This document shows positions 1-34,835 of a stretch of 34,835 bases of DNA, in pieces. The first letter of the stretch is position 1. Every line of letters starts with the position of its first letter. The notes beneath the pieces are model-generated. The model was not told the DNA's origin and did no database searches. It was given only the letters and a program-made list of their open reading frames with translations. Origin of the DNA: Acidobacteriota bacterium. GTDB lineage: Bacteria > Actinomycetota > Acidimicrobiia > Spongiisociales > UBA11373. The stretch covers positions 1 to 34,835 of the forward strand of contig JACZWZ010000010.1 of NCBI GenBank assembly GCA_022571885.1, read 5' to 3'. The position numbers and the translations under genes are program-made.

Positions 1-88
1 GTGCGACGACTCGCAGCAGTCGTTCGTGCGTGACTTCGTGGCTGCGTGGGACAAGGTCATGAACCTCGATCGCTTCGACCTTGCATGA
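1..88 (+). CDS. katG: Catalase-peroxidase KatG, C-terminal end (partial)
   Basis: Reading from base 2, the last 28 codons end in DFVAAWDKVMNLDRFDLA followed by TGA at 86-88. This is the near-invariant C-terminus of bifunctional heme catalase-peroxidases, which destroy hydrogen peroxide in the cytoplasm. The rest of the gene lies outside the window, so no active-site residue can be checked. The ending is complete and in frame. The call rests on recognition of this short tail. Confidence 0.85.
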   Translation, partial: CDDSQQSFVRDFVAAWDKVMNLDRFDLA

Positions 89-122
89 TCTGAGCAGACA
101 GGCCCGGTAACTGGGAGGGCGA

Positions 123-152
123 CCGACAGTGGCGAGAACTCGCCACTGTCGG
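123..152 (+). terminator. Perfect 13-bp hairpin after katG, possible terminator
   Basis: Bases 123-135 and 140-152 are exact inverted complements with a GAAC loop, starting 35 bases after the katG stop. There is no T-run behind the stem, so it may be a U-less actinobacterial terminator, an mRNA-end stabiliser or a protein-binding palindrome. Position favours ending katG transcription. Confidence 0.5.
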
Positions 153-254
153 GGTCACCTCGACCAAGGCTTGTCTGAGTCTCATGTTCCCTGTTGCGTA
201 GGTCCGGTGACCTTGTCGTCGCCTCCCCCAGTGCGATCACACCGGAGGAGGTTG

Positions 255-284
255 AGACTTCTACCGATCTTCTACCGAACCATC
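255..284 (+). repeat. 30-bp direct repeat, copy 1
   Basis: This 30-base segment is identical to 782-811. Inside it, the block CTTCTACCGA occurs twice at an 11-base period. The copy ends about 22 bases before a tRNA 3' half. Together the two copies bracket a small minus-strand gene, as the ends of an inserted unit would. An operator role is also possible, because copy 2 lies just upstream of that gene. Confidence 0.85.
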
Positions 285-306
285 AGCCGACACCACTGGA
301 AGGGAA

Positions 307-347
307 CTTTTACCCGAAGGTTGTGGGTTCGATTCCCACCCGGCCCA
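307..347 (+). pseudogene. 3' half of a tRNA (possible attachment-site remnant)
   Basis: Bases 323-339 form a perfect T-arm (GTGGG, loop TTCGATT, CCCAC). They are followed by a seven-base acceptor strand CCGGCCC and discriminator A at 347. Before the T-arm come a variable-loop-like AGGTT and part of an anticodon arm containing TTTTA. No matching 5' half (GGGCCGG plus D-arm) exists upstream, and CCA is not encoded. Truncation within the anticodon arm is what integrases of genomic islands leave at tRNA genes. A Lys(UUU) origin is possible but the loop is one base short, so the identity is open. Confidence 0.6.
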
Positions 348-397
348 CTGGGCTTCTCCCCTTTCGAGTCCTATTCGCCTTGAGTGGTTCGCCGAGG

Positions 398-694
398 TCA
401 TGCGGGGTCGGTTGCTTGAAACACCGTCAGATTGAACGTTTCATGCACCTCGCCGTGCGGCGGAGGAATGCCGATCTTTCGCATTACCGGGCCGAGACGG
501 GTGGCGAAGCCCTTCTGCATATGCTCGACGGATACCCACATGTTCGTCATATGGATGACATCAGATTCATCCCAGCGAACGGCATGCGCCAACCAACCAT
601 CCACTGGTTCGCCATCCCAGTTGACCCCTTGGCGCAGCCTCTTGTACATGTCGATCGTGAATCCCCGTCCGGTAAGCGTCGTAATGATCGCCAC
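398..694 (-). CDS. Small ABM-like (dimeric alpha/beta barrel) hypothetical protein
   Basis: This minus-strand frame encodes 98 residues from a GTG at 694. The start was chosen because GAAGGGG lies 8 bases ahead and the homologous-looking part begins there (MAIITTLTGRG after start conversion); a longer ATG reading from 736 is possible. The pattern of an early beta strand, a W-x-SVEHMQKGF helix, a conserved RLGPVMRKIGIPPP segment and a VHETFNL ending resembles small actinobacterial proteins of the antibiotic-biosynthesis-monooxygenase-like fold. Many of these have no known reaction. No catalytic residue can be named. The gene sits alone between the two 30-bp direct repeats and next to a tRNA remnant, so it may have arrived with an inserted segment. 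Confidence 0.6.
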   Translation of the reverse strand: MAIITTLTGRGFTIDMYKRLRQGVNWDGEPVDGWLAHAVRWDESDVIHMTNMWVSVEHMQKGFATRLGPVMRKIGIPPPHGEVHETFNLTVFQATDPA

Positions 695-781
695 AGCGTC
701 CACCCCTTCAGTAGTCGATTCTTGTCCCGACAACATCTTCGCGTGGTCGCCATGCGGTCGGTCTCCACCTCGGTGGGCTTA

Positions 782-811
782 AGACTTCTACCGATCTTCT
801 ACCGAACCATC
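782..811 (+). repeat. 30-bp direct repeat, copy 2
   Basis: Exact copy of 255-284, lying 88 bases upstream of the start of the small minus-strand gene. The bases outside the 30-mer are not obviously alike, so the repeat has sharp edges. Confidence 0.85.
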
Positions 812-915
812 CGTAAACGGGCGATATCAGCCGTCACCGGACGGCACGATCACTCCATGGCACCCTTACAGGACAGCACCATCCGGCGCAGACACCTGCC
901 GACACCGTCGGCAAG

Positions 916-1083
916 GGAAGGGGAACTCCGGACGTGATAACGGCGCGTCTCCGTGGGCTGGGCGAGGCTGGACTGCGGCACGTGGTCCTCCAGCCGATCG
1001 GCGCCCTGGTCTCCCGCCGATACGCCGCCACCGCCGTGCGGCATCTCATCCGCATCACCCGCGGTCTGCGCTCAGGCCGATAG
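916..1083 (+). pseudogene. C-terminal remnant of an LLM-class flavin oxidoreductase
   Basis: The frame running to TAG at 1081-1083 reads GTPDVITARLRGLGEAGLRH, then VVLQPIGALVSRR and a helical arginine-rich tail. This matches the usual C-terminus of luciferase-like, F420- or FMN-dependent oxidoreductases (GTPD, then GLRHVVL). Upstream of about 916 the frame loses any resemblance, and the flavin-binding barrel is absent. Only about 50 of the usual 300-350 residues remain, so this is a decayed gene. A full LLM oxidoreductase is encoded at 15163-16125 but belongs to a different subgroup. Confidence 0.6.
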
Positions 1084-1164
1084 CGGGCGACTCCGCCGAT
1101 CATGGGTCCTGCCTCCGAACCGACAGGTTGCGCGGTTTCGGGCAGCGTCACAGCTGACTGAGGA

Positions 1165-2001
1165 TCAGCCGGCTGCGAATCGGGTCCAGGCTGCTTCGGC
1201 GATGCTCTGGGGCTCAGTCCAGGATCCCTCCTCAACTCGGCCACCGGCGTCGATCCTTCGCTCTCGGAATCGGACAAAGGCGATCGCAGTCGCGGCATAC
1301 GACACGTAGAGCGGAATCGCCGCTTTCTCTACGTCTTTGAGGGTTCTGAGTCGCTCATATCCCTCTATGGCGGAGCCTTCCAGGTCCGCCGTCCAGCGGT
1401 CGGCTTCCGCCAGGGTGAACACGATCATCCCCAAGTCGAATATCAACGTCTCATGACATGTGTCTTCGAGATCAATGATCGAAAGGGCGCCGTCGGGCGA
1501 GCGCACCATGTTGTCCAGCACTAGGTCGCCGTGAACCAACCCCGAGGGGAGTAACCGATCGATCGCGGTCTCGAACCGCCCGGTCATGGTTCCCAGCCAG
1601 GCGGCGAAGGGGTCGCTGGCGGCGAATGGCTCTGCGGCGGGAAACGCTGCTCTGCCGAAATCATGTAGCCGCGTGATCGGGCGGCCGCGGGTGGCGATGT
1701 GGAATCGGGCCACGATTTCTCCGAAATCGCTTGGATCGTTTTCGACGACACCTCTCGGAATGGCGCCCTCGATGTAATGCTTGACCAGGGCCGGGCGGCC
1801 GTTCCATTCGGAGACGAGCCGACCATCGAGGTGAGGTACGAGGCGGGGGCTTGGGAAACCGACTATCTCGAGGTTCACCAGCAAGTCGACCATGTCTCGC
1901 AATTCGGCCTCAGAAGTCTCCGAACACCTTGTGACGATGAAAGCGCCTGCGGAAGTCTCGACCCTGTAGTTGAGATTCCCCCAACCGCCCTCGGGGCGCA
2001 C
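1165..2001 (-). CDS. Aminoglycoside-phosphotransferase-family kinase (APH/homoserine-kinase fold)
   Basis: The 278-residue product carries the APH-family catalytic signature: HGDLVLDN (His157, Asp159, Asn164) and the metal-binding IIDLED (Asp177 to Asp180). The N-terminal GGWGNLNYRV is the nucleotide-loop strand seen in homoserine-kinase-II and choline-kinase-like members. Substrate cannot be told from sequence; resistance should not be assumed. The GTG at 2001 is the first start in the open frame, but recognisable family sequence (EVLRNHIGDVEITDIV) continues upstream to about 2070. There a TGA stops the frame, and an ATG at 2074 lies one base out of register. The true gene may therefore start at 2074 with a single-base frameshift. 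It follows the permease gene on the same strand by a short gap, so co-transcription is likely. Confidence 0.8.
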   Translation of the reverse strand: MRPEGGWGNLNYRVETSAGAFIVTRCSETSEAELRDMVDLLVNLEIVGFPSPRLVPHLDGRLVSEWNGRPALVKHYIEGAIPRGVVENDPSDFGEIVARFHIATRGRPITRLHDFGRAAFPAAEPFAASDPFAAWLGTMTGRFETAIDRLLPSGLVHGDLVLDNMVRSPDGALSIIDLEDTCHETLIFDLGMIVFTLAEADRWTADLEGSAIEGYERLRTLKDVEKAAIPLYVSYAATAIAFVRFRERRIDAGGRVEEGSWTEPQSIAEAAWTRFAAG

Positions 2002-2117
2002 TATGTCGGTGATCTCGACGTCTCCGATGTGATTTCGCAGAACCTCGATGGCTTTTTCTTGTTCAACGAGTCATCCGAGGCTCGATCCGGGTCAATGACT
2101 GGAGATACCGGGCAGGC

Positions 2118-3905
2118 CTACGGGAACAGGGGCCATACGGTCGGCAGGGTCAGCATCAGGACGGCGAAGATCAGAAGGGTAAGAGGGCCTCCCACCCGGG
2201 TGTAGTCGAAAAATCTGTATCCCCCCGGTCCAAACACCAGAACGTTGGCTTTGTGCCCGACGGGCGTCAGGAAGCTGGTCGACGCTCCGATAACCGTGGC
2301 CAGCACGAATGGCTGGACGTTGGCACCCAAGCTGAGGGCGGTGTCGATGGCGATGGGGACCATCAGAACAACGGCGGCCGCGTTAGACATCGGCTGAGTG
2401 ATCAAGGCAGCCAGCAAGTAGATGCCTGCCAGAACGGCCACCGGCCCCAGCCCGCCGACCAGATCGAGCAAGAGATCTGCCAGATAGAGGGCGGCACCGG
2501 TCTTCTCCATGGCGACGCCGAGTGGCAACATGCCGGCCACCAGGAACACCGTTCTCCAGTCGATATGGGTGTACGCCTCCTCCATGGTCAGGCATCCGGT
2601 CAAGACCATCACCATTGCTCCCAGGACCATGGCCGTCGCGATCGGCACTCCACCTCCCAACACCAGGATCAGGACGAGAACCATTGACGCCACCGCAATC
2701 GGAGCCTTCTCCTTGCGCGGCGACTTCTGCTGCAGGGGCTCCAGCAGCAGGAACTCATCTCCGTCGCGCAGGACATGCAACCGATGGGTGGGCCCCCGGA
2801 GCAAGAGGGCGTCACCGAACTGAAGGGGGACGCTTCGCAAACGGTCGGTGAGATTTTCCCCTCGCCGCCAGATGGCGAGCGCGTTGAAGCCGTAGTTGTC
2901 GCGGAAGTTCACCTGTTCGAGGGTGCGCCCCTCCACCGTGGTGTTTGGAGCCAACGTGGCCTCGACGACGGTGATATCGCTCTGCTCCAGCCCGATGAGG
3001 AGTGGGTTGTCGCCGGGCCCGATGACGACACCCAGTTCTGCTTGAGCACGTACCAGGCCTGCAGCATGCCCCTTGAGCACCAGAATGTCTTCGATCTCGA
3101 TCCGCGTGTGGCTGTGGAGATCCGAGAATCTTTTGGCGGATCGGATGATGGAGACGACGGTCAGGTCGTAGTTGGCGCCCAGGGCGGATTCCTTCAGGGT
3201 CTTTCCGACGAGGCTGCTCTCCGGCGTGACCCGCGCCTCGCTGAGATAGTCGCGCAGACGGCGCAACGCTGCCTCGGCATCTTCAGGAGATTCACGTGAC
3301 GGCAGCAGATGCCTGCCAACGCCTGCCATGTAGACCACGCCAACGAAGAAGACGATCAGGCCCATGGGGACGAAGTCGAAGAAGCCGAAGCTCTCCAGAT
3401 CCCTTTCGATCAGGATGTTGGCGCCGAGGATATTCGCCGGTGTTCCGATCAGGGTCATGTTGCCGCCCAACAACGAGGAAAACGAGAGCGGGATCAAAAG
3501 CCGCGAGATGGGCACGTCCCTGCTACGCGAGATTCCGATTACCACCGGCAGCAGCATGGCGGTGGCCCCGACGTTGTTTATGAACGCCGACATCACACCG
3601 CAAGTGATCATGATGACGACGATGAGACGGGTCTCACTGGTACCCGCCACTCGGAGCATGGCTCGGCCCATTGCATCGGCCACGCCGGTAAGCAGCATCC
3701 CTGCCGACAGGATGTAGACCGCCCAGACGGTGATCACTGCCGGGTTCGAGAAACCCGAAAAGGCCTCGGTCGGGGTGACCAGCCCGGTGAGGGCAACCGT
3801 GAGAAGGACGATCATGGCGATCACATCGACTCGCAGCTTGTCGATGGCGAACAGCACGATCGCCCCGATGACGATTCCGAATGTCAGCGCGATGTCAAAC
3901 GTCAC
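2118..3905 (-). CDS. SLC13-family anion permease with two TrkA-C domains
   Basis: This 595-residue membrane protein has two blocks of hydrophobic helices (about 1-200 and 400-595), each with the SLC13/ArsB-like re-entrant signature. The first contains AFINNVGATAML and GGNMTLIGTPAN; the second contains ITQPMSNAAAVVLMVP and GASTSFLTPVGHKANVLVFG. Between them, residues about 215-390 form two TrkA-C (RCK-C) ligand-sensing domains. Family members move sulfate, dicarboxylates or other anions with sodium across the plasma membrane; the ion here is unknown. The GTG start at 3905 has GAGGGG seven bases upstream. The kinase gene follows downstream. Confidence 0.88.
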   Translation of the reverse strand: MTFDIALTFGIVIGAIVLFAIDKLRVDVIAMIVLLTVALTGLVTPTEAFSGFSNPAVITVWAVYILSAGMLLTGVADAMGRAMLRVAGTSETRLIVVIMITCGVMSAFINNVGATAMLLPVVIGISRSRDVPISRLLIPLSFSSLLGGNMTLIGTPANILGANILIERDLESFGFFDFVPMGLIVFFVGVVYMAGVGRHLLPSRESPEDAEAALRRLRDYLSEARVTPESSLVGKTLKESALGANYDLTVVSIIRSAKRFSDLHSHTRIEIEDILVLKGHAAGLVRAQAELGVVIGPGDNPLLIGLEQSDITVVEATLAPNTTVEGRTLEQVNFRDNYGFNALAIWRRGENLTDRLRSVPLQFGDALLLRGPTHRLHVLRDGDEFLLLEPLQQKSPRKEKAPIAVASMVLVLILVLGGGVPIATAMVLGAMVMVLTGCLTMEEAYTHIDWRTVFLVAGMLPLGVAMEKTGAALYLADLLLDLVGGLGPVAVLAGIYLLAALITQPMSNAAAVVLMVPIAIDTALSLGANVQPFVLATVIGASTSFLTPVGHKANVLVFGPGGYRFFDYTRVGGPLTLLIFAVLMLTLPTVWPLFP

Positions 3906-4302
3906 CGAGCACCCCTCGTTTGGTCGACTGGGCTTGTCCAGGCCAAAAGACCGCGGCCCACAAAGTGGAACTCTGCCGGGGCTGGTCGATCACGCGAGGA
4001 AACTACTCGTTGTGAGTGAGACGGGCAGGCGACACGAAGAATCGTGTCGGCGTGCAAGTGGGAGGGATCGACATCCTTTCCGACGATTGGATCGCCCGCG
4101 GGGCGGTGCCCGACCGCCAAACCCGCATCCTCCGCATTTCGTCGGGTCACCGGTCGAGACACCCAGGTCGAGCCTGTCGGCCTGCACCCAGGTGCCCATA
4201 AACGCGGCTGTCGGTCCTCTACCCGGTCTGGGCCTCTCACCGTTCGAGCTGTTGGAACCCGGATCGGCCGCTTGCCGTGCCCGATGCCGCCAACATGCAC
4301 CC
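3906..4302. other. 397-base intergenic region with one hairpin
   Basis: The region separates the divergent permease and fusion-polymerase genes. Open frames here are short and not protein-like. An 8-bp perfect stem with an AGAA loop occurs at 4030-4049. No heptamer array and no clear -10 box next to the 4303 start were seen. Confidence 0.5.
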
Positions 4303-6114
4303 ATGATTCGCTTCGGGATTTCCACGCTCCCGCCGGATGATGATGATGCCGGGTTCTTGGACCGGCTCGTCGAACGCGGCCACGGTGCGGTCGAGCTGCC
4401 GTTCGTAAAGGGGTTCCCGTGGAAAGAGAGGCGATGTCGGCAGTTCGGGGAGCTGGCTGCCGAGCGAGGGGTCGTGGTCTCCATCCACGCTCCGTATTTC
4501 GCAATCCTCACCAGCGACGATCCGGACAAGTCGAAGAAGACCCTTTCGGCTCTGGAGCACACGATGAAGCTGGGCCACGCCCTCGGGTCCCGTGTCGTCG
4601 TCGCCCACACCGGGTACGTCAAGGGGCGGACCGCCGAAGAGCTCCACGAGTTGGTGGCTGCCTCGCTCGAGGTCATCGAACCAAAGGTTCGGCATCTCGG
4701 AGTTGCTCTCGGACTCGAAGTCGGAGGCAGCGATCGCGCCTTTGGGACTCTCGGCGATATCGCTCTTATCGCCGAGCAGTTCTCCTTTGTTCACCCCGTC
4801 GTCGATTGGGCGCACCTTCATGCGGTGTCGAACGGGGCGCTGAGGACGATCGAATCATTCGCAGGTGTGATCTCCTTTCTGCGCGACAATTTCGCCGGCT
4901 GGACGCTCGATCCCTTGCACGCCCAATTCACCGACAACCAATTCGGCTCGGCAGGAGAGATCAGGCATGTTCCCTACGGCGAGGGAACCCTTCGCATCGC
5001 ACCGCTGATCGAAGCGGCGGTGGTGGCCGGACTCCGGATGACGCTGATCTCGGAGGCCCACGAGGAGTCGAGTCACGATGCGATTCAGGCGGAGATGGAG
5101 GCGGCGTTGCGCGCAGCACGTCCCGAGCCGACCGCCGACCATCGCGTCGCGGCGTCCGGCGCCATCGAATTCCCATCTCAGGTCTTTGTCGACCCGGAAG
5201 GGGACTCATTTCCTCTCGTCGGCGGTGATCGACCGCTTCGATTGTCCAACGTGGATAAGCCGTTCTTTTCGGATGGCTACACCAAGGGCGATCTGATCAC
5301 CTACTACGGCGCAGTGGCCCCGCTGCTGCTGCCCCACCTGAAGGACAGGGCCATCGTTCTGGCTCGCTTCCCGGACGGAGCCGACGGCGAGTGGTTCTAT
5401 GAGAAACAGGCTCCGACACACACTCCCGAGTGGCTTCCAACATTCCCGCTTCCATCCGACCACCGTGGCGAGGCCATCGACTACGTGACCGCTCCCGATG
5501 CCGAGTCGCTCATGTGGATCGCCAACCTCGGTGCCATCGAGATCCACCCATGGCTGAGCAGGGTCATGGCCCCAGATCGTCCCGACTTCGCCGTCTTCGA
5601 TCTGGACCCGGCCGACGGGGCGACCTGGGACCAGGTGGTGATGGTCGCCAACCTCGTCAATGTGGTCTTGGAGAGGCTGGGATTGGCAGGCTATCCGAAG
5701 ACGTCCGGGGCGACCGGCCTCCACATCTATGTCCCGATCGAACCGGAACACGAGTACCGACGGGTCCGTCGCTTCGTCGAGGCGATCGGGAGGCTCATCA
5801 CCGGAGCCGACCCGGATTTGGCGACGATGGAGTGGGACATACCAAAGCGAGCCGGCAAGGTCTTTATCGACCACAACCAGAACGTCGGCGGCAAGACGAT
5901 CGCCTCGGTGTATTCGGTGCGACCCAGGCCGGGGGCACCGGTGTCGACGCCGCTGCTGTGGTCGGAGGTAGAAACCGTAGACCCCACAGAGTTCACCATC
6001 GCCACCGTGTGGGATCGCCTGGCTCGTCACGGAGACCTGTTCGCACCGGTCCTACGCGGTGGCCAGAGCTTGGAGCGAGCCGAAGAAGCTTTGGGCATAG
6101 CCAGTAGCGAGTAA
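4303..6114 (+). CDS. Fusion of endonuclease IV-like TIM barrel and LigD-type primase-polymerase
   Basis: The 603-residue protein joins two repair modules. Residues 1-270 form an AP-endonuclease-IV/xylose-isomerase-like barrel that keeps metal-ligand positions: His62 (IHAPYF), His102 (AHTGY), Glu139 (LEVGG), Asp168 and His171 (VDWAHLHA), His206, His222 and Glu251 (ISEAH). Residues about 290-590 are the archaeo-eukaryotic-primase-type polymerase domain of bacterial LigD: DLDP with Asp433 and Asp435, SGATGLHIYVP with His474, and Asp523 in FIDHNQN, then the RPGAPVSTP segment. All three catalytic motifs are intact. Such polymerases fill gaps and add ribonucleotides during end joining, while endonuclease IV cuts at abasic sites. 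ATG 4303 was chosen because protein-like sequence begins there; the frame is open from 3730 but the extension is not protein-like. No ligase or Ku gene lies in the window. The last codons and stop fall in a heptamer array. Confidence 0.87.
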   Translation: MIRFGISTLPPDDDDAGFLDRLVERGHGAVELPFVKGFPWKERRCRQFGELAAERGVVVSIHAPYFAILTSDDPDKSKKTLSALEHTMKLGHALGSRVVVAHTGYVKGRTAEELHELVAASLEVIEPKVRHLGVALGLEVGGSDRAFGTLGDIALIAEQFSFVHPVVDWAHLHAVSNGALRTIESFAGVISFLRDNFAGWTLDPLHAQFTDNQFGSAGEIRHVPYGEGTLRIAPLIEAAVVAGLRMTLISEAHEESSHDAIQAEMEAALRAARPEPTADHRVAASGAIEFPSQVFVDPEGDSFPLVGGDRPLRLSNVDKPFFSDGYTKGDLITYYGAVAPLLLPHLKDRAIVLARFPDGADGEWFYEKQAPTHTPEWLPTFPLPSDHRGEAIDYVTAPDAESLMWIANLGAIEIHPWLSRVMAPDRPDFAVFDLDPADGATWDQVVMVANLVNVVLERLGLAGYPKTSGATGLHIYVPIEPEHEYRRVRRFVEAIGRLITGADPDLATMEWDIPKRAGKVFIDHNQNVGGKTIASVYSVRPRPGAPVSTPLLWSEVETVDPTEFTIATVWDRLARHGDLFAPVLRGGQSLERAEEALGIASSE

Positions 6115-6178
6115 CCAGTACAGGAGTCTCGTCAGGTCAACGCACCGATTACTGGAAACCGGATACTGGATACCCGCC
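6100..6178. repeat. Heptamer array H1 (inverted arms)
   Basis: The left arm, 6100-6127, is four 7-base units such as GCCAGTA and ACCAGTA. The right arm, 6144-6178, has units such as ACTGGAT and ACCGGAT, whose reverse complement again contains ATCCAGT. The left arm overlaps the last codons and the TAA stop (6112-6114) of the fusion polymerase gene. Confidence 0.75.
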
Positions 6179-6213
6179 TCGTGCCGGCATCGTTGGAGGA
6201 ACAAGAACCTCCC

Positions 6214-6219
6214 TAACCT
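6214..6219 (+). promoter_or_regulatory. -10 box TAACCT of the ABC exporter operon
   Basis: TAACCT ends 8 bases before the GTG at 6228, with TTGGAG at 6193-6198 as a possible -35 and no Shine-Dalgarno. This fits leaderless transcription starting at or next to the start codon. Confidence 0.55.
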
Positions 6220-6227
6220 CTCTTCTC

Positions 6228-8027
6228 GTGTCCGACACCATGCCGGTCACCGCACGGGAAGTGCTCGGTGGCGGGCTTCGCATTGTTCTTCGTTTCATCA
6301 AGGCGCGCCCTTGGGCGTTTGCGTTCGCCGTCACCGGGGCCACGCTGTTTTCGGCGGCGATCATCGCCTCCTCCGTAGTGATCGGGTGGATAACCGACAC
6401 CGCGATTCTTCCGGTGCTGACGGAGGACCTGCCGGCCTCCGACAGGATCCCGGCGGTCGTTCTTGCGGTCGTTGCGGTGTCGATCTGGAAGACGGCCTCC
6501 ATCGTGCTGCGCCGCACATCGGCCGGGTGGCTGCAGTTGAGGAGCCAGCAGGATCTGCGACGCGGACTCATCCGTCATCAGATGGATCTGGAGCTGAGTT
6601 GGTTTGAGCGTCAGTCGATCGGTGATCTGCTGTCGGTCGCCGACAACGACACCCAGCGCAGCACCGACGTTCTGGCGCCGCTTCCGTTCGCCACCGGAGT
6701 ATCTCTACTGATCATCGGCACAGTGGTTCTGCTGGCGTTGCTCGATGTTTGGCTCGGGCTGGTGGCGCTCCTGGGGATGGCTCTCATCGTCTATGTCGAG
6801 GTACGGGCCGCCATGAGCCTCTACCCGTCTTGGGAGGGCATTCAGACCCAGTACGGAGTCATCGCCGGGGTCGCCCACGAGAGCTTCGATGGAGCGCTCA
6901 CGGTAAAGGCTCTGGGGCGCGAGGACTACGAGACCGAGCGGTTCCGGAAGGAATCCATCGAGCTGCGGGATCGCGTCATCTATGTGGGTATCCGCTGGGA
7001 GACCTACCGGACGATCATCGTCACGCTCATTCCGGCGGTGAGTTTGGTGATCCTGTGGGTGGGGGCGATCCGGGTCGATGCCGGAGCGATCTCCGCCGGC
7101 GACATCGTGACTTCCCTATACCTCTTGGCCCTTCTTGCCTTTCCGATCCAATTGATCGCATTTGTCCTGTTCGACCTCGCCGTAGCCATCCCTTCGTGGG
7201 AGCGGGTCGCCGCAGTCCTCGAGGCGGATGAGAGTGTCGTATACGGCGATGCTCGTGCCGCCTCCGGACTGGGGGCTGCCTCCATCGACTCCGACGAGGT
7301 CGGCTTCGGATATTCCCCGGACGAGATGGTGCTCAGCGAGGTGGTCGTCGACATACCGGCGGGCCGCACCGTGGCGGTGGTGGGACCGACCGGCTCCGGC
7401 AAGACGACGCTGACTCTGCTGATGGCAAGGCTATGGGATCCGGCGACGGGCCGGATCCTCGTCGACGGCCGCGATGTGCGCGACTTTGCTCGGTACGAGC
7501 TGTCGCGCGAGGTTGCCTATGTCGCCCAGACGGCATTCTTGTTCGACGACACCGCTCTGGGAAACATCACGATGGGCCTGGAGCTACCGATGTCTCGAGT
7601 ACACGAGGCAGCGAACGTGGCGGGAGCCCACGACTTCATCGAGGAACTCCCCGACGGTTACGACTCCCGGCTCGGTGAGCGCGGCGTTTCGCTCTCGGGT
7701 GGTCAACGGCAGCGGGTTGCGCTGGCCAGGGCGCTGGTGCGCAAGCCGCGGGTCCTGATCATGGACGATGCCACTTCGGCGGTGGATCCGTCGGTGGAGG
7801 CAGAGATCATGCGGCGGCTGCGGTCCGCCGAGCTGCCATCGACGGTCGTGATCGTTGCCTACCGACCGTCGTCTATCCGCTTGGCCGATGAGGTGATCTT
7901 CGTCGACGAAGGTCGGGTCGTTGCTCAAGGCACCCATGACGATCTGCTCGCTTCGCAGGTCGGCTATGCCCGGCTGGTGCAGGCTTACGAGAACGAGGCC
8001 GCCGCCCGGGCACGAGGTGGCGCATGA
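6228..8027 (+). CDS. ABC exporter half-transporter, degenerate-site subunit
   Basis: The 599-residue product has an N-terminal six-helix exporter domain (about 1-320) and a nucleotide-binding domain. Walker A GPTGSGKT lies near residue 386, signature LSGGQRQR near 488, and Walker B VLIMDDATSAVD near 509. The residue after Walker B is Asp instead of the catalytic Glu, and the switch histidine is replaced by Tyr (VAYRPSS near 543). This is the hallmark of the degenerate partner in heterodimeric exporters such as TM287/288 or BmrCD. The GTG start follows a TAACCT box directly. The stop overlaps the next gene by ATGA, so the two subunits are translationally coupled. Lipids, drugs or peptides are possible cargo; sequence does not decide. 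Confidence 0.88.
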   Translation: MSDTMPVTAREVLGGGLRIVLRFIKARPWAFAFAVTGATLFSAAIIASSVVIGWITDTAILPVLTEDLPASDRIPAVVLAVVAVSIWKTASIVLRRTSAGWLQLRSQQDLRRGLIRHQMDLELSWFERQSIGDLLSVADNDTQRSTDVLAPLPFATGVSLLIIGTVVLLALLDVWLGLVALLGMALIVYVEVRAAMSLYPSWEGIQTQYGVIAGVAHESFDGALTVKALGREDYETERFRKESIELRDRVIYVGIRWETYRTIIVTLIPAVSLVILWVGAIRVDAGAISAGDIVTSLYLLALLAFPIQLIAFVLFDLAVAIPSWERVAAVLEADESVVYGDARAASGLGAASIDSDEVGFGYSPDEMVLSEVVVDIPAGRTVAVVGPTGSGKTTLTLLMARLWDPATGRILVDGRDVRDFARYELSREVAYVAQTAFLFDDTALGNITMGLELPMSRVHEAANVAGAHDFIEELPDGYDSRLGERGVSLSGGQRQRVALARALVRKPRVLIMDDATSAVDPSVEAEIMRRLRSAELPSTVVIVAYRPSSIRLADEVIFVDEGRVVAQGTHDDLLASQVGYARLVQAYENEAAARARGGA

Positions 8028-9823
8028 CGACGACGGAGACTGCGTCCGACATCTCCACCTTTGCCGCGATGAGACGGGCCGCGGCCGAAGCACCCGTAAT
8101 AGTCGACCGGCTTTGGGTGGTATTGCTGCTCAACCTTGGCGGCACTGCGGTCCAGGTACTGATTCCGGTCATCGTCCAGCAGACGCTCGACAGGTACGTG
8201 ATCGGCACCGAGGGTGTCGACGTGGGCGGGGTTGCCTCCGCAGTCGGCCTGGGCGCGATTGTCGTCGTCATTGGTGGCTTCATGACTCGAATGGGTCTGG
8301 TCAGACTCGTGAAACAGGCTTCGACCGGGATCTCAGAGCTGAGAGTGGCGGTGTTCGCACACCTGTTCCGGAGATCGGTGCTCCACGTGGAGACAGAACG
8401 ACGGGGCGCACTCGTCTCCCGCGTCACATCGGACCTCACCACGCTGCAGGAGTTCCTCGAGTGGGGCGGTGTGATGTTCCTCGTCAACGGCACCCAGGTA
8501 GTTGTGTCGCTGGTCGTGATGGCGATCTATGAGTGGCGTCTGGCACTCATCGTCGTTGTGGGTGTGATGATCTACGCGGCAAACCTGTTGTGGTCGCAAC
8601 GGGTGCTCCGCCGGCGCTACGACCGGGTGCGGGAGCGTGTGGCCGACAGCCTGGCCGTCATGGGTGAGGCGATCAACGCACTCCCTGCTGTCCGGGCCCA
8701 CGGTGCGGAGCGAGTCACAATGGACCGGGTCGAGGCGAGTCTCGAGCAGCGGTTCCAGGCCGAGTTCAAGGCGGCTCATTTCGGGAACGTCCTGTTCGCC
8801 ACCTCGGAGCTCTTCTCCGCGGTGCTCACCTCTGTGGTCATCGCGGTCGGTCTGTTGATGGGTCCCCAGCAGGGGGTCACGGTTGGGGTGCTGCTGGCAT
8901 TCCTGTTCCTGGTGAACCTGCTCATCTCTCCGGTACAGATGCTGGTCGAAATACTCGACTTCGCGCAAAGTGCGGCATCGGGGCTTCGCCGCGTGGTCGG
9001 AACTCTCGACGCACCGATCGAGATCCCGGAAGCAGATGATCCGGTCGACCTCCCGTCGGGTTCTCTGGGAGTCGTGTTCGAAGAAGTCGGCTTCAAGTAC
9101 GTCGACGGCCCCGAGGTGCTGTCCGACATTTCGGTGGACGTGGCGGCCGGGTCTCGGGTGGCCATCGTCGGTGCAACCGGATCAGGGAAGACCACGTTCG
9201 CTAAATTGCTGGTGCGGCTCCTCGACCCCAATAGGGGTGTGGTTCGTATCGGTGGAGTCGATCTGCGTGAGGTGGGAAGACGGAGCCTTCGCGCCAGGGT
9301 GGCATTCGTCCCTCAGGAGGGTTTCCTGTTCAGCGGCTCCGTTGCCGACAACATTCGGTACGGGCGTCCCGATGCCGGCGACGAAGAGGTGCTGGCAGCC
9401 TGTCACGAACTCGGACTGGAAGGCTGGCTGAATCGACTTTCCGACGGTATCGACTCACCGGTAGGTGAACGCGGATCGAGCATGTCCGCCGGTGAACGGC
9501 AACTGGTGGCACTGGTACGGGCGTGGATCTCGAGTCCCGATCTCTTGTTGCTCGACGAGGCGACCTCGGCGGTCGATCCCGCCCTAGATGTGCAGTTGCG
9601 CCGGGCCATCGATCGGTTGATCGCCGGGCGGACGTCGGTGACGATCGCGCACCGGCTTGCCACCGCCGAAGCCGCCGACGATGTCCTCGTATTCGATCAG
9701 GGGCGGCTGGTCGAACGCGGATCACACGATCGGCTGGTCGCTGCCGGAGGTGTGTACTCGGGTCTGTACGCCGACTGGAGCGCGGGAACAAGCGTCGGCG
9801 GCGATGCCGCTGCCGGTCCCTAG
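8024..9823 (+). CDS. ABC exporter half-transporter, catalytic subunit
   Basis: This second 599-residue half-transporter has a six-helix membrane domain followed by a complete ATPase core: Walker A GATGSGKT near residue 383, Walker B LLLLDEATSAVD with catalytic Glu near 507, and an intact switch histidine in TIAHRLAT near 541. Its signature is the altered MSAGERQ, as expected for the half that faces the degenerate Walker motifs of the partner. Equal length and a 4-base overlap with the upstream gene indicate a heterodimer of one canonical and one non-canonical ATP site. The stop codon TAG lies inside the first heptamer of array H2. Confidence 0.9.
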   Translation: MTTTETASDISTFAAMRRAAAEAPVIVDRLWVVLLLNLGGTAVQVLIPVIVQQTLDRYVIGTEGVDVGGVASAVGLGAIVVVIGGFMTRMGLVRLVKQASTGISELRVAVFAHLFRRSVLHVETERRGALVSRVTSDLTTLQEFLEWGGVMFLVNGTQVVVSLVVMAIYEWRLALIVVVGVMIYAANLLWSQRVLRRRYDRVRERVADSLAVMGEAINALPAVRAHGAERVTMDRVEASLEQRFQAEFKAAHFGNVLFATSELFSAVLTSVVIAVGLLMGPQQGVTVGVLLAFLFLVNLLISPVQMLVEILDFAQSAASGLRRVVGTLDAPIEIPEADDPVDLPSGSLGVVFEEVGFKYVDGPEVLSDISVDVAAGSRVAIVGATGSGKTTFAKLLVRLLDPNRGVVRIGGVDLREVGRRSLRARVAFVPQEGFLFSGSVADNIRYGRPDAGDEEVLAACHELGLEGWLNRLSDGIDSPVGERGSSMSAGERQLVALVRAWISSPDLLLLDEATSAVDPALDVQLRRAIDRLIAGRTSVTIAHRLATAEAADDVLVFDQGRLVERGSHDRLVAAGGVYSGLYADWSAGTSVGGDAAAGP

Positions 9824-9892
9824 TCCTTAGTGGTTAGTCATTAGGTCAGACTGCGGAGTCCTGAGTCCCATTGGCTACTGGCTACTGGCTAC
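9820..9892. repeat. Heptamer array H2 (between convergent genes)
   Basis: The left arm, 9820-9847, has units CTAGTCC, TTAGTGG and TTAGTCA. The centre repeats GGAGTCC and TGAGTCC. The right arm, 9872-9892, is three exact TGGCTAC units. The array contains the stop codons of both neighbouring convergent genes. Confidence 0.85.
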
Positions 9893-10723
9893 TTCCCCGG
9901 GCTCTGCTCCCAGCGCCACTGCTCCACCGGTGGCGCTCCAATCGCTCCACGAACCTGGATAGAGGATCGGGTCCGGCAGGCCTGCCCGAACCATGGCGAG
10001 GGCGTTGTGGCATGCGGTCACGCCGCTGCCGCAGTAGACAACCGTGTCTCGATCGGCATCGACTCCCAGACGGGCGAATCTCTCCCGCAGCTGCTCGGCG
10101 CCGAGGAAGGTCTCGTCCTCGGCCAAGTTGTCCAGCATCGAGGCGCTCAGCGCAGTCGGGATGTGTCCTGCCACCGGATCGATCGGCTCCTCCTCGCCTC
10201 GGTACCGCGCCGGTTCCCGGGCGTCGAGCAGTGTCACCGCCCCCAAGCGGCTGCTCAGTTCATCCCGATCGAGTTGCCGAGTGGCCGACCGCCGAACGGT
10301 CATCGTTGCCGGGTCGTGAGTCGGCAGGTCGGTCTCGATGGCTTGGCCGGCGGATTGCCAGGCGGCGATGCCACCGTCGAGTACACGGACACCGTCGTGT
10401 CCGATGTCGCGCAACATCCACCAAAGGCGGGCAGCGGTTGCTCCGCCACGGTCGTCGTAGGCGACGATCAGCTGCTCTTGACCGAATCCGATCCCTTCCA
10501 TCGTCGCGGCGAAGGCCTGTCGCGTCGGAAGCGGGTGTCGACCGGGGCCGTTGGAGTCGCTGAGATGCACCTCCAGGTTCACGTATACGGCTTCCGGTAT
10601 GTGGCCGGCGTGATAGGCAAAATGCCCGTGTGTGGGCTGGTCGAGATACCACCGCACGTCGGCGATTCCGATCGGGCCGTCGTAGGCGATCAGCTCATCG
10701 ACGCTGATTATCGGGTCGGTCAT
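9875..10723 (-). CDS. Two-domain sulfurtransferase (thiosulfate / 3-mercaptopyruvate)
   Basis: The 282-residue protein has two rhodanese domains. The N-terminal one is inactive (Asp90-Asp91 where a Cys would stand), and the C-terminal one has the active-site loop YCGSGVTA with Cys231. CGSGVT is typical of 3-mercaptopyruvate and related sulfurtransferases, which pass sulfane sulfur to cyanide or thiols in the cytoplasm. The domain boundary is near residue 145. ATG 10723 was chosen because its ATGA overlaps the stop of the upstream gene; the longer open frame to 11146 is shadow. The C-terminus GEVASSQ and the TAG stop are encoded by array H2, so the last residues may have been altered by the array. 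Confidence 0.88.
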   Translation of the reverse strand: MTDPIISVDELIAYDGPIGIADVRWYLDQPTHGHFAYHAGHIPEAVYVNLEVHLSDSNGPGRHPLPTRQAFAATMEGIGFGQEQLIVAYDDRGGATAARLWWMLRDIGHDGVRVLDGGIAAWQSAGQAIETDLPTHDPATMTVRRSATRQLDRDELSSRLGAVTLLDAREPARYRGEEEPIDPVAGHIPTALSASMLDNLAEDETFLGAEQLRERFARLGVDADRDTVVYCGSGVTACHNALAMVRAGLPDPILYPGSWSDWSATGGAVALGAEPGEVASSQ

Positions 10724-11232
10724 GAGGCGTGGTCGGGGACGAGGGAGCGGGGTGCGGCTGCCTGCTCCCACGGCCGTGCCAGGACGTGCCAGGCGAGCAC
10801 CATTGCATGGACAGGAATCGATAATTGGGTGTGAACGACGAGGCGATTGTACGACCAAGCGGTTCCCGCCAGACTTCCGATCGGTTGGCCCCCGATTCGG
10901 AAGGTCCACCGCCGCGGCAGAGGATCCGAGGTCAGATCGCAAGCGAATCCCACCCCGCTGATCTCCCACCGTCGCCCCCACCACGACTGTCGGTCGATAC
11001 GACCGAGTGTGGCGTCGGCGGTTTTCAGCTCGATCTTGCCCCACCCGTCGGGGATCAGATCGAATTCGGTTCCGTCGGCGAAAACGCCGTGTGAGGTGTG
11101 GTGTGACGGGTCCCGCTGCAGTTCGGCCAGCAGTTCGTCTCCGCAAGACAACGTCCAGCGATTAGAGAACAGGCCGCTGTCGAACCGGCAGTCGCCCACC
11201 ACTACCGGGGGTATCCATCGTCCGGTGCTCAC
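10720..11232 (-). CDS. Conserved-looking hypothetical protein, beta-rich, 170 aa
   Basis: I do not recognise the family. The sequence is rich in beta-forming stretches and tryptophans (LFSNRWTLSCGDELLAEL, WWGRRWEISGVGF, WTFRIGGQPIGSLAGTAW) and ends with a hydrophobic segment (VHAMVLAWHVLA) that could pack on a core or a membrane. The layout recalls tubby/LURP-one-like domains, but that is only an impression. GTG 11232 is supported by a TACGCT box six bases upstream. The stop overlaps the sulfurtransferase start by ATGA, so both are co-translated and may be functionally linked. Confidence 0.7.
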   Translation of the reverse strand: MSTGRWIPPVVVGDCRFDSGLFSNRWTLSCGDELLAELQRDPSHHTSHGVFADGTEFDLIPDGWGKIELKTADATLGRIDRQSWWGRRWEISGVGFACDLTSDPLPRRWTFRIGGQPIGSLAGTAWSYNRLVVHTQLSIPVHAMVLAWHVLARPWEQAAAPRSLVPDHAS

Positions 11233-11238
11233 ACCGGA

Positions 11239-11244
11239 AGCGTA
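11239..11244 (-). promoter_or_regulatory. -10 box TACGCT of the hypothetical/sulfurtransferase operon
   Basis: On the minus strand, TACGCT ends six bases before the GTG at 11232 with no Shine-Dalgarno between, which is the leaderless arrangement seen elsewhere in this window. Confidence 0.5.
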
Positions 11245-11650
11245 CCCAGTGGTCGATGGTACTGATCGTCACCGCATCTCTCCGGCCCTTGGCCGCCCGC
11301 TGTTGCCTTCTCCTCGACGCGCTTTCGACTGCGCCTTCGTCGGGCTGTGCCAGATGGCCGACGGTTACGAGATACGTGGACGCCATTGGACGACAGACCT
11401 CTATTCCGCCCGAGCCGTCGGCAGGTGGAGGACGTACCAGATCGCCCGCTGCGATCGCCGCCATGAGTACCTGGAGAACCGTCGGTGCGATGACTCACCC
11501 GATGGAGTAGGTGAACGTCGCGGTCACGGCGACGACGGCGACGATCTCCGACTGCGGGGGAAGTGGTCATGGTCACTGAGCGAATGTACGGTCGCGTGTT
11601 TTGGACGGGGAATTGGGCGAGTTACCGGTTCCGGCGCCGCGTCCCCGAAC
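11245..11650. other. 406-base stretch without a supported gene
   Basis: All six frames are either short or shadow-like. One minus-strand frame around 11512-11560 reads like a hydrophobic peptide (IVAVVAVTATFTYSIG) ending in TGA, and the frame continues openly after it. This may be decayed coding sequence, but no gene is supported. Confidence 0.4.
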
Positions 11651-11655
11651 TTGCT

Positions 11656-11713
11656 GTTCGCAATTCGCAAGAAAAGGTCGGACTATTGCTTGCGTATTGC
11701 GTGTTGCGTATTT
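11656..11713. repeat. Heptamer array H3 with CGGACTAT core
   Basis: The left part contains GCAATTC and GCAAGAA units, and the right part three units TTGCGTA, TTGCGTG and TTGCGTA at 11690-11710. The central 30 bases (11666-11695) match 16192-16221 of array H6 at 25 positions. The array lies just upstream of the exonuclease promoter. Confidence 0.8.
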
Positions 11714-11742
11714 CTCCCAATACCGCTTCCGCCGTTCCCAGG

Positions 11743-11748
11743 TACCCT
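11743..11748 (+). promoter_or_regulatory. -10 box TACCCT of the exonuclease gene
   Basis: TACCCT ends six bases before ATG 11755. The intervening bases are pyrimidine-rich with no Shine-Dalgarno, supporting a leaderless mRNA. Confidence 0.5.
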
Positions 11749-11754
11749 CCTCCC

Positions 11755-12624
11755 ATGAAACTCCACTTGCTCGATGCGACCTACGAGCTGTTTCGGTCGT
11801 ACTTTGGAGCACCGCCTCGAAAGGCGCCGAATGGTGGAGAGATCGGTGCCGTTCATGGGGTGATGGCGAGCACCCTCAAGCTGCTCGGCGAGAACGACGT
11901 GTCCCATCTGGGTGCCGCCTTCGACAGTGAGATCCGATCCTTTCGCAACGATCTCTACCGCGGCTACAAGAGTGAGGTTGGGGTTCCCGCCGAACTACTG
12001 GCTCAGTTTCCGATCGTCGAGGAGGGCATGGAGGCTATCGGAGTACCGGTGTGGCGGATGGAGGAGTACGAGGCCGACGATGCCCTGGCCACCGCGGCCA
12101 ACCGGTTTGTCGACGAGGTCGAGCAGGTCGTGATCATGAGCCCGGACAAGGACATGGCTCAATGCATCATTGGTAAGAAGATCGTCGGCTTCGACCGTCG
12201 CAAGAGAGCGTTCATCGATGAGGAGGGCGTGTGGGAGAAGTTCGGTGTCGCTCCGGAGTCCATCCCCGACTACCTCGGGCTGGTGGGTGACACCGCAGAC
12301 GGCTTCCCCGGACTCAGAGGTTGGGGCGCCAAATCGGCATCGCTGGTGCTGGCTCGCTACGGCCATATTGAGCAGATTCCGCTCGACGCCGAATTGTGGG
12401 ATGTGGAGGTCAGGGGAGCAGAGCGGCTGGTGGAGACTCTGCGATCAGACCTGTCCGATGTGCTGCTCTTCCGATTCCTCGCAGTTCTCCGCCGGGACGT
12501 TCCCCTGACCGAGACCCTCGGCGACCTCGAATGGAAGGGAGTGCCGCGTGACCGCTTCCTTGCATTCTGCGACCAATACGGGTTCGGAGCGCTGCGGGAA
12601 CGACCGCATCGCTGGGTCGAATGA
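11755..12624 (+). CDS. 5'-3' exonuclease (PolA N-terminal / FEN family)
   Basis: The 289-residue stand-alone flap-endonuclease-like protein begins with the PIN-type core MKLHLLDATYELFRSYF. It keeps acidic metal ligands in EEYEADDALAT and MSPDKDMAQ, and has a helix-hairpin-helix region GLVGDTADGFPGLRGWGAKSA near residues 180-200. Such enzymes remove RNA primers and 5' flaps; many actinobacteria carry one beside the PolA version. The residues after GFPGLRG replace the commoner GVPGIG, a mild divergence. ATG 11755 is preferred over the open extension upstream, which is array sequence. It is transcribed alone. Confidence 0.87.
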   Translation: MKLHLLDATYELFRSYFGAPPRKAPNGGEIGAVHGVMASTLKLLGENDVSHLGAAFDSEIRSFRNDLYRGYKSEVGVPAELLAQFPIVEEGMEAIGVPVWRMEEYEADDALATAANRFVDEVEQVVIMSPDKDMAQCIIGKKIVGFDRRKRAFIDEEGVWEKFGVAPESIPDYLGLVGDTADGFPGLRGWGAKSASLVLARYGHIEQIPLDAELWDVEVRGAERLVETLRSDLSDVLLFRFLAVLRRDVPLTETLGDLEWKGVPRDRFLAFCDQYGFGALRERPHRWVE

Positions 12625-12708
12625 TCTGCGCTCTTTGGATGAGTGAGCGCAAGAGTGTCGCTTGGGCCCGAACCGTGAATAGAGGTCGACGCTAGGGGGC
12701 TGGCTGAC

Positions 12709-12855
12709 TGGGAATCGGTGGCGGCCTGTTGCCGCGACACCGGGCGTTGCGGGGGGAATTTTCCCTCTGCCCGTCTCCCGAATGGTGTTGCTGGAGCTGT
12801 GGTGGCGTCTCAAAGCTATCGGGACTTGATTCGAGAAACCGGGAATCGGGAAGGG
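12709..12855. repeat. Heptamer array H4 (degenerate)
   Basis: Between 12821 and 12855 the sequence divides into 7-base units GATTCGA, GAAACCG, GGAATCG and GGAAGGG. A related GGGAATCGG occurs at 12710-12718. It fills much of the 266-base gap between the exonuclease and the convergent FAD-enzyme gene. This is the weakest of the arrays. Confidence 0.5.
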
Positions 12856-12890
12856 CAACGGCTTCGACGGAGCACCCATCTGGCGTCCCC

Positions 12891-14294
12891 TTACAGCTGC
12901 TTGAGAGCAGCTTTCGCCGCGTGGTAGCCGCACATGCCGTGCACTCCCGAGCCCGGAGGGGTTGAAGCGGAGCAGAGGAAGATCCGCGGGCCGGCTCGAT
13001 AAGGTCTCACCAGTTTCGGGCGGACGAATATGCCCCGCAGAGAGATGGCGCCGCCGGTGATGTCGCCGCCGATAAAGTTGGGATTCTCCGCCTCCAGGTC
13101 GCCCGGTCCTCGGATCGCCATCGACCGGATCTGCGATCCGAAGCCGGGAGCAAACCGCTCGATTTGGGCGACGATGCGTTCGGTCATGTCCTGGTCGGAT
13201 CCGATTGGTACATGGCAGTATGCCCACACGATTCCGGTGCCTTTGGGTGCCCTGGCCCGGTCGGCGACCAATGGTTGGGCGAGGAGCACGAACGGCCGAT
13301 CCGGGTGTTCGCCGGCGACCGTCCGGGCCTCCGCTTCGGCGATCTCCTCGAAGGTGCCTCCTAGGTGGATGGTCCCCGCTGCTCGGAGCAAGCCATTTTC
13401 CCAGGGGATGGGCCCGTCGGTCACTATGTCGAGCTTGAACACGCCGGGGGCCATGGGCCGCTTGCGGTACTTACGCCTGGTACCGGAGGTCATCTGATCG
13501 CCGCCGATCGCGACCGCCGACTGCGGTGACGTGTCGAACAGCACCACCCGGGTGTCGGGCAGATCTCCCATGCGTCGGACCCAGCGACCGGTTTCGATCT
13601 CACCACCAATCGACTCGAGGAATGAGGCCAGTGCCCGCGTCACCGATCCTGAGCCTCCAAGGGCGAACGGCCATCCAACCGCGTGTGCCGCGGCAGCAAG
13701 CAGCAGCGCGACTCCACCGGCCGGAGCGGCATCGAGGGGTGCGATCGAATGTGCGGCTAGTCCGCCGACGACGGCTCGGGCACGCTCGGTCGCAAACCGA
13801 TCCGCTAGGTGGGTGGCGGATCGCAGGCCGTGGCGTGCCAGCCGAAGTCCGGCAAGAGGGTTTCGGGCGGCGTGAAGTGGTGGAGCAGTCGCCAGACGAG
13901 CCGTTCTATCCCAATCGGCGACGAACGGACCGAACAGGTTTCGCCATTGCTTACCGTCATCGCCCAGGTCGGCAGCCGTCTGGTCGAGCGAGCGGTGCAC
14001 CAGTACTGCGTCGCCGCCATCGAGTGGGTGGGCGAATGGGATCGGGGGGTGGGCCCACTCGAGTCCGTGGTCACCGAGCGGTAGCGATGAGAAGAAGGGC
14101 GAACCGATCCCGAGCGGATGCACTGCGCTGCACACGTCGTGCAAGATTCCCGGCTCGGTGAGCTCTTCGGTTCTCGCCCCACCGCCGATGGTCGGTCGAC
14201 CTTCGATCACCTTTACTGTCTTGCCGGCCTGGGCGAGCACGATGGCGGCCGCCAGCCCGTTGGGACCAGAGCCGATGACGACTGCATCAAACAT
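12891..14294 (-). CDS. CrtI/PYROXD2-like FAD-dependent oxidoreductase
   Basis: The 467-residue protein starts with the dinucleotide-binding fold VIGSGPNGLAAAIVLAQAG followed by the GGGARTEELT strand of phytoene-desaturase-like flavoproteins. A large substrate domain lies in the middle, and the C-terminus (GSGVHGMCGYHAAKAAL) is the second FAD contact of the PYROXD2/CrtI group. These enzymes dehydrogenate or isomerise isoprenoid-like or unknown substrates. No carotenoid genes are nearby, so a pigment role is not supported here. ATG 14294 is preceded six bases earlier by a TAGCCT box. The gene is monocistronic as far as can be seen. Confidence 0.85.
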   Translation of the reverse strand: MFDAVVIGSGPNGLAAAIVLAQAGKTVKVIEGRPTIGGGARTEELTEPGILHDVCSAVHPLGIGSPFFSSLPLGDHGLEWAHPPIPFAHPLDGGDAVLVHRSLDQTAADLGDDGKQWRNLFGPFVADWDRTARLATAPPLHAARNPLAGLRLARHGLRSATHLADRFATERARAVVGGLAAHSIAPLDAAPAGGVALLLAAAAHAVGWPFALGGSGSVTRALASFLESIGGEIETGRWVRRMGDLPDTRVVLFDTSPQSAVAIGGDQMTSGTRRKYRKRPMAPGVFKLDIVTDGPIPWENGLLRAAGTIHLGGTFEEIAEAEARTVAGEHPDRPFVLLAQPLVADRARAPKGTGIVWAYCHVPIGSDQDMTERIVAQIERFAPGFGSQIRSMAIRGPGDLEAENPNFIGGDITGGAISLRGIFVRPKLVRPYRAGPRIFLCSASTPPGSGVHGMCGYHAAKAALKQL

Positions 14295-14300
14295 GAGGAA

Positions 14301-14306
14301 AGGCTA
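14301..14306 (-). promoter_or_regulatory. -10 box TAGCCT of the FAD-enzyme gene
   Basis: Minus-strand TAGCCT ends six bases before ATG 14294. The arrangement matches the other leaderless candidates here. Confidence 0.5.
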
Positions 14307-14344
14307 GGAGGACCGGACGCGACGGAGTGCCGGACATGGGAAGA

Positions 14345-14414
14345 GGTTAGGAGTTAGGCGTTAGGAAGCGCCCATTCTACCTAATACCTAACACCTAATC
14401 CCTAACACCTAGAT
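14345..14414. repeat. Heptamer array H5, clean inverted arms
   Basis: The left arm, 14345-14365, is GGTTAGG, AGTTAGG, CGTTAGG. The right arm, 14380-14414, is five units of the CCTAATA/CCTAACA type, the complement of the left. A 14-base unpaired centre (14366-14379) separates them. This is the clearest palindromic case. Confidence 0.9.
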
Positions 14415-14480
14415 CTCAATGAGTCCGACGCTCCGCAGCTCACCTCGGCTGCGGCCGAGGTTCCGCTGTTCGCGTGGTGT

Positions 14481-15056
14481 TTAGGCGCGGTCCAGCGCCT
14501 CCTGGTTTAGTTGGATGATCGAGAACATCGCACCCTGGGGGTCCTGGGCGACCGACACCTTGCCCGCCGGGGTGTCGAACGGCGCCATGATGATGTTGCC
14601 TCCCAGCTCTCCGATCTGCGATGCGCAACCCTCGCAATCATCGACCGCAAAGTAGACGCCCCAGTGGTTGGGGATCGGCCCCATCTCGGCCGTCTTCTCC
14701 ATCATGCCGGCGGCGACGCGCTCACCGACGCTAAAGAACGTGTAGCTCGAGCCGTTCGGCATTTCGTTTGTCTGCGCGCTCCAACCTAGGGCGTCGGAGA
14801 AGAATTTCTGCGTCGACGCAGTGTCATCGGTGATCAGCTCGTTCCACGTAAATGCACCGTGCTCGTTTACGAGCTCGGCCCCTTTGTGATCACCCGCCTG
14901 CCATAGCCCGATGGCTGCTCCGGCCGGATCAGCGATGAAAGCCATGCGTCCAGCCGTCATCACGTCCATCGCCGGCATCACTACCGATCCTCCGGCGTCC
15001 TCGACCTTCGAGATCGTTTCGTCGACGCTGTCGACGTTGATGTAGCTGTTCCACAT
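14481..15056 (-). CDS. VOC-family protein, shortened at the N-terminus
   Basis: The 191-residue product matches the later three quarters of double-domain glyoxalase/VOC proteins: a VMPAMDVMTAGRMAFIADPAG block, AIGLWQ, HKGAELVNEHGAFTWNEL, and a complete second domain ending AQDPQGAMFSIIQ. Usual members have about 260 residues with another 65-70 residues before MWNSYINV. Here the DNA upstream of ATG 15056 is non-coding, yet it carries a TACGCT box eight bases before the start, so the short form may be expressed. Function in this family ranges from glyoxalase to antibiotic binding and cannot be assigned. Confidence 0.8.
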   Translation of the reverse strand: MWNSYINVDSVDETISKVEDAGGSVVMPAMDVMTAGRMAFIADPAGAAIGLWQAGDHKGAELVNEHGAFTWNELITDDTASTQKFFSDALGWSAQTNEMPNGSSYTFFSVGERVAAGMMEKTAEMGPIPNHWGVYFAVDDCEGCASQIGELGGNIIMAPFDTPAGKVSVAQDPQGAMFSIIQLNQEALDRA

Positions 15057-15064
15057 AGGGTCTC

Positions 15065-15070
15065 AGCGTA
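15065..15070 (-). promoter_or_regulatory. -10 box TACGCT of the VOC gene
   Basis: Minus-strand TACGCT ends eight bases before ATG 15056. It supports the short start rather than an upstream lost one. Confidence 0.45.
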
Positions 15071-15162
15071 TCCGAATCTCTGTGACGAAGCGTCGGCTCG
15101 GAGCAACCTGTTGGTGACGAGGCTCTACTCTCGTTCCGAGTTCAAATGACTGGAGCAGCGTG

Positions 15163-16125
15163 ATGAAGTTTGGTGCCTTCGTACCTCAGGGTTGGCGGAT
15201 GGATCTGGTCGGGGTTCCGGCCGACGAACAGTGGCCCACGATCCTGGACGCAGCCAAGAAGATCGAGAGGCTGGGTTTCGACACCGCCTGGGTCTACGAC
15301 CACTTCCACACCGTCCCGGTGCCGACTCAGGAAGCAACCCACGAGTGTTGGAGCCTGATGGCGGCACTCGCCGCCACCACCGACACGATCCGGCTCGGGC
15401 AGATGTGCACCTGCAGCTCCTACCGGCCTCCGTCGTACATGGCCAAGGTCGCCACCACCGTGGACATCATCTCGGGCGGCCGTCTGGAGTTTGCCATCGG
15501 AGCCGGCTGGTACGAGCACGAGTACCTCGCCTACGGGTACGAATTTCCGGGCGCCGGGGTCCGAATTGCCCAACTGGACGAGGCCGTGCAGATCATCAAG
15601 CAGATGTGGACCGAAGACGAGTCGACCTTCGAAGGTGAGCATTTCTCCGTGGAGGGCGCCATCAATCAACCGAAGCCACTGCAGGACCCGCATCCGCCAT
15701 TGTGGATCTCCGGTGGTGGTGAGAAGAAGACGCTTCGCACCGTGGCCAAGTACGCCGACTACTCGAACTTCGGAGGGCCGCCAGACGCATTTGCCGCCAA
15801 GAGCAAGATCCTCGATCAGCACTGTGAGGCAGTAGGGCGCGACCCGAGCGAGATCGGACGGACGCTCCACGTGTTGACCACCGTCGTCCCCGACGAGGCG
15901 TCTTTCCGACCGATCATGGAGCGAGTTGCCGCTCAGTCGGGCCGTGACTTCGACACGTACGTCGCCAGCTCTCAAACGGTCGCAGGCACACCGCAGCAGG
16001 TGATCGAGAAGCTGGGCGCCTTCAAGGAAGCGGGTTGCGTGCACGTGATCAACTACTTCAGTGACGTGGTGTGGGGCGACTCGCTCGAACTGTTCGCCAC
16101 CGAGGTGACGCCGGAGTTGAGGTAG
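15163..16125 (+). CDS. LLM-class F420-dependent oxidoreductase
   Basis: The 320-residue luciferase-like barrel reads MKFGAFVPQGWRMDL, with AWVYDHFHTVP, RLGQMCTCSSYRPPSYMAK, and the hallmark ISGGRLEFAIGAGWYEHEY followed by QLDEAVQIIKQMW. These are typical of actinobacterial F420-dependent (rather than FMN) members. Substrates in this group are varied redox compounds and cannot be named here. ATG 15163 was taken over GTG 15160 because GGAG at 15152-15155 is seven bases ahead. The gene is divergent from the VOC gene with about 105 bases between them. Confidence 0.88.
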   Translation: MKFGAFVPQGWRMDLVGVPADEQWPTILDAAKKIERLGFDTAWVYDHFHTVPVPTQEATHECWSLMAALAATTDTIRLGQMCTCSSYRPPSYMAKVATTVDIISGGRLEFAIGAGWYEHEYLAYGYEFPGAGVRIAQLDEAVQIIKQMWTEDESTFEGEHFSVEGAINQPKPLQDPHPPLWISGGGEKKTLRTVAKYADYSNFGGPPDAFAAKSKILDQHCEAVGRDPSEIGRTLHVLTTVVPDEASFRPIMERVAAQSGRDFDTYVASSQTVAGTPQQVIEKLGAFKEAGCVHVINYFSDVVWGDSLELFATEVTPELR

Positions 16126-16185
16126 TCGGCGGCTGCGCCGCCTCCCGCAGTCGGTTCCTGCGGAACCTCCCGCAATCAGCATGTG

Positions 16186-16240
16186 GCAATACGCAAGACA
16201 AGAGCGGACTATGTCTTGCGTCTTGCGAATTGCAAGACAC
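16186..16240. repeat. Heptamer array H6 with CGGACTAT core
   Basis: The left arm is GCAATAC, GCAAGAC; the right arm, 16213-16240, is GTCTTGC, GTCTTGC, GAATTGC, AAGACAC, complementary to the left. The core matches array H3 in sequence and orientation. It lies between convergent LLM and modC genes. Confidence 0.85.
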
Positions 16241-16257
16241 ACACGACGGGTTAGCGC

Positions 16258-17313
16258 TTACTGGGACTGAAGGTCGACTTCCGTGGCCTTGATCGAAATC
16301 CACACGGAGGTGCCTTCCTTGATTTCGAGAGCTTGCTCGGAACCCGGGGTGATCTCGGCGGTGAGGGCGAGCGGGACTCCGAGTTGAAGCCGGACCCGGT
16401 CGCCGTAGTGCTCGATGCGAAGCACCGTCGTTTCCCAAGTGTTGCGGGGACTCCCCTCGGGGCGGGAGCGGTGAATCGAGATTGCTCGGGGATGAACGGT
16501 CACCAACACGGCCCCGGTTGTGGCGGTGTCGGCGGCGTGCAGTTGGTGACCTCCGATTGTCACTGTTCCGCCCGAGGTCGATCCCTCGAAGAGGTTCAAT
16601 CCAACCAGGTCGGCGGCGTACTTGGTGCTGGGTGAGAGCCGGATGTCGTCGGCAGTGCCGGTCTGGGTGATGGCGCCATCCTCGATCACGTGGATCTGGT
16701 CGGCCAGCAGAAAGGCCTCGGCGGGGTCGTGAGTGATGAGCAAGCTGGGACCGGAGAATTCGGAGAGATGATCGGCAAGCAGTCGGCGGAGATCGACCCG
16801 GGTCGTGGCATCGAGTGCCGACAGCGGCTCGTCGAGTAGCAGGAGTACAGGATCGGTGACCAGGGCCCTCGCCAGCGCCACCCGCTGTGCCTCTCCTCCC
16901 GAGATTTCAGCCGGCTTTCGATCCGCCAATGGACCGACTCCGAGCCGCTCCAGCCACTCGCCGGCCTTCCTCCTGGCTGCTTGCCTACCCGAACCTCGAC
17001 TTCGAAGCCCGAAGGCGACGTTGTCGACGGCGCTGAGATGAGGGAAGAGAACGTGGTCCTGAAACACCACTCCGATATGCCTTTGCTCGGGGGGTACGAA
17101 CAGGCCTCGATTGGGCTCGTCGAGTGTCTTACCGTCGAGTTCGATGCGACCGCTGTCGAGTGGGATCAACCCGGTGAGGGCCTCGAGGGTGGTGGTTTTG
17201 CCTGCTCCATTGGGTCCGAGCAGAGCCACCGTTTGGCCCGGTTCGATGGAGAGAGCGACGCCGATCGCAAACTCGCCGCGCCACACTCCCAAATCGGCCT
17301 TTAGTCCGGTCAT
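16258..17313 (-). CDS. modC: Molybdate ABC transporter ATP-binding protein ModC
   Basis: The 351-residue ATPase has Walker A GPNGAGKT (33-40), signature ISGGEAQR, Walker B LLLLDEPLSALD and the switch histidine in LLITHDPAEA. A C-terminal TOBE/Mop-like domain (about 290-345) binds or senses oxyanion. It powers molybdate (or tungstate) import by ModAB. ATG 17313 overlaps the modB stop as ATGA; the frame extends five codons further upstream but that start is not coupled. Its order in the operon is last, after modA and modB. Confidence 0.92.
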   Translation of the reverse strand: MTGLKADLGVWRGEFAIGVALSIEPGQTVALLGPNGAGKTTTLEALTGLIPLDSGRIELDGKTLDEPNRGLFVPPEQRHIGVVFQDHVLFPHLSAVDNVAFGLRSRGSGRQAARRKAGEWLERLGVGPLADRKPAEISGGEAQRVALARALVTDPVLLLLDEPLSALDATTRVDLRRLLADHLSEFSGPSLLITHDPAEAFLLADQIHVIEDGAITQTGTADDIRLSPSTKYAADLVGLNLFEGSTSGGTVTIGGHQLHAADTATTGAVLVTVHPRAISIHRSRPEGSPRNTWETTVLRIEHYGDRVRLQLGVPLALTAEITPGSEQALEIKEGTSVWISIKATEVDLQSQ

Positions 17314-18098
17314 CGCGCTCTCCACCATCGGTCCCGCAACAAGACGAGGACTCCGAGGGAAATGGCCACCATCACCAGACTGATGGCGACCGCGGTATCA
17401 CGATCCTGTTCCAGGGCGACGAACACCGCCAGTGGGAGGGTTTGGGTGCGTCCTTGGAGATTCCCGGCAAACGTGATGGTGGCGCCGAACTCGCCAAACG
17501 CCCGTGCCCAGGCGAGTAGGAGACCAGCAGCCAACGATGGTCCGATCATCGGAAGAGTCACCCGTCGCAGCACCTCCCACCTGCCGGCGCCGAGGGTGGT
17601 GGCCGCCCGCTCGAATTTGGGGTCGAGGTTGCGCACCGCGCTTTCGACGGTGATGACCAGGAATGGCATGGCGACGAGCGTCGCCGCGATCACCACACCC
17701 CAGATCGAGAACGGTAGGACCAGTCCGGTTGCTTCGTTGAGTGGCTGTCCGATTACCCCGCGGCGACCGAGAGTGAACAGCAGCGCCGTCCCGGCGACGA
17801 CCGGAGGCAGGACCAGCGGAAGCAGGACGAGGCCTCGCACCAATGAGCGTCCCGGGAACTCGGCTCGGGCGAGCATCAGTGCCAGCGGGACTCCGAGCAG
17901 TGCGGACAGCGAGGTCGCAATCAATGAAGAGATGAGGGAGAGCCGGAGCGCGTCGAGGACGACCTCGCTGGTCAACAGGTGGGGAAGGTCGGTCCATGGT
18001 GCCCGGGTGAGGAGGCCGACCAGCGGGAGGGCGAAGAAGGCCAAGCCGATGGCGGCGAGGATGACGACACCCAAGGGGTTGCGACGTCGTCGGGTCAT
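17310..18098 (-). CDS. modB: Molybdate ABC transporter permease ModB
   Basis: The 262-residue membrane protein has about six helices and the importer loop that couples to the ATPase: RAATTLGAGRWEVLRRVTLP, then ARAFGEFGATITFAGN, a ModB/CysW hallmark. It forms the channel for molybdate in the plasma membrane. Start and stop both overlap the flanking mod genes by four bases, a tight translational unit. Confidence 0.92.
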   Translation of the reverse strand: MTRRRRNPLGVVILAAIGLAFFALPLVGLLTRAPWTDLPHLLTSEVVLDALRLSLISSLIATSLSALLGVPLALMLARAEFPGRSLVRGLVLLPLVLPPVVAGTALLFTLGRRGVIGQPLNEATGLVLPFSIWGVVIAATLVAMPFLVITVESAVRNLDPKFERAATTLGAGRWEVLRRVTLPMIGPSLAAGLLLAWARAFGEFGATITFAGNLQGRTQTLPLAVFVALEQDRDTAVAISLVMVAISLGVLVLLRDRWWRAR

Positions 18099-18874
18099 GG
18101 TGTGGTGAATCCATGCGCTGTGAGAATCTGTTGTCCTTCCGCCGACAGGACGAAGGCTACGAAATCTTGCGCACCGCTGAGGTTGGGAGCGTCGGCAACC
18201 ACTGCGATCAGGTAGTCGGTAACAGGATCGAGGGCGTCGGGGATCTCGATTCCGATCACCTTATCGCTTGCGAGGACGTCGGTCAGGTAGACGATCCCAG
18301 CGTCGAGTTCGCCCACTTCGAGTTTGGTCAGCAGCGACCGCACGTCCGGCTCACTGGTGTCGATCGCAGGCTCGATTCCGGCGTCGGTGAGGATGTCGCG
18401 GGCAAGGACTCCACACGGCACGGCTTCGGCGCACAGTCCGATCAGCAGCGTCTCGTCGGCGAAGTCCTCGATCCCGACCACCCCGGCGGGGTTGCCGTGG
18501 GGGACTCCGATTTGAAGCCGGTTGCCGGCAAAGATCGCCGGCTCATCGGCGAGGCCGGCATCCATCACCATCTGCATGACCGCCGGATTCGCCGACGCAA
18601 AAACATCGACCGGCGCCCCTCCAAGAATCTGCTCCCGCAGCAGCGAGCTACCGGCCACATTGAGCAGGATGTCTATTCCTGGGTGCTTCTCCTCGAATGC
18701 TTGCTCGATGTCGGCAAAGGCGTTGGTGAGCGACGAAGCCGCCGATACCAGCACCTGGTTCGCAGAAGCAGAACCGCCACATGCCGAGGCGAGCAGCAGG
18801 AGAACCAAAACAATGGAGGCCGCCCGTCCCGAAACTGCTTGCTGCCTGTTGCAAGCTGCCTGTTGCAAGCTCAC
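18095..18874 (-). CDS. modA: Molybdate-binding lipoprotein ModA
   Basis: The 259-residue precursor has a hydrophobic signal (SIVLVLLLLASAC) with a lipobox Cys near residue 32, then the ModA core: VSAASSLTNAFADIEQAF, VNVAGSS-type loop (NVAGSSLLREQI), GGAPVDVFASAN and a YLTDVLAS segment. It captures molybdate outside the membrane for ModBC. The GTG start directly follows the TAG of the AMIN-like gene with no gap. Residues 2-12 (SLQQAACNRQQ) are encoded by heptamer array H7, so the n-region of the signal is array-derived. Confidence 0.92.
   Translation of the reverse strand: MSLQQAACNRQQAVSGRAASIVLVLLLLASACGGSASANQVLVSAASSLTNAFADIEQAFEEKHPGIDILLNVAGSSLLREQILGGAPVDVFASANPAVMQMVMDAGLADEPAIFAGNRLQIGVPHGNPAGVVGIEDFADETLLIGLCAEAVPCGVLARDILTDAGIEPAIDTSEPDVRSLLTKLEVGELDAGIVYLTDVLASDKVIGIEIPDALDPVTDYLIAVVADAPNLSGAQDFVAFVLSAEGQQILTAHGFTTP
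18842..18869. repeat. Heptamer array H7 inside the modA start
   Basis: The 14-base unit CTGCCTGTTGCAAG occurs twice in tandem (18842-18855, 18856-18869). It splits into the heptamers CTGCCTG and TTGCAAG. A partial third copy precedes it. It encodes the first residues of ModA on the minus strand. Confidence 0.85.
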
Positions 18875-19549
18875 CTAATCCTCGATGTCGATGTAAACCC
18901 GGGGGGGATCGGTCAGCGTGCCGACCGTGAACGGCTTCATGTCGTCCACACCGATTACCCACGTCGAGACACCTTCGAAGTCGTCGACCAGAACGACCTC
19001 GACGACGCTGTTGGTGCCGGCTGCAATGCGCTCCGGACCGTCGTAGGTGATTCTGACTTCAGCACCACTGAGGTCGTACCCGACCGAGCTGAGCACTACC
19101 CGCAGAAACGCGGCGCCGTCGATCGGGATCGGTTCGTCGCTGGTCGAAGTGAAAGGACCCGCGGTGTATCCGATCGACCACCACGGGATATCGCCGTCCT
19201 CGAAGTCGAATACGACCCGGGTGAATCCCTCTTCTCTCTGCTGGACGCGGACATCGTGGAGGAAGTTGAAGCTACCGAACGGATCTCCGGCGGCGACCTC
19301 ATCGGCGGTGTCCCCCCGGAACTGGGGGAGTGCGGCTGGAATTGTCGGGGGTGGATCAAATGCCGCCGAGGTCGCCGCGATCGTCGGATTGGCTGCGACC
19401 GTCGTCGGGGCGGCCTCATCACCTCCTGCAGTCACCAGGAGCACTACCACCACTACGACCAGACCGACAGTCACCCCGATGAGACCGAACAGTAGGTAAT
19501 TGGGACTTGGCCGCGAAGGCGGCGGCGGTGGTGTCCGGATGTCGGTCAT
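18875..19549 (-). CDS. Membrane-anchored AMIN-like domain protein
   Basis: The 224-residue product has a proline-rich cytoplasmic N-terminus, one transmembrane helix (about 19-41), a Thr/Ala/Pro-rich linker and an extracellular beta domain from about residue 88. This has the AMIN-like pattern EGFTRVVFDFEDGD, a central GAAFLRVVLSSV, and the closing FEGVSTWVIGVDD with PRVYIDIED. AMIN-like domains are thought to bind cell-wall or polar glycan, though this version is uncharacterised. ATG 19549 has GGGGAG six bases ahead. The stop abuts the modA start, so it leads the mod operon. Confidence 0.82.
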   Translation of the reverse strand: MTDIRTPPPPPSRPSPNYLLFGLIGVTVGLVVVVVVLLVTAGGDEAAPTTVAANPTIAATSAAFDPPPTIPAALPQFRGDTADEVAAGDPFGSFNFLHDVRVQQREEGFTRVVFDFEDGDIPWWSIGYTAGPFTSTSDEPIPIDGAAFLRVVLSSVGYDLSGAEVRITYDGPERIAAGTNSVVEVVLVDDFEGVSTWVIGVDDMKPFTVGTLTDPPRVYIDIED

Positions 19550-19585
19550 CGAGCGCTCCCCGTCGGCATGTCAGCATTATGGGCT

Positions 19586-19647
19586 CAGAGTCAGCAAGTC
19601 CGGAGTCCCGAGTCGGGGAGTCTTGAGCTCTGCGCTCCCGACTCCTG
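19586..19647. repeat. Heptamer array H8 (7/8-base spacing)
   Basis: AGTC recurs with ends at 19592, 19600, 19607, 19614 and 19622 (units such as CGGAGTC and CCGAGTC). A complementary stretch GCTCCCGACTCC follows near 19633-19645. It occupies the divergent gap between the AMIN-like and ABC-2 ATPase genes. Confidence 0.75.
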
Positions 19648-19653
19648 TTTCCC

Positions 19654-19659
19654 TAACCT
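19654..19659 (+). promoter_or_regulatory. -10 box TAACCT of the ABC-2 operon
   Basis: TAACCT ends seven bases before ATG 19667, with no Shine-Dalgarno between. Leaderless start inferred. Confidence 0.5.
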
Positions 19660-19666
19660 CCCATCC

Positions 19667-20566
19667 ATGCCGGCGATCACGATCTCGGGCCTCACCAAGT
19701 CGTACGGGGACGTCGAAGCGGTGCGCGGGATAGATCTGACGGTCGAGGAGGGTGAGGTGTTTGCTCTGCTCGGGCCCAATGGAGCGGGCAAGACCACCAC
19801 CCTCGAGATACTCGAAGGTCACCGCAGTCGCACTTCCGGCGAGGTGTCGGTTCTCGGTGAAGACCCGGCGAGGGCAGGCCGAGAGTTTCGAGAGCGGATC
19901 GGCGTGGTTCTCCAGTCATCCGGTATGGACAAGGAACTCACGGTTCGGGAGTCGGTAGAACTGTTCGCCGCCATGTTTCCCCGACGTCACCCGATCGACC
20001 GGGTCATCGAGATCGTCGGTCTGGAGGAGAAGGCCGACGCTCGGGTCAAGACCTTGTCGGGAGGTCAGCGGCGCCGGGTCGACCTGGCGTTGGGCATCGT
20101 CGGCAAGCCCGAGCTCCTCTTCCTGGACGAGCCGACAACCGGATTCGATCCGTCGGCCCGCCGGAAGTCGTGGGATCTGATCGATCGGCTTCGAACGCTC
20201 GGCACCACCATCCTGCTCACCACCCATTACATGGATGAAGCCCAGAGTCTGGCCGACCGTGTGGCGGTGATGTCCAGGGGCTTGATCGTTGCCGAAGGGA
20301 CACCGGATACCATCGGAAGCCGTTCCGATCGTGGAGCGATCGTCTCGTTCCGTCTCCCGGCCGGTGCTCCTACCGATCTCCCGACTCCCTTCTCAACAGA
20401 GCGGGGTCCGGCCTTCGCGGTTTCGGTCGAAGATCCGACGCGTGACCTGCACGCCTTGACCTCGTGGGCGACATCGCGCGGAATCTCGCTGGAGGGTCTC
20501 ACCGTATCGAAACCCACACTCGAGGACGTTTACCTGGAGCTGACGGGCGAAACTGCTGATGACTGA
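19667..20566 (+). CDS. ABC-2 type exporter ATP-binding protein (DrrA-like)
   Basis: The 299-residue ATPase has Walker A GPNGAGKT near 37-44, signature LSGGQRRR, Walker B LLFLDEPTTGFD and switch histidine LLTTHYMDEA. A C-terminal extension of about 70 residues ending GLTVSKPTLEDVYLELTG is the DrrA/NodI-type tail. It energises the ABC-2 permease encoded next, with which it overlaps by eight bases. Drug, lipid or polysaccharide export are family options. ATG 19667 was chosen over the open upstream frame, which is array sequence. Confidence 0.9.
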   Translation: MPAITISGLTKSYGDVEAVRGIDLTVEEGEVFALLGPNGAGKTTTLEILEGHRSRTSGEVSVLGEDPARAGREFRERIGVVLQSSGMDKELTVRESVELFAAMFPRRHPIDRVIEIVGLEEKADARVKTLSGGQRRRVDLALGIVGKPELLFLDEPTTGFDPSARRKSWDLIDRLRTLGTTILLTTHYMDEAQSLADRVAVMSRGLIVAEGTPDTIGSRSDRGAIVSFRLPAGAPTDLPTPFSTERGPAFAVSVEDPTRDLHALTSWATSRGISLEGLTVSKPTLEDVYLELTGETADD

Positions 20567-21395
20567 CGGTCGCACTCCCACCCGGGTTCTCGTCTGGCGA
20601 CAGGTTCGTTACCAGAACACCCTGTTCTGGCGTACTCCGGTGGCGGCCTTCTTCACTCTGGTATTCCCTCTGATGTTCCTCATCCTGTTCAATCTGCTGT
20701 TCAACGAACGGATCGAAATCGAAGGCCGGGACCCGTTGACGATCGCTCAGTTCTACGCCCCAGCGCTGGCGGCGTTTGCTGCTGCTTCTGCCACCTACAC
20801 CAACATCGGCGTCGGCCAGGCGATCGCCCGCGACGAGCGGATCCTCAAACGCTTCCGATCGACCCCTCTTCCTCCCTGGATCTACATGGCGGGTGTGGTC
20901 GGTTCGGCGATCTGGTTGGCCTTGATCGCAACCGTTACCATGATCTCGGTCGGTGTGGTTGTCTACGGCCTCGAGATATACGTGGATCGGCTGCCGGCGG
21001 CGATCGTCACCCTGGCGGTGGGAGTGACGGCGTTTGCTGCGCTGGGGCTGGCTCTGGCTGCGATCTCACCGACCGGTGACACCGCTCCGGCCGTGGCCAA
21101 CGCCACATTGTTACCGGTGGCGTTCATCTCGAACGTGTTCATCCCGATTCAAGACCCCGCCCCTTGGCTAGAGTTCGCCGGCGATTTCTTCCCGCTCAAA
21201 CACTTCGTGGTACCGCTTCAGGATGCGTTCAACCCCTTCGTGACCGATAGCGCGTTTCGCGGCGGGGATCTGTTGGTGATGGCCTTGTGGGGGGTCGGCG
21301 GGCTGGCATTCGCCCTCAGATTTTTCTCCTGGGAGCCCAAGGCCGAAGGTGCCGCTCGAAAGCGACGCCGCAGGAAGACCACGGTCTCGGCTTAG
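20559..21395 (+). CDS. ABC-2 type transporter permease
   Basis: The 278-residue protein has an N-terminal helix after RQVRYQNTLFWRTPVAAFFTL, a short extracytoplasmic loop, and about five further helices with the ABC-2 motif ILKRFRSTPLPPWIYMAG and the conserved re-entrant region FFPLKHFVVPLQDAFNP. It pairs with the preceding DrrA-like ATPase. The basic tail ARKRRRRKTT is cytoplasmic. ATG 20559 lies within the end of the ATPase gene. Confidence 0.88.
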   Translation: MTDGRTPTRVLVWRQVRYQNTLFWRTPVAAFFTLVFPLMFLILFNLLFNERIEIEGRDPLTIAQFYAPALAAFAAASATYTNIGVGQAIARDERILKRFRSTPLPPWIYMAGVVGSAIWLALIATVTMISVGVVVYGLEIYVDRLPAAIVTLAVGVTAFAALGLALAAISPTGDTAPAVANATLLPVAFISNVFIPIQDPAPWLEFAGDFFPLKHFVVPLQDAFNPFVTDSAFRGGDLLVMALWGVGGLAFALRFFSWEPKAEGAARKRRRRKTTVSA

Positions 21396-21450
21396 GTTTT
21401 CTCGCCCGGCTGGATACCGTCTGGTTTTCATACCGATAGGGGAGCTCACG

Positions 21451-22179
21451 ATGTCCATTGCTGCGGCCCGTGTTGCTGGCGCCACCAAGGTCTACGGGGA
21501 GGGAGAGGCGGCCGTCACCGCCCTCGATGACCTCACCGTCGAGTTCGAACAGGGCAAGTTCACCGCGATCATGGGTCCCTCGGGGTCGGGAAAGTCGACG
21601 CTGCTTCATTGCGTGGCGGGTCTCGACACGCTCACTGAGGGGTCTGCCTTCATCGGCGACGTGAGCCTCGGCGACCTCAACGAGAAGGACCTCACGCTGT
21701 TGCGTCGCCGGAAGGTGGGGTTCATCTTTCAGGCGTACAACCTCATTCCGACACTAAATGCGGCAGAGAACATCACTCTGCCCATCGATATCGCCGGTGA
21801 TGAGGTCGACCAGGTGTGGTTCGATACGGTCGTCGGCACGATCGGCATCACCGATCGCCTCAGTCATCGCCCGTCCGAACTGTCAGGTGGGCAGCAGCAA
21901 CGAGTCGCCGCCGCCCGCGCCCTTGTGAGCCGACCCGCCATCGTCTTTGCCGATGAACCTTCGGGGAACCTTGATTCCAAATCCGGTGCCGAGCTGCTCG
22001 GGTTCATGAGGCACGCGGTCGACGAGTACGGGCAGACGATCGTGATGGTGACCCATGATCCCATCGGAGCCGCCTACGCCGATCGGATCGTCTTTCTGGC
22101 AGACGGCCGGCTGGTCGGTGAGTTGCTCGATCCGACCGCCGATCTGGTCTTCGAGCACCTCAAGTCAATGGGCGACTGA
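21451..22179 (+). CDS. LolD/MacB-type ABC ATP-binding protein
   Basis: The 242-residue ATPase shows Walker A GPSGSGKST, the family-specific VGFIFQAYNLIPTLNAAEN, signature LSGGQQQR and Walker B IVFADEPSGNLD, all diagnostic of the MacB/LolD/FtsE-like group that drives FtsX-type permeases mechanically rather than by a transport channel. ATG 21451 has AGGGGAG at 21438-21444 six bases upstream, the strongest ribosome-binding site here. The permease gene begins two bases after its stop. Confidence 0.92.
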   Translation: MSIAAARVAGATKVYGEGEAAVTALDDLTVEFEQGKFTAIMGPSGSGKSTLLHCVAGLDTLTEGSAFIGDVSLGDLNEKDLTLLRRRKVGFIFQAYNLIPTLNAAENITLPIDIAGDEVDQVWFDTVVGTIGITDRLSHRPSELSGGQQQRVAAARALVSRPAIVFADEPSGNLDSKSGAELLGFMRHAVDEYGQTIVMVTHDPIGAAYADRIVFLADGRLVGELLDPTADLVFEHLKSMGD

Positions 22180-22181
22180 CG

Positions 22182-24716
22182 ATGTTCAAGATTGCTCTCA
22201 GGAGCGTCCTGCTACACAAGTTGCGACTGACGCTCACGGCGGTGGCGATTGTGCTCGGGGTTGCCTTCGTGTCGGGGACATTTGTGTTCACCGACAGCAT
22301 CAAGGCCTCGTTCGATGATCTCTTCTCCGACGTCAATGCACAGGTCGACTTCTTCGTGAGGGGTACCTCCGAGTTTGGATCGACCGCGGCCACCTTGGAT
22401 GAGTCGATCGTCGAAGCGGTTCGTGCGGTAGACGGACTCGAGACCGTCGTCCCCTCCGTGGACGGAATCGCCCAACTCATCGACAAGGAAGGTGAACCGA
22501 TTGGAGGAGCCGGGCCACCGACTCTCGGGTTCTCGTACCTCCCCGAGGGAGAGGGAATCTCCCCGATCGATGTGCGCCAGGGAGATAGTTGGCCCACCGA
22601 ACCGGGCCAGGTTGTCATCGACACGTTTGCCGCTGAGGCGAACGACCTCAGTGTGGGCGATGTCATCGACATAATTACCCCGGTCGGTGTTGAGCCCTTC
22701 GAGATCGTGGGCATCGCGACCTTCGGCGACGCCGACAACCTGCTGGGGGCCACCCTGGCCGTGTTCCAGTTCGAAGAGGCTCAGCGGATCTTCGACATGG
22801 AGGGCCAGGTTTCATCGATCTCGCTGACGGCCGTCGACCGGGTCGACAAGCTGCTGTTGCAGGCGTCGATCGCCGACCTGTTGCCCTCTCAAGTCGAGAT
22901 TGTCACCGGTGCTGACCAGACAGATGACGATCTGAGCGAAATCGACGAGGGGATTGGGTTCATCACCACGATCCTGCTCGTGATCGCCGGCGTGGCGGTG
23001 TTTGTCGGAGCATTCATCATCCAGAACACGTTCCGGATCATCGTGGCCCAGCGGACCAGAGAACTGGCGATGCTTCGCGCCGTAGGGGCCACCGGGCGTC
23101 AGGTGACCTTCATGGTTGGGATCGAAGCGCTGGTGGTGGCCGTGGTCGCCTCGGTGATCGGAATCGGAGTCGGCGTCCTGTTTGCAGTCGGCATCAAGGG
23201 TGCATTCACTGCCTTCGGCTTTGGCTTCCCCGGCGGACCTCTCACAATCAAGGCGCGGACGATCGTCGTCGGCATGGCGGTCGGTGTTGTGGTGACCATG
23301 ATTTCGGCGCTGCTTCCGGCGCGGAAGGCGTCGAAGATCCCACCGATTGCGGCTCTGCGGGATATTGACACCAGTGCTCGGGACCTGTCGCGGAGGCTGA
23401 CTGCCGGCATCATCGTCACCGGTCTCGGAGTGGCGCTGTTGGCCGTGGGGTTGGTGCTCGATCTCGAGAATGCCATCTCCTTTGTGGGCTTTGGGGCGCT
23501 GCTGACATTCGTCGGGGTATCGGTCCTTGCTCCGCTGTTTGCCAGGACCTTTGCTCGAACCGCCGGCAGGCCACTGCCTCGCTTCGCCGGCATCGTCGGA
23601 CGACTGGCTCAGGAGAACGTGATGCGCAAGCCACGTCGCACCGCGGCAACTGCGTCGTCGCTGATGATCGGGGTGGCTCTGGTCAGTGTGATCGCCGTGT
23701 TCTCCGCCTCGGCCAAGTCGGGCGTGGCCGCAGTCTTTGAGGATGACTTCACGACTGACTTTCAGGTTGCTCTCGACGGATTCAGCGACCCTCGGTTCAC
23801 CGGCTTGTCGCCGGCGCTGACGGACGATTTGAGACAGCTGGATGAGCTGTCGGTAGTCGCCCGGTTGCGGATTGGGGAGTACCGGATGACCGACGAGACT
23901 GCCGAGAAGTTCCTGCTGGGCGTGGATGGCGGAATCGAACAGGTGGTGAGGCTCGAGATCGTCGACGGATCTATCGACCGCTTCACCGATGGCTCTGCTC
24001 TGCTCTTCGAGGACGAAGCGAACCGGCTCGGCCTCGGTGCCGGAGACTCGATGACGATCGAAGTGCCATCCGGAGCCACCGTACAGCTCGAGATTGCTGC
24101 CGTTTTTGCCGGTGATGCGCTGGAAGCGCGGCTCCTGGTGACCGTGCCGACCTACGAGGAGCACATCACATTCCGGCTCGATCGGTTCGTCCTCGCTCTC
24201 AAGGCAGATGATGTCTCGGAGGCTGAAGCTCGAGCGGCAGTAGACGGGGTGGCTGAGTCCTACCCGAACGCCAAGGTGACCAACACCGAGGAGCTCATCG
24301 GCGACATAGAGCAGCAGATCGACAACCTGCTGAACCTGCTGGTGGTGCTGCTCGGCTTTGCGATCATCATCGCTCTGCTCGGCATCGTGAACACGCTGGT
24401 GCTGTCCGTGTCGGAGCGAAAGCGCGAGATCGGGTTGCTGCGGGCTATCGGGACATCTCGCAAACAGGTCAAGCAGATGATCCGATGGGAGTCGCTGCTG
24501 ATCGCCGTCTTCGGCGGTGTGTTGGGTCTGGTCGTGGGCACCGCCCTGGGGGTCGCCACCGTCACCGCGGTGGGCCGCGGCCTCAAGCTCACCATCCCGG
24601 GCGGCCAACTGATCATCTACCTGGTCGCCGCTGGCGTTGGTGGGATGATTGCGGCGGTTCCTCCGTCACGAGCCGCAGCCAAGACGAATGTGCTGGAGGC
24701 GATCGGATACGAGTAG
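22182..24716 (+). CDS. FtsX/MacB-family ABC permease, double FtsX domain
   Basis: The 844-residue membrane protein has a MacB-like periplasmic region after the first helix (about 40-240) and a first FtsX domain with three helices (about 265-390; RTRELAMLRAVGATGRQV). Two further helices, a second external region (about 510-680) and a second FtsX domain (SERKREIGLLRAIGTSRKQ) follow. About ten helices in all is usual for actinobacterial members acting in lipoprotein, lipid or peptide handling at the cell surface. It forms a unit with the LolD-like ATPase. The TAG stop at 24714-24716 touches array H9 directly. Confidence 0.9.
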   Translation: MFKIALRSVLLHKLRLTLTAVAIVLGVAFVSGTFVFTDSIKASFDDLFSDVNAQVDFFVRGTSEFGSTAATLDESIVEAVRAVDGLETVVPSVDGIAQLIDKEGEPIGGAGPPTLGFSYLPEGEGISPIDVRQGDSWPTEPGQVVIDTFAAEANDLSVGDVIDIITPVGVEPFEIVGIATFGDADNLLGATLAVFQFEEAQRIFDMEGQVSSISLTAVDRVDKLLLQASIADLLPSQVEIVTGADQTDDDLSEIDEGIGFITTILLVIAGVAVFVGAFIIQNTFRIIVAQRTRELAMLRAVGATGRQVTFMVGIEALVVAVVASVIGIGVGVLFAVGIKGAFTAFGFGFPGGPLTIKARTIVVGMAVGVVVTMISALLPARKASKIPPIAALRDIDTSARDLSRRLTAGIIVTGLGVALLAVGLVLDLENAISFVGFGALLTFVGVSVLAPLFARTFARTAGRPLPRFAGIVGRLAQENVMRKPRRTAATASSLMIGVALVSVIAVFSASAKSGVAAVFEDDFTTDFQVALDGFSDPRFTGLSPALTDDLRQLDELSVVARLRIGEYRMTDETAEKFLLGVDGGIEQVVRLEIVDGSIDRFTDGSALLFEDEANRLGLGAGDSMTIEVPSGATVQLEIAAVFAGDALEARLLVTVPTYEEHITFRLDRFVLALKADDVSEAEARAAVDGVAESYPNAKVTNTEELIGDIEQQIDNLLNLLVVLLGFAIIIALLGIVNTLVLSVSERKREIGLLRAIGTSRKQVKQMIRWESLLIAVFGGVLGLVVGTALGVATVTAVGRGLKLTIPGGQLIIYLVAAGVGGMIAAVPPSRAAAKTNVLEAIGYE

Positions 24717-24751
24717 GAGTACTGAGTAGTCAGCTATCAGTAGTCAGTACT
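24717..24751. repeat. Heptamer array H9, left terminus of the four-helix-bundle element
   Basis: Five consecutive 7-base units (GAGTACT, GAGTAGT, CAGCTAT, CAGTAGT, CAGTACT) begin at the base after the FtsX-gene stop. In reverse orientation the same word family forms array H10 at the other end of the enclosed gene. The tail of the four-helix-bundle reading frame runs into it. Confidence 0.9.
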
Positions 24752-25091
24752 CGACGGCGAAGAGCAATGAGCATGGCCCGGATTTCGCCGCACTCCTGCT
24801 GGAGATTGCTTGCGGTTCGGCCGAGCAGCAGGCTGAGATCTGAAGCCAGTAGTAGCTCGTACTCCAATTCGGCCGTCGACGCGATAGCGTTGTCGAGGAA
24901 GCGGGCGTAATCGGGTCGCGTACGACGGCTGCTCCCTCCGCGATGTTCGTTTGGATGCCGACGGCTGCACGACGGGTCTGCGACTGGAGTCCATAGACCT
25001 CGGCTTTGGGGTAGCCAGCAGTGGCGTCATGCACAGAGCGGGTCAGCCGATGGGCGCGATTCCAGACACGCAGTTCTCGGAACGGACGCAC
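24730..25091 (-). pseudogene. Four-helix-bundle protein (S23/IVP, Avd-like fold), frameshifted
   Basis: From GTG 25091 the frame reads MRPFRELRVWNRAHRLTRSV, then YGLQSQTRRAAVGIQTNIAEG, the unmistakable first half of the four-helix-bundle family found as an intervening-sequence protein in 23S rRNA genes and, in related form, as the Avd accessory of diversity-generating retroelements. After GAA at about 24925 the family sequence continues in another frame (PDYARFLDNAIAS, then AELEYELLLASDL) to TGA at 24730-24732. A single lost base near 24921-24928 explains the break. Restored, it has about 120 residues, the usual length. Either the gene is dead or the assembly has an indel. Inverted heptamer arrays flank it on both sides. 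Known members are small, basic and thought to bind nucleic acid or protein. Confidence 0.85.
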
Positions 25092-25129
25092 TCAAACACT
25101 GTGAGATCAATCGAGGTCTCCGACAAGGT

Positions 25130-25164
25130 CTTGACTGAGTACTTAATACTGAGTACTGAATACT
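25130..25164. repeat. Heptamer array H10, right terminus of the four-helix-bundle element
   Basis: Five 7-base units (CTTGACT, GAGTACT, TAATACT, GAGTACT, GAATACT) end one base before the minus-strand stop codon of the sulfotransferase-like gene. Read on the minus strand, the array begins GAGTATT after TAG, mirroring the GAGTACT after TAG at the left end. Confidence 0.9.
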
Positions 25165-25165
25165 C

Positions 25166-25885
25166 CTAGATCGCCCACTCTTTCAATCGTTCGAACAATG
25201 GCAGGCACTCGGTCAGCAGCGGCTGCAGGTGGGCCGGGACTGGTTCGTCCTTCTCCCGGTAAGCGGCGAAACCGGTAGATCGATGCACGTTGTCGTACCA
25301 GTGGGGTGCCCACACGCCGTCTTCGGGCTTTGGTCCTTCATCCCAGCTGAGCATCGCCGGATCCCAATCGAGGCCGAGGCGCTTGCACACGGTCGTCAGA
25401 ACCCCTTCTGGATCGAGCAGTAGGCGCTTCGACTCGATGACGATCGGGGAGTCGCCCGACTCGAGGATTCGGTCCAGCATCGACACTTGCATCGGGAGGC
25501 CGGTGCCCTCGACCGTCGGGTTCGGGACCTGATTGATCAGCGACAAAAGCATCTGGCGTGGATCGCGGGTCAGGAGGATGTTCTCCATCTGTCCGAGGAA
25601 CGACGTGTCGAGCTCGATGAGGTGATGGGCCATGTGCTTGAAGAACCTCACCGGTGTCTCTGCGGGACCCAGCAGCAGAGTGCGTACCACCGATTCGCCG
25701 TCGGTGTCTTGGGACCTGATGACGTCCTGGAGGGCCGGGTGTTCAACGCCGGCGCGGCATAAGTAGTGGGCGTAAAGGGGTTCGTCGACAACACTGGTGT
25801 CGCTCCGTTCACGGAAGGCGTACATGACGGCGGTCGAGACGTTGCGTGGTCCCGACCAGAGGTTGATCCGCTTGACGTCATCCAT
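25166..25885 (-). CDS. Sulfotransferase-like P-loop protein coupled to the aminotransferase
   Basis: The 239-residue protein begins with a PAPS-binding-like loop INLWSGPRNVSTAVMYAF and has a ILLTRDPRQMLLSL strand resembling the 3'-phosphate contact of sulfotransferases, followed by helical C-terminal sequence. True sulfotransferase activity is unproven for this branch; many entries carry misleading branched-chain-aminotransferase names because of fusions or gene neighbourhood. ATG 25885 overlaps the upstream aminotransferase stop by eight bases, so the two are co-translated. The stop TAG borders array H10. Confidence 0.8.
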   Translation of the reverse strand: MDDVKRINLWSGPRNVSTAVMYAFRERSDTSVVDEPLYAHYLCRAGVEHPALQDVIRSQDTDGESVVRTLLLGPAETPVRFFKHMAHHLIELDTSFLGQMENILLTRDPRQMLLSLINQVPNPTVEGTGLPMQVSMLDRILESGDSPIVIESKRLLLDPEGVLTTVCKRLGLDWDPAMLSWDEGPKPEDGVWAPHWYDNVHRSTGFAAYREKDEPVPAHLQPLLTECLPLFERLKEWAI

Positions 25886-26795
25886 CGGAGATGTCCCGTT
25901 CCACCAGAGCCTCGTACAGCCGGCGCAGCCGGATCGTCATCTTCCCGGGAGAACCGTCGCCGACCGGTCGGCCATCGACTTCGATCACGGGCGTGAGTCC
26001 GCCGAAGGTGCCGGTCACAAAGGCTTCGTCGGCGGCGTACACGTCCTCGATCAGGAACGGTGCCTGGTGCGTCGCGATGCCAGCCGCCTGCGCCACTTCG
26101 AGAACGGCTCCGCGGGTGATACCCGGTAGGTTGAATTCGCCGGTGGAGGTCCACACTTCACCGTCGCGCACCATGAAGAAGTTGGTGGCGTTGCAGGTGG
26201 CGACCGCGCCGGTTGTGTCGAGCATCAGCGCCTCGTCCGCTCCTGCATCGGTGGCCTGGATGAGGGCGATTACCTCGTGCAGCTTGCTGTGAACGTTGAG
26301 CCGTTGGTCGAGCGTGTCGGGCGGAGGTCGGCGAACGGTGGCGGTGAACAGGCTGATCCCATGCTGGCGTACCGCCGGGTCCGCTTCCTTGTACTCGGCG
26401 ATCACGACGATGTTCGGACCGGAGACGAGGTTGGCGGGGTGCTGGGAGGGGGTTTTCTTGTCGCCGCGGGTGATCATGAGCCGGATGTGAACTCCATCGG
26501 TCATCGCATTGCGGTCTACGACCTCTTGGAGGAGTGCGGTGATACCCCGCCGATCCAATCCGGCGTCGATCGAAGCCGCTTCGAGTCCATGGAACAGCCG
26601 GTCGAGATGCCGATCGAGGAAGGCGAATCTTCCGTGATGGAACCGGATCCCTTCCCAGATTCCGTCGCCGATGAGGTACCCGCTGTCGAAGACCGAGATC
26701 CGCGCCTGGTCGCGGCGAAAGTACTCCCCATTGATGTAAATCAGCACGTCCGCATTGCGCGGGTCGGGGACCGCAGAGTGGGTCGTCTTCGGCAC
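25878..26795 (-). CDS. PLP-dependent class IV aminotransferase (BCAT/DAAT-like)
   Basis: The 305-residue fold-type IV enzyme has the opening INGEYFRRDQARISVFDSG, the arginine-rich RLMITRGDK strand, the Schiff-base lysine Lys171 (RLNVHSKLHEV), Glu-containing GADEALMLD and the cofactor-phosphate loop NLPGITRG. Branched-chain aminotransferase, D-amino-acid aminotransferase and aminodeoxychorismate lyase share this frame. The sequence alone does not separate BCAT from DAAT. GTG 26795 is preferred over the open extension because a TACCCT box ends six bases before it and family homology starts there. Confidence 0.87.
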   Translation of the reverse strand: MPKTTHSAVPDPRNADVLIYINGEYFRRDQARISVFDSGYLIGDGIWEGIRFHHGRFAFLDRHLDRLFHGLEAASIDAGLDRRGITALLQEVVDRNAMTDGVHIRLMITRGDKKTPSQHPANLVSGPNIVVIAEYKEADPAVRQHGISLFTATVRRPPPDTLDQRLNVHSKLHEVIALIQATDAGADEALMLDTTGAVATCNATNFFMVRDGEVWTSTGEFNLPGITRGAVLEVAQAAGIATHQAPFLIEDVYAADEAFVTGTFGGLTPVIEVDGRPVGDGSPGKMTIRLRRLYEALVERDISDG

Positions 26796-26801
26796 CGTCC
26801 G

Positions 26802-26807
26802 AGGGTA
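26802..26807 (-). promoter_or_regulatory. -10 box TACCCT of the aminotransferase operon
   Basis: Minus-strand TACCCT ends six bases before GTG 26795. It lies only 18 bases from the opposing TAGCCT box of the channel gene. Confidence 0.5.
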
Positions 26808-26825
26808 GCCCTGGTGGGTGAGGGC

Positions 26826-26831
26826 TAGCCT
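26826..26831 (+). promoter_or_regulatory. -10 box TAGCCT of the MscS gene
   Basis: TAGCCT ends seven bases before a GTG at 26839 that opens MIERIADALT, the expected channel N-terminus, although that frame is broken at 26869. Confidence 0.45.
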
Positions 26832-26891
26832 CGGAGGTGTGATCGAGCGTATCGCCGACGCCCTCACCTGACTGCTGCCCAGAGCCAGCTG

Positions 26892-27710
26892 TTGCTCACC
26901 GGGGTTTGGCTGGTTTCGCTGGCTGTCATCAGATGGATCGCGCTTGTGGTGGTGCACCGGCGGATCGATGATCCGGCCGTCTGGTATCGCACCCAGAAGC
27001 TTCTCTCCTACTTGATCACGATCGTCGGACTGGTGGTGCTGGCCTCGATCTGGATCCAGGGCAGCGGAGTCGCCACTTACGTCGGGCTGATCACCGCCGG
27101 TCTGGCGATCGCTCTCAGCGACGTCTTGAAAAATCTGGCGGGCTGGTTGTTCATAGTGCTGCGGCGGCCGTTCCGATTGGGCGAGAGGATCCAGATCGGA
27201 GAGCACAAGGGTGATGTCATCGACATCCGGGCGTTCCGGTTCACCTTGTTCGAGATCGCCGGGGAACGGGTCGACGCCGAGCAACCCACCGGGCGTTTGC
27301 TTCATGTGCCGAACGGGCTCGTTTTCACCGAGCCGTTGGCCAACTTCACCGAGGGTTTCCAGTACGTGTGGCATGAGATCCCGGTATTGGTCACGTTCGA
27401 ATCGAATTGGGAGACGGCCCAGCAGATCCTGGCCGAAGCGATCGAGGAGCTGTCACCTGACGAGTCGGATACCCGGGCCTTGGATGAGCTGCGCGAGACG
27501 ATGGTCGAATACAAGATCGGCTACATGTCGATCGAACCGCGGGTGTTTCTGACCGTAAAGGACAGCGGAGTGCTGCTGACCGGTCGGCTACTGGCGGAGG
27601 CGTATTCCCTGCGCCAGGTAGAGGAGACGGTATGGAAGACGGTGCTGCGCGCCTTTGCCCAACACGATGACATCAATCTCGCCTACCCGACCGAGCGCCG
27701 GGTGTCATAG
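26892..27710 (+). CDS. MscS-family mechanosensitive channel
   Basis: The open frame from TTG 26892 gives 272 residues: two or three membrane helices, the pore-helix region GVATYVGLITAGLAIALSDV followed by LKNLAGWLFIVLRRPFRLGERIQI, and a cytoplasmic beta/alpha vestibule. Small-conductance channels release solutes on osmotic downshock. The natural start is probably GTG 26839 (MIERIADALT), but a TGA at 26869-26871 interrupts that frame. One missing base just before it would join both parts, leaving the N-terminus uncertain. The promoter is back to back with that of the aminotransferase. Confidence 0.85.
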   Translation: MLTGVWLVSLAVIRWIALVVVHRRIDDPAVWYRTQKLLSYLITIVGLVVLASIWIQGSGVATYVGLITAGLAIALSDVLKNLAGWLFIVLRRPFRLGERIQIGEHKGDVIDIRAFRFTLFEIAGERVDAEQPTGRLLHVPNGLVFTEPLANFTEGFQYVWHEIPVLVTFESNWETAQQILAEAIEELSPDESDTRALDELRETMVEYKIGYMSIEPRVFLTVKDSGVLLTGRLLAEAYSLRQVEETVWKTVLRAFAQHDDINLAYPTERRVS

Positions 27711-27838
27711 GTGGGTCAAGGGTCCAACAGGCTACGGTCGTCAATGACCGCCACACCTGGCCCATCGATCATGGCGCCGCGAATCTTTGGTCCCTCGAGG
27801 AGCGATTACCCGGGTGGCGAACTGCCCTAGGAGTTTGC

Positions 27839-30727
27839 TCAGGTGGCCAGCAGCTGAGCCCGGGATTCTTCGATCGCCGTCAGCATGAATTGGTACATCT
27901 GGTCGGCGGGCATGGAGGCTCCCTCTTCGGAAAAGCCTTTGGCGCGATCCTTCAGGGCCGCGGTGTAATTGTCCCGGTGGGGCTGCCAGTGCCGTTTGTA
28001 GATGTCCGCCTGCGGGCGACTCAGGTTGGCGAGATGGAAGCCGTCGAGTCTGGCGGCGTCTTCCCACCGCTCCATCTGCGACATGAGGATCGCCATGTGT
28101 CCTGCCGCCAGCTCCATTCGCAGGGGATCAAAGATCGGGGCGCAGTCTCTTACAGCTTCTTCATACAGATCAAGCGCCTCGACCAGGTTCCCGGCTTCGT
28201 GCTCAAACCACGCCGCCAGGCTCTTGGACTCGACCGCAGAGTCGTTGAGCGTCATGTCCCTCTCCATCGCGATGGCTCTTCGAGAGAGGGCGATTGCGTC
28301 TTCTGCTCGATGTAGGAGCGTCAGTGCAAGGCCCTCGTTGACCAAAGTAAAGAGAATCTGGAAGGGCGCACCCCGTTGCTCGAAGATCTCGCGGGCTTCG
28401 CGCTGCTTCTGGATCTCGGTCTCGAAGTCACCTCGATAGCGTGCTATCTGTCCGGCCACCGATAGCACCCAGCCCAAACCAGACGGTTGTCCCAATCGCC
28501 GATATGCCACCTCTGCCGCTTCGAGTCTTTCGGCCGCTTCATCCAGTCGGCTCATCAGCCGGTCACTGAGTCCGACCACCAGCTCGGCGTTGGCGATCAT
28601 CCAGTCGTCGTCGGCGCGCTTGCCACATTCGAGCATCTCCAGCATGTGCTGCTTGGCAGGGTCGAACTCCGATCGGACAAATCTCACGAAGCTCCGCGCC
28701 ATGTGGCCGAGGCCCTCGGCGTATGCGTCAGCCGTTTCGACGCCAAGGGCGATCGCCTGGTCGGCAAATTCATCGGCGTCGTCCATGCGCTGAAAACCCG
28801 CAAAGAGGCCTGCGAAAGCAAGCAACTCCACCCTTGTGCGAGGATCGAGAGTCTCCTGATGGGGCAGCGCCTTGCGGATCCACTCCAGGCCCTCATCGGT
28901 ATCGGACGCCGCCCACCAGTACCAGGCGAGACGAGCAGCTATCCGTGCTGCAATCTCCTCGCGCCCATTCTCCAGCCCGTAGGCCATCGCCGCCCGGAAG
29001 TTGTCGTGGTCGGCCGACAGTTTCTCGTAGGCCTCGGCTTCCCGGGCGTCGTTGAGATGCGGTGCCATCTCGACAGCAAGATCACGGAAGTGCTCGGTGT
29101 GCCGTATCCGCACCTCGTCGACTTCGGCCGATTCGGTGAGGCGGCGCAGCGCGTATTGGCGCAGTGTCTCCAGCATCCCGAATCGACTCGAGATTTCATC
29201 GCGCACCACCATCGACTTGTCTACCAGATGGCCGATCAGGTCGAGTACGTCTAAGGGGTCGACGCCTTCACCGGCACAAACGGCCTCTGCCGCCTCGAGG
29301 GTAAAACCACCGCGGAAGGCGGCGAGGCGCTGGAAGACCGCCCTTTCGTTCTCCGACATCAGGTCGTAGGACCAGTCGACGGTCGCCTCGAGTGTCTGGT
29401 GGCGGGGAAGTGCGGTGCGGCTCCCGCCGGTCAGCAGCCGGAACCGGTCATCGAGCCGTTCAGCGATTTGCTTGACGTCGAGCACCCGGGCCCTGGCCGC
29501 CGCCAGTTCGATTGCCAGCGGCATTCCGTCGAGCCGCTCGCAGAGTTGCTGCACCCAGCGCAGAGCCTCGCCGTCGGTTTCGAATCGCGGATTGGCGTCC
29601 TGGGCGCGTTCGACGAAGAGCCGGACGGCATCGCTTTCCATCGGATCGGCATCCCCTGCACCCGTCAATGACGGGACTTGCCACAGGGTCTCACCGGGTA
29701 CGGCCAGGCCTTCGCGGCTGGTGGCGAGCACGGTGAGATCGGGGCAGTGCTGCAGCAGATGCTGGACGACCTTTGCGGTCGCCGTGATGAGGTGCTCGCA
29801 GTTGTCGAGCACCAGCAGGCATGTTCGTGTCGAGAGGTGGTCGGTTATCTGATCGAGAATGCTCGCGGCGTCCTTGGCCAATGCCGAGTTCCCGCTCCCT
29901 CCCTGGCTGCGAGTCAGACCGAGCACATCGCCGATAGCAGTCGGCACCAGGTCGGCATCGCCGATGGCGGCCAGCTCCACCAGCCAGATCCCGTTGGGGT
30001 ACTCGTCGGCGCTCTCTGCCGCCGCCTGCAAGCCGAGTCGGGTCTTGCCCGAGCCGCCGACTCCGGTGAGGGTGAGCAGGCGGTGGTCGTGGAGGCGCTT
30101 GACCACGTCTTTGAGTTCGAGATCTCGCCCCACGAACGACGTCAGTTGGATGGGGAGATTGTTGGGGTAGGCGTCGAGGGATTGCAGATTGGGGAAGTCG
30201 TCGCGCAGTTCTGGATGCACCACCTGGTAGATCCGCTCGGGGCGGCCAAGGTCCTTGAGAGTGTGTTCTCCGAGATCCTTGAGGGTGACTCCATTCAGCG
30301 AGCCGCCGAGCATCTCTTCGGTCCCCAGCGACAGGATGATCTGGCCCCCGTGACCCACCGCCAGGATGCGGGCGGCGCGGTTGAGTGCCGGCCCAAAGTA
30401 ATCGCCTTCGCGTTCATGAGCGACGCCGGTATGCAGCGCCATCCTGACCCGGAGAGACCCCAGATCACCCCACTCGGCAGAGTCGAGCGCCTGCTGGGCC
30501 GAGACGGCTGCCGCCAGCGCCGCCGAGGGGTCGGTGAAGGCGGCGGCGAAGGCATCGCCGGCGGTGCTGAAGACGTATCCGTCCCCTAGTTCGATCGCCT
30601 TACGAAGAATCCGGTCATGCTTTTCCAGCGCCGCGGGCATGGCTGCATCGTGTTCCTCCCATTTGCGGGTGGAGCCTTCGATGTCGGTGAACAGGAACGT
30701 GACGGTTCCGGACGGCCGGGAATTCAT
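27839..30727 (-). CDS. Class III nucleotidyl cyclase fused to STAND ATPase and TPR-like region
   Basis: The 962-residue regulator has three parts. Residues 1-170 are an adenylate/guanylate cyclase domain with metal Asp15 (FTDIEGST) and Asp58 (GDAF), and the NRAAR element at 116-120. Residues about 195-480 form an NB-ARC/AAA-like STAND ATPase with Walker A TGVGGSGKT (221-229) and Walker B LLVLDNCEH. The remainder is helical, with tetratricopeptide-like repeats. The usual substrate-selecting lysine position reads Phe-Ser (YVFSTAGD), as in many actinobacterial members whose activity is uncertain. No DNA-binding domain is evident. It probably works as a ligand- or protein-sensing switch in the cytoplasm. 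TAACCT lies nine bases before ATG 30727. Confidence 0.88.
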   Translation of the reverse strand: MNSRPSGTVTFLFTDIEGSTRKWEEHDAAMPAALEKHDRILRKAIELGDGYVFSTAGDAFAAAFTDPSAALAAAVSAQQALDSAEWGDLGSLRVRMALHTGVAHEREGDYFGPALNRAARILAVGHGGQIILSLGTEEMLGGSLNGVTLKDLGEHTLKDLGRPERIYQVVHPELRDDFPNLQSLDAYPNNLPIQLTSFVGRDLELKDVVKRLHDHRLLTLTGVGGSGKTRLGLQAAAESADEYPNGIWLVELAAIGDADLVPTAIGDVLGLTRSQGGSGNSALAKDAASILDQITDHLSTRTCLLVLDNCEHLITATAKVVQHLLQHCPDLTVLATSREGLAVPGETLWQVPSLTGAGDADPMESDAVRLFVERAQDANPRFETDGEALRWVQQLCERLDGMPLAIELAAARARVLDVKQIAERLDDRFRLLTGGSRTALPRHQTLEATVDWSYDLMSENERAVFQRLAAFRGGFTLEAAEAVCAGEGVDPLDVLDLIGHLVDKSMVVRDEISSRFGMLETLRQYALRRLTESAEVDEVRIRHTEHFRDLAVEMAPHLNDAREAEAYEKLSADHDNFRAAMAYGLENGREEIAARIAARLAWYWWAASDTDEGLEWIRKALPHQETLDPRTRVELLAFAGLFAGFQRMDDADEFADQAIALGVETADAYAEGLGHMARSFVRFVRSEFDPAKQHMLEMLECGKRADDDWMIANAELVVGLSDRLMSRLDEAAERLEAAEVAYRRLGQPSGLGWVLSVAGQIARYRGDFETEIQKQREAREIFEQRGAPFQILFTLVNEGLALTLLHRAEDAIALSRRAIAMERDMTLNDSAVESKSLAAWFEHEAGNLVEALDLYEEAVRDCAPIFDPLRMELAAGHMAILMSQMERWEDAARLDGFHLANLSRPQADIYKRHWQPHRDNYTAALKDRAKGFSEEGASMPADQMYQFMLTAIEESRAQLLAT

Positions 30728-30736
30728 GGATGGCAG

Positions 30737-30742
30737 AGGTTA
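30737..30742 (-). promoter_or_regulatory. -10 box TAACCT of the cyclase-ATPase gene
   Basis: Minus-strand TAACCT ends nine bases before ATG 30727, slightly further than in the other leaderless candidates. Confidence 0.45.
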
Positions 30743-30772
30743 CGTGGATGGCGTCTCCCATGCCGCGATCCC

Positions 30773-30800
30773 AGGAGTCTCCAGTCTCCAGTCTGGAACC
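30773..30800. repeat. Heptamer array H11
   Basis: Four 7-base units AGGAGTC, TCCAGTC, TCCAGTC and TGGAACC lie in the divergent gap between the cyclase and SRAP genes. Confidence 0.75.
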
Positions 30801-30846
30801 CCGGGCCGGTTCTGTTGGTGACTCTTCCATCTGCGACACTCGCGGC

Positions 30847-31521
30847 ATGTGCGGTCGCTTTGTCCAGGCCCATGACCCGGCCGAGTACGCCGAGTATCTC
30901 GATGCAGGGATCTCGGTGTCGGAGTCGCTTGCTCCATCGTGGAATGTCGCTCCGACCGATCAGGTGTATGCGGTGGCCGAGCACGACGGCCTCCGCCGGC
31001 TGGGCACCTTTCGGTGGGGTCTGATTCCGTGGTTTGCCAAGGATCACAAGATCGGTGCCCGCCACATCAACGCTCGGGCGGAGACGGTTCACTCGAAGCC
31101 GGCCTTCAAGGAGTCGTTCGAGCGGCGACGGTGTGTGATTCCCGTCGATGGGTTCTACGAATGGGAGAAGATGGAATCGGGAGGGAAGTTGCCGCATTAT
31201 CTGTTCCGCCGGGACCGGTCGCCTCTGGTGCTCGCCGGGCTGTGGGCCTCATGGCGCGACGAGAAGGGCGACCGCATTACCTCCTGCACGGTAATCACCA
31301 CCACTCCCAATGATCTGGTCGCTCCGATTCACGATCGCATGCCGGTGGTGCTGACCGAAGACGTGTGGGACCGCTGGCTCGACCCGGACTTCGGCGACCT
31401 GGGGGCACTCCAGTCGATGCTCCAACCGTTCGACCCGGGCTCGATGGCCGAGTACCCGGTGTCGACTCTGGTCAACAAGGTGGCCAACAACTACCCGGAA
31501 TGCATCGCACCTTTGCGGTAG
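30847..31521 (+). CDS. SRAP-domain protein (HMCES/YedK family)
   Basis: The 224-residue protein starts MCGRFV, giving the catalytic N-terminal Cys2 after methionine removal. It keeps Asn75 and Arg77 (INARAET), Glu105 (GFYEW) and His162 (APIHDRMP), the residues by which the family forms a thiazolidine crosslink with abasic sites in single-stranded DNA and shields them from cleavage. The length is normal. ATG 30847 must be the start, since Cys2 is essential; the in-frame extension upstream is array sequence. It acts in the same problem space (abasic sites) as the endonuclease IV-polymerase fusion at 4303 but is not linked to it. Confidence 0.92.
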   Translation: MCGRFVQAHDPAEYAEYLDAGISVSESLAPSWNVAPTDQVYAVAEHDGLRRLGTFRWGLIPWFAKDHKIGARHINARAETVHSKPAFKESFERRRCVIPVDGFYEWEKMESGGKLPHYLFRRDRSPLVLAGLWASWRDEKGDRITSCTVITTTPNDLVAPIHDRMPVVLTEDVWDRWLDPDFGDLGALQSMLQPFDPGSMAEYPVSTLVNKVANNYPECIAPLR

Positions 31522-31606
31522 GGCTGGAAGACACCCCCCATGCCCCTCGTCGGTGCGTTCCTCGGTAATTCCCCCAAGAGGGGGGGAAGGATAAGAAGAA
31601 GAAATA

Positions 31607-31708
31607 TCACTCCCCCCTTGTGTGTCGGGTTGCGCGATAGGGCCGACGGTTCTCTTCTGAATACTCTCCCGTTGTGGGGGAGTCAACGGCCAAAGGCCGT
31701 TGGAGGGG
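31607..31708 (+). repeat. GC-rich palindromic element, copy B1
   Basis: The element contains a C-run, CCGACGGTT at 31643-31651, ACTCTCCC at 31663-31670, a GGGGGAGTCAA block and a closing hairpin CAACGGCC-AAA-GGCCGTTG (31685-31702) followed by GGAGGGG. The same order of motifs recurs at 34695-34800. A further C-run/G-run hairpin lies just upstream near 31571-31586. Confidence 0.75.
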
Positions 31709-31717
31709 TGTCCCGCC

Positions 31718-32602
31718 TTACTTCCTCTCGAACGGGACGCTGTGTTGCCAGTCGGCGAGCAGGGTGCGCAGGGCCGTCACGAAGGACAGGGGTTGGTCGA
31801 GGATGAGGTGGTGGTGGGCTTCGGGGATCGTCACCACCGGGGATACCCGTCCCATCAGCTCGTACATGTATTCGGCCGTGTCCTGAGGTACCACCACGCT
31901 GTGCTCGCCGCGCAGCATCGCCACCCGGCACTTGACCGACGCCAACTGCTCGTTCATCGGCACCATGGTGTGGGTGAACAGGTTGGCGTCGAACTTCCAG
32001 GTCCAACCCTCGTCGGTCTCATGTAGTGAGTGCCTTGCCACGTGATCGATGATCCAGGGGTCCGCCTCCGGCTGGGGTGGGATGAGATGGAAGTGGGTGA
32101 GGGCAGATTTCAGATCGGGGTAGACGCCGGGGGATCGGAAGGCGCGACCGCGGGTTCCCTCTTCAGACTCGGGGTCGGGGCGGCGCACCGGAGAGTCCAC
32201 GATGATGGCCCCGGCGAGGAGTTCTCCGAAGGTGGCGGCCGTCTGGATGGCCACCAGGCCTCCCAGGGAGTGGCCGACGATCACCGGAGGCCGGTCGAAG
32301 CCGACGGTCTCACAGACGGAGACGATCTCTCGCGACCACGCTTCGTGGGAGTAGCGCCGGCGTCTTCCACTATCGCCGTGTCCGCTGAGGTCGAGGGCGG
32401 TGACGTGGTATTGCTGGGAGAACATTGGTGCCAGGTGGCTCCACCAGCGGGCGTGGGCGGCCCCACCGTGGACCAGGACCAGCCCGGGACTGCCGACATC
32501 TCCCCACTCGAGGACGTTGATCGAGGTGCCCTCGACCTCGTGGGTCGACTGGCGCGGTTCTTCGGCAAGAGCCCTCTTGAACCAGCCGGGGGGTTCGGTC
32601 AT
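31718..32602 (-). CDS. Alpha/beta-fold hydrolase
   Basis: The 294-residue enzyme has the oxyanion motif LVLVHGGAAHARWW, the nucleophile elbow GHSLGG with Ser112, an acidic residue in LRGEHSVV and His in IPEAHHHLILDQP. Esterases, epoxide hydrolases and C-C hydrolases all share this plan; no specific substrate can be read. ATG 32602 was chosen because its ATGA overlaps the stop of the metallo-hydrolase gene. The longer reading from 32626 is possible but unneeded. Confidence 0.88.
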   Translation of the reverse strand: MTEPPGWFKRALAEEPRQSTHEVEGTSINVLEWGDVGSPGLVLVHGGAAHARWWSHLAPMFSQQYHVTALDLSGHGDSGRRRRYSHEAWSREIVSVCETVGFDRPPVIVGHSLGGLVAIQTAATFGELLAGAIIVDSPVRRPDPESEEGTRGRAFRSPGVYPDLKSALTHFHLIPPQPEADPWIIDHVARHSLHETDEGWTWKFDANLFTHTMVPMNEQLASVKCRVAMLRGEHSVVVPQDTAEYMYELMGRVSPVVTIPEAHHHLILDQPLSFVTALRTLLADWQHSVPFERK

Positions 32603-33402
32603 ACCGGGACCTCCAGATGCTTCCATGCTCGGCCGAACGCCTCGGCGAGGGTGGCTTCAGGGAAGGGGCCACCTTCAGCAGCCGCGGTCTCGACGGTCAT
32701 GCCGGTGGCATGTCGGGCACGGGCGAAGGCCGCCACCGCGGCCAGATCTGCTTGCTGCGATACGGCGAACTCGTGGTCGGTCGGTGCACCGTGCCCGGGG
32801 ATCACTGGGCCTGCGACCAGCTCGACGAGAGCGGCCGCCGTTTCGGGCCACTCCAGCGGATAGGCGTCCCCAAACGAAGGCGGGGCGTCGTTTTCGATGA
32901 GATCTCCGGCAAAGACGACGTCGGCATCCGGCAACACCACCACCAGGTCGTTGTCGGTGTGACCTCGGCCCAGATATTTCATTTCGATAGCTCGTCCCCC
33001 GAAGGTGACTGTGGCTTGGTCGGTGACGAGATGGGAGGGGGGCACGATCGCGACCTCGTCGAAGGATTTCGCTTGTCCGGGTGCCATACTCTTGACCCGG
33101 TTCAGCATCGCCTGTCCAAAGTCGGACAGGTTGGTCTTGCAGCGCTCGTGACCCCAGATTTCGGCCTCGAAGAACTCGCCGTTACCGAAGGTGTGGTCCC
33201 AATGGTGATGGGTGTTGATCACCCATCTCACCGGGAGTGTGCTGATCTCCTTGAGGTCCTCGATGAGCTCCCGCGCCTGGGCGTGGTGAGCCCTGGTGTC
33301 GATGATCAACAGACCCCCCTCGCACACGATTGCTCCAATGTTGAGGTCGAGCGACTGATAACGCTTGGAGAAGACACCGTCGGCGTGTTCGGTCCAGTTC
33401 AT
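32599..33402 (-). CDS. Metallo-beta-lactamase-fold hydrolase
   Basis: The 267-residue protein carries the zinc signature THHHWDH (His65, His67, Asp69, His70), the later ligands in GRGHTDND and FAGDLIEND, and a final PGHG histidine. It is of the glyoxalase-II/quinoprotein-relay-like branch rather than a clinical lactamase. Translational overlap with the alpha/beta hydrolase suggests a shared ester or thioester substrate pathway. A TACCCT box lies ten bases before ATG 33402. Confidence 0.88.
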   Translation of the reverse strand: MNWTEHADGVFSKRYQSLDLNIGAIVCEGGLLIIDTRAHHAQARELIEDLKEISTLPVRWVINTHHHWDHTFGNGEFFEAEIWGHERCKTNLSDFGQAMLNRVKSMAPGQAKSFDEVAIVPPSHLVTDQATVTFGGRAIEMKYLGRGHTDNDLVVVLPDADVVFAGDLIENDAPPSFGDAYPLEWPETAAALVELVAGPVIPGHGAPTDHEFAVSQQADLAAVAAFARARHATGMTVETAAAEGGPFPEATLAEAFGRAWKHLEVPV

Positions 33403-33412
33403 ACGAATCTAG

Positions 33413-33418
33413 AGGGTA
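33413..33418 (-). promoter_or_regulatory. -10 box TACCCT of the hydrolase pair
   Basis: Minus-strand TACCCT ends ten bases before ATG 33402, giving a very short or no leader. Confidence 0.4.
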
Positions 33419-33684
33419 TCCGGCGCATGAGCGATGCAGACGGCTCATTTTCGGGGTAACGGGGTGGATGTGCCGGTGAGAGGGTGTCGGGTACTTGTGG
33501 TCGCTCCGACGCCGGCATCGTCGGCAGGCAGAGGCACCAACGATGGCATGTAAAGGGCGGGCCGTCCGGGTCGATGCCCTTCCGGCCGGAGGTCCCGACC
33601 GACGGCAAGCAAAGTGATCGACGGGACATGTCCTTCCGATGAGGAGTACCACAAGAAGCCCTAGGAGCCGATCGCGGGCGCCGG

Positions 33685-33690
33685 TACCCT
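33685..33690 (+). promoter_or_regulatory. -10 box TACCCT of the antiporter gene
   Basis: TACCCT ends seven bases before GTG 33698, with no Shine-Dalgarno between. A GTCCCG/CGGGAC-closed stem near 33592-33628 lies upstream of the box and therefore probably outside the mRNA. Confidence 0.5.
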
Positions 33691-33697
33691 CGTCCGG

Positions 33698-34636
33698 GTG
33701 ATCGTGTCTCTCCTCTTCCTTGCCGCCGGCTTCGCCCTGCTCATCCTGTCGGCCGACCGCTTCGTGCTGGCAGCGTCGCGGGTTTCGGCGGCACTCGGCC
33801 TGTCCCCGATCCTGGTCGGTGCTCTCGTCATCGGACTCGGCACCTCGGCTCCGGAGATGCTGGTGTCGGCAATCGCCGCGTCGCAGGGTGAGATAGATCT
33901 CGCACTGGGCAATGTCGTTGGATCTAACGTGGCCAATCTCACATTGGTGCTGGGGTCCACGGCACTGGTGACGCCGATCATCTCTCGCTTGCAGACGATC
34001 AAACGCGAAGGTGCCCTGATGCTTCTCTCGATGGGGGTCTTCACCCTGCTGATGTGGAACCTCGATCTCAACCGGGTGGAAGCTTTCGGACTACTGGTCG
34101 GGATGATCGTGGCGGCGCTGCTGCTCATCCTTTGGTCCAGGTCGGATTTGCGGACCGGACGAGCCTCCGTGACCGACTCTGAAGCCGGCGAATGGGGAGG
34201 CCGGGTGGGAAAGGAGAGCCTCCTGGGTATCGGGATGCTCTCACTGACCCTGGTCGGGGCCGACCTGCTGGTACGCGGCGCCACAGGTCTGACGAACGAT
34301 CTCGGAGTCTCCAGCGCGTTCGTTGGTCTGGTGATCGTCTCGGTTGGGACGTCATTGCCAGAACTTGCCACGGCGTTGGCGGCGGCGCGACGGGGTCAGA
34401 CCGACTTGGTGTTGGGCAATGTGTTGGGCTCCAATATGTTCAACACGCTTGCCGTGGCCGGTATCGCCGGTCTCGTGGGTCCCGGTGTGGTGGACGAGAC
34501 GTTCCACAACGCTTTGATTCTCATGATGGGAGCCGGCGTGATGGCCGGCGTATTCAGCTGGCGGAGCCCGGTACGGCGTTCGGAGGGGGCGATGCTGGTG
34601 GTGTTGTTCCTCGTCTTCGTGACGCTGGCGGTGTGA
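33698..34636 (+). CDS. Calcium/sodium antiporter (CaCA family, YrbG-like)
   Basis: The 312-residue membrane protein has ten predicted helices in two inverted halves, each with an alpha-repeat: LGTSAPEMLVSAIAA then LGNVVGSNVANL in the first, and VGTSLPELATALAAA then LGNVLGSNMFNTL in the second. The paired acidic residues (PEM, PEL) bind the ion. It exchanges Ca2+ for Na+ or H+ at the plasma membrane. GTG 33698 follows a TACCCT box. No partner gene is adjacent. Confidence 0.92.
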   Translation: MIVSLLFLAAGFALLILSADRFVLAASRVSAALGLSPILVGALVIGLGTSAPEMLVSAIAASQGEIDLALGNVVGSNVANLTLVLGSTALVTPIISRLQTIKREGALMLLSMGVFTLLMWNLDLNRVEAFGLLVGMIVAALLLILWSRSDLRTGRASVTDSEAGEWGGRVGKESLLGIGMLSLTLVGADLLVRGATGLTNDLGVSSAFVGLVIVSVGTSLPELATALAAARRGQTDLVLGNVLGSNMFNTLAVAGIAGLVGPGVVDETFHNALILMMGAGVMAGVFSWRSPVRRSEGAMLVVLFLVFVTLAV

Positions 34637-34640
34637 GGAT

Positions 34641-34689
34641 TAGTCGCTAGTCGTTAGCGATTAGCAAATAGAAAATAGCAAATAGCAAG
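34641..34689. repeat. Heptamer array H12, seven units
   Basis: Seven consecutive units all begin TAG: TAGTCGC, TAGTCGT, TAGCGAT, TAGCAAA, TAGAAAA, TAGCAAA, TAGCAAG. It starts four bases after the antiporter stop. The gradual drift from unit to unit shows stepwise copying with change. No inverted second arm was found before element B2 begins. Confidence 0.92.
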
Positions 34690-34694
34690 AGAGG

Positions 34695-34800
34695 ATTACT
34701 CCCCTCTGGGGTGATCTGTCGCGGTTAGTGCCCGACGGTTGGTTGGATCACTCTCCCCTCTGGGGGGAGTCAATCGGCCGCAGGCCGATTGGTGGGGGGA
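34695..34800 (+). repeat. GC-rich palindromic element, copy B2
   Basis: It shows the same motif order as copy B1: CTCCCC run, CCGACGGTT at 34732-34740, ACTCTCCC at 34750-34757, GGGGGGAGTCAA, then a hairpin CAATCGGCC-GCA-GGCCGATTG (34771-34791) and GGTGGGG. The stem bases differ from B1 but remain paired, which implies selection for the fold or a palindrome-based copying step. Confidence 0.78.
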
Positions 34801-34835
34801 CTCACCAAGTCGCGGCAATCCCGCTGCTTATCTGA

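Follow-up and report, generated by a model that had tools for sequence, protein, structure and literature searches.

Heptamer arrays of an actinobacterial genome as probable paired termini of small insertion elements associated with IVP/S23 genes

Period-7 arrays in the window and in its genome

The window, by which is meant the whole stretch of 34,835 nucleotides that was analysed, contains twelve blocks of degenerate heptamers (H1 to H12) and, between H9 and H10, an IVP gene (PF05635, 23S rRNA IVP/S23/four-helix bundle) that the original prediction had missed. Each block was compared with 300 dinucleotide shuffles (lowest possible p 1/301). In the following list, where only the IVP gene has a strand, inverted p refers to inverted arms within a block.

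6096..6177: H1, hairpin array with CCAGTAN and TACTGGN arms; lag 7 14/21, inverted p 0.007; TRF; overlaps the stop of a LigD-like gene
9816..9893: H2, TTAGTNN array plus facing TGGCTAC array; lag 7 17/21, inverted p 0.99; TRF; the TTAGTNN array begins inside a TAG stop codon, and the arms are not complementary by Watson-Crick score
11656..11712: H3, hairpin array, TTCGCAA and TTGCGTA; lag 7 p 0.003, inverted p 0.003
12770..12855: H4, degenerate TTCCCGN-type pair, weak; lag 7 13/21 (p 0.027), inverted p 0.20
14345..14411: H5, hairpin array, GTTAGGN and CCTAANN; lag 7 18/21, inverted p 0.003
16186..16238: H6, hairpin array, GCAAGAC and GTCTTGC; lag 7 p 0.007, inverted p 0.003
18835..18871: H7, array of a 14-mer, GCTGCCTGTTGCAA, equal to 2 x 7; lag 7 14/21 (p 0.003), inverted p 0.17; TRF
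19586..19645: H8, degenerate GAGTC array, weak; lag 7 13/21 (p 0.017), inverted p 0.08
24714..25168: IVP element, in which inverted heptamer arrays enclose the decayed IVP gene; inverted 35-bp ends, TAG start, CTA end
24714..24752: H9, terminal array of the IVP element, GAGTACT/GAGTAGT; lag 7 14/21 (p 0.003), inverted p 0.007; alone also a small palindrome
24766..25079, minus strand: IVP gene, decayed, in two Pfam pieces
25131..25168: H10, terminal array at the opposite end of the element; lag 7 16/21 (p 0.003), inverted p 0.48
30773..30797: H11, CCAGTCT array; lag 7 15/21, second arm not significant (inverted p 0.69); TRF
34638..34688: H12, TAGTCGN/TAGCAAA array; lag 7 18/21, inverted p 0.14; directly 3' of a stop codon, the same gene in the congener G001 having a different downstream array, (CCAATTG)n

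That these blocks are built of 7-base units, as originally predicted, was borne out, since ten of the twelve have at least 14/21 lag-7 matches (p 0.003-0.007), H4 and H8 being weak. The further claim, that several blocks have a left arm paired with a reverse-complement right arm, was supported as well: arms within a block beat shuffles (p < 0.01) in H1, H3, H5, H6 and H9 and were no better than shuffles within the other seven. The genome was sampled as 20 stretches (two of them all N) plus the window, i.e. 316 kb of 2.79 Mb, with genes called in the sampled stretches by a simple ORF caller. Intergenic matches at 14/21 or better numbered 55 at lag 7, against a mean of 1.95 and a maximum of 5 in 20 shuffles, which answers positively the autocorrelation check proposed beforehand. 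There were 42 at lag 14 and 0, 5, 2, 11, 3, 6, 4 and 0 at lags 5, 6, 8, 9, 10, 11, 12 and 13, and coding DNA gave 15 lag-7 matches in 263 kb. The sampled genome thus displays the trait of heptamer STRRs and LSSRs, that is, intergenic tandem 7-mers beyond chance.

Heptamer STRRs are known in cyanobacteria, with one or few fixed words per genome. Here, by eye, there are many word families, several of which (CCAGTAN, CCAGTCN, TTAGGNN, TTAGTCN, TTCCCGN and others) turn up at many loci, so that the idea of a different word for every locus is correct only in part. The array word does vary from locus to locus and, at one and the same site, from species to species. Comparison with the congener G001, also suggested at the outset, revealed differing arrays, most window arrays being absent there. 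Similar repeats have been read as binding sites of regulators, both in Geobacter metallireducens, where four-heptamer elements and paired octamer/heptamer sites are proposed regulatory RNA/regulator sites (PMC2700814), and for the TAACTGA repeats of Beggiatoaceae, which have a single fixed word, lie mostly upstream of start codons and include one inverted case (PMC4679880). For the present arrays this reading is very improbable, in view of a word that is free to differ as just described and of arrays that are mostly missing in the congener.

IVP elements in the window and across phyla

H9 and H10 terminate a single element, 24714-24748 pairing with 25134-25168 (p 0.016, the floor with 60 shuffles). 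Its IVP gene is decayed, since it is split between two frames (pieces at 24927-25079 and 24766-24936, from Pfam and a three-frame reading). The element is inserted between two protein genes, not inside 23S rRNA, and the window has no Rfam match. The two host genes are 449 bp apart, versus 35 bp at the same site in G001; the sequence GAGTAG adjoins the H9 site in both congeners. All four IVP genes detected in the genome of the window (G000) are bracketed by arrays with reverse-complement words.

The same organisation holds across phyla, as a comparison of 113 IVP loci shows. The broad set comprises the best 80 of at least 586 loci found with patterns made from six IVPs, and consequently favours typical IVPs, while for relatives of the source organism the analysis took in 29 of 49 matches outside G000. 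The flank test covered 111 loci, two having too short a flank; they include the four G000 loci that gave rise to the idea, and one locus twice (L045 and L103). Period 7 is present on both sides in 68/111 loci, versus 4/634 control positions on the contigs that carry the 80 broad loci, and on either side in 93/111, versus 55/634; 102/111 have period 7 or 8 on either side and nine have neither. In a second set, from the family of a Luteimonas, period 7 was on either side in 26/29 and on both in 21/29. Lag 7 reached at least 15/21 on both sides in all ten cyanobacterial plasmid loci, at least three of which are near-copies of others. Two loci of a Geobacter genome other than that of G. metallireducens (L225 and L232) had no array at 15/21; the genome of L225 has four IVP matches over the cut-off plus a weak one. 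One query of phage records gave no IVP match, and IVP elements also occur in one contig labelled archaeal.

Inverted ends close a stem around the gene in the window element and in 90/111 loci, where the inverted arm match exceeds the 95th percentile of a null made by swapping arms among loci (the 99th in 66/111); direct flank similarity exceeds the 99th percentile of its null in 19/110. Terminal inverted repeats of fixed sequence, as in IS elements and MITEs, were not found, since ends match better within than between elements. A full element opens with an array of about four to five 7-base (sometimes 8-base) units, followed, after a spacer tens of bp in length, by an IVP/S23 gene some 120 codons long; near or overlapping the end of that gene comes a second array with the same word inverted. 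Elements of about 420-505 bp contain only IVP; in G000, four elements encode the PF05635 protein and the IVP-less hairpins do not.

This arrangement bears on the proposal that plain polymerase slippage generates heptamers everywhere, the IVP link being incidental. Heptamers have been reported to be the most abundant long simple repeats in most genomes studied, for which 7-nt slippage has been suggested (Mrazek 2007, cited in PMC4679880), and one-arm changes of two units do occur, as in the left arm of L297 versus L302, which are the same insertion. However, the inverted matching arms on both sides of IVP genes, together with the rarity of arrays in the congener and in most sampled IVP-less relatives, leave slippage hardly any chance as the explanation.

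The period is 7 at 76 of the 113 loci, 8 at nine and unassigned at 28, no other value being called with lags 4-12 tried, and arms have a median of 4.7 units. On the IVP tree, which was built without L026 and L051, period 8 (ten rows, L110 labelled by hand) requires seven changes, so the IVP sequence does not simply set the period, and determination by IVP clade was rejected. Period 8 is nevertheless more clustered than in shuffles (2/500 as low), to which near-copies contribute. As for the word, by eye it differs among five IVP genes of one Terriglobia genome. Between L241 and L244, each arm differs by a single 7-mer. When words of short arrays are compared with IVP words, the match is only slightly better within a genome than with other genomes (p 0.019; 29 non-independent arms). 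Copying of the word from the target site, hinted at by GAGTAG beside H9 in both congeners and by stop-codon phase (by eye), was considered but is the less likely reading. L297 and L298, with IVP genes 76.5% alike, share an AGTCAGR-type word at unrelated cyanobacterial sites, and it is therefore more likely that the word travels with the element. An AG anchor in the unit was dismissed, the bias being modest (34 versus 26.3 expected among 53 left arms in the broad set, 14 versus 8.5 among 25 in the order set).

Insertion, interchange and genomic context

Like IS elements and MITEs, IVP elements have empty sites, seen at G001, Nostoc and Flavobacterium sites. Two junctions on Nostoc plasmids each carry an insert in one record and lack it in another, the flanks being 91-99.6% identical: pNsp_c has 3 bp where pC052_D and pNsp_a hold 420 bp with an IVP element, and a 505-bp IVP insert of pNsp_c is absent from the same junction in pC052_D. 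By eye, no clear target-site duplication was seen, with a possible one (TTCTA) at one Nostoc site and an imperfect one at the other. At the Flavobacterium site, 28 of 30 loci were readable (L237, with no start found, and L250, with an N gap, were left out) and comprise 17 short hairpins, five IVP elements, three empty sites and three other inserts (L235, L252 and L260). All 17 hairpins have lag 7 at 14/21 or better and as best lag. Full element, short hairpin and empty site therefore interchange at one location, and these states are interleaved on the thiolase gene tree, with nine changes where two is the least possible and no more clustering than in shuffles (L250 taken as empty, and L235, L252 and L260 as hairpins).

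Could a known enzyme, reverse transcriptase or Y1 (IS200/RAYT) transposase, mobilise the elements in trans? The Flavobacterium allele L260 carries a Y1 transposase gene at the array site. Nevertheless, reverse transcriptase (PF00078) has no match in G000, which is 92% complete, and the Y1 transposase typical of REP/RAYT systems (PF01797) has none in any of the group's 59 genomes, among them G000 itself and the array-rich ones, so that we give this explanation little chance.

Arrays and IVP genes also co-occur between genomes. Array density (at 16/21 or better, per 100 kb) has a median of 10.9 in 15 genomes with IVP and 0 in 16 without (p 2e-4, uncorrected for kinship; medians from the sorted list, the all-N genome G014 left out), and within the genus of G000 it is 13.8 in G000 and 1.1 in G001. 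There are counter-examples, i.e. G019 with no detected IVP yet 9.1 per 100 kb, and G033 and G044 with IVP yet 0. IVP is under purifying selection: among the 25 closest pairs listed, 18 give a dN/dS of 0.03-0.15 and seven an unusable dS, and dS is often > 1.

The most serious competitor, although unlikely, holds that hairpin arrays came first, by host replication slippage and fold-back, and that IVP is a passenger homing into their loops. It would account for (i) the excess of short arrays over IVP elements (43 lag-7 matches in 311 kb of G000 versus four IVP genes in its whole genome), (ii) the predominance of short hairpins at the Flavobacterium site, (iii) the arrays of G019 and (iv) the Coxiella rRNA IVS, which likewise lies in a helix (helix 45; PMC4990558). 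Against it stand the empty Nostoc allele, whose 3 bp hold no hairpin, the purifying selection on IVP, and the 16 sampled genomes without IVP, of which 11 have no array match and four only 1.1-2.7 per 100 kb.

Elements prefer sites just past a gene's stop codon and are mostly co-directional with the upstream gene. Arrays lie within 60 bp after the stop in 38/276 genes, versus within 67 bp before the start in 15/262, and by eye they are in phase with stop codons. TAG stops are enriched in genes followed by an array (18/38 versus 55/238 others, p 0.003) and at IVP loci (27/59 versus 103/369, p 0.009), perhaps because the array may supply the stop codon. The post-stop bias could also speak for a role in mRNA, with the arrays retained as terminators or 3'-end hairpins because they benefit the host, and RNA folds of H3 (z -2.1), H5 (-4.4) and H6 (-3.5) are more stable than shuffles, those of H1 (-1.0) little and of H2 (+0.4) not. 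However, intrinsic terminators with a GC stem and T tract, scanned in 6000-25900 of the window, number 11 versus 11.1 expected from shuffles and in no case coincide with an array, most such Xanthomonas repeats are transcribed (PMC4692102), and arrays also lie between functionally linked genes such as those for 3-hydroxyacyl-CoA dehydrogenase/hydratase and thiolase. Moreover, a stem under selection at the RNA level was rejected, as the IVP-sense strand has no excess of G.U over A.C (105 versus 169 in 94 elements, 26 versus 38 in 29 further elements, 5 versus 24 in 16 Flavobacterium hairpins); the short arrays of G000 lean the opposite way, although not significantly (21 versus 13 in 17). A role as mRNA structures is accordingly scarcely credible.

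Proposed mechanism and relation to known systems

It is very probable, in our opinion, that the arrays are the termini of IVP elements. That they are, more completely, paired termini of small insertion elements ('IVP elements') plus IVP-less hairpin derivatives also seems probable. The flank, arm-match and empty-site results make the arrays look like element ends that are set by period more than by sequence. The prediction of a fixed period with a free sequence is supported, by the genome scan and by the comparison of IVP loci; a length-measuring machinery behind the arrays is an inference. IVP is not known to be catalytically active, which, like the change of one arm alone between L297 and L302, speaks against this reading. 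A tentative mechanism, far more doubtful than the identity of the elements and less likely than not, would be that (i) it is the spacing, more than the word, by which the ends are recognised, the simplest reader being an IVP ring with one unit per subunit, (ii) host enzymes copy the element via a fold-back (hairpin) intermediate, with one arm serving as template for the other, whereby word and unit number could change and the arms stay complementary, and (iii) short hairpins are IVP-deleted copies, still mobilised or persisting. S23p of X. campestris is described as a toroidal homopentamer, and S23 proteins, although their structure has been solved, have 'no known function' (PMC4990558).

The closest known systems are the 23S rRNA IVSs with S23/IVP of Coxiella, Leptospira and Brucella, in which a gene of the same family (PF05635) lies in a loop that inverted ends close off. 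In Coxiella the IVS is of similar size (428 nt) and has two to three tandem heptamers (GACAGAT) before the S23 gene, variable between strains (PMC4990558). Known IVSs lie within rRNA and are excised by RNase III, whereas the present elements lie between protein genes, as seen for that of the window, and have matched arrays at both ends, a word differing between elements and IVP-less relatives genome-wide. Among heptamers described elsewhere, TAACTGA repeats and cyanobacterial STRRs are intergenic, as here, and those of Geobacter metallireducens share several word classes per genome, periods 7 and 8, and opposite-strand pairs (PMC2700814, from whose main text 'S23' and 'four-helix' are absent). 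GGGAATC and GGGGA(C/T)T heptamers of Xanthomonas and Nostoc are intergenic, mostly of four units, near or overlapping stop codons, with 70 and 75 inverted pairs in two Xanthomonas genomes, and heptamers are also mentioned for Calothrix (PMC4692102, whose main text lacks 'intervening' and whose available passages contain no mention of IVP). These were read as G-quadruplex formers of one word type, whereas here the bias in unit number holds also for words without G-tracts. In titles and abstracts of the open-access literature, preprints aside, no link of IVP/S23 genes to flanking heptamer arrays outside rRNA was found.

The actinobacterial placement of the source holds, since L045, from a genome of the same order (G050), is identical in 55/55 sixty-mers to L103 (CP070681, 'Acidimicrobiia bacterium'). 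The phenomenon itself is not peculiar to an actinobacterium, being the terminal part of IVP-gene elements in many phyla and in cyanobacterial plasmids. The anticipated parallel with cyanobacterial STRRs survives in the heptamer ends of those plasmid IVP genes, but not in the few fixed words per genome. A bolder generalisation, well within the possible although on balance not our expectation, is a mobile-element class spanning phyla, with ends defined by period 7 or 8 and arm complementarity rather than by sequence, which would move without a recombinase of its own, through a ring-shaped nucleic-acid-binding IVP/S23 and host replication/repair; the excess of bacterial heptamers would then be largely its debris and non-autonomous copies, and rRNA IVSs would be copies inserted into 23S rRNA.

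In conclusion, a link between heptamers and S23 provides the former with an origin and the latter with a role open to testing, and the result suggests that spacing, more than sequence, is what marks element ends for recognition. It offers an alternative reading of the repeats proposed as G-quadruplex motifs and global regulator sites, and a single origin would follow for a type of repeat that has been seen in many bacteria yet has remained unexplained.

Period-7 arrays in the source genome

Re-examination of the window at an offset of seven nucleotides (lag 7, scored as matching positions out of 21), with shuffled sequence as control, bore out the original prediction that its intergenic DNA carries arrays of tandem heptamers, ten of the twelve predicted blocks (H1-H12) being clear and two (H4 and H8) weak. 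When 20 further stretches of the source genome were added, there were 55 intergenic matches at lag 7 versus 1.95 in shuffles, 0-11 at any other lag between 5 and 13, and 15 lag-7 matches in 263 kb of coding DNA. The signal is genome-wide and not confined to the window, with 43 matches in 311 kb at a stricter threshold, which extrapolates to ~380 in the source genome. Arrays follow stop codons in 38/276 genes versus 15/262 in which they precede starts, and TAG is over-represented among the stop codons that precede them. One further claim needed trimming. That each locus has its own word was too strong, because words form families that recur across loci of this genome (by eye). The pairing of a left arm with an inverted right arm within a block was significant in 5/12 blocks.

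A second palindromic repeat family (CTCCCC...GGGGGGAGTCAATCGGC..GCCGATTGGTGGGG), which sometimes adjoins heptamer arrays, recurs in the source genome and in a congener, G001 (by eye). Elsewhere in the window (4303-6114), an AP endonuclease 2/xylose isomerase-like barrel is fused to a LigD-type primase-polymerase domain.

Occurrences of the second palindromic repeat family (by eye)
Window, 34700-34820
Window, 31530-31720
Loci L005 and L009
G001 stretch

IVP genes between inverted arrays

A Pfam search of 20 window proteins found a 23S_rRNA_IVP gene (PF05635, hereafter IVP), broken across two reading frames, between H9 and H10. Arrays with mutually reverse-complementary words bracket this and every other IVP gene detected in the source genome (4/4).

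Words flanking the IVP genes of the source genome
CCAGTCN with ACTGGNG
ATGCCCG with CGGGTGT
TTAGGNN with CCTAATN
GAGTACT pair (window copy)

The phenomenon is real and no artefact, but its predicted scope was too narrow, since IVP loci of many phyla carry arrays. IVP loci were taken from 59 genomes of the group including the source genome (25 with a match; 29 of 49 matches outside the source genome were analysed) and from a broad set spanning many phyla (the best 80 of at least 586 loci), and 111/113 were scored with equal geometry, one locus being counted twice (L045 = L103). Period 7 was found on the left at 78/111 loci, on the right at 83/111, on both sides at 68/111 and on either side at 93/111; period 8 occurred on either side at 12/111, and one or the other at 102/111. 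The contigs that carry the 80 broad loci supplied 634 control positions, of which four scored on both sides. Period 7 was assigned to 76 loci and period 8 to nine (together 85/113). Compared with arms swapped among different loci, the two arms of one locus gave an inverted match above the 95th percentile at 90/111 loci and above the 99th at 66/111. Another 29 IVP loci, from the family to which a Luteimonas belongs, formed a separate set; period 7 was present on either side at 26/29, and own arms were less distinct from swapped ones (11/29 above the 95th percentile, 3/29 above the 99th) because the array words are closely similar G-rich variants.

Arms have a median length of 4.7 units, and the right array begins a median of 8 bp past the IVP stop (57 period-7 loci), entering the 3' end of the reading frame at some Luteimonas-family loci. 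IVP is co-directional with the upstream gene at 84/105 loci. On plasmids, IVP matches fall in 25 records, 23 of them cyanobacterial and ~17 from Nostocales, and lag-7 arrays lie on both sides in 10/10 loci analysed.

Some individual loci deserve mention. Two records named Brucella (formerly Ochrobactrum) have IVP elements (the gene between its inverted arrays) with period-8 ends (GGGAGTAG, GGGAGTAA; L072 and L134), and a period-8 array stands to the right of an IVP gene (L110) in a contig labelled Methanophagales archaeon, a label that may reflect binning error. Elements at L273 and L289 (and, by eye, L267 and L270) immediately precede carbamoyl-phosphate synthase large-chain and biotin carboxylase genes, and perhaps lie inside operons for multi-subunit enzymes.

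Filled sites, empty sites and hairpins

Loci differ between congeners. In the one congener compared, G001, alignable blocks share 68-84% identity with the window: G001 intergenic DNA scores below 14/21 at 9/11 array sites and 14/21 at the H1 site, the H12 site holds an array with a different word (21/21), and the site of the window IVP element is 35 bp. Nostoc plasmids provide two filled/empty pairs. In pNsp_c only 3 bp lie between two ORFs, which in pC052_D and pNsp_a are separated by a 420-bp IVP-element stretch (flanks 94.3% and 99.6%, and 93.0% and 91.4% identical to pNsp_c, respectively); conversely, a 505-bp stretch with another IVP in pNsp_c lies at a junction where the pC052_D ORFs overlap by one base (flanks 99.6% and 91.5%).

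A dehydrogenase/hydratase-thiolase junction (by Pfam) in 30 Flavobacterium genomes, 28 of them readable, has five IVP elements, 17 short heptamer hairpins, three empty alleles (3-5 bp), two with another palindromic repeat and one with a Y1 transposase gene. This IS200-like gene (L260, 352-813) lies directly after an apparent IVP-gene start (by eye). Lag 7 is best in 17/17 hairpins and joint best in 4/5 IVP alleles, and the upstream stop is TAG in 21/22 of these alleles and TAA in 3/3 empty ones, all from related species. On a thiolase tree the states are intermixed, clustering no more than in shuffles. In one pair of sister alleles each arm differs by exactly one unit, consistent with a fold-back intermediate, and in another pair just one of the arms differs, by two units, consistent with slippage.

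Hairpins and IVP elements have their period, paired arms and a site in common. In sampled stretches, array density is 0-26.7 per 100 kb (median 10.9) in 15 genomes with IVP and 0-9.1 (median 0) in 16 without, a difference (p = 2e-4, uncorrected for kinship) with exceptions in both directions; words of short arrays are slightly closer to IVP words of their own genome than to those of others (p = 0.019, arms not being independent). The alternative order, in which hairpins arise first and IVP homes into them, is less likely. Period-7 arrays are, very probably, the ends of IVP elements together with their hairpin derivatives.

A possible mechanism and earlier reports

IVP is conserved (dN/dS 0.03-0.15 in the 18 usable of 25 pairs listed) and has a solved homologue (2gsc, XCC0516), X. 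campestris S23p being described as a toroidal homopentamer (PMC4990558). Reverse transcriptase was not found in the source genome, nor Y1 transposase in the 59 genomes of the group. Because arm mismatches have no G.U excess on the IVP-sense strand, a conserved mRNA stem would not be the simplest explanation. In the most economical model, an IVP ring would read the spacing and act on a single-stranded or hairpin form, the copying being done by host enzymes.

Heptamers have been reported, each time separately, in Xanthomonas and Nostoc (PMC4692102), Geobacter (PMC2700814), Beggiatoaceae (PMC4679880) and Coxiella rRNA IVS (PMC4990558), and the passages and abstracts examined hold nothing on arrays tied to IVP genes outside rRNA. 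Titles and abstracts in the open-access journal literature likewise yielded no paper linking IVP/S23 genes with such arrays. The analysis offers a probable account of what the arrays are, and it makes testable how their ends are made and moved.

Follow-up and report, generated by a model that had tools for sequence, protein, structure and literature searches.

The window analyzed here, a stretch of 34,835 nucleotides, contains at 24714-25168 a small four-helix-bundle (FHB) gene enclosed by two inverted arrays of tandem heptamers, which raises the question of whether the gene and its arrays form a mobile element, as the first-pass annotation had proposed. On the left, an FtsX/MacB-type ABC permease gene identified by Pfam (22182-24716, + strand) ends in a TAG stop codon at 24714-24716, and the 3'-side array of the FHB gene, GAGTACTGAGTAGTCAGCTATCAGTAGTCAGTACTC, starts directly after it (24717-24752; imperfect period 7, with TRF reporting period 7 at 24725-24749). 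On the right, the TAG of a convergent sulfotransferase-like gene (25166-25885, - strand; Pfam Sulfotransfer_5) lies at 25168-25166 and is followed on the - strand by GAGTATTCAGTACTC, which opens the 5'-side array GAGTATTCAGTACTCAGTATTAAGTACTCAGT (- strand reading; 25134-25165, TRF 25134-25164 with period 7/14). Reading the sequence bore out that TAG followed by GAGTAYT stands at both ends. The 5'-side array is inverted relative to the 3'-side array, and both use one word family, AGTATTC upstream and GAGTACT downstream, which agree at 6/7 letters after reverse complementation. The earlier comparison with terminal inverted repeats holds for the inverted ends, but in place of the fixed terminal inverted repeat that copies of a classical transposon have in common, the ends consist of arrays whose word varies from one element to the next.

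The enclosed gene is on the - strand and matches PF05635 (23S_rRNA_IVP) and TIGR02436, the family of the rRNA intervening-sequence protein; that the gene is broken had been overlooked. The N-terminal half (24927-25091, GTG start at 25091, model positions 1-51) has a PF05635 match at 24927-25079 (E 3.6e-13; ORF 25091-24744, also found in the Pfam scan), and the C-terminal half (24766-24936, model positions 49-105) was found by profile search with E 8e-9. The two halves are in different frames, indicating a frameshift near 24930, so that no single intact reading frame remains, and the copy passes the PF05635 cut-off of 33.8 bits in two pieces, with 50.9 and 36.9 bits. With scores of 9 and 6, its two arrays belong to the weaker ones; the case rests on the FHB family and not on the window copy. 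In our main reading, to which we give a probability of about three in four, the feature in the window is the decayed remnant of a minimal selfish element that spans about 430-450 bp and has inserted at a gene boundary.

The source genome has four FHB loci in all, three intact ones and the window copy. All four are flanked by inverted arrays of period 7, with a word that differs from locus to locus, and the intact copies score 106-118 bits with PF05635 (cut-off 33.8) and 108-114 bits with TIGR02436 (cut-off 24). The window also contains gene-less arrays. A lag-7 scan found a gene-less, non-autonomous inverted pair at 14346-14405 (GTTAGGA at 14346-14365 and TACCTAA at 14378-14405), which shares its TTAGG word with L003, an intact FHB copy in the same genome. 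A candidate gene-less pair with low scores was found by the lag-7 scan and TRF at 6098-6173 (TAGCCAG at 6098-6120 and ACTGGAT at 6151-6173). Solo arrays lie at 9872-9893 (TGGCTAC) and 34654-34688 (ATAGCAA), both detected by TRF and the lag-7 scan, and at 30776-30794 (AGTCTCC; TRF), the last of which has the same word as L001, another of the intact FHB copies.

Across related genomes, arrays stand on both sides of 26/48 FHB loci, as against 14/404 other gene-like ORFs taken from the same FHB-positive genomes, and arrays on both sides with matching inverted words occur at 21/48 and 3/404, respectively (Fisher p = 5e-20). Random positions at the same loci gave period-7 arrays with a score of at least 11 on both sides in 0/3000 trials. 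The signal is not a detector artefact, because arrays of period 7 were found at 65/100 flanks and those of periods 4-6 and 8-12 at 0-1/100 in these genomes. The inverted words of the two arrays of one locus agree at 5.69/7 letters, compared with 3.63 after permutation (sd 0.13). About one-fifth of the FHB loci have no clear array within 220 bp. The expected enrichment of inverted period-7 arrays beside FHB genes was thus found, and it recurs in about 15 phyla.

Arrays and FHB genes are both located at gene boundaries, and the arrays adjoin stop codons, in many cases those of a convergent gene pair. (The intragenic share of the arrays is not relied upon, because overlaps with genes were counted on greedy ORFs in GC-rich DNA.) In addition, the terminal arrays pair as a closing stem in the predicted fold (z = -2.0 and -3.8). 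Position and pairing would both suit an ordinary, vertically inherited cellular gene whose arrays serve as transcription terminators or regulatory stems. We consider this very improbable, since FHB genes are present in a patchy manner (25/59 genomes, 0-9 copies, at different sites in different genomes), split operons such as accB/accC and cas6/cas4, are absent from otherwise equivalent empty sites, and include a near-identical element within diverged flanks on Nostoc plasmids.

The empty sites show that the gene and its arrays are present or absent as a unit. In the congener G001, the two convergent genes known from the window are neighbors as well, but the element is absent and 35 bp separate their TAG codons. 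Nostoc plasmids provide near-exact pairs: one gene junction (C|D) is empty in five plasmids and filled in three. The ORF of the inserted element is identical at 365/366 positions (~99.7%), compared with ~92-93% for the neighboring genes, and the mismatches stop at the element ends. The adjacent junction is occupied by a different FHB gene, and one FHB ORF contains an array element that has no gene of its own. With respect to target-site duplication, a clean junction shows 0-1 bp, and another shows a direct repeat of 5-6 bp, which the register of the array would explain as well; a single conserved duplication was sought in the Nostoc-plasmid junctions and not found. The near-identical element occupies the same site in all three filled plasmids, which homing or local recombination would explain as well as free transposition, and no copies of the Nostoc elements were found at other sites in the plasmid collection. 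At the L003 site, four genera share an orthologous gene (support only 0.83) whose words have changed, so some FHB copies are long-resident. Together with the enrichment in the family, the empty sites support the proposal that the window gene and its arrays are a mobile element.

Arrays without a gene are also linked to the presence of FHB genes. On the sampled stretches from which densities were measured, 123 solo arrays were found in 784 kb of 23 FHB-positive genomes and one in 605 kb of 27 FHB-negative genomes (Mann-Whitney p = 1.6e-6; control periods were equal), although 5/22 adequately sampled FHB-positive genomes had none. Even within one genus or order, genomes that are FHB-negative have almost no arrays. 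Moreover, 50/114 solo arrays match the word of an FHB copy of their own genome, compared with 15% expected. Both results support the earlier suggestion that the other arrays are solo non-autonomous relics. The scarcity of arrays in FHB-negative genomes also bears on the idea that arrays arise from host strand slippage or another process and that FHB genes insert or survive best inside them, for which one could cite the many gene-less arrays and the common preference of arrays and genes for gene boundaries. A host process is difficult to reconcile with one array in 605 kb of FHB-negative relatives. Furthermore, the flanking arrays are inverted rather than direct halves of one split array, and the Nostoc empty sites carry no array at the insertion point. 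We therefore regard such a target preference as quite improbable.

The array word follows the protein and not the host. Word similarity tracks FHB protein identity (Mantel r = 0.33, permutation maximum 0.13), and among pairs from different hosts, at least 6/7 letters are common to 47% of those that are at least 60% identical and to 0-3% of those below 55%. For example, FHB members from Desulfobacterota, Chloroflexota, Planctomycetota and Acidobacteriota have TCAGC words in common. Some lineages use period 8 or 6 instead of 7; the period-8 lineages are inverted as well, and one genome combines periods 7 and 8. Cyanobacterial FHB loci bear AGTAGGG and TCAGGAG arrays, and L288, the closest relative of XCC0516 that was found, is surrounded by arrays of the xanthomonad-type word GGGAATC. 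Viral contigs scanned for this FHB group contained no relative, and a search of phages for FHB proteins gave one weak match.

To our knowledge, no catalytic site or motif is known in this family, which would suit a passenger: gene and arrays could be one mobile unit moved by a host nuclease, by replication or repair machinery or by an unrecognized transposase, with the protein protecting RNA or acting as a regulator. Several frameshifted FHB copies have retained their arrays, and the Coxiella member of the family appears not to be made in vivo (PMC4990558), both of which agree with this possibility. We nevertheless consider it unlikely, because a passenger does not account for a word and period that track its lineage or for the loss of arrays from genomes without the gene, and because two candidate helpers do not co-occur with it. 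Y1 (HUH) transposases (PF01797) were found in 0/59 related genomes, with 5/14 control genomes positive, which rejects an origin of the arrays from RAYT/Y1 enzymes; reverse transcriptases were found in 7/59, uncorrelated with FHB genes.

A link to retroelements had been hinted at by the first-pass annotation, which pointed to the Avd-like fold that aids retroelement mutagenesis. An FHB protein that writes or diversifies the arrays together with a reverse transcriptase would be consistent with the reported fold homology between Avd and PF05635 (PMC10053308) and with Avd itself being a nucleic-acid partner protein. The Avd models give E-values of 3e-4 and 4e-5 (NF033474) and, for one copy, 5e-5 (PF22296), but they stay below their cut-offs (21-24 bits vs 80 and 14-24 vs 40, respectively). 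Avd acts with a reverse transcriptase, and PF00078 is absent from most FHB-positive relatives and from the source genome (of which ~8% of the assembly is missing), so that dependence on this enzyme is rejected for the source genome. As no pair of template and variable repeats was seen either, we hold such an accessory role to be extremely unlikely, and the hint was not borne out.

The FHB element resembles several described systems without coinciding with any of them. The 23S rRNA intervening sequences (IVS) of Coxiella and Leptospira encode a protein of the same family as their one ORF and are of nearly the same size (428-444 nt). They occur sporadically, are closed into a stem by terminal complementary sequences, and have been called selfish or possibly mobile (PMC4990558). 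The FHB elements likewise have an S23 ORF closed by a terminal stem in the predicted fold. However, IVS sit in helices of rRNA, whereas the window element lies between permease and sulfotransferase genes and not in a 16S or 23S rRNA gene; among 20 array-poor FHB loci from other phyla, Rfam gave no rRNA match and only a tRNA. The published IVS ends are a 28-bp near-perfect stem rather than tandem arrays, and unlike FHB elements, IVS are not linked to a genome-wide repeat family. The REP/RAYT system also combines one gene with many short gene-less repeats, which form inverted pairs at gene ends and whose words correspond to the gene present in that genome, as in the 50/114 matches described above. 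RAYTs, however, are HUH (Y1) transposases and REPs are palindromes instead of tandem heptamers, and FHB genes, unlike RAYT genes, are multi-copy with empty sites. The arrays themselves resemble the intergenic heptamer repeats (cyanobacterial STRR, TAACTGA, Xanthomonas GGGAATC and Nostoc GGGGA(C/T)T), in which tandem 7-nt units lie between genes, often near stop codons; such units are dispersed outside genes in FHB-positive genomes as well. Xanthomonas genomes have 70-75 inverted heptamer pairs each (PMC4692102), a mobile repeat-binding protein has been speculated for TAACTGA of Beggiatoa and cyanobacteria (PMC4679880), and Rehm et al. found heptamer repeats generally without association with mobile elements. 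These descriptions tie no gene to the repeats, whereas the FHB genes analyzed here are bordered on both sides by such words, as with GGGAATC around L288.

In our best reading, the FHB gene is probably the core of a minimal selfish element like the rRNA IVS, whose protein recognizes its own word and spreads non-autonomous arrays. Between an array and its inverted counterpart, the element comprises a leader a few dozen bases long, followed by a single S23/PF05635 FHB gene. FHB relatives crystallize as pentamers. The target of the protein may be its own word, either single-stranded (DNA or RNA) or within the hairpin of the two inverted arrays. Such binding may cause the element to insert and, acting in trans, may do the same for gene-less array pairs; cutting and joining are probably left to host enzymes. 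We infer that the FHB protein itself does the moving. It would also fix the unit length and core letters, and homogenization of the arrays towards its word would explain both the matched ends and the turnover of words in place. The IVS of 23S rRNA would then be elements of this kind that inserted into rRNA. We lean towards the broader view that this is a new class of two-component selfish system that is widespread in bacteria, in which a pentameric S23 FHB protein would set the core letters of the arrays and their unit length (7, in some cases 8 or 6), end its element with an inverted pair and seed gene-less arrays, and which would be the source of the long-unexplained STRR, TAACTGA and GGGAATC repeats and of the rRNA IVS.

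If this is true, the intergenic heptamer repeats, described piecemeal and without a maker in cyanobacteria, Beggiatoa and xanthomonads, would have a source, and the nature of the rRNA IVS would be explained. A mobile element without a recognizable transposase, with ends formed by arrays of a protein-matched word, would represent a novel means of producing and spreading repeats, and its word code would be open to immediate testing by binding assays. The four helix bundle protein (S23), which is among the commonest "hypothetical" small proteins, would also gain a role.

The window is one entire contig (C88) of a draft genome of 2.79 Mb in 228 contigs (G000). At 24714-25168, on the minus strand, a gene for an S23-type four-helix-bundle protein (FHB; PF05635, "23S rRNA intervening sequence protein") lies between two opposed period-7 arrays of the GAGTACT family, one on each side. 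The TAG stops of two convergent genes, encoding an FtsX/MacB permease and a sulfotransferase-like protein, abut the outer array ends. The first-pass annotation had described these stops, inverted arrays and enclosed gene, and its letters and coordinates are correct. The FHB gene is broken, its two halves matching the PF05635 model in different frames, and is either a relic or affected by a draft sequence error at the break; broken copies are common among relatives. G000 has three more copies, intact and on other contigs, and inverted heptamer arrays enclose every one of them (3/3), each copy with its own 7-letter word: AGTCNCC (L001), CCGATGC/GACACCC (L002) and TTAGGNA (L003).

Of 59 related genomes, 25 have PF05635, and the number of matches per genome ranges from 0 to 9. 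We surveyed 50 FHB loci from these relatives, 48 of them with enough flank, calling an array at a lag-7 score of ≥11 within 220 bp of the FHB gene. Arrays were found on both sides in 26/48 loci and on at least one side in 38/48, compared with 0/3000 and 3.6%, respectively, for random positions in the same loci, and the signal was confined to period 7. After reverse-complementing one of the two, the words flanking a locus agreed at 5.69 of 7 letters; shuffling pairs between loci lowered this to 3.63 (sd 0.13). Among other gene-like ORFs in FHB-positive genomes, arrays on both sides occurred in 14/404 and matching inverted words in 3/404 (21/48 for FHB genes), bearing out the enrichment that the annotation had set as a check.

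The empty site that it had also suggested looking for, with both convergent stops, is present in the sole congener, G001, where the same two genes converge with 35 bp between their TAG codons and without an element. The homologous site in G009 holds gene-less arrays of another word. In G013 (L057), an unrelated gene of ~1 kb without arrays lies between the two convergent genes. At the L001 site, three genomes carry FHB genes that are not mutual closest relatives: these are independent insertions. At the L003 site, the FHB genes of four genera (L003, L041, L037 and L026) are orthologous and form one clade with weak support (0.83); their words differ, which points to long residence with both arrays turning over in step. 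In G000 the copy at this site is reversed, as would result from recombination between its own inverted arrays.

A conserved operon on Nostoc plasmids provides further filled and empty sites and sharper evidence of mobility. In five plasmids only 3 bp separate genes C and D, and in three an FHB element fills this C|D junction; at the adjoining D|E junction, one plasmid has another FHB with its own distinct word, and several have gene-less arrays at B|C. These B|C arrays (L242, L244, L245, L247 and L249) reach into the end of gene B, apparently giving it a new C-terminus and stop codon. Empty and filled versions occur on different plasmids of Nostoc sp. C052. Comparison of two filled plasmids shows 1/366 differing positions in the FHB ORF and divergence of 7.5 and 8.3% in genes C and D, and the mismatches halt at the element ends. 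In one plasmid, a 181-bp gene-less inverted-array element is cleanly inserted inside the FHB ORF (L249:1315-1495); apart from this insertion, the ORF and intact copies are 98-99% identical. Because the near-identical Nostoc element is always at the same site, homing or local recombination explains these data as well as free transposition.

Among named genomes, 78 FHB loci were found in about 15 phyla, the majority with inverted period-7 arrays. On cyanobacterial plasmids, the arrays beside FHB genes are built of heptamers of the type already known from cyanobacteria, e.g., AGTAGGG/TACTCCC in Nostoc edaphicum. On such plasmids, FHB elements also split CRISPR operons, between cas6 and cas4 in Pseudanabaena and between cas10 and cmr3 in Picosynechococcus (L119:2989-3348 and L121:2980-3336). 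Arrays of period 8, likewise inverted, were found in Flavobacterium, Pedobacter, a betaproteobacterium and a Prevotella-like lineage, and of period 6 in one lineage (L143, L171, L187, L157, L158, L176 and L185). One betaproteobacterial genome carries period-7 and period-8 FHB copies together; period is therefore a property of the element, not of the host. The more identical two proteins are, the more alike their words (Mantel r = 0.33; at most 0.13 in permutations): 47% of FHB pairs from different hosts with ≥60% identity have 6-7 letters in common, against 0-3% of pairs below 55%. A TCAGC-type word is common to 60-70%-identical FHBs of Desulfobacterota, Chloroflexota, Planctomycetota, Acidobacteriota and Omnitrophota. 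Read from outside to inside, the words have a weak core, TYAG (information 3.78 bits; 2.89 with words shuffled, 3.26 with strand randomised).

The nearest relative found of the crystallised Xanthomonas protein XCC0516 (60% identity) is a frameshifted FHB between accB and accC of a gammaproteobacterium, in an element with GGGAATC arrays at both ends (L288:1440-1935). This genome carries further GGGNATC arrays, which 0/14 other genomes do. GGGAATC has been described as highly enriched in xanthomonads, with 70-75 inverted pairs per genome, and heptamers were reported to be generally without association to mobile elements (Rehm et al., PMC4692102). With L288 as the one supporting relative, we predict a link of XCC0516 to GGGAATC arrays.

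Array density was measured in ~1.4 Mb sampled from 50 genomes; wherever a sampled stretch included a located FHB gene, the neighbourhood of that gene was left out of the count. The 23 FHB-positive genomes had 123 arrays in 784 kb and the 27 FHB-negative ones (drafts without a PF05635 match) 1 in 605 kb, with equal densities at periods 5, 6, 8 and 9. Within genera, G000 had 20.8 arrays per 100 kb versus 1.0 in G001, and G016, G030 and G036 had 10-22 versus 0 in G023. Of 114 solo arrays, which are gene-less and away from FHB genes, 50 match an FHB word of their own genome at ≥6 letters (15% expected from the words of other genomes). The window itself holds a gene-less inverted pair with the TTAGG word of L003 (14346-14405) and a solo array with the L001 word, AGTCTCC (30776). 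A second abundant heptamer family, CTCAACG/GCGTTGA, occurs in G006 (L106, L107), and no FHB copy in this draft matches it, the gene being either missing from the assembly or lost. Related loci were counted separately in the tests of density, Mantel correlation and word EM, which makes the resulting p-values generous; more weight can be placed on effect sizes and on the contrasts within genera.

Such an element would require at least a word-specific recogniser, and the sole gene inside is the FHB. The FHB protein probably reads its own word; it would otherwise be hard to explain why word and period follow protein lineage across phyla, because tandem arrays should diverge well before 60-70% protein identity. 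FHB relatives crystallise as five chains (2gsc, 2rld), and a five-bundle assembly is cited in PMC10053308. In single strands, the two terminal arrays are predicted to pair as a closing stem. We propose that an FHB pentamer binds the array or its hairpin, with insertion at exposed single strands close to gene ends, cutting and joining supplied by host enzymes, and gene-less arrays spreading in trans. Y1/RAYT transposases were found in 0/59 related genomes and no reverse transcriptases in G000. A search of the open literature found no paper tying FHB genes to heptamer arrays. The system works like REP/RAYT but differs in having no Y1 transposase; it resembles the 23S rRNA intervening sequences in look, including the closing stem, but is not in rRNA. 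The FHB element thus lacks a defining feature of each, and it may be akin to the rRNA intervening sequences.
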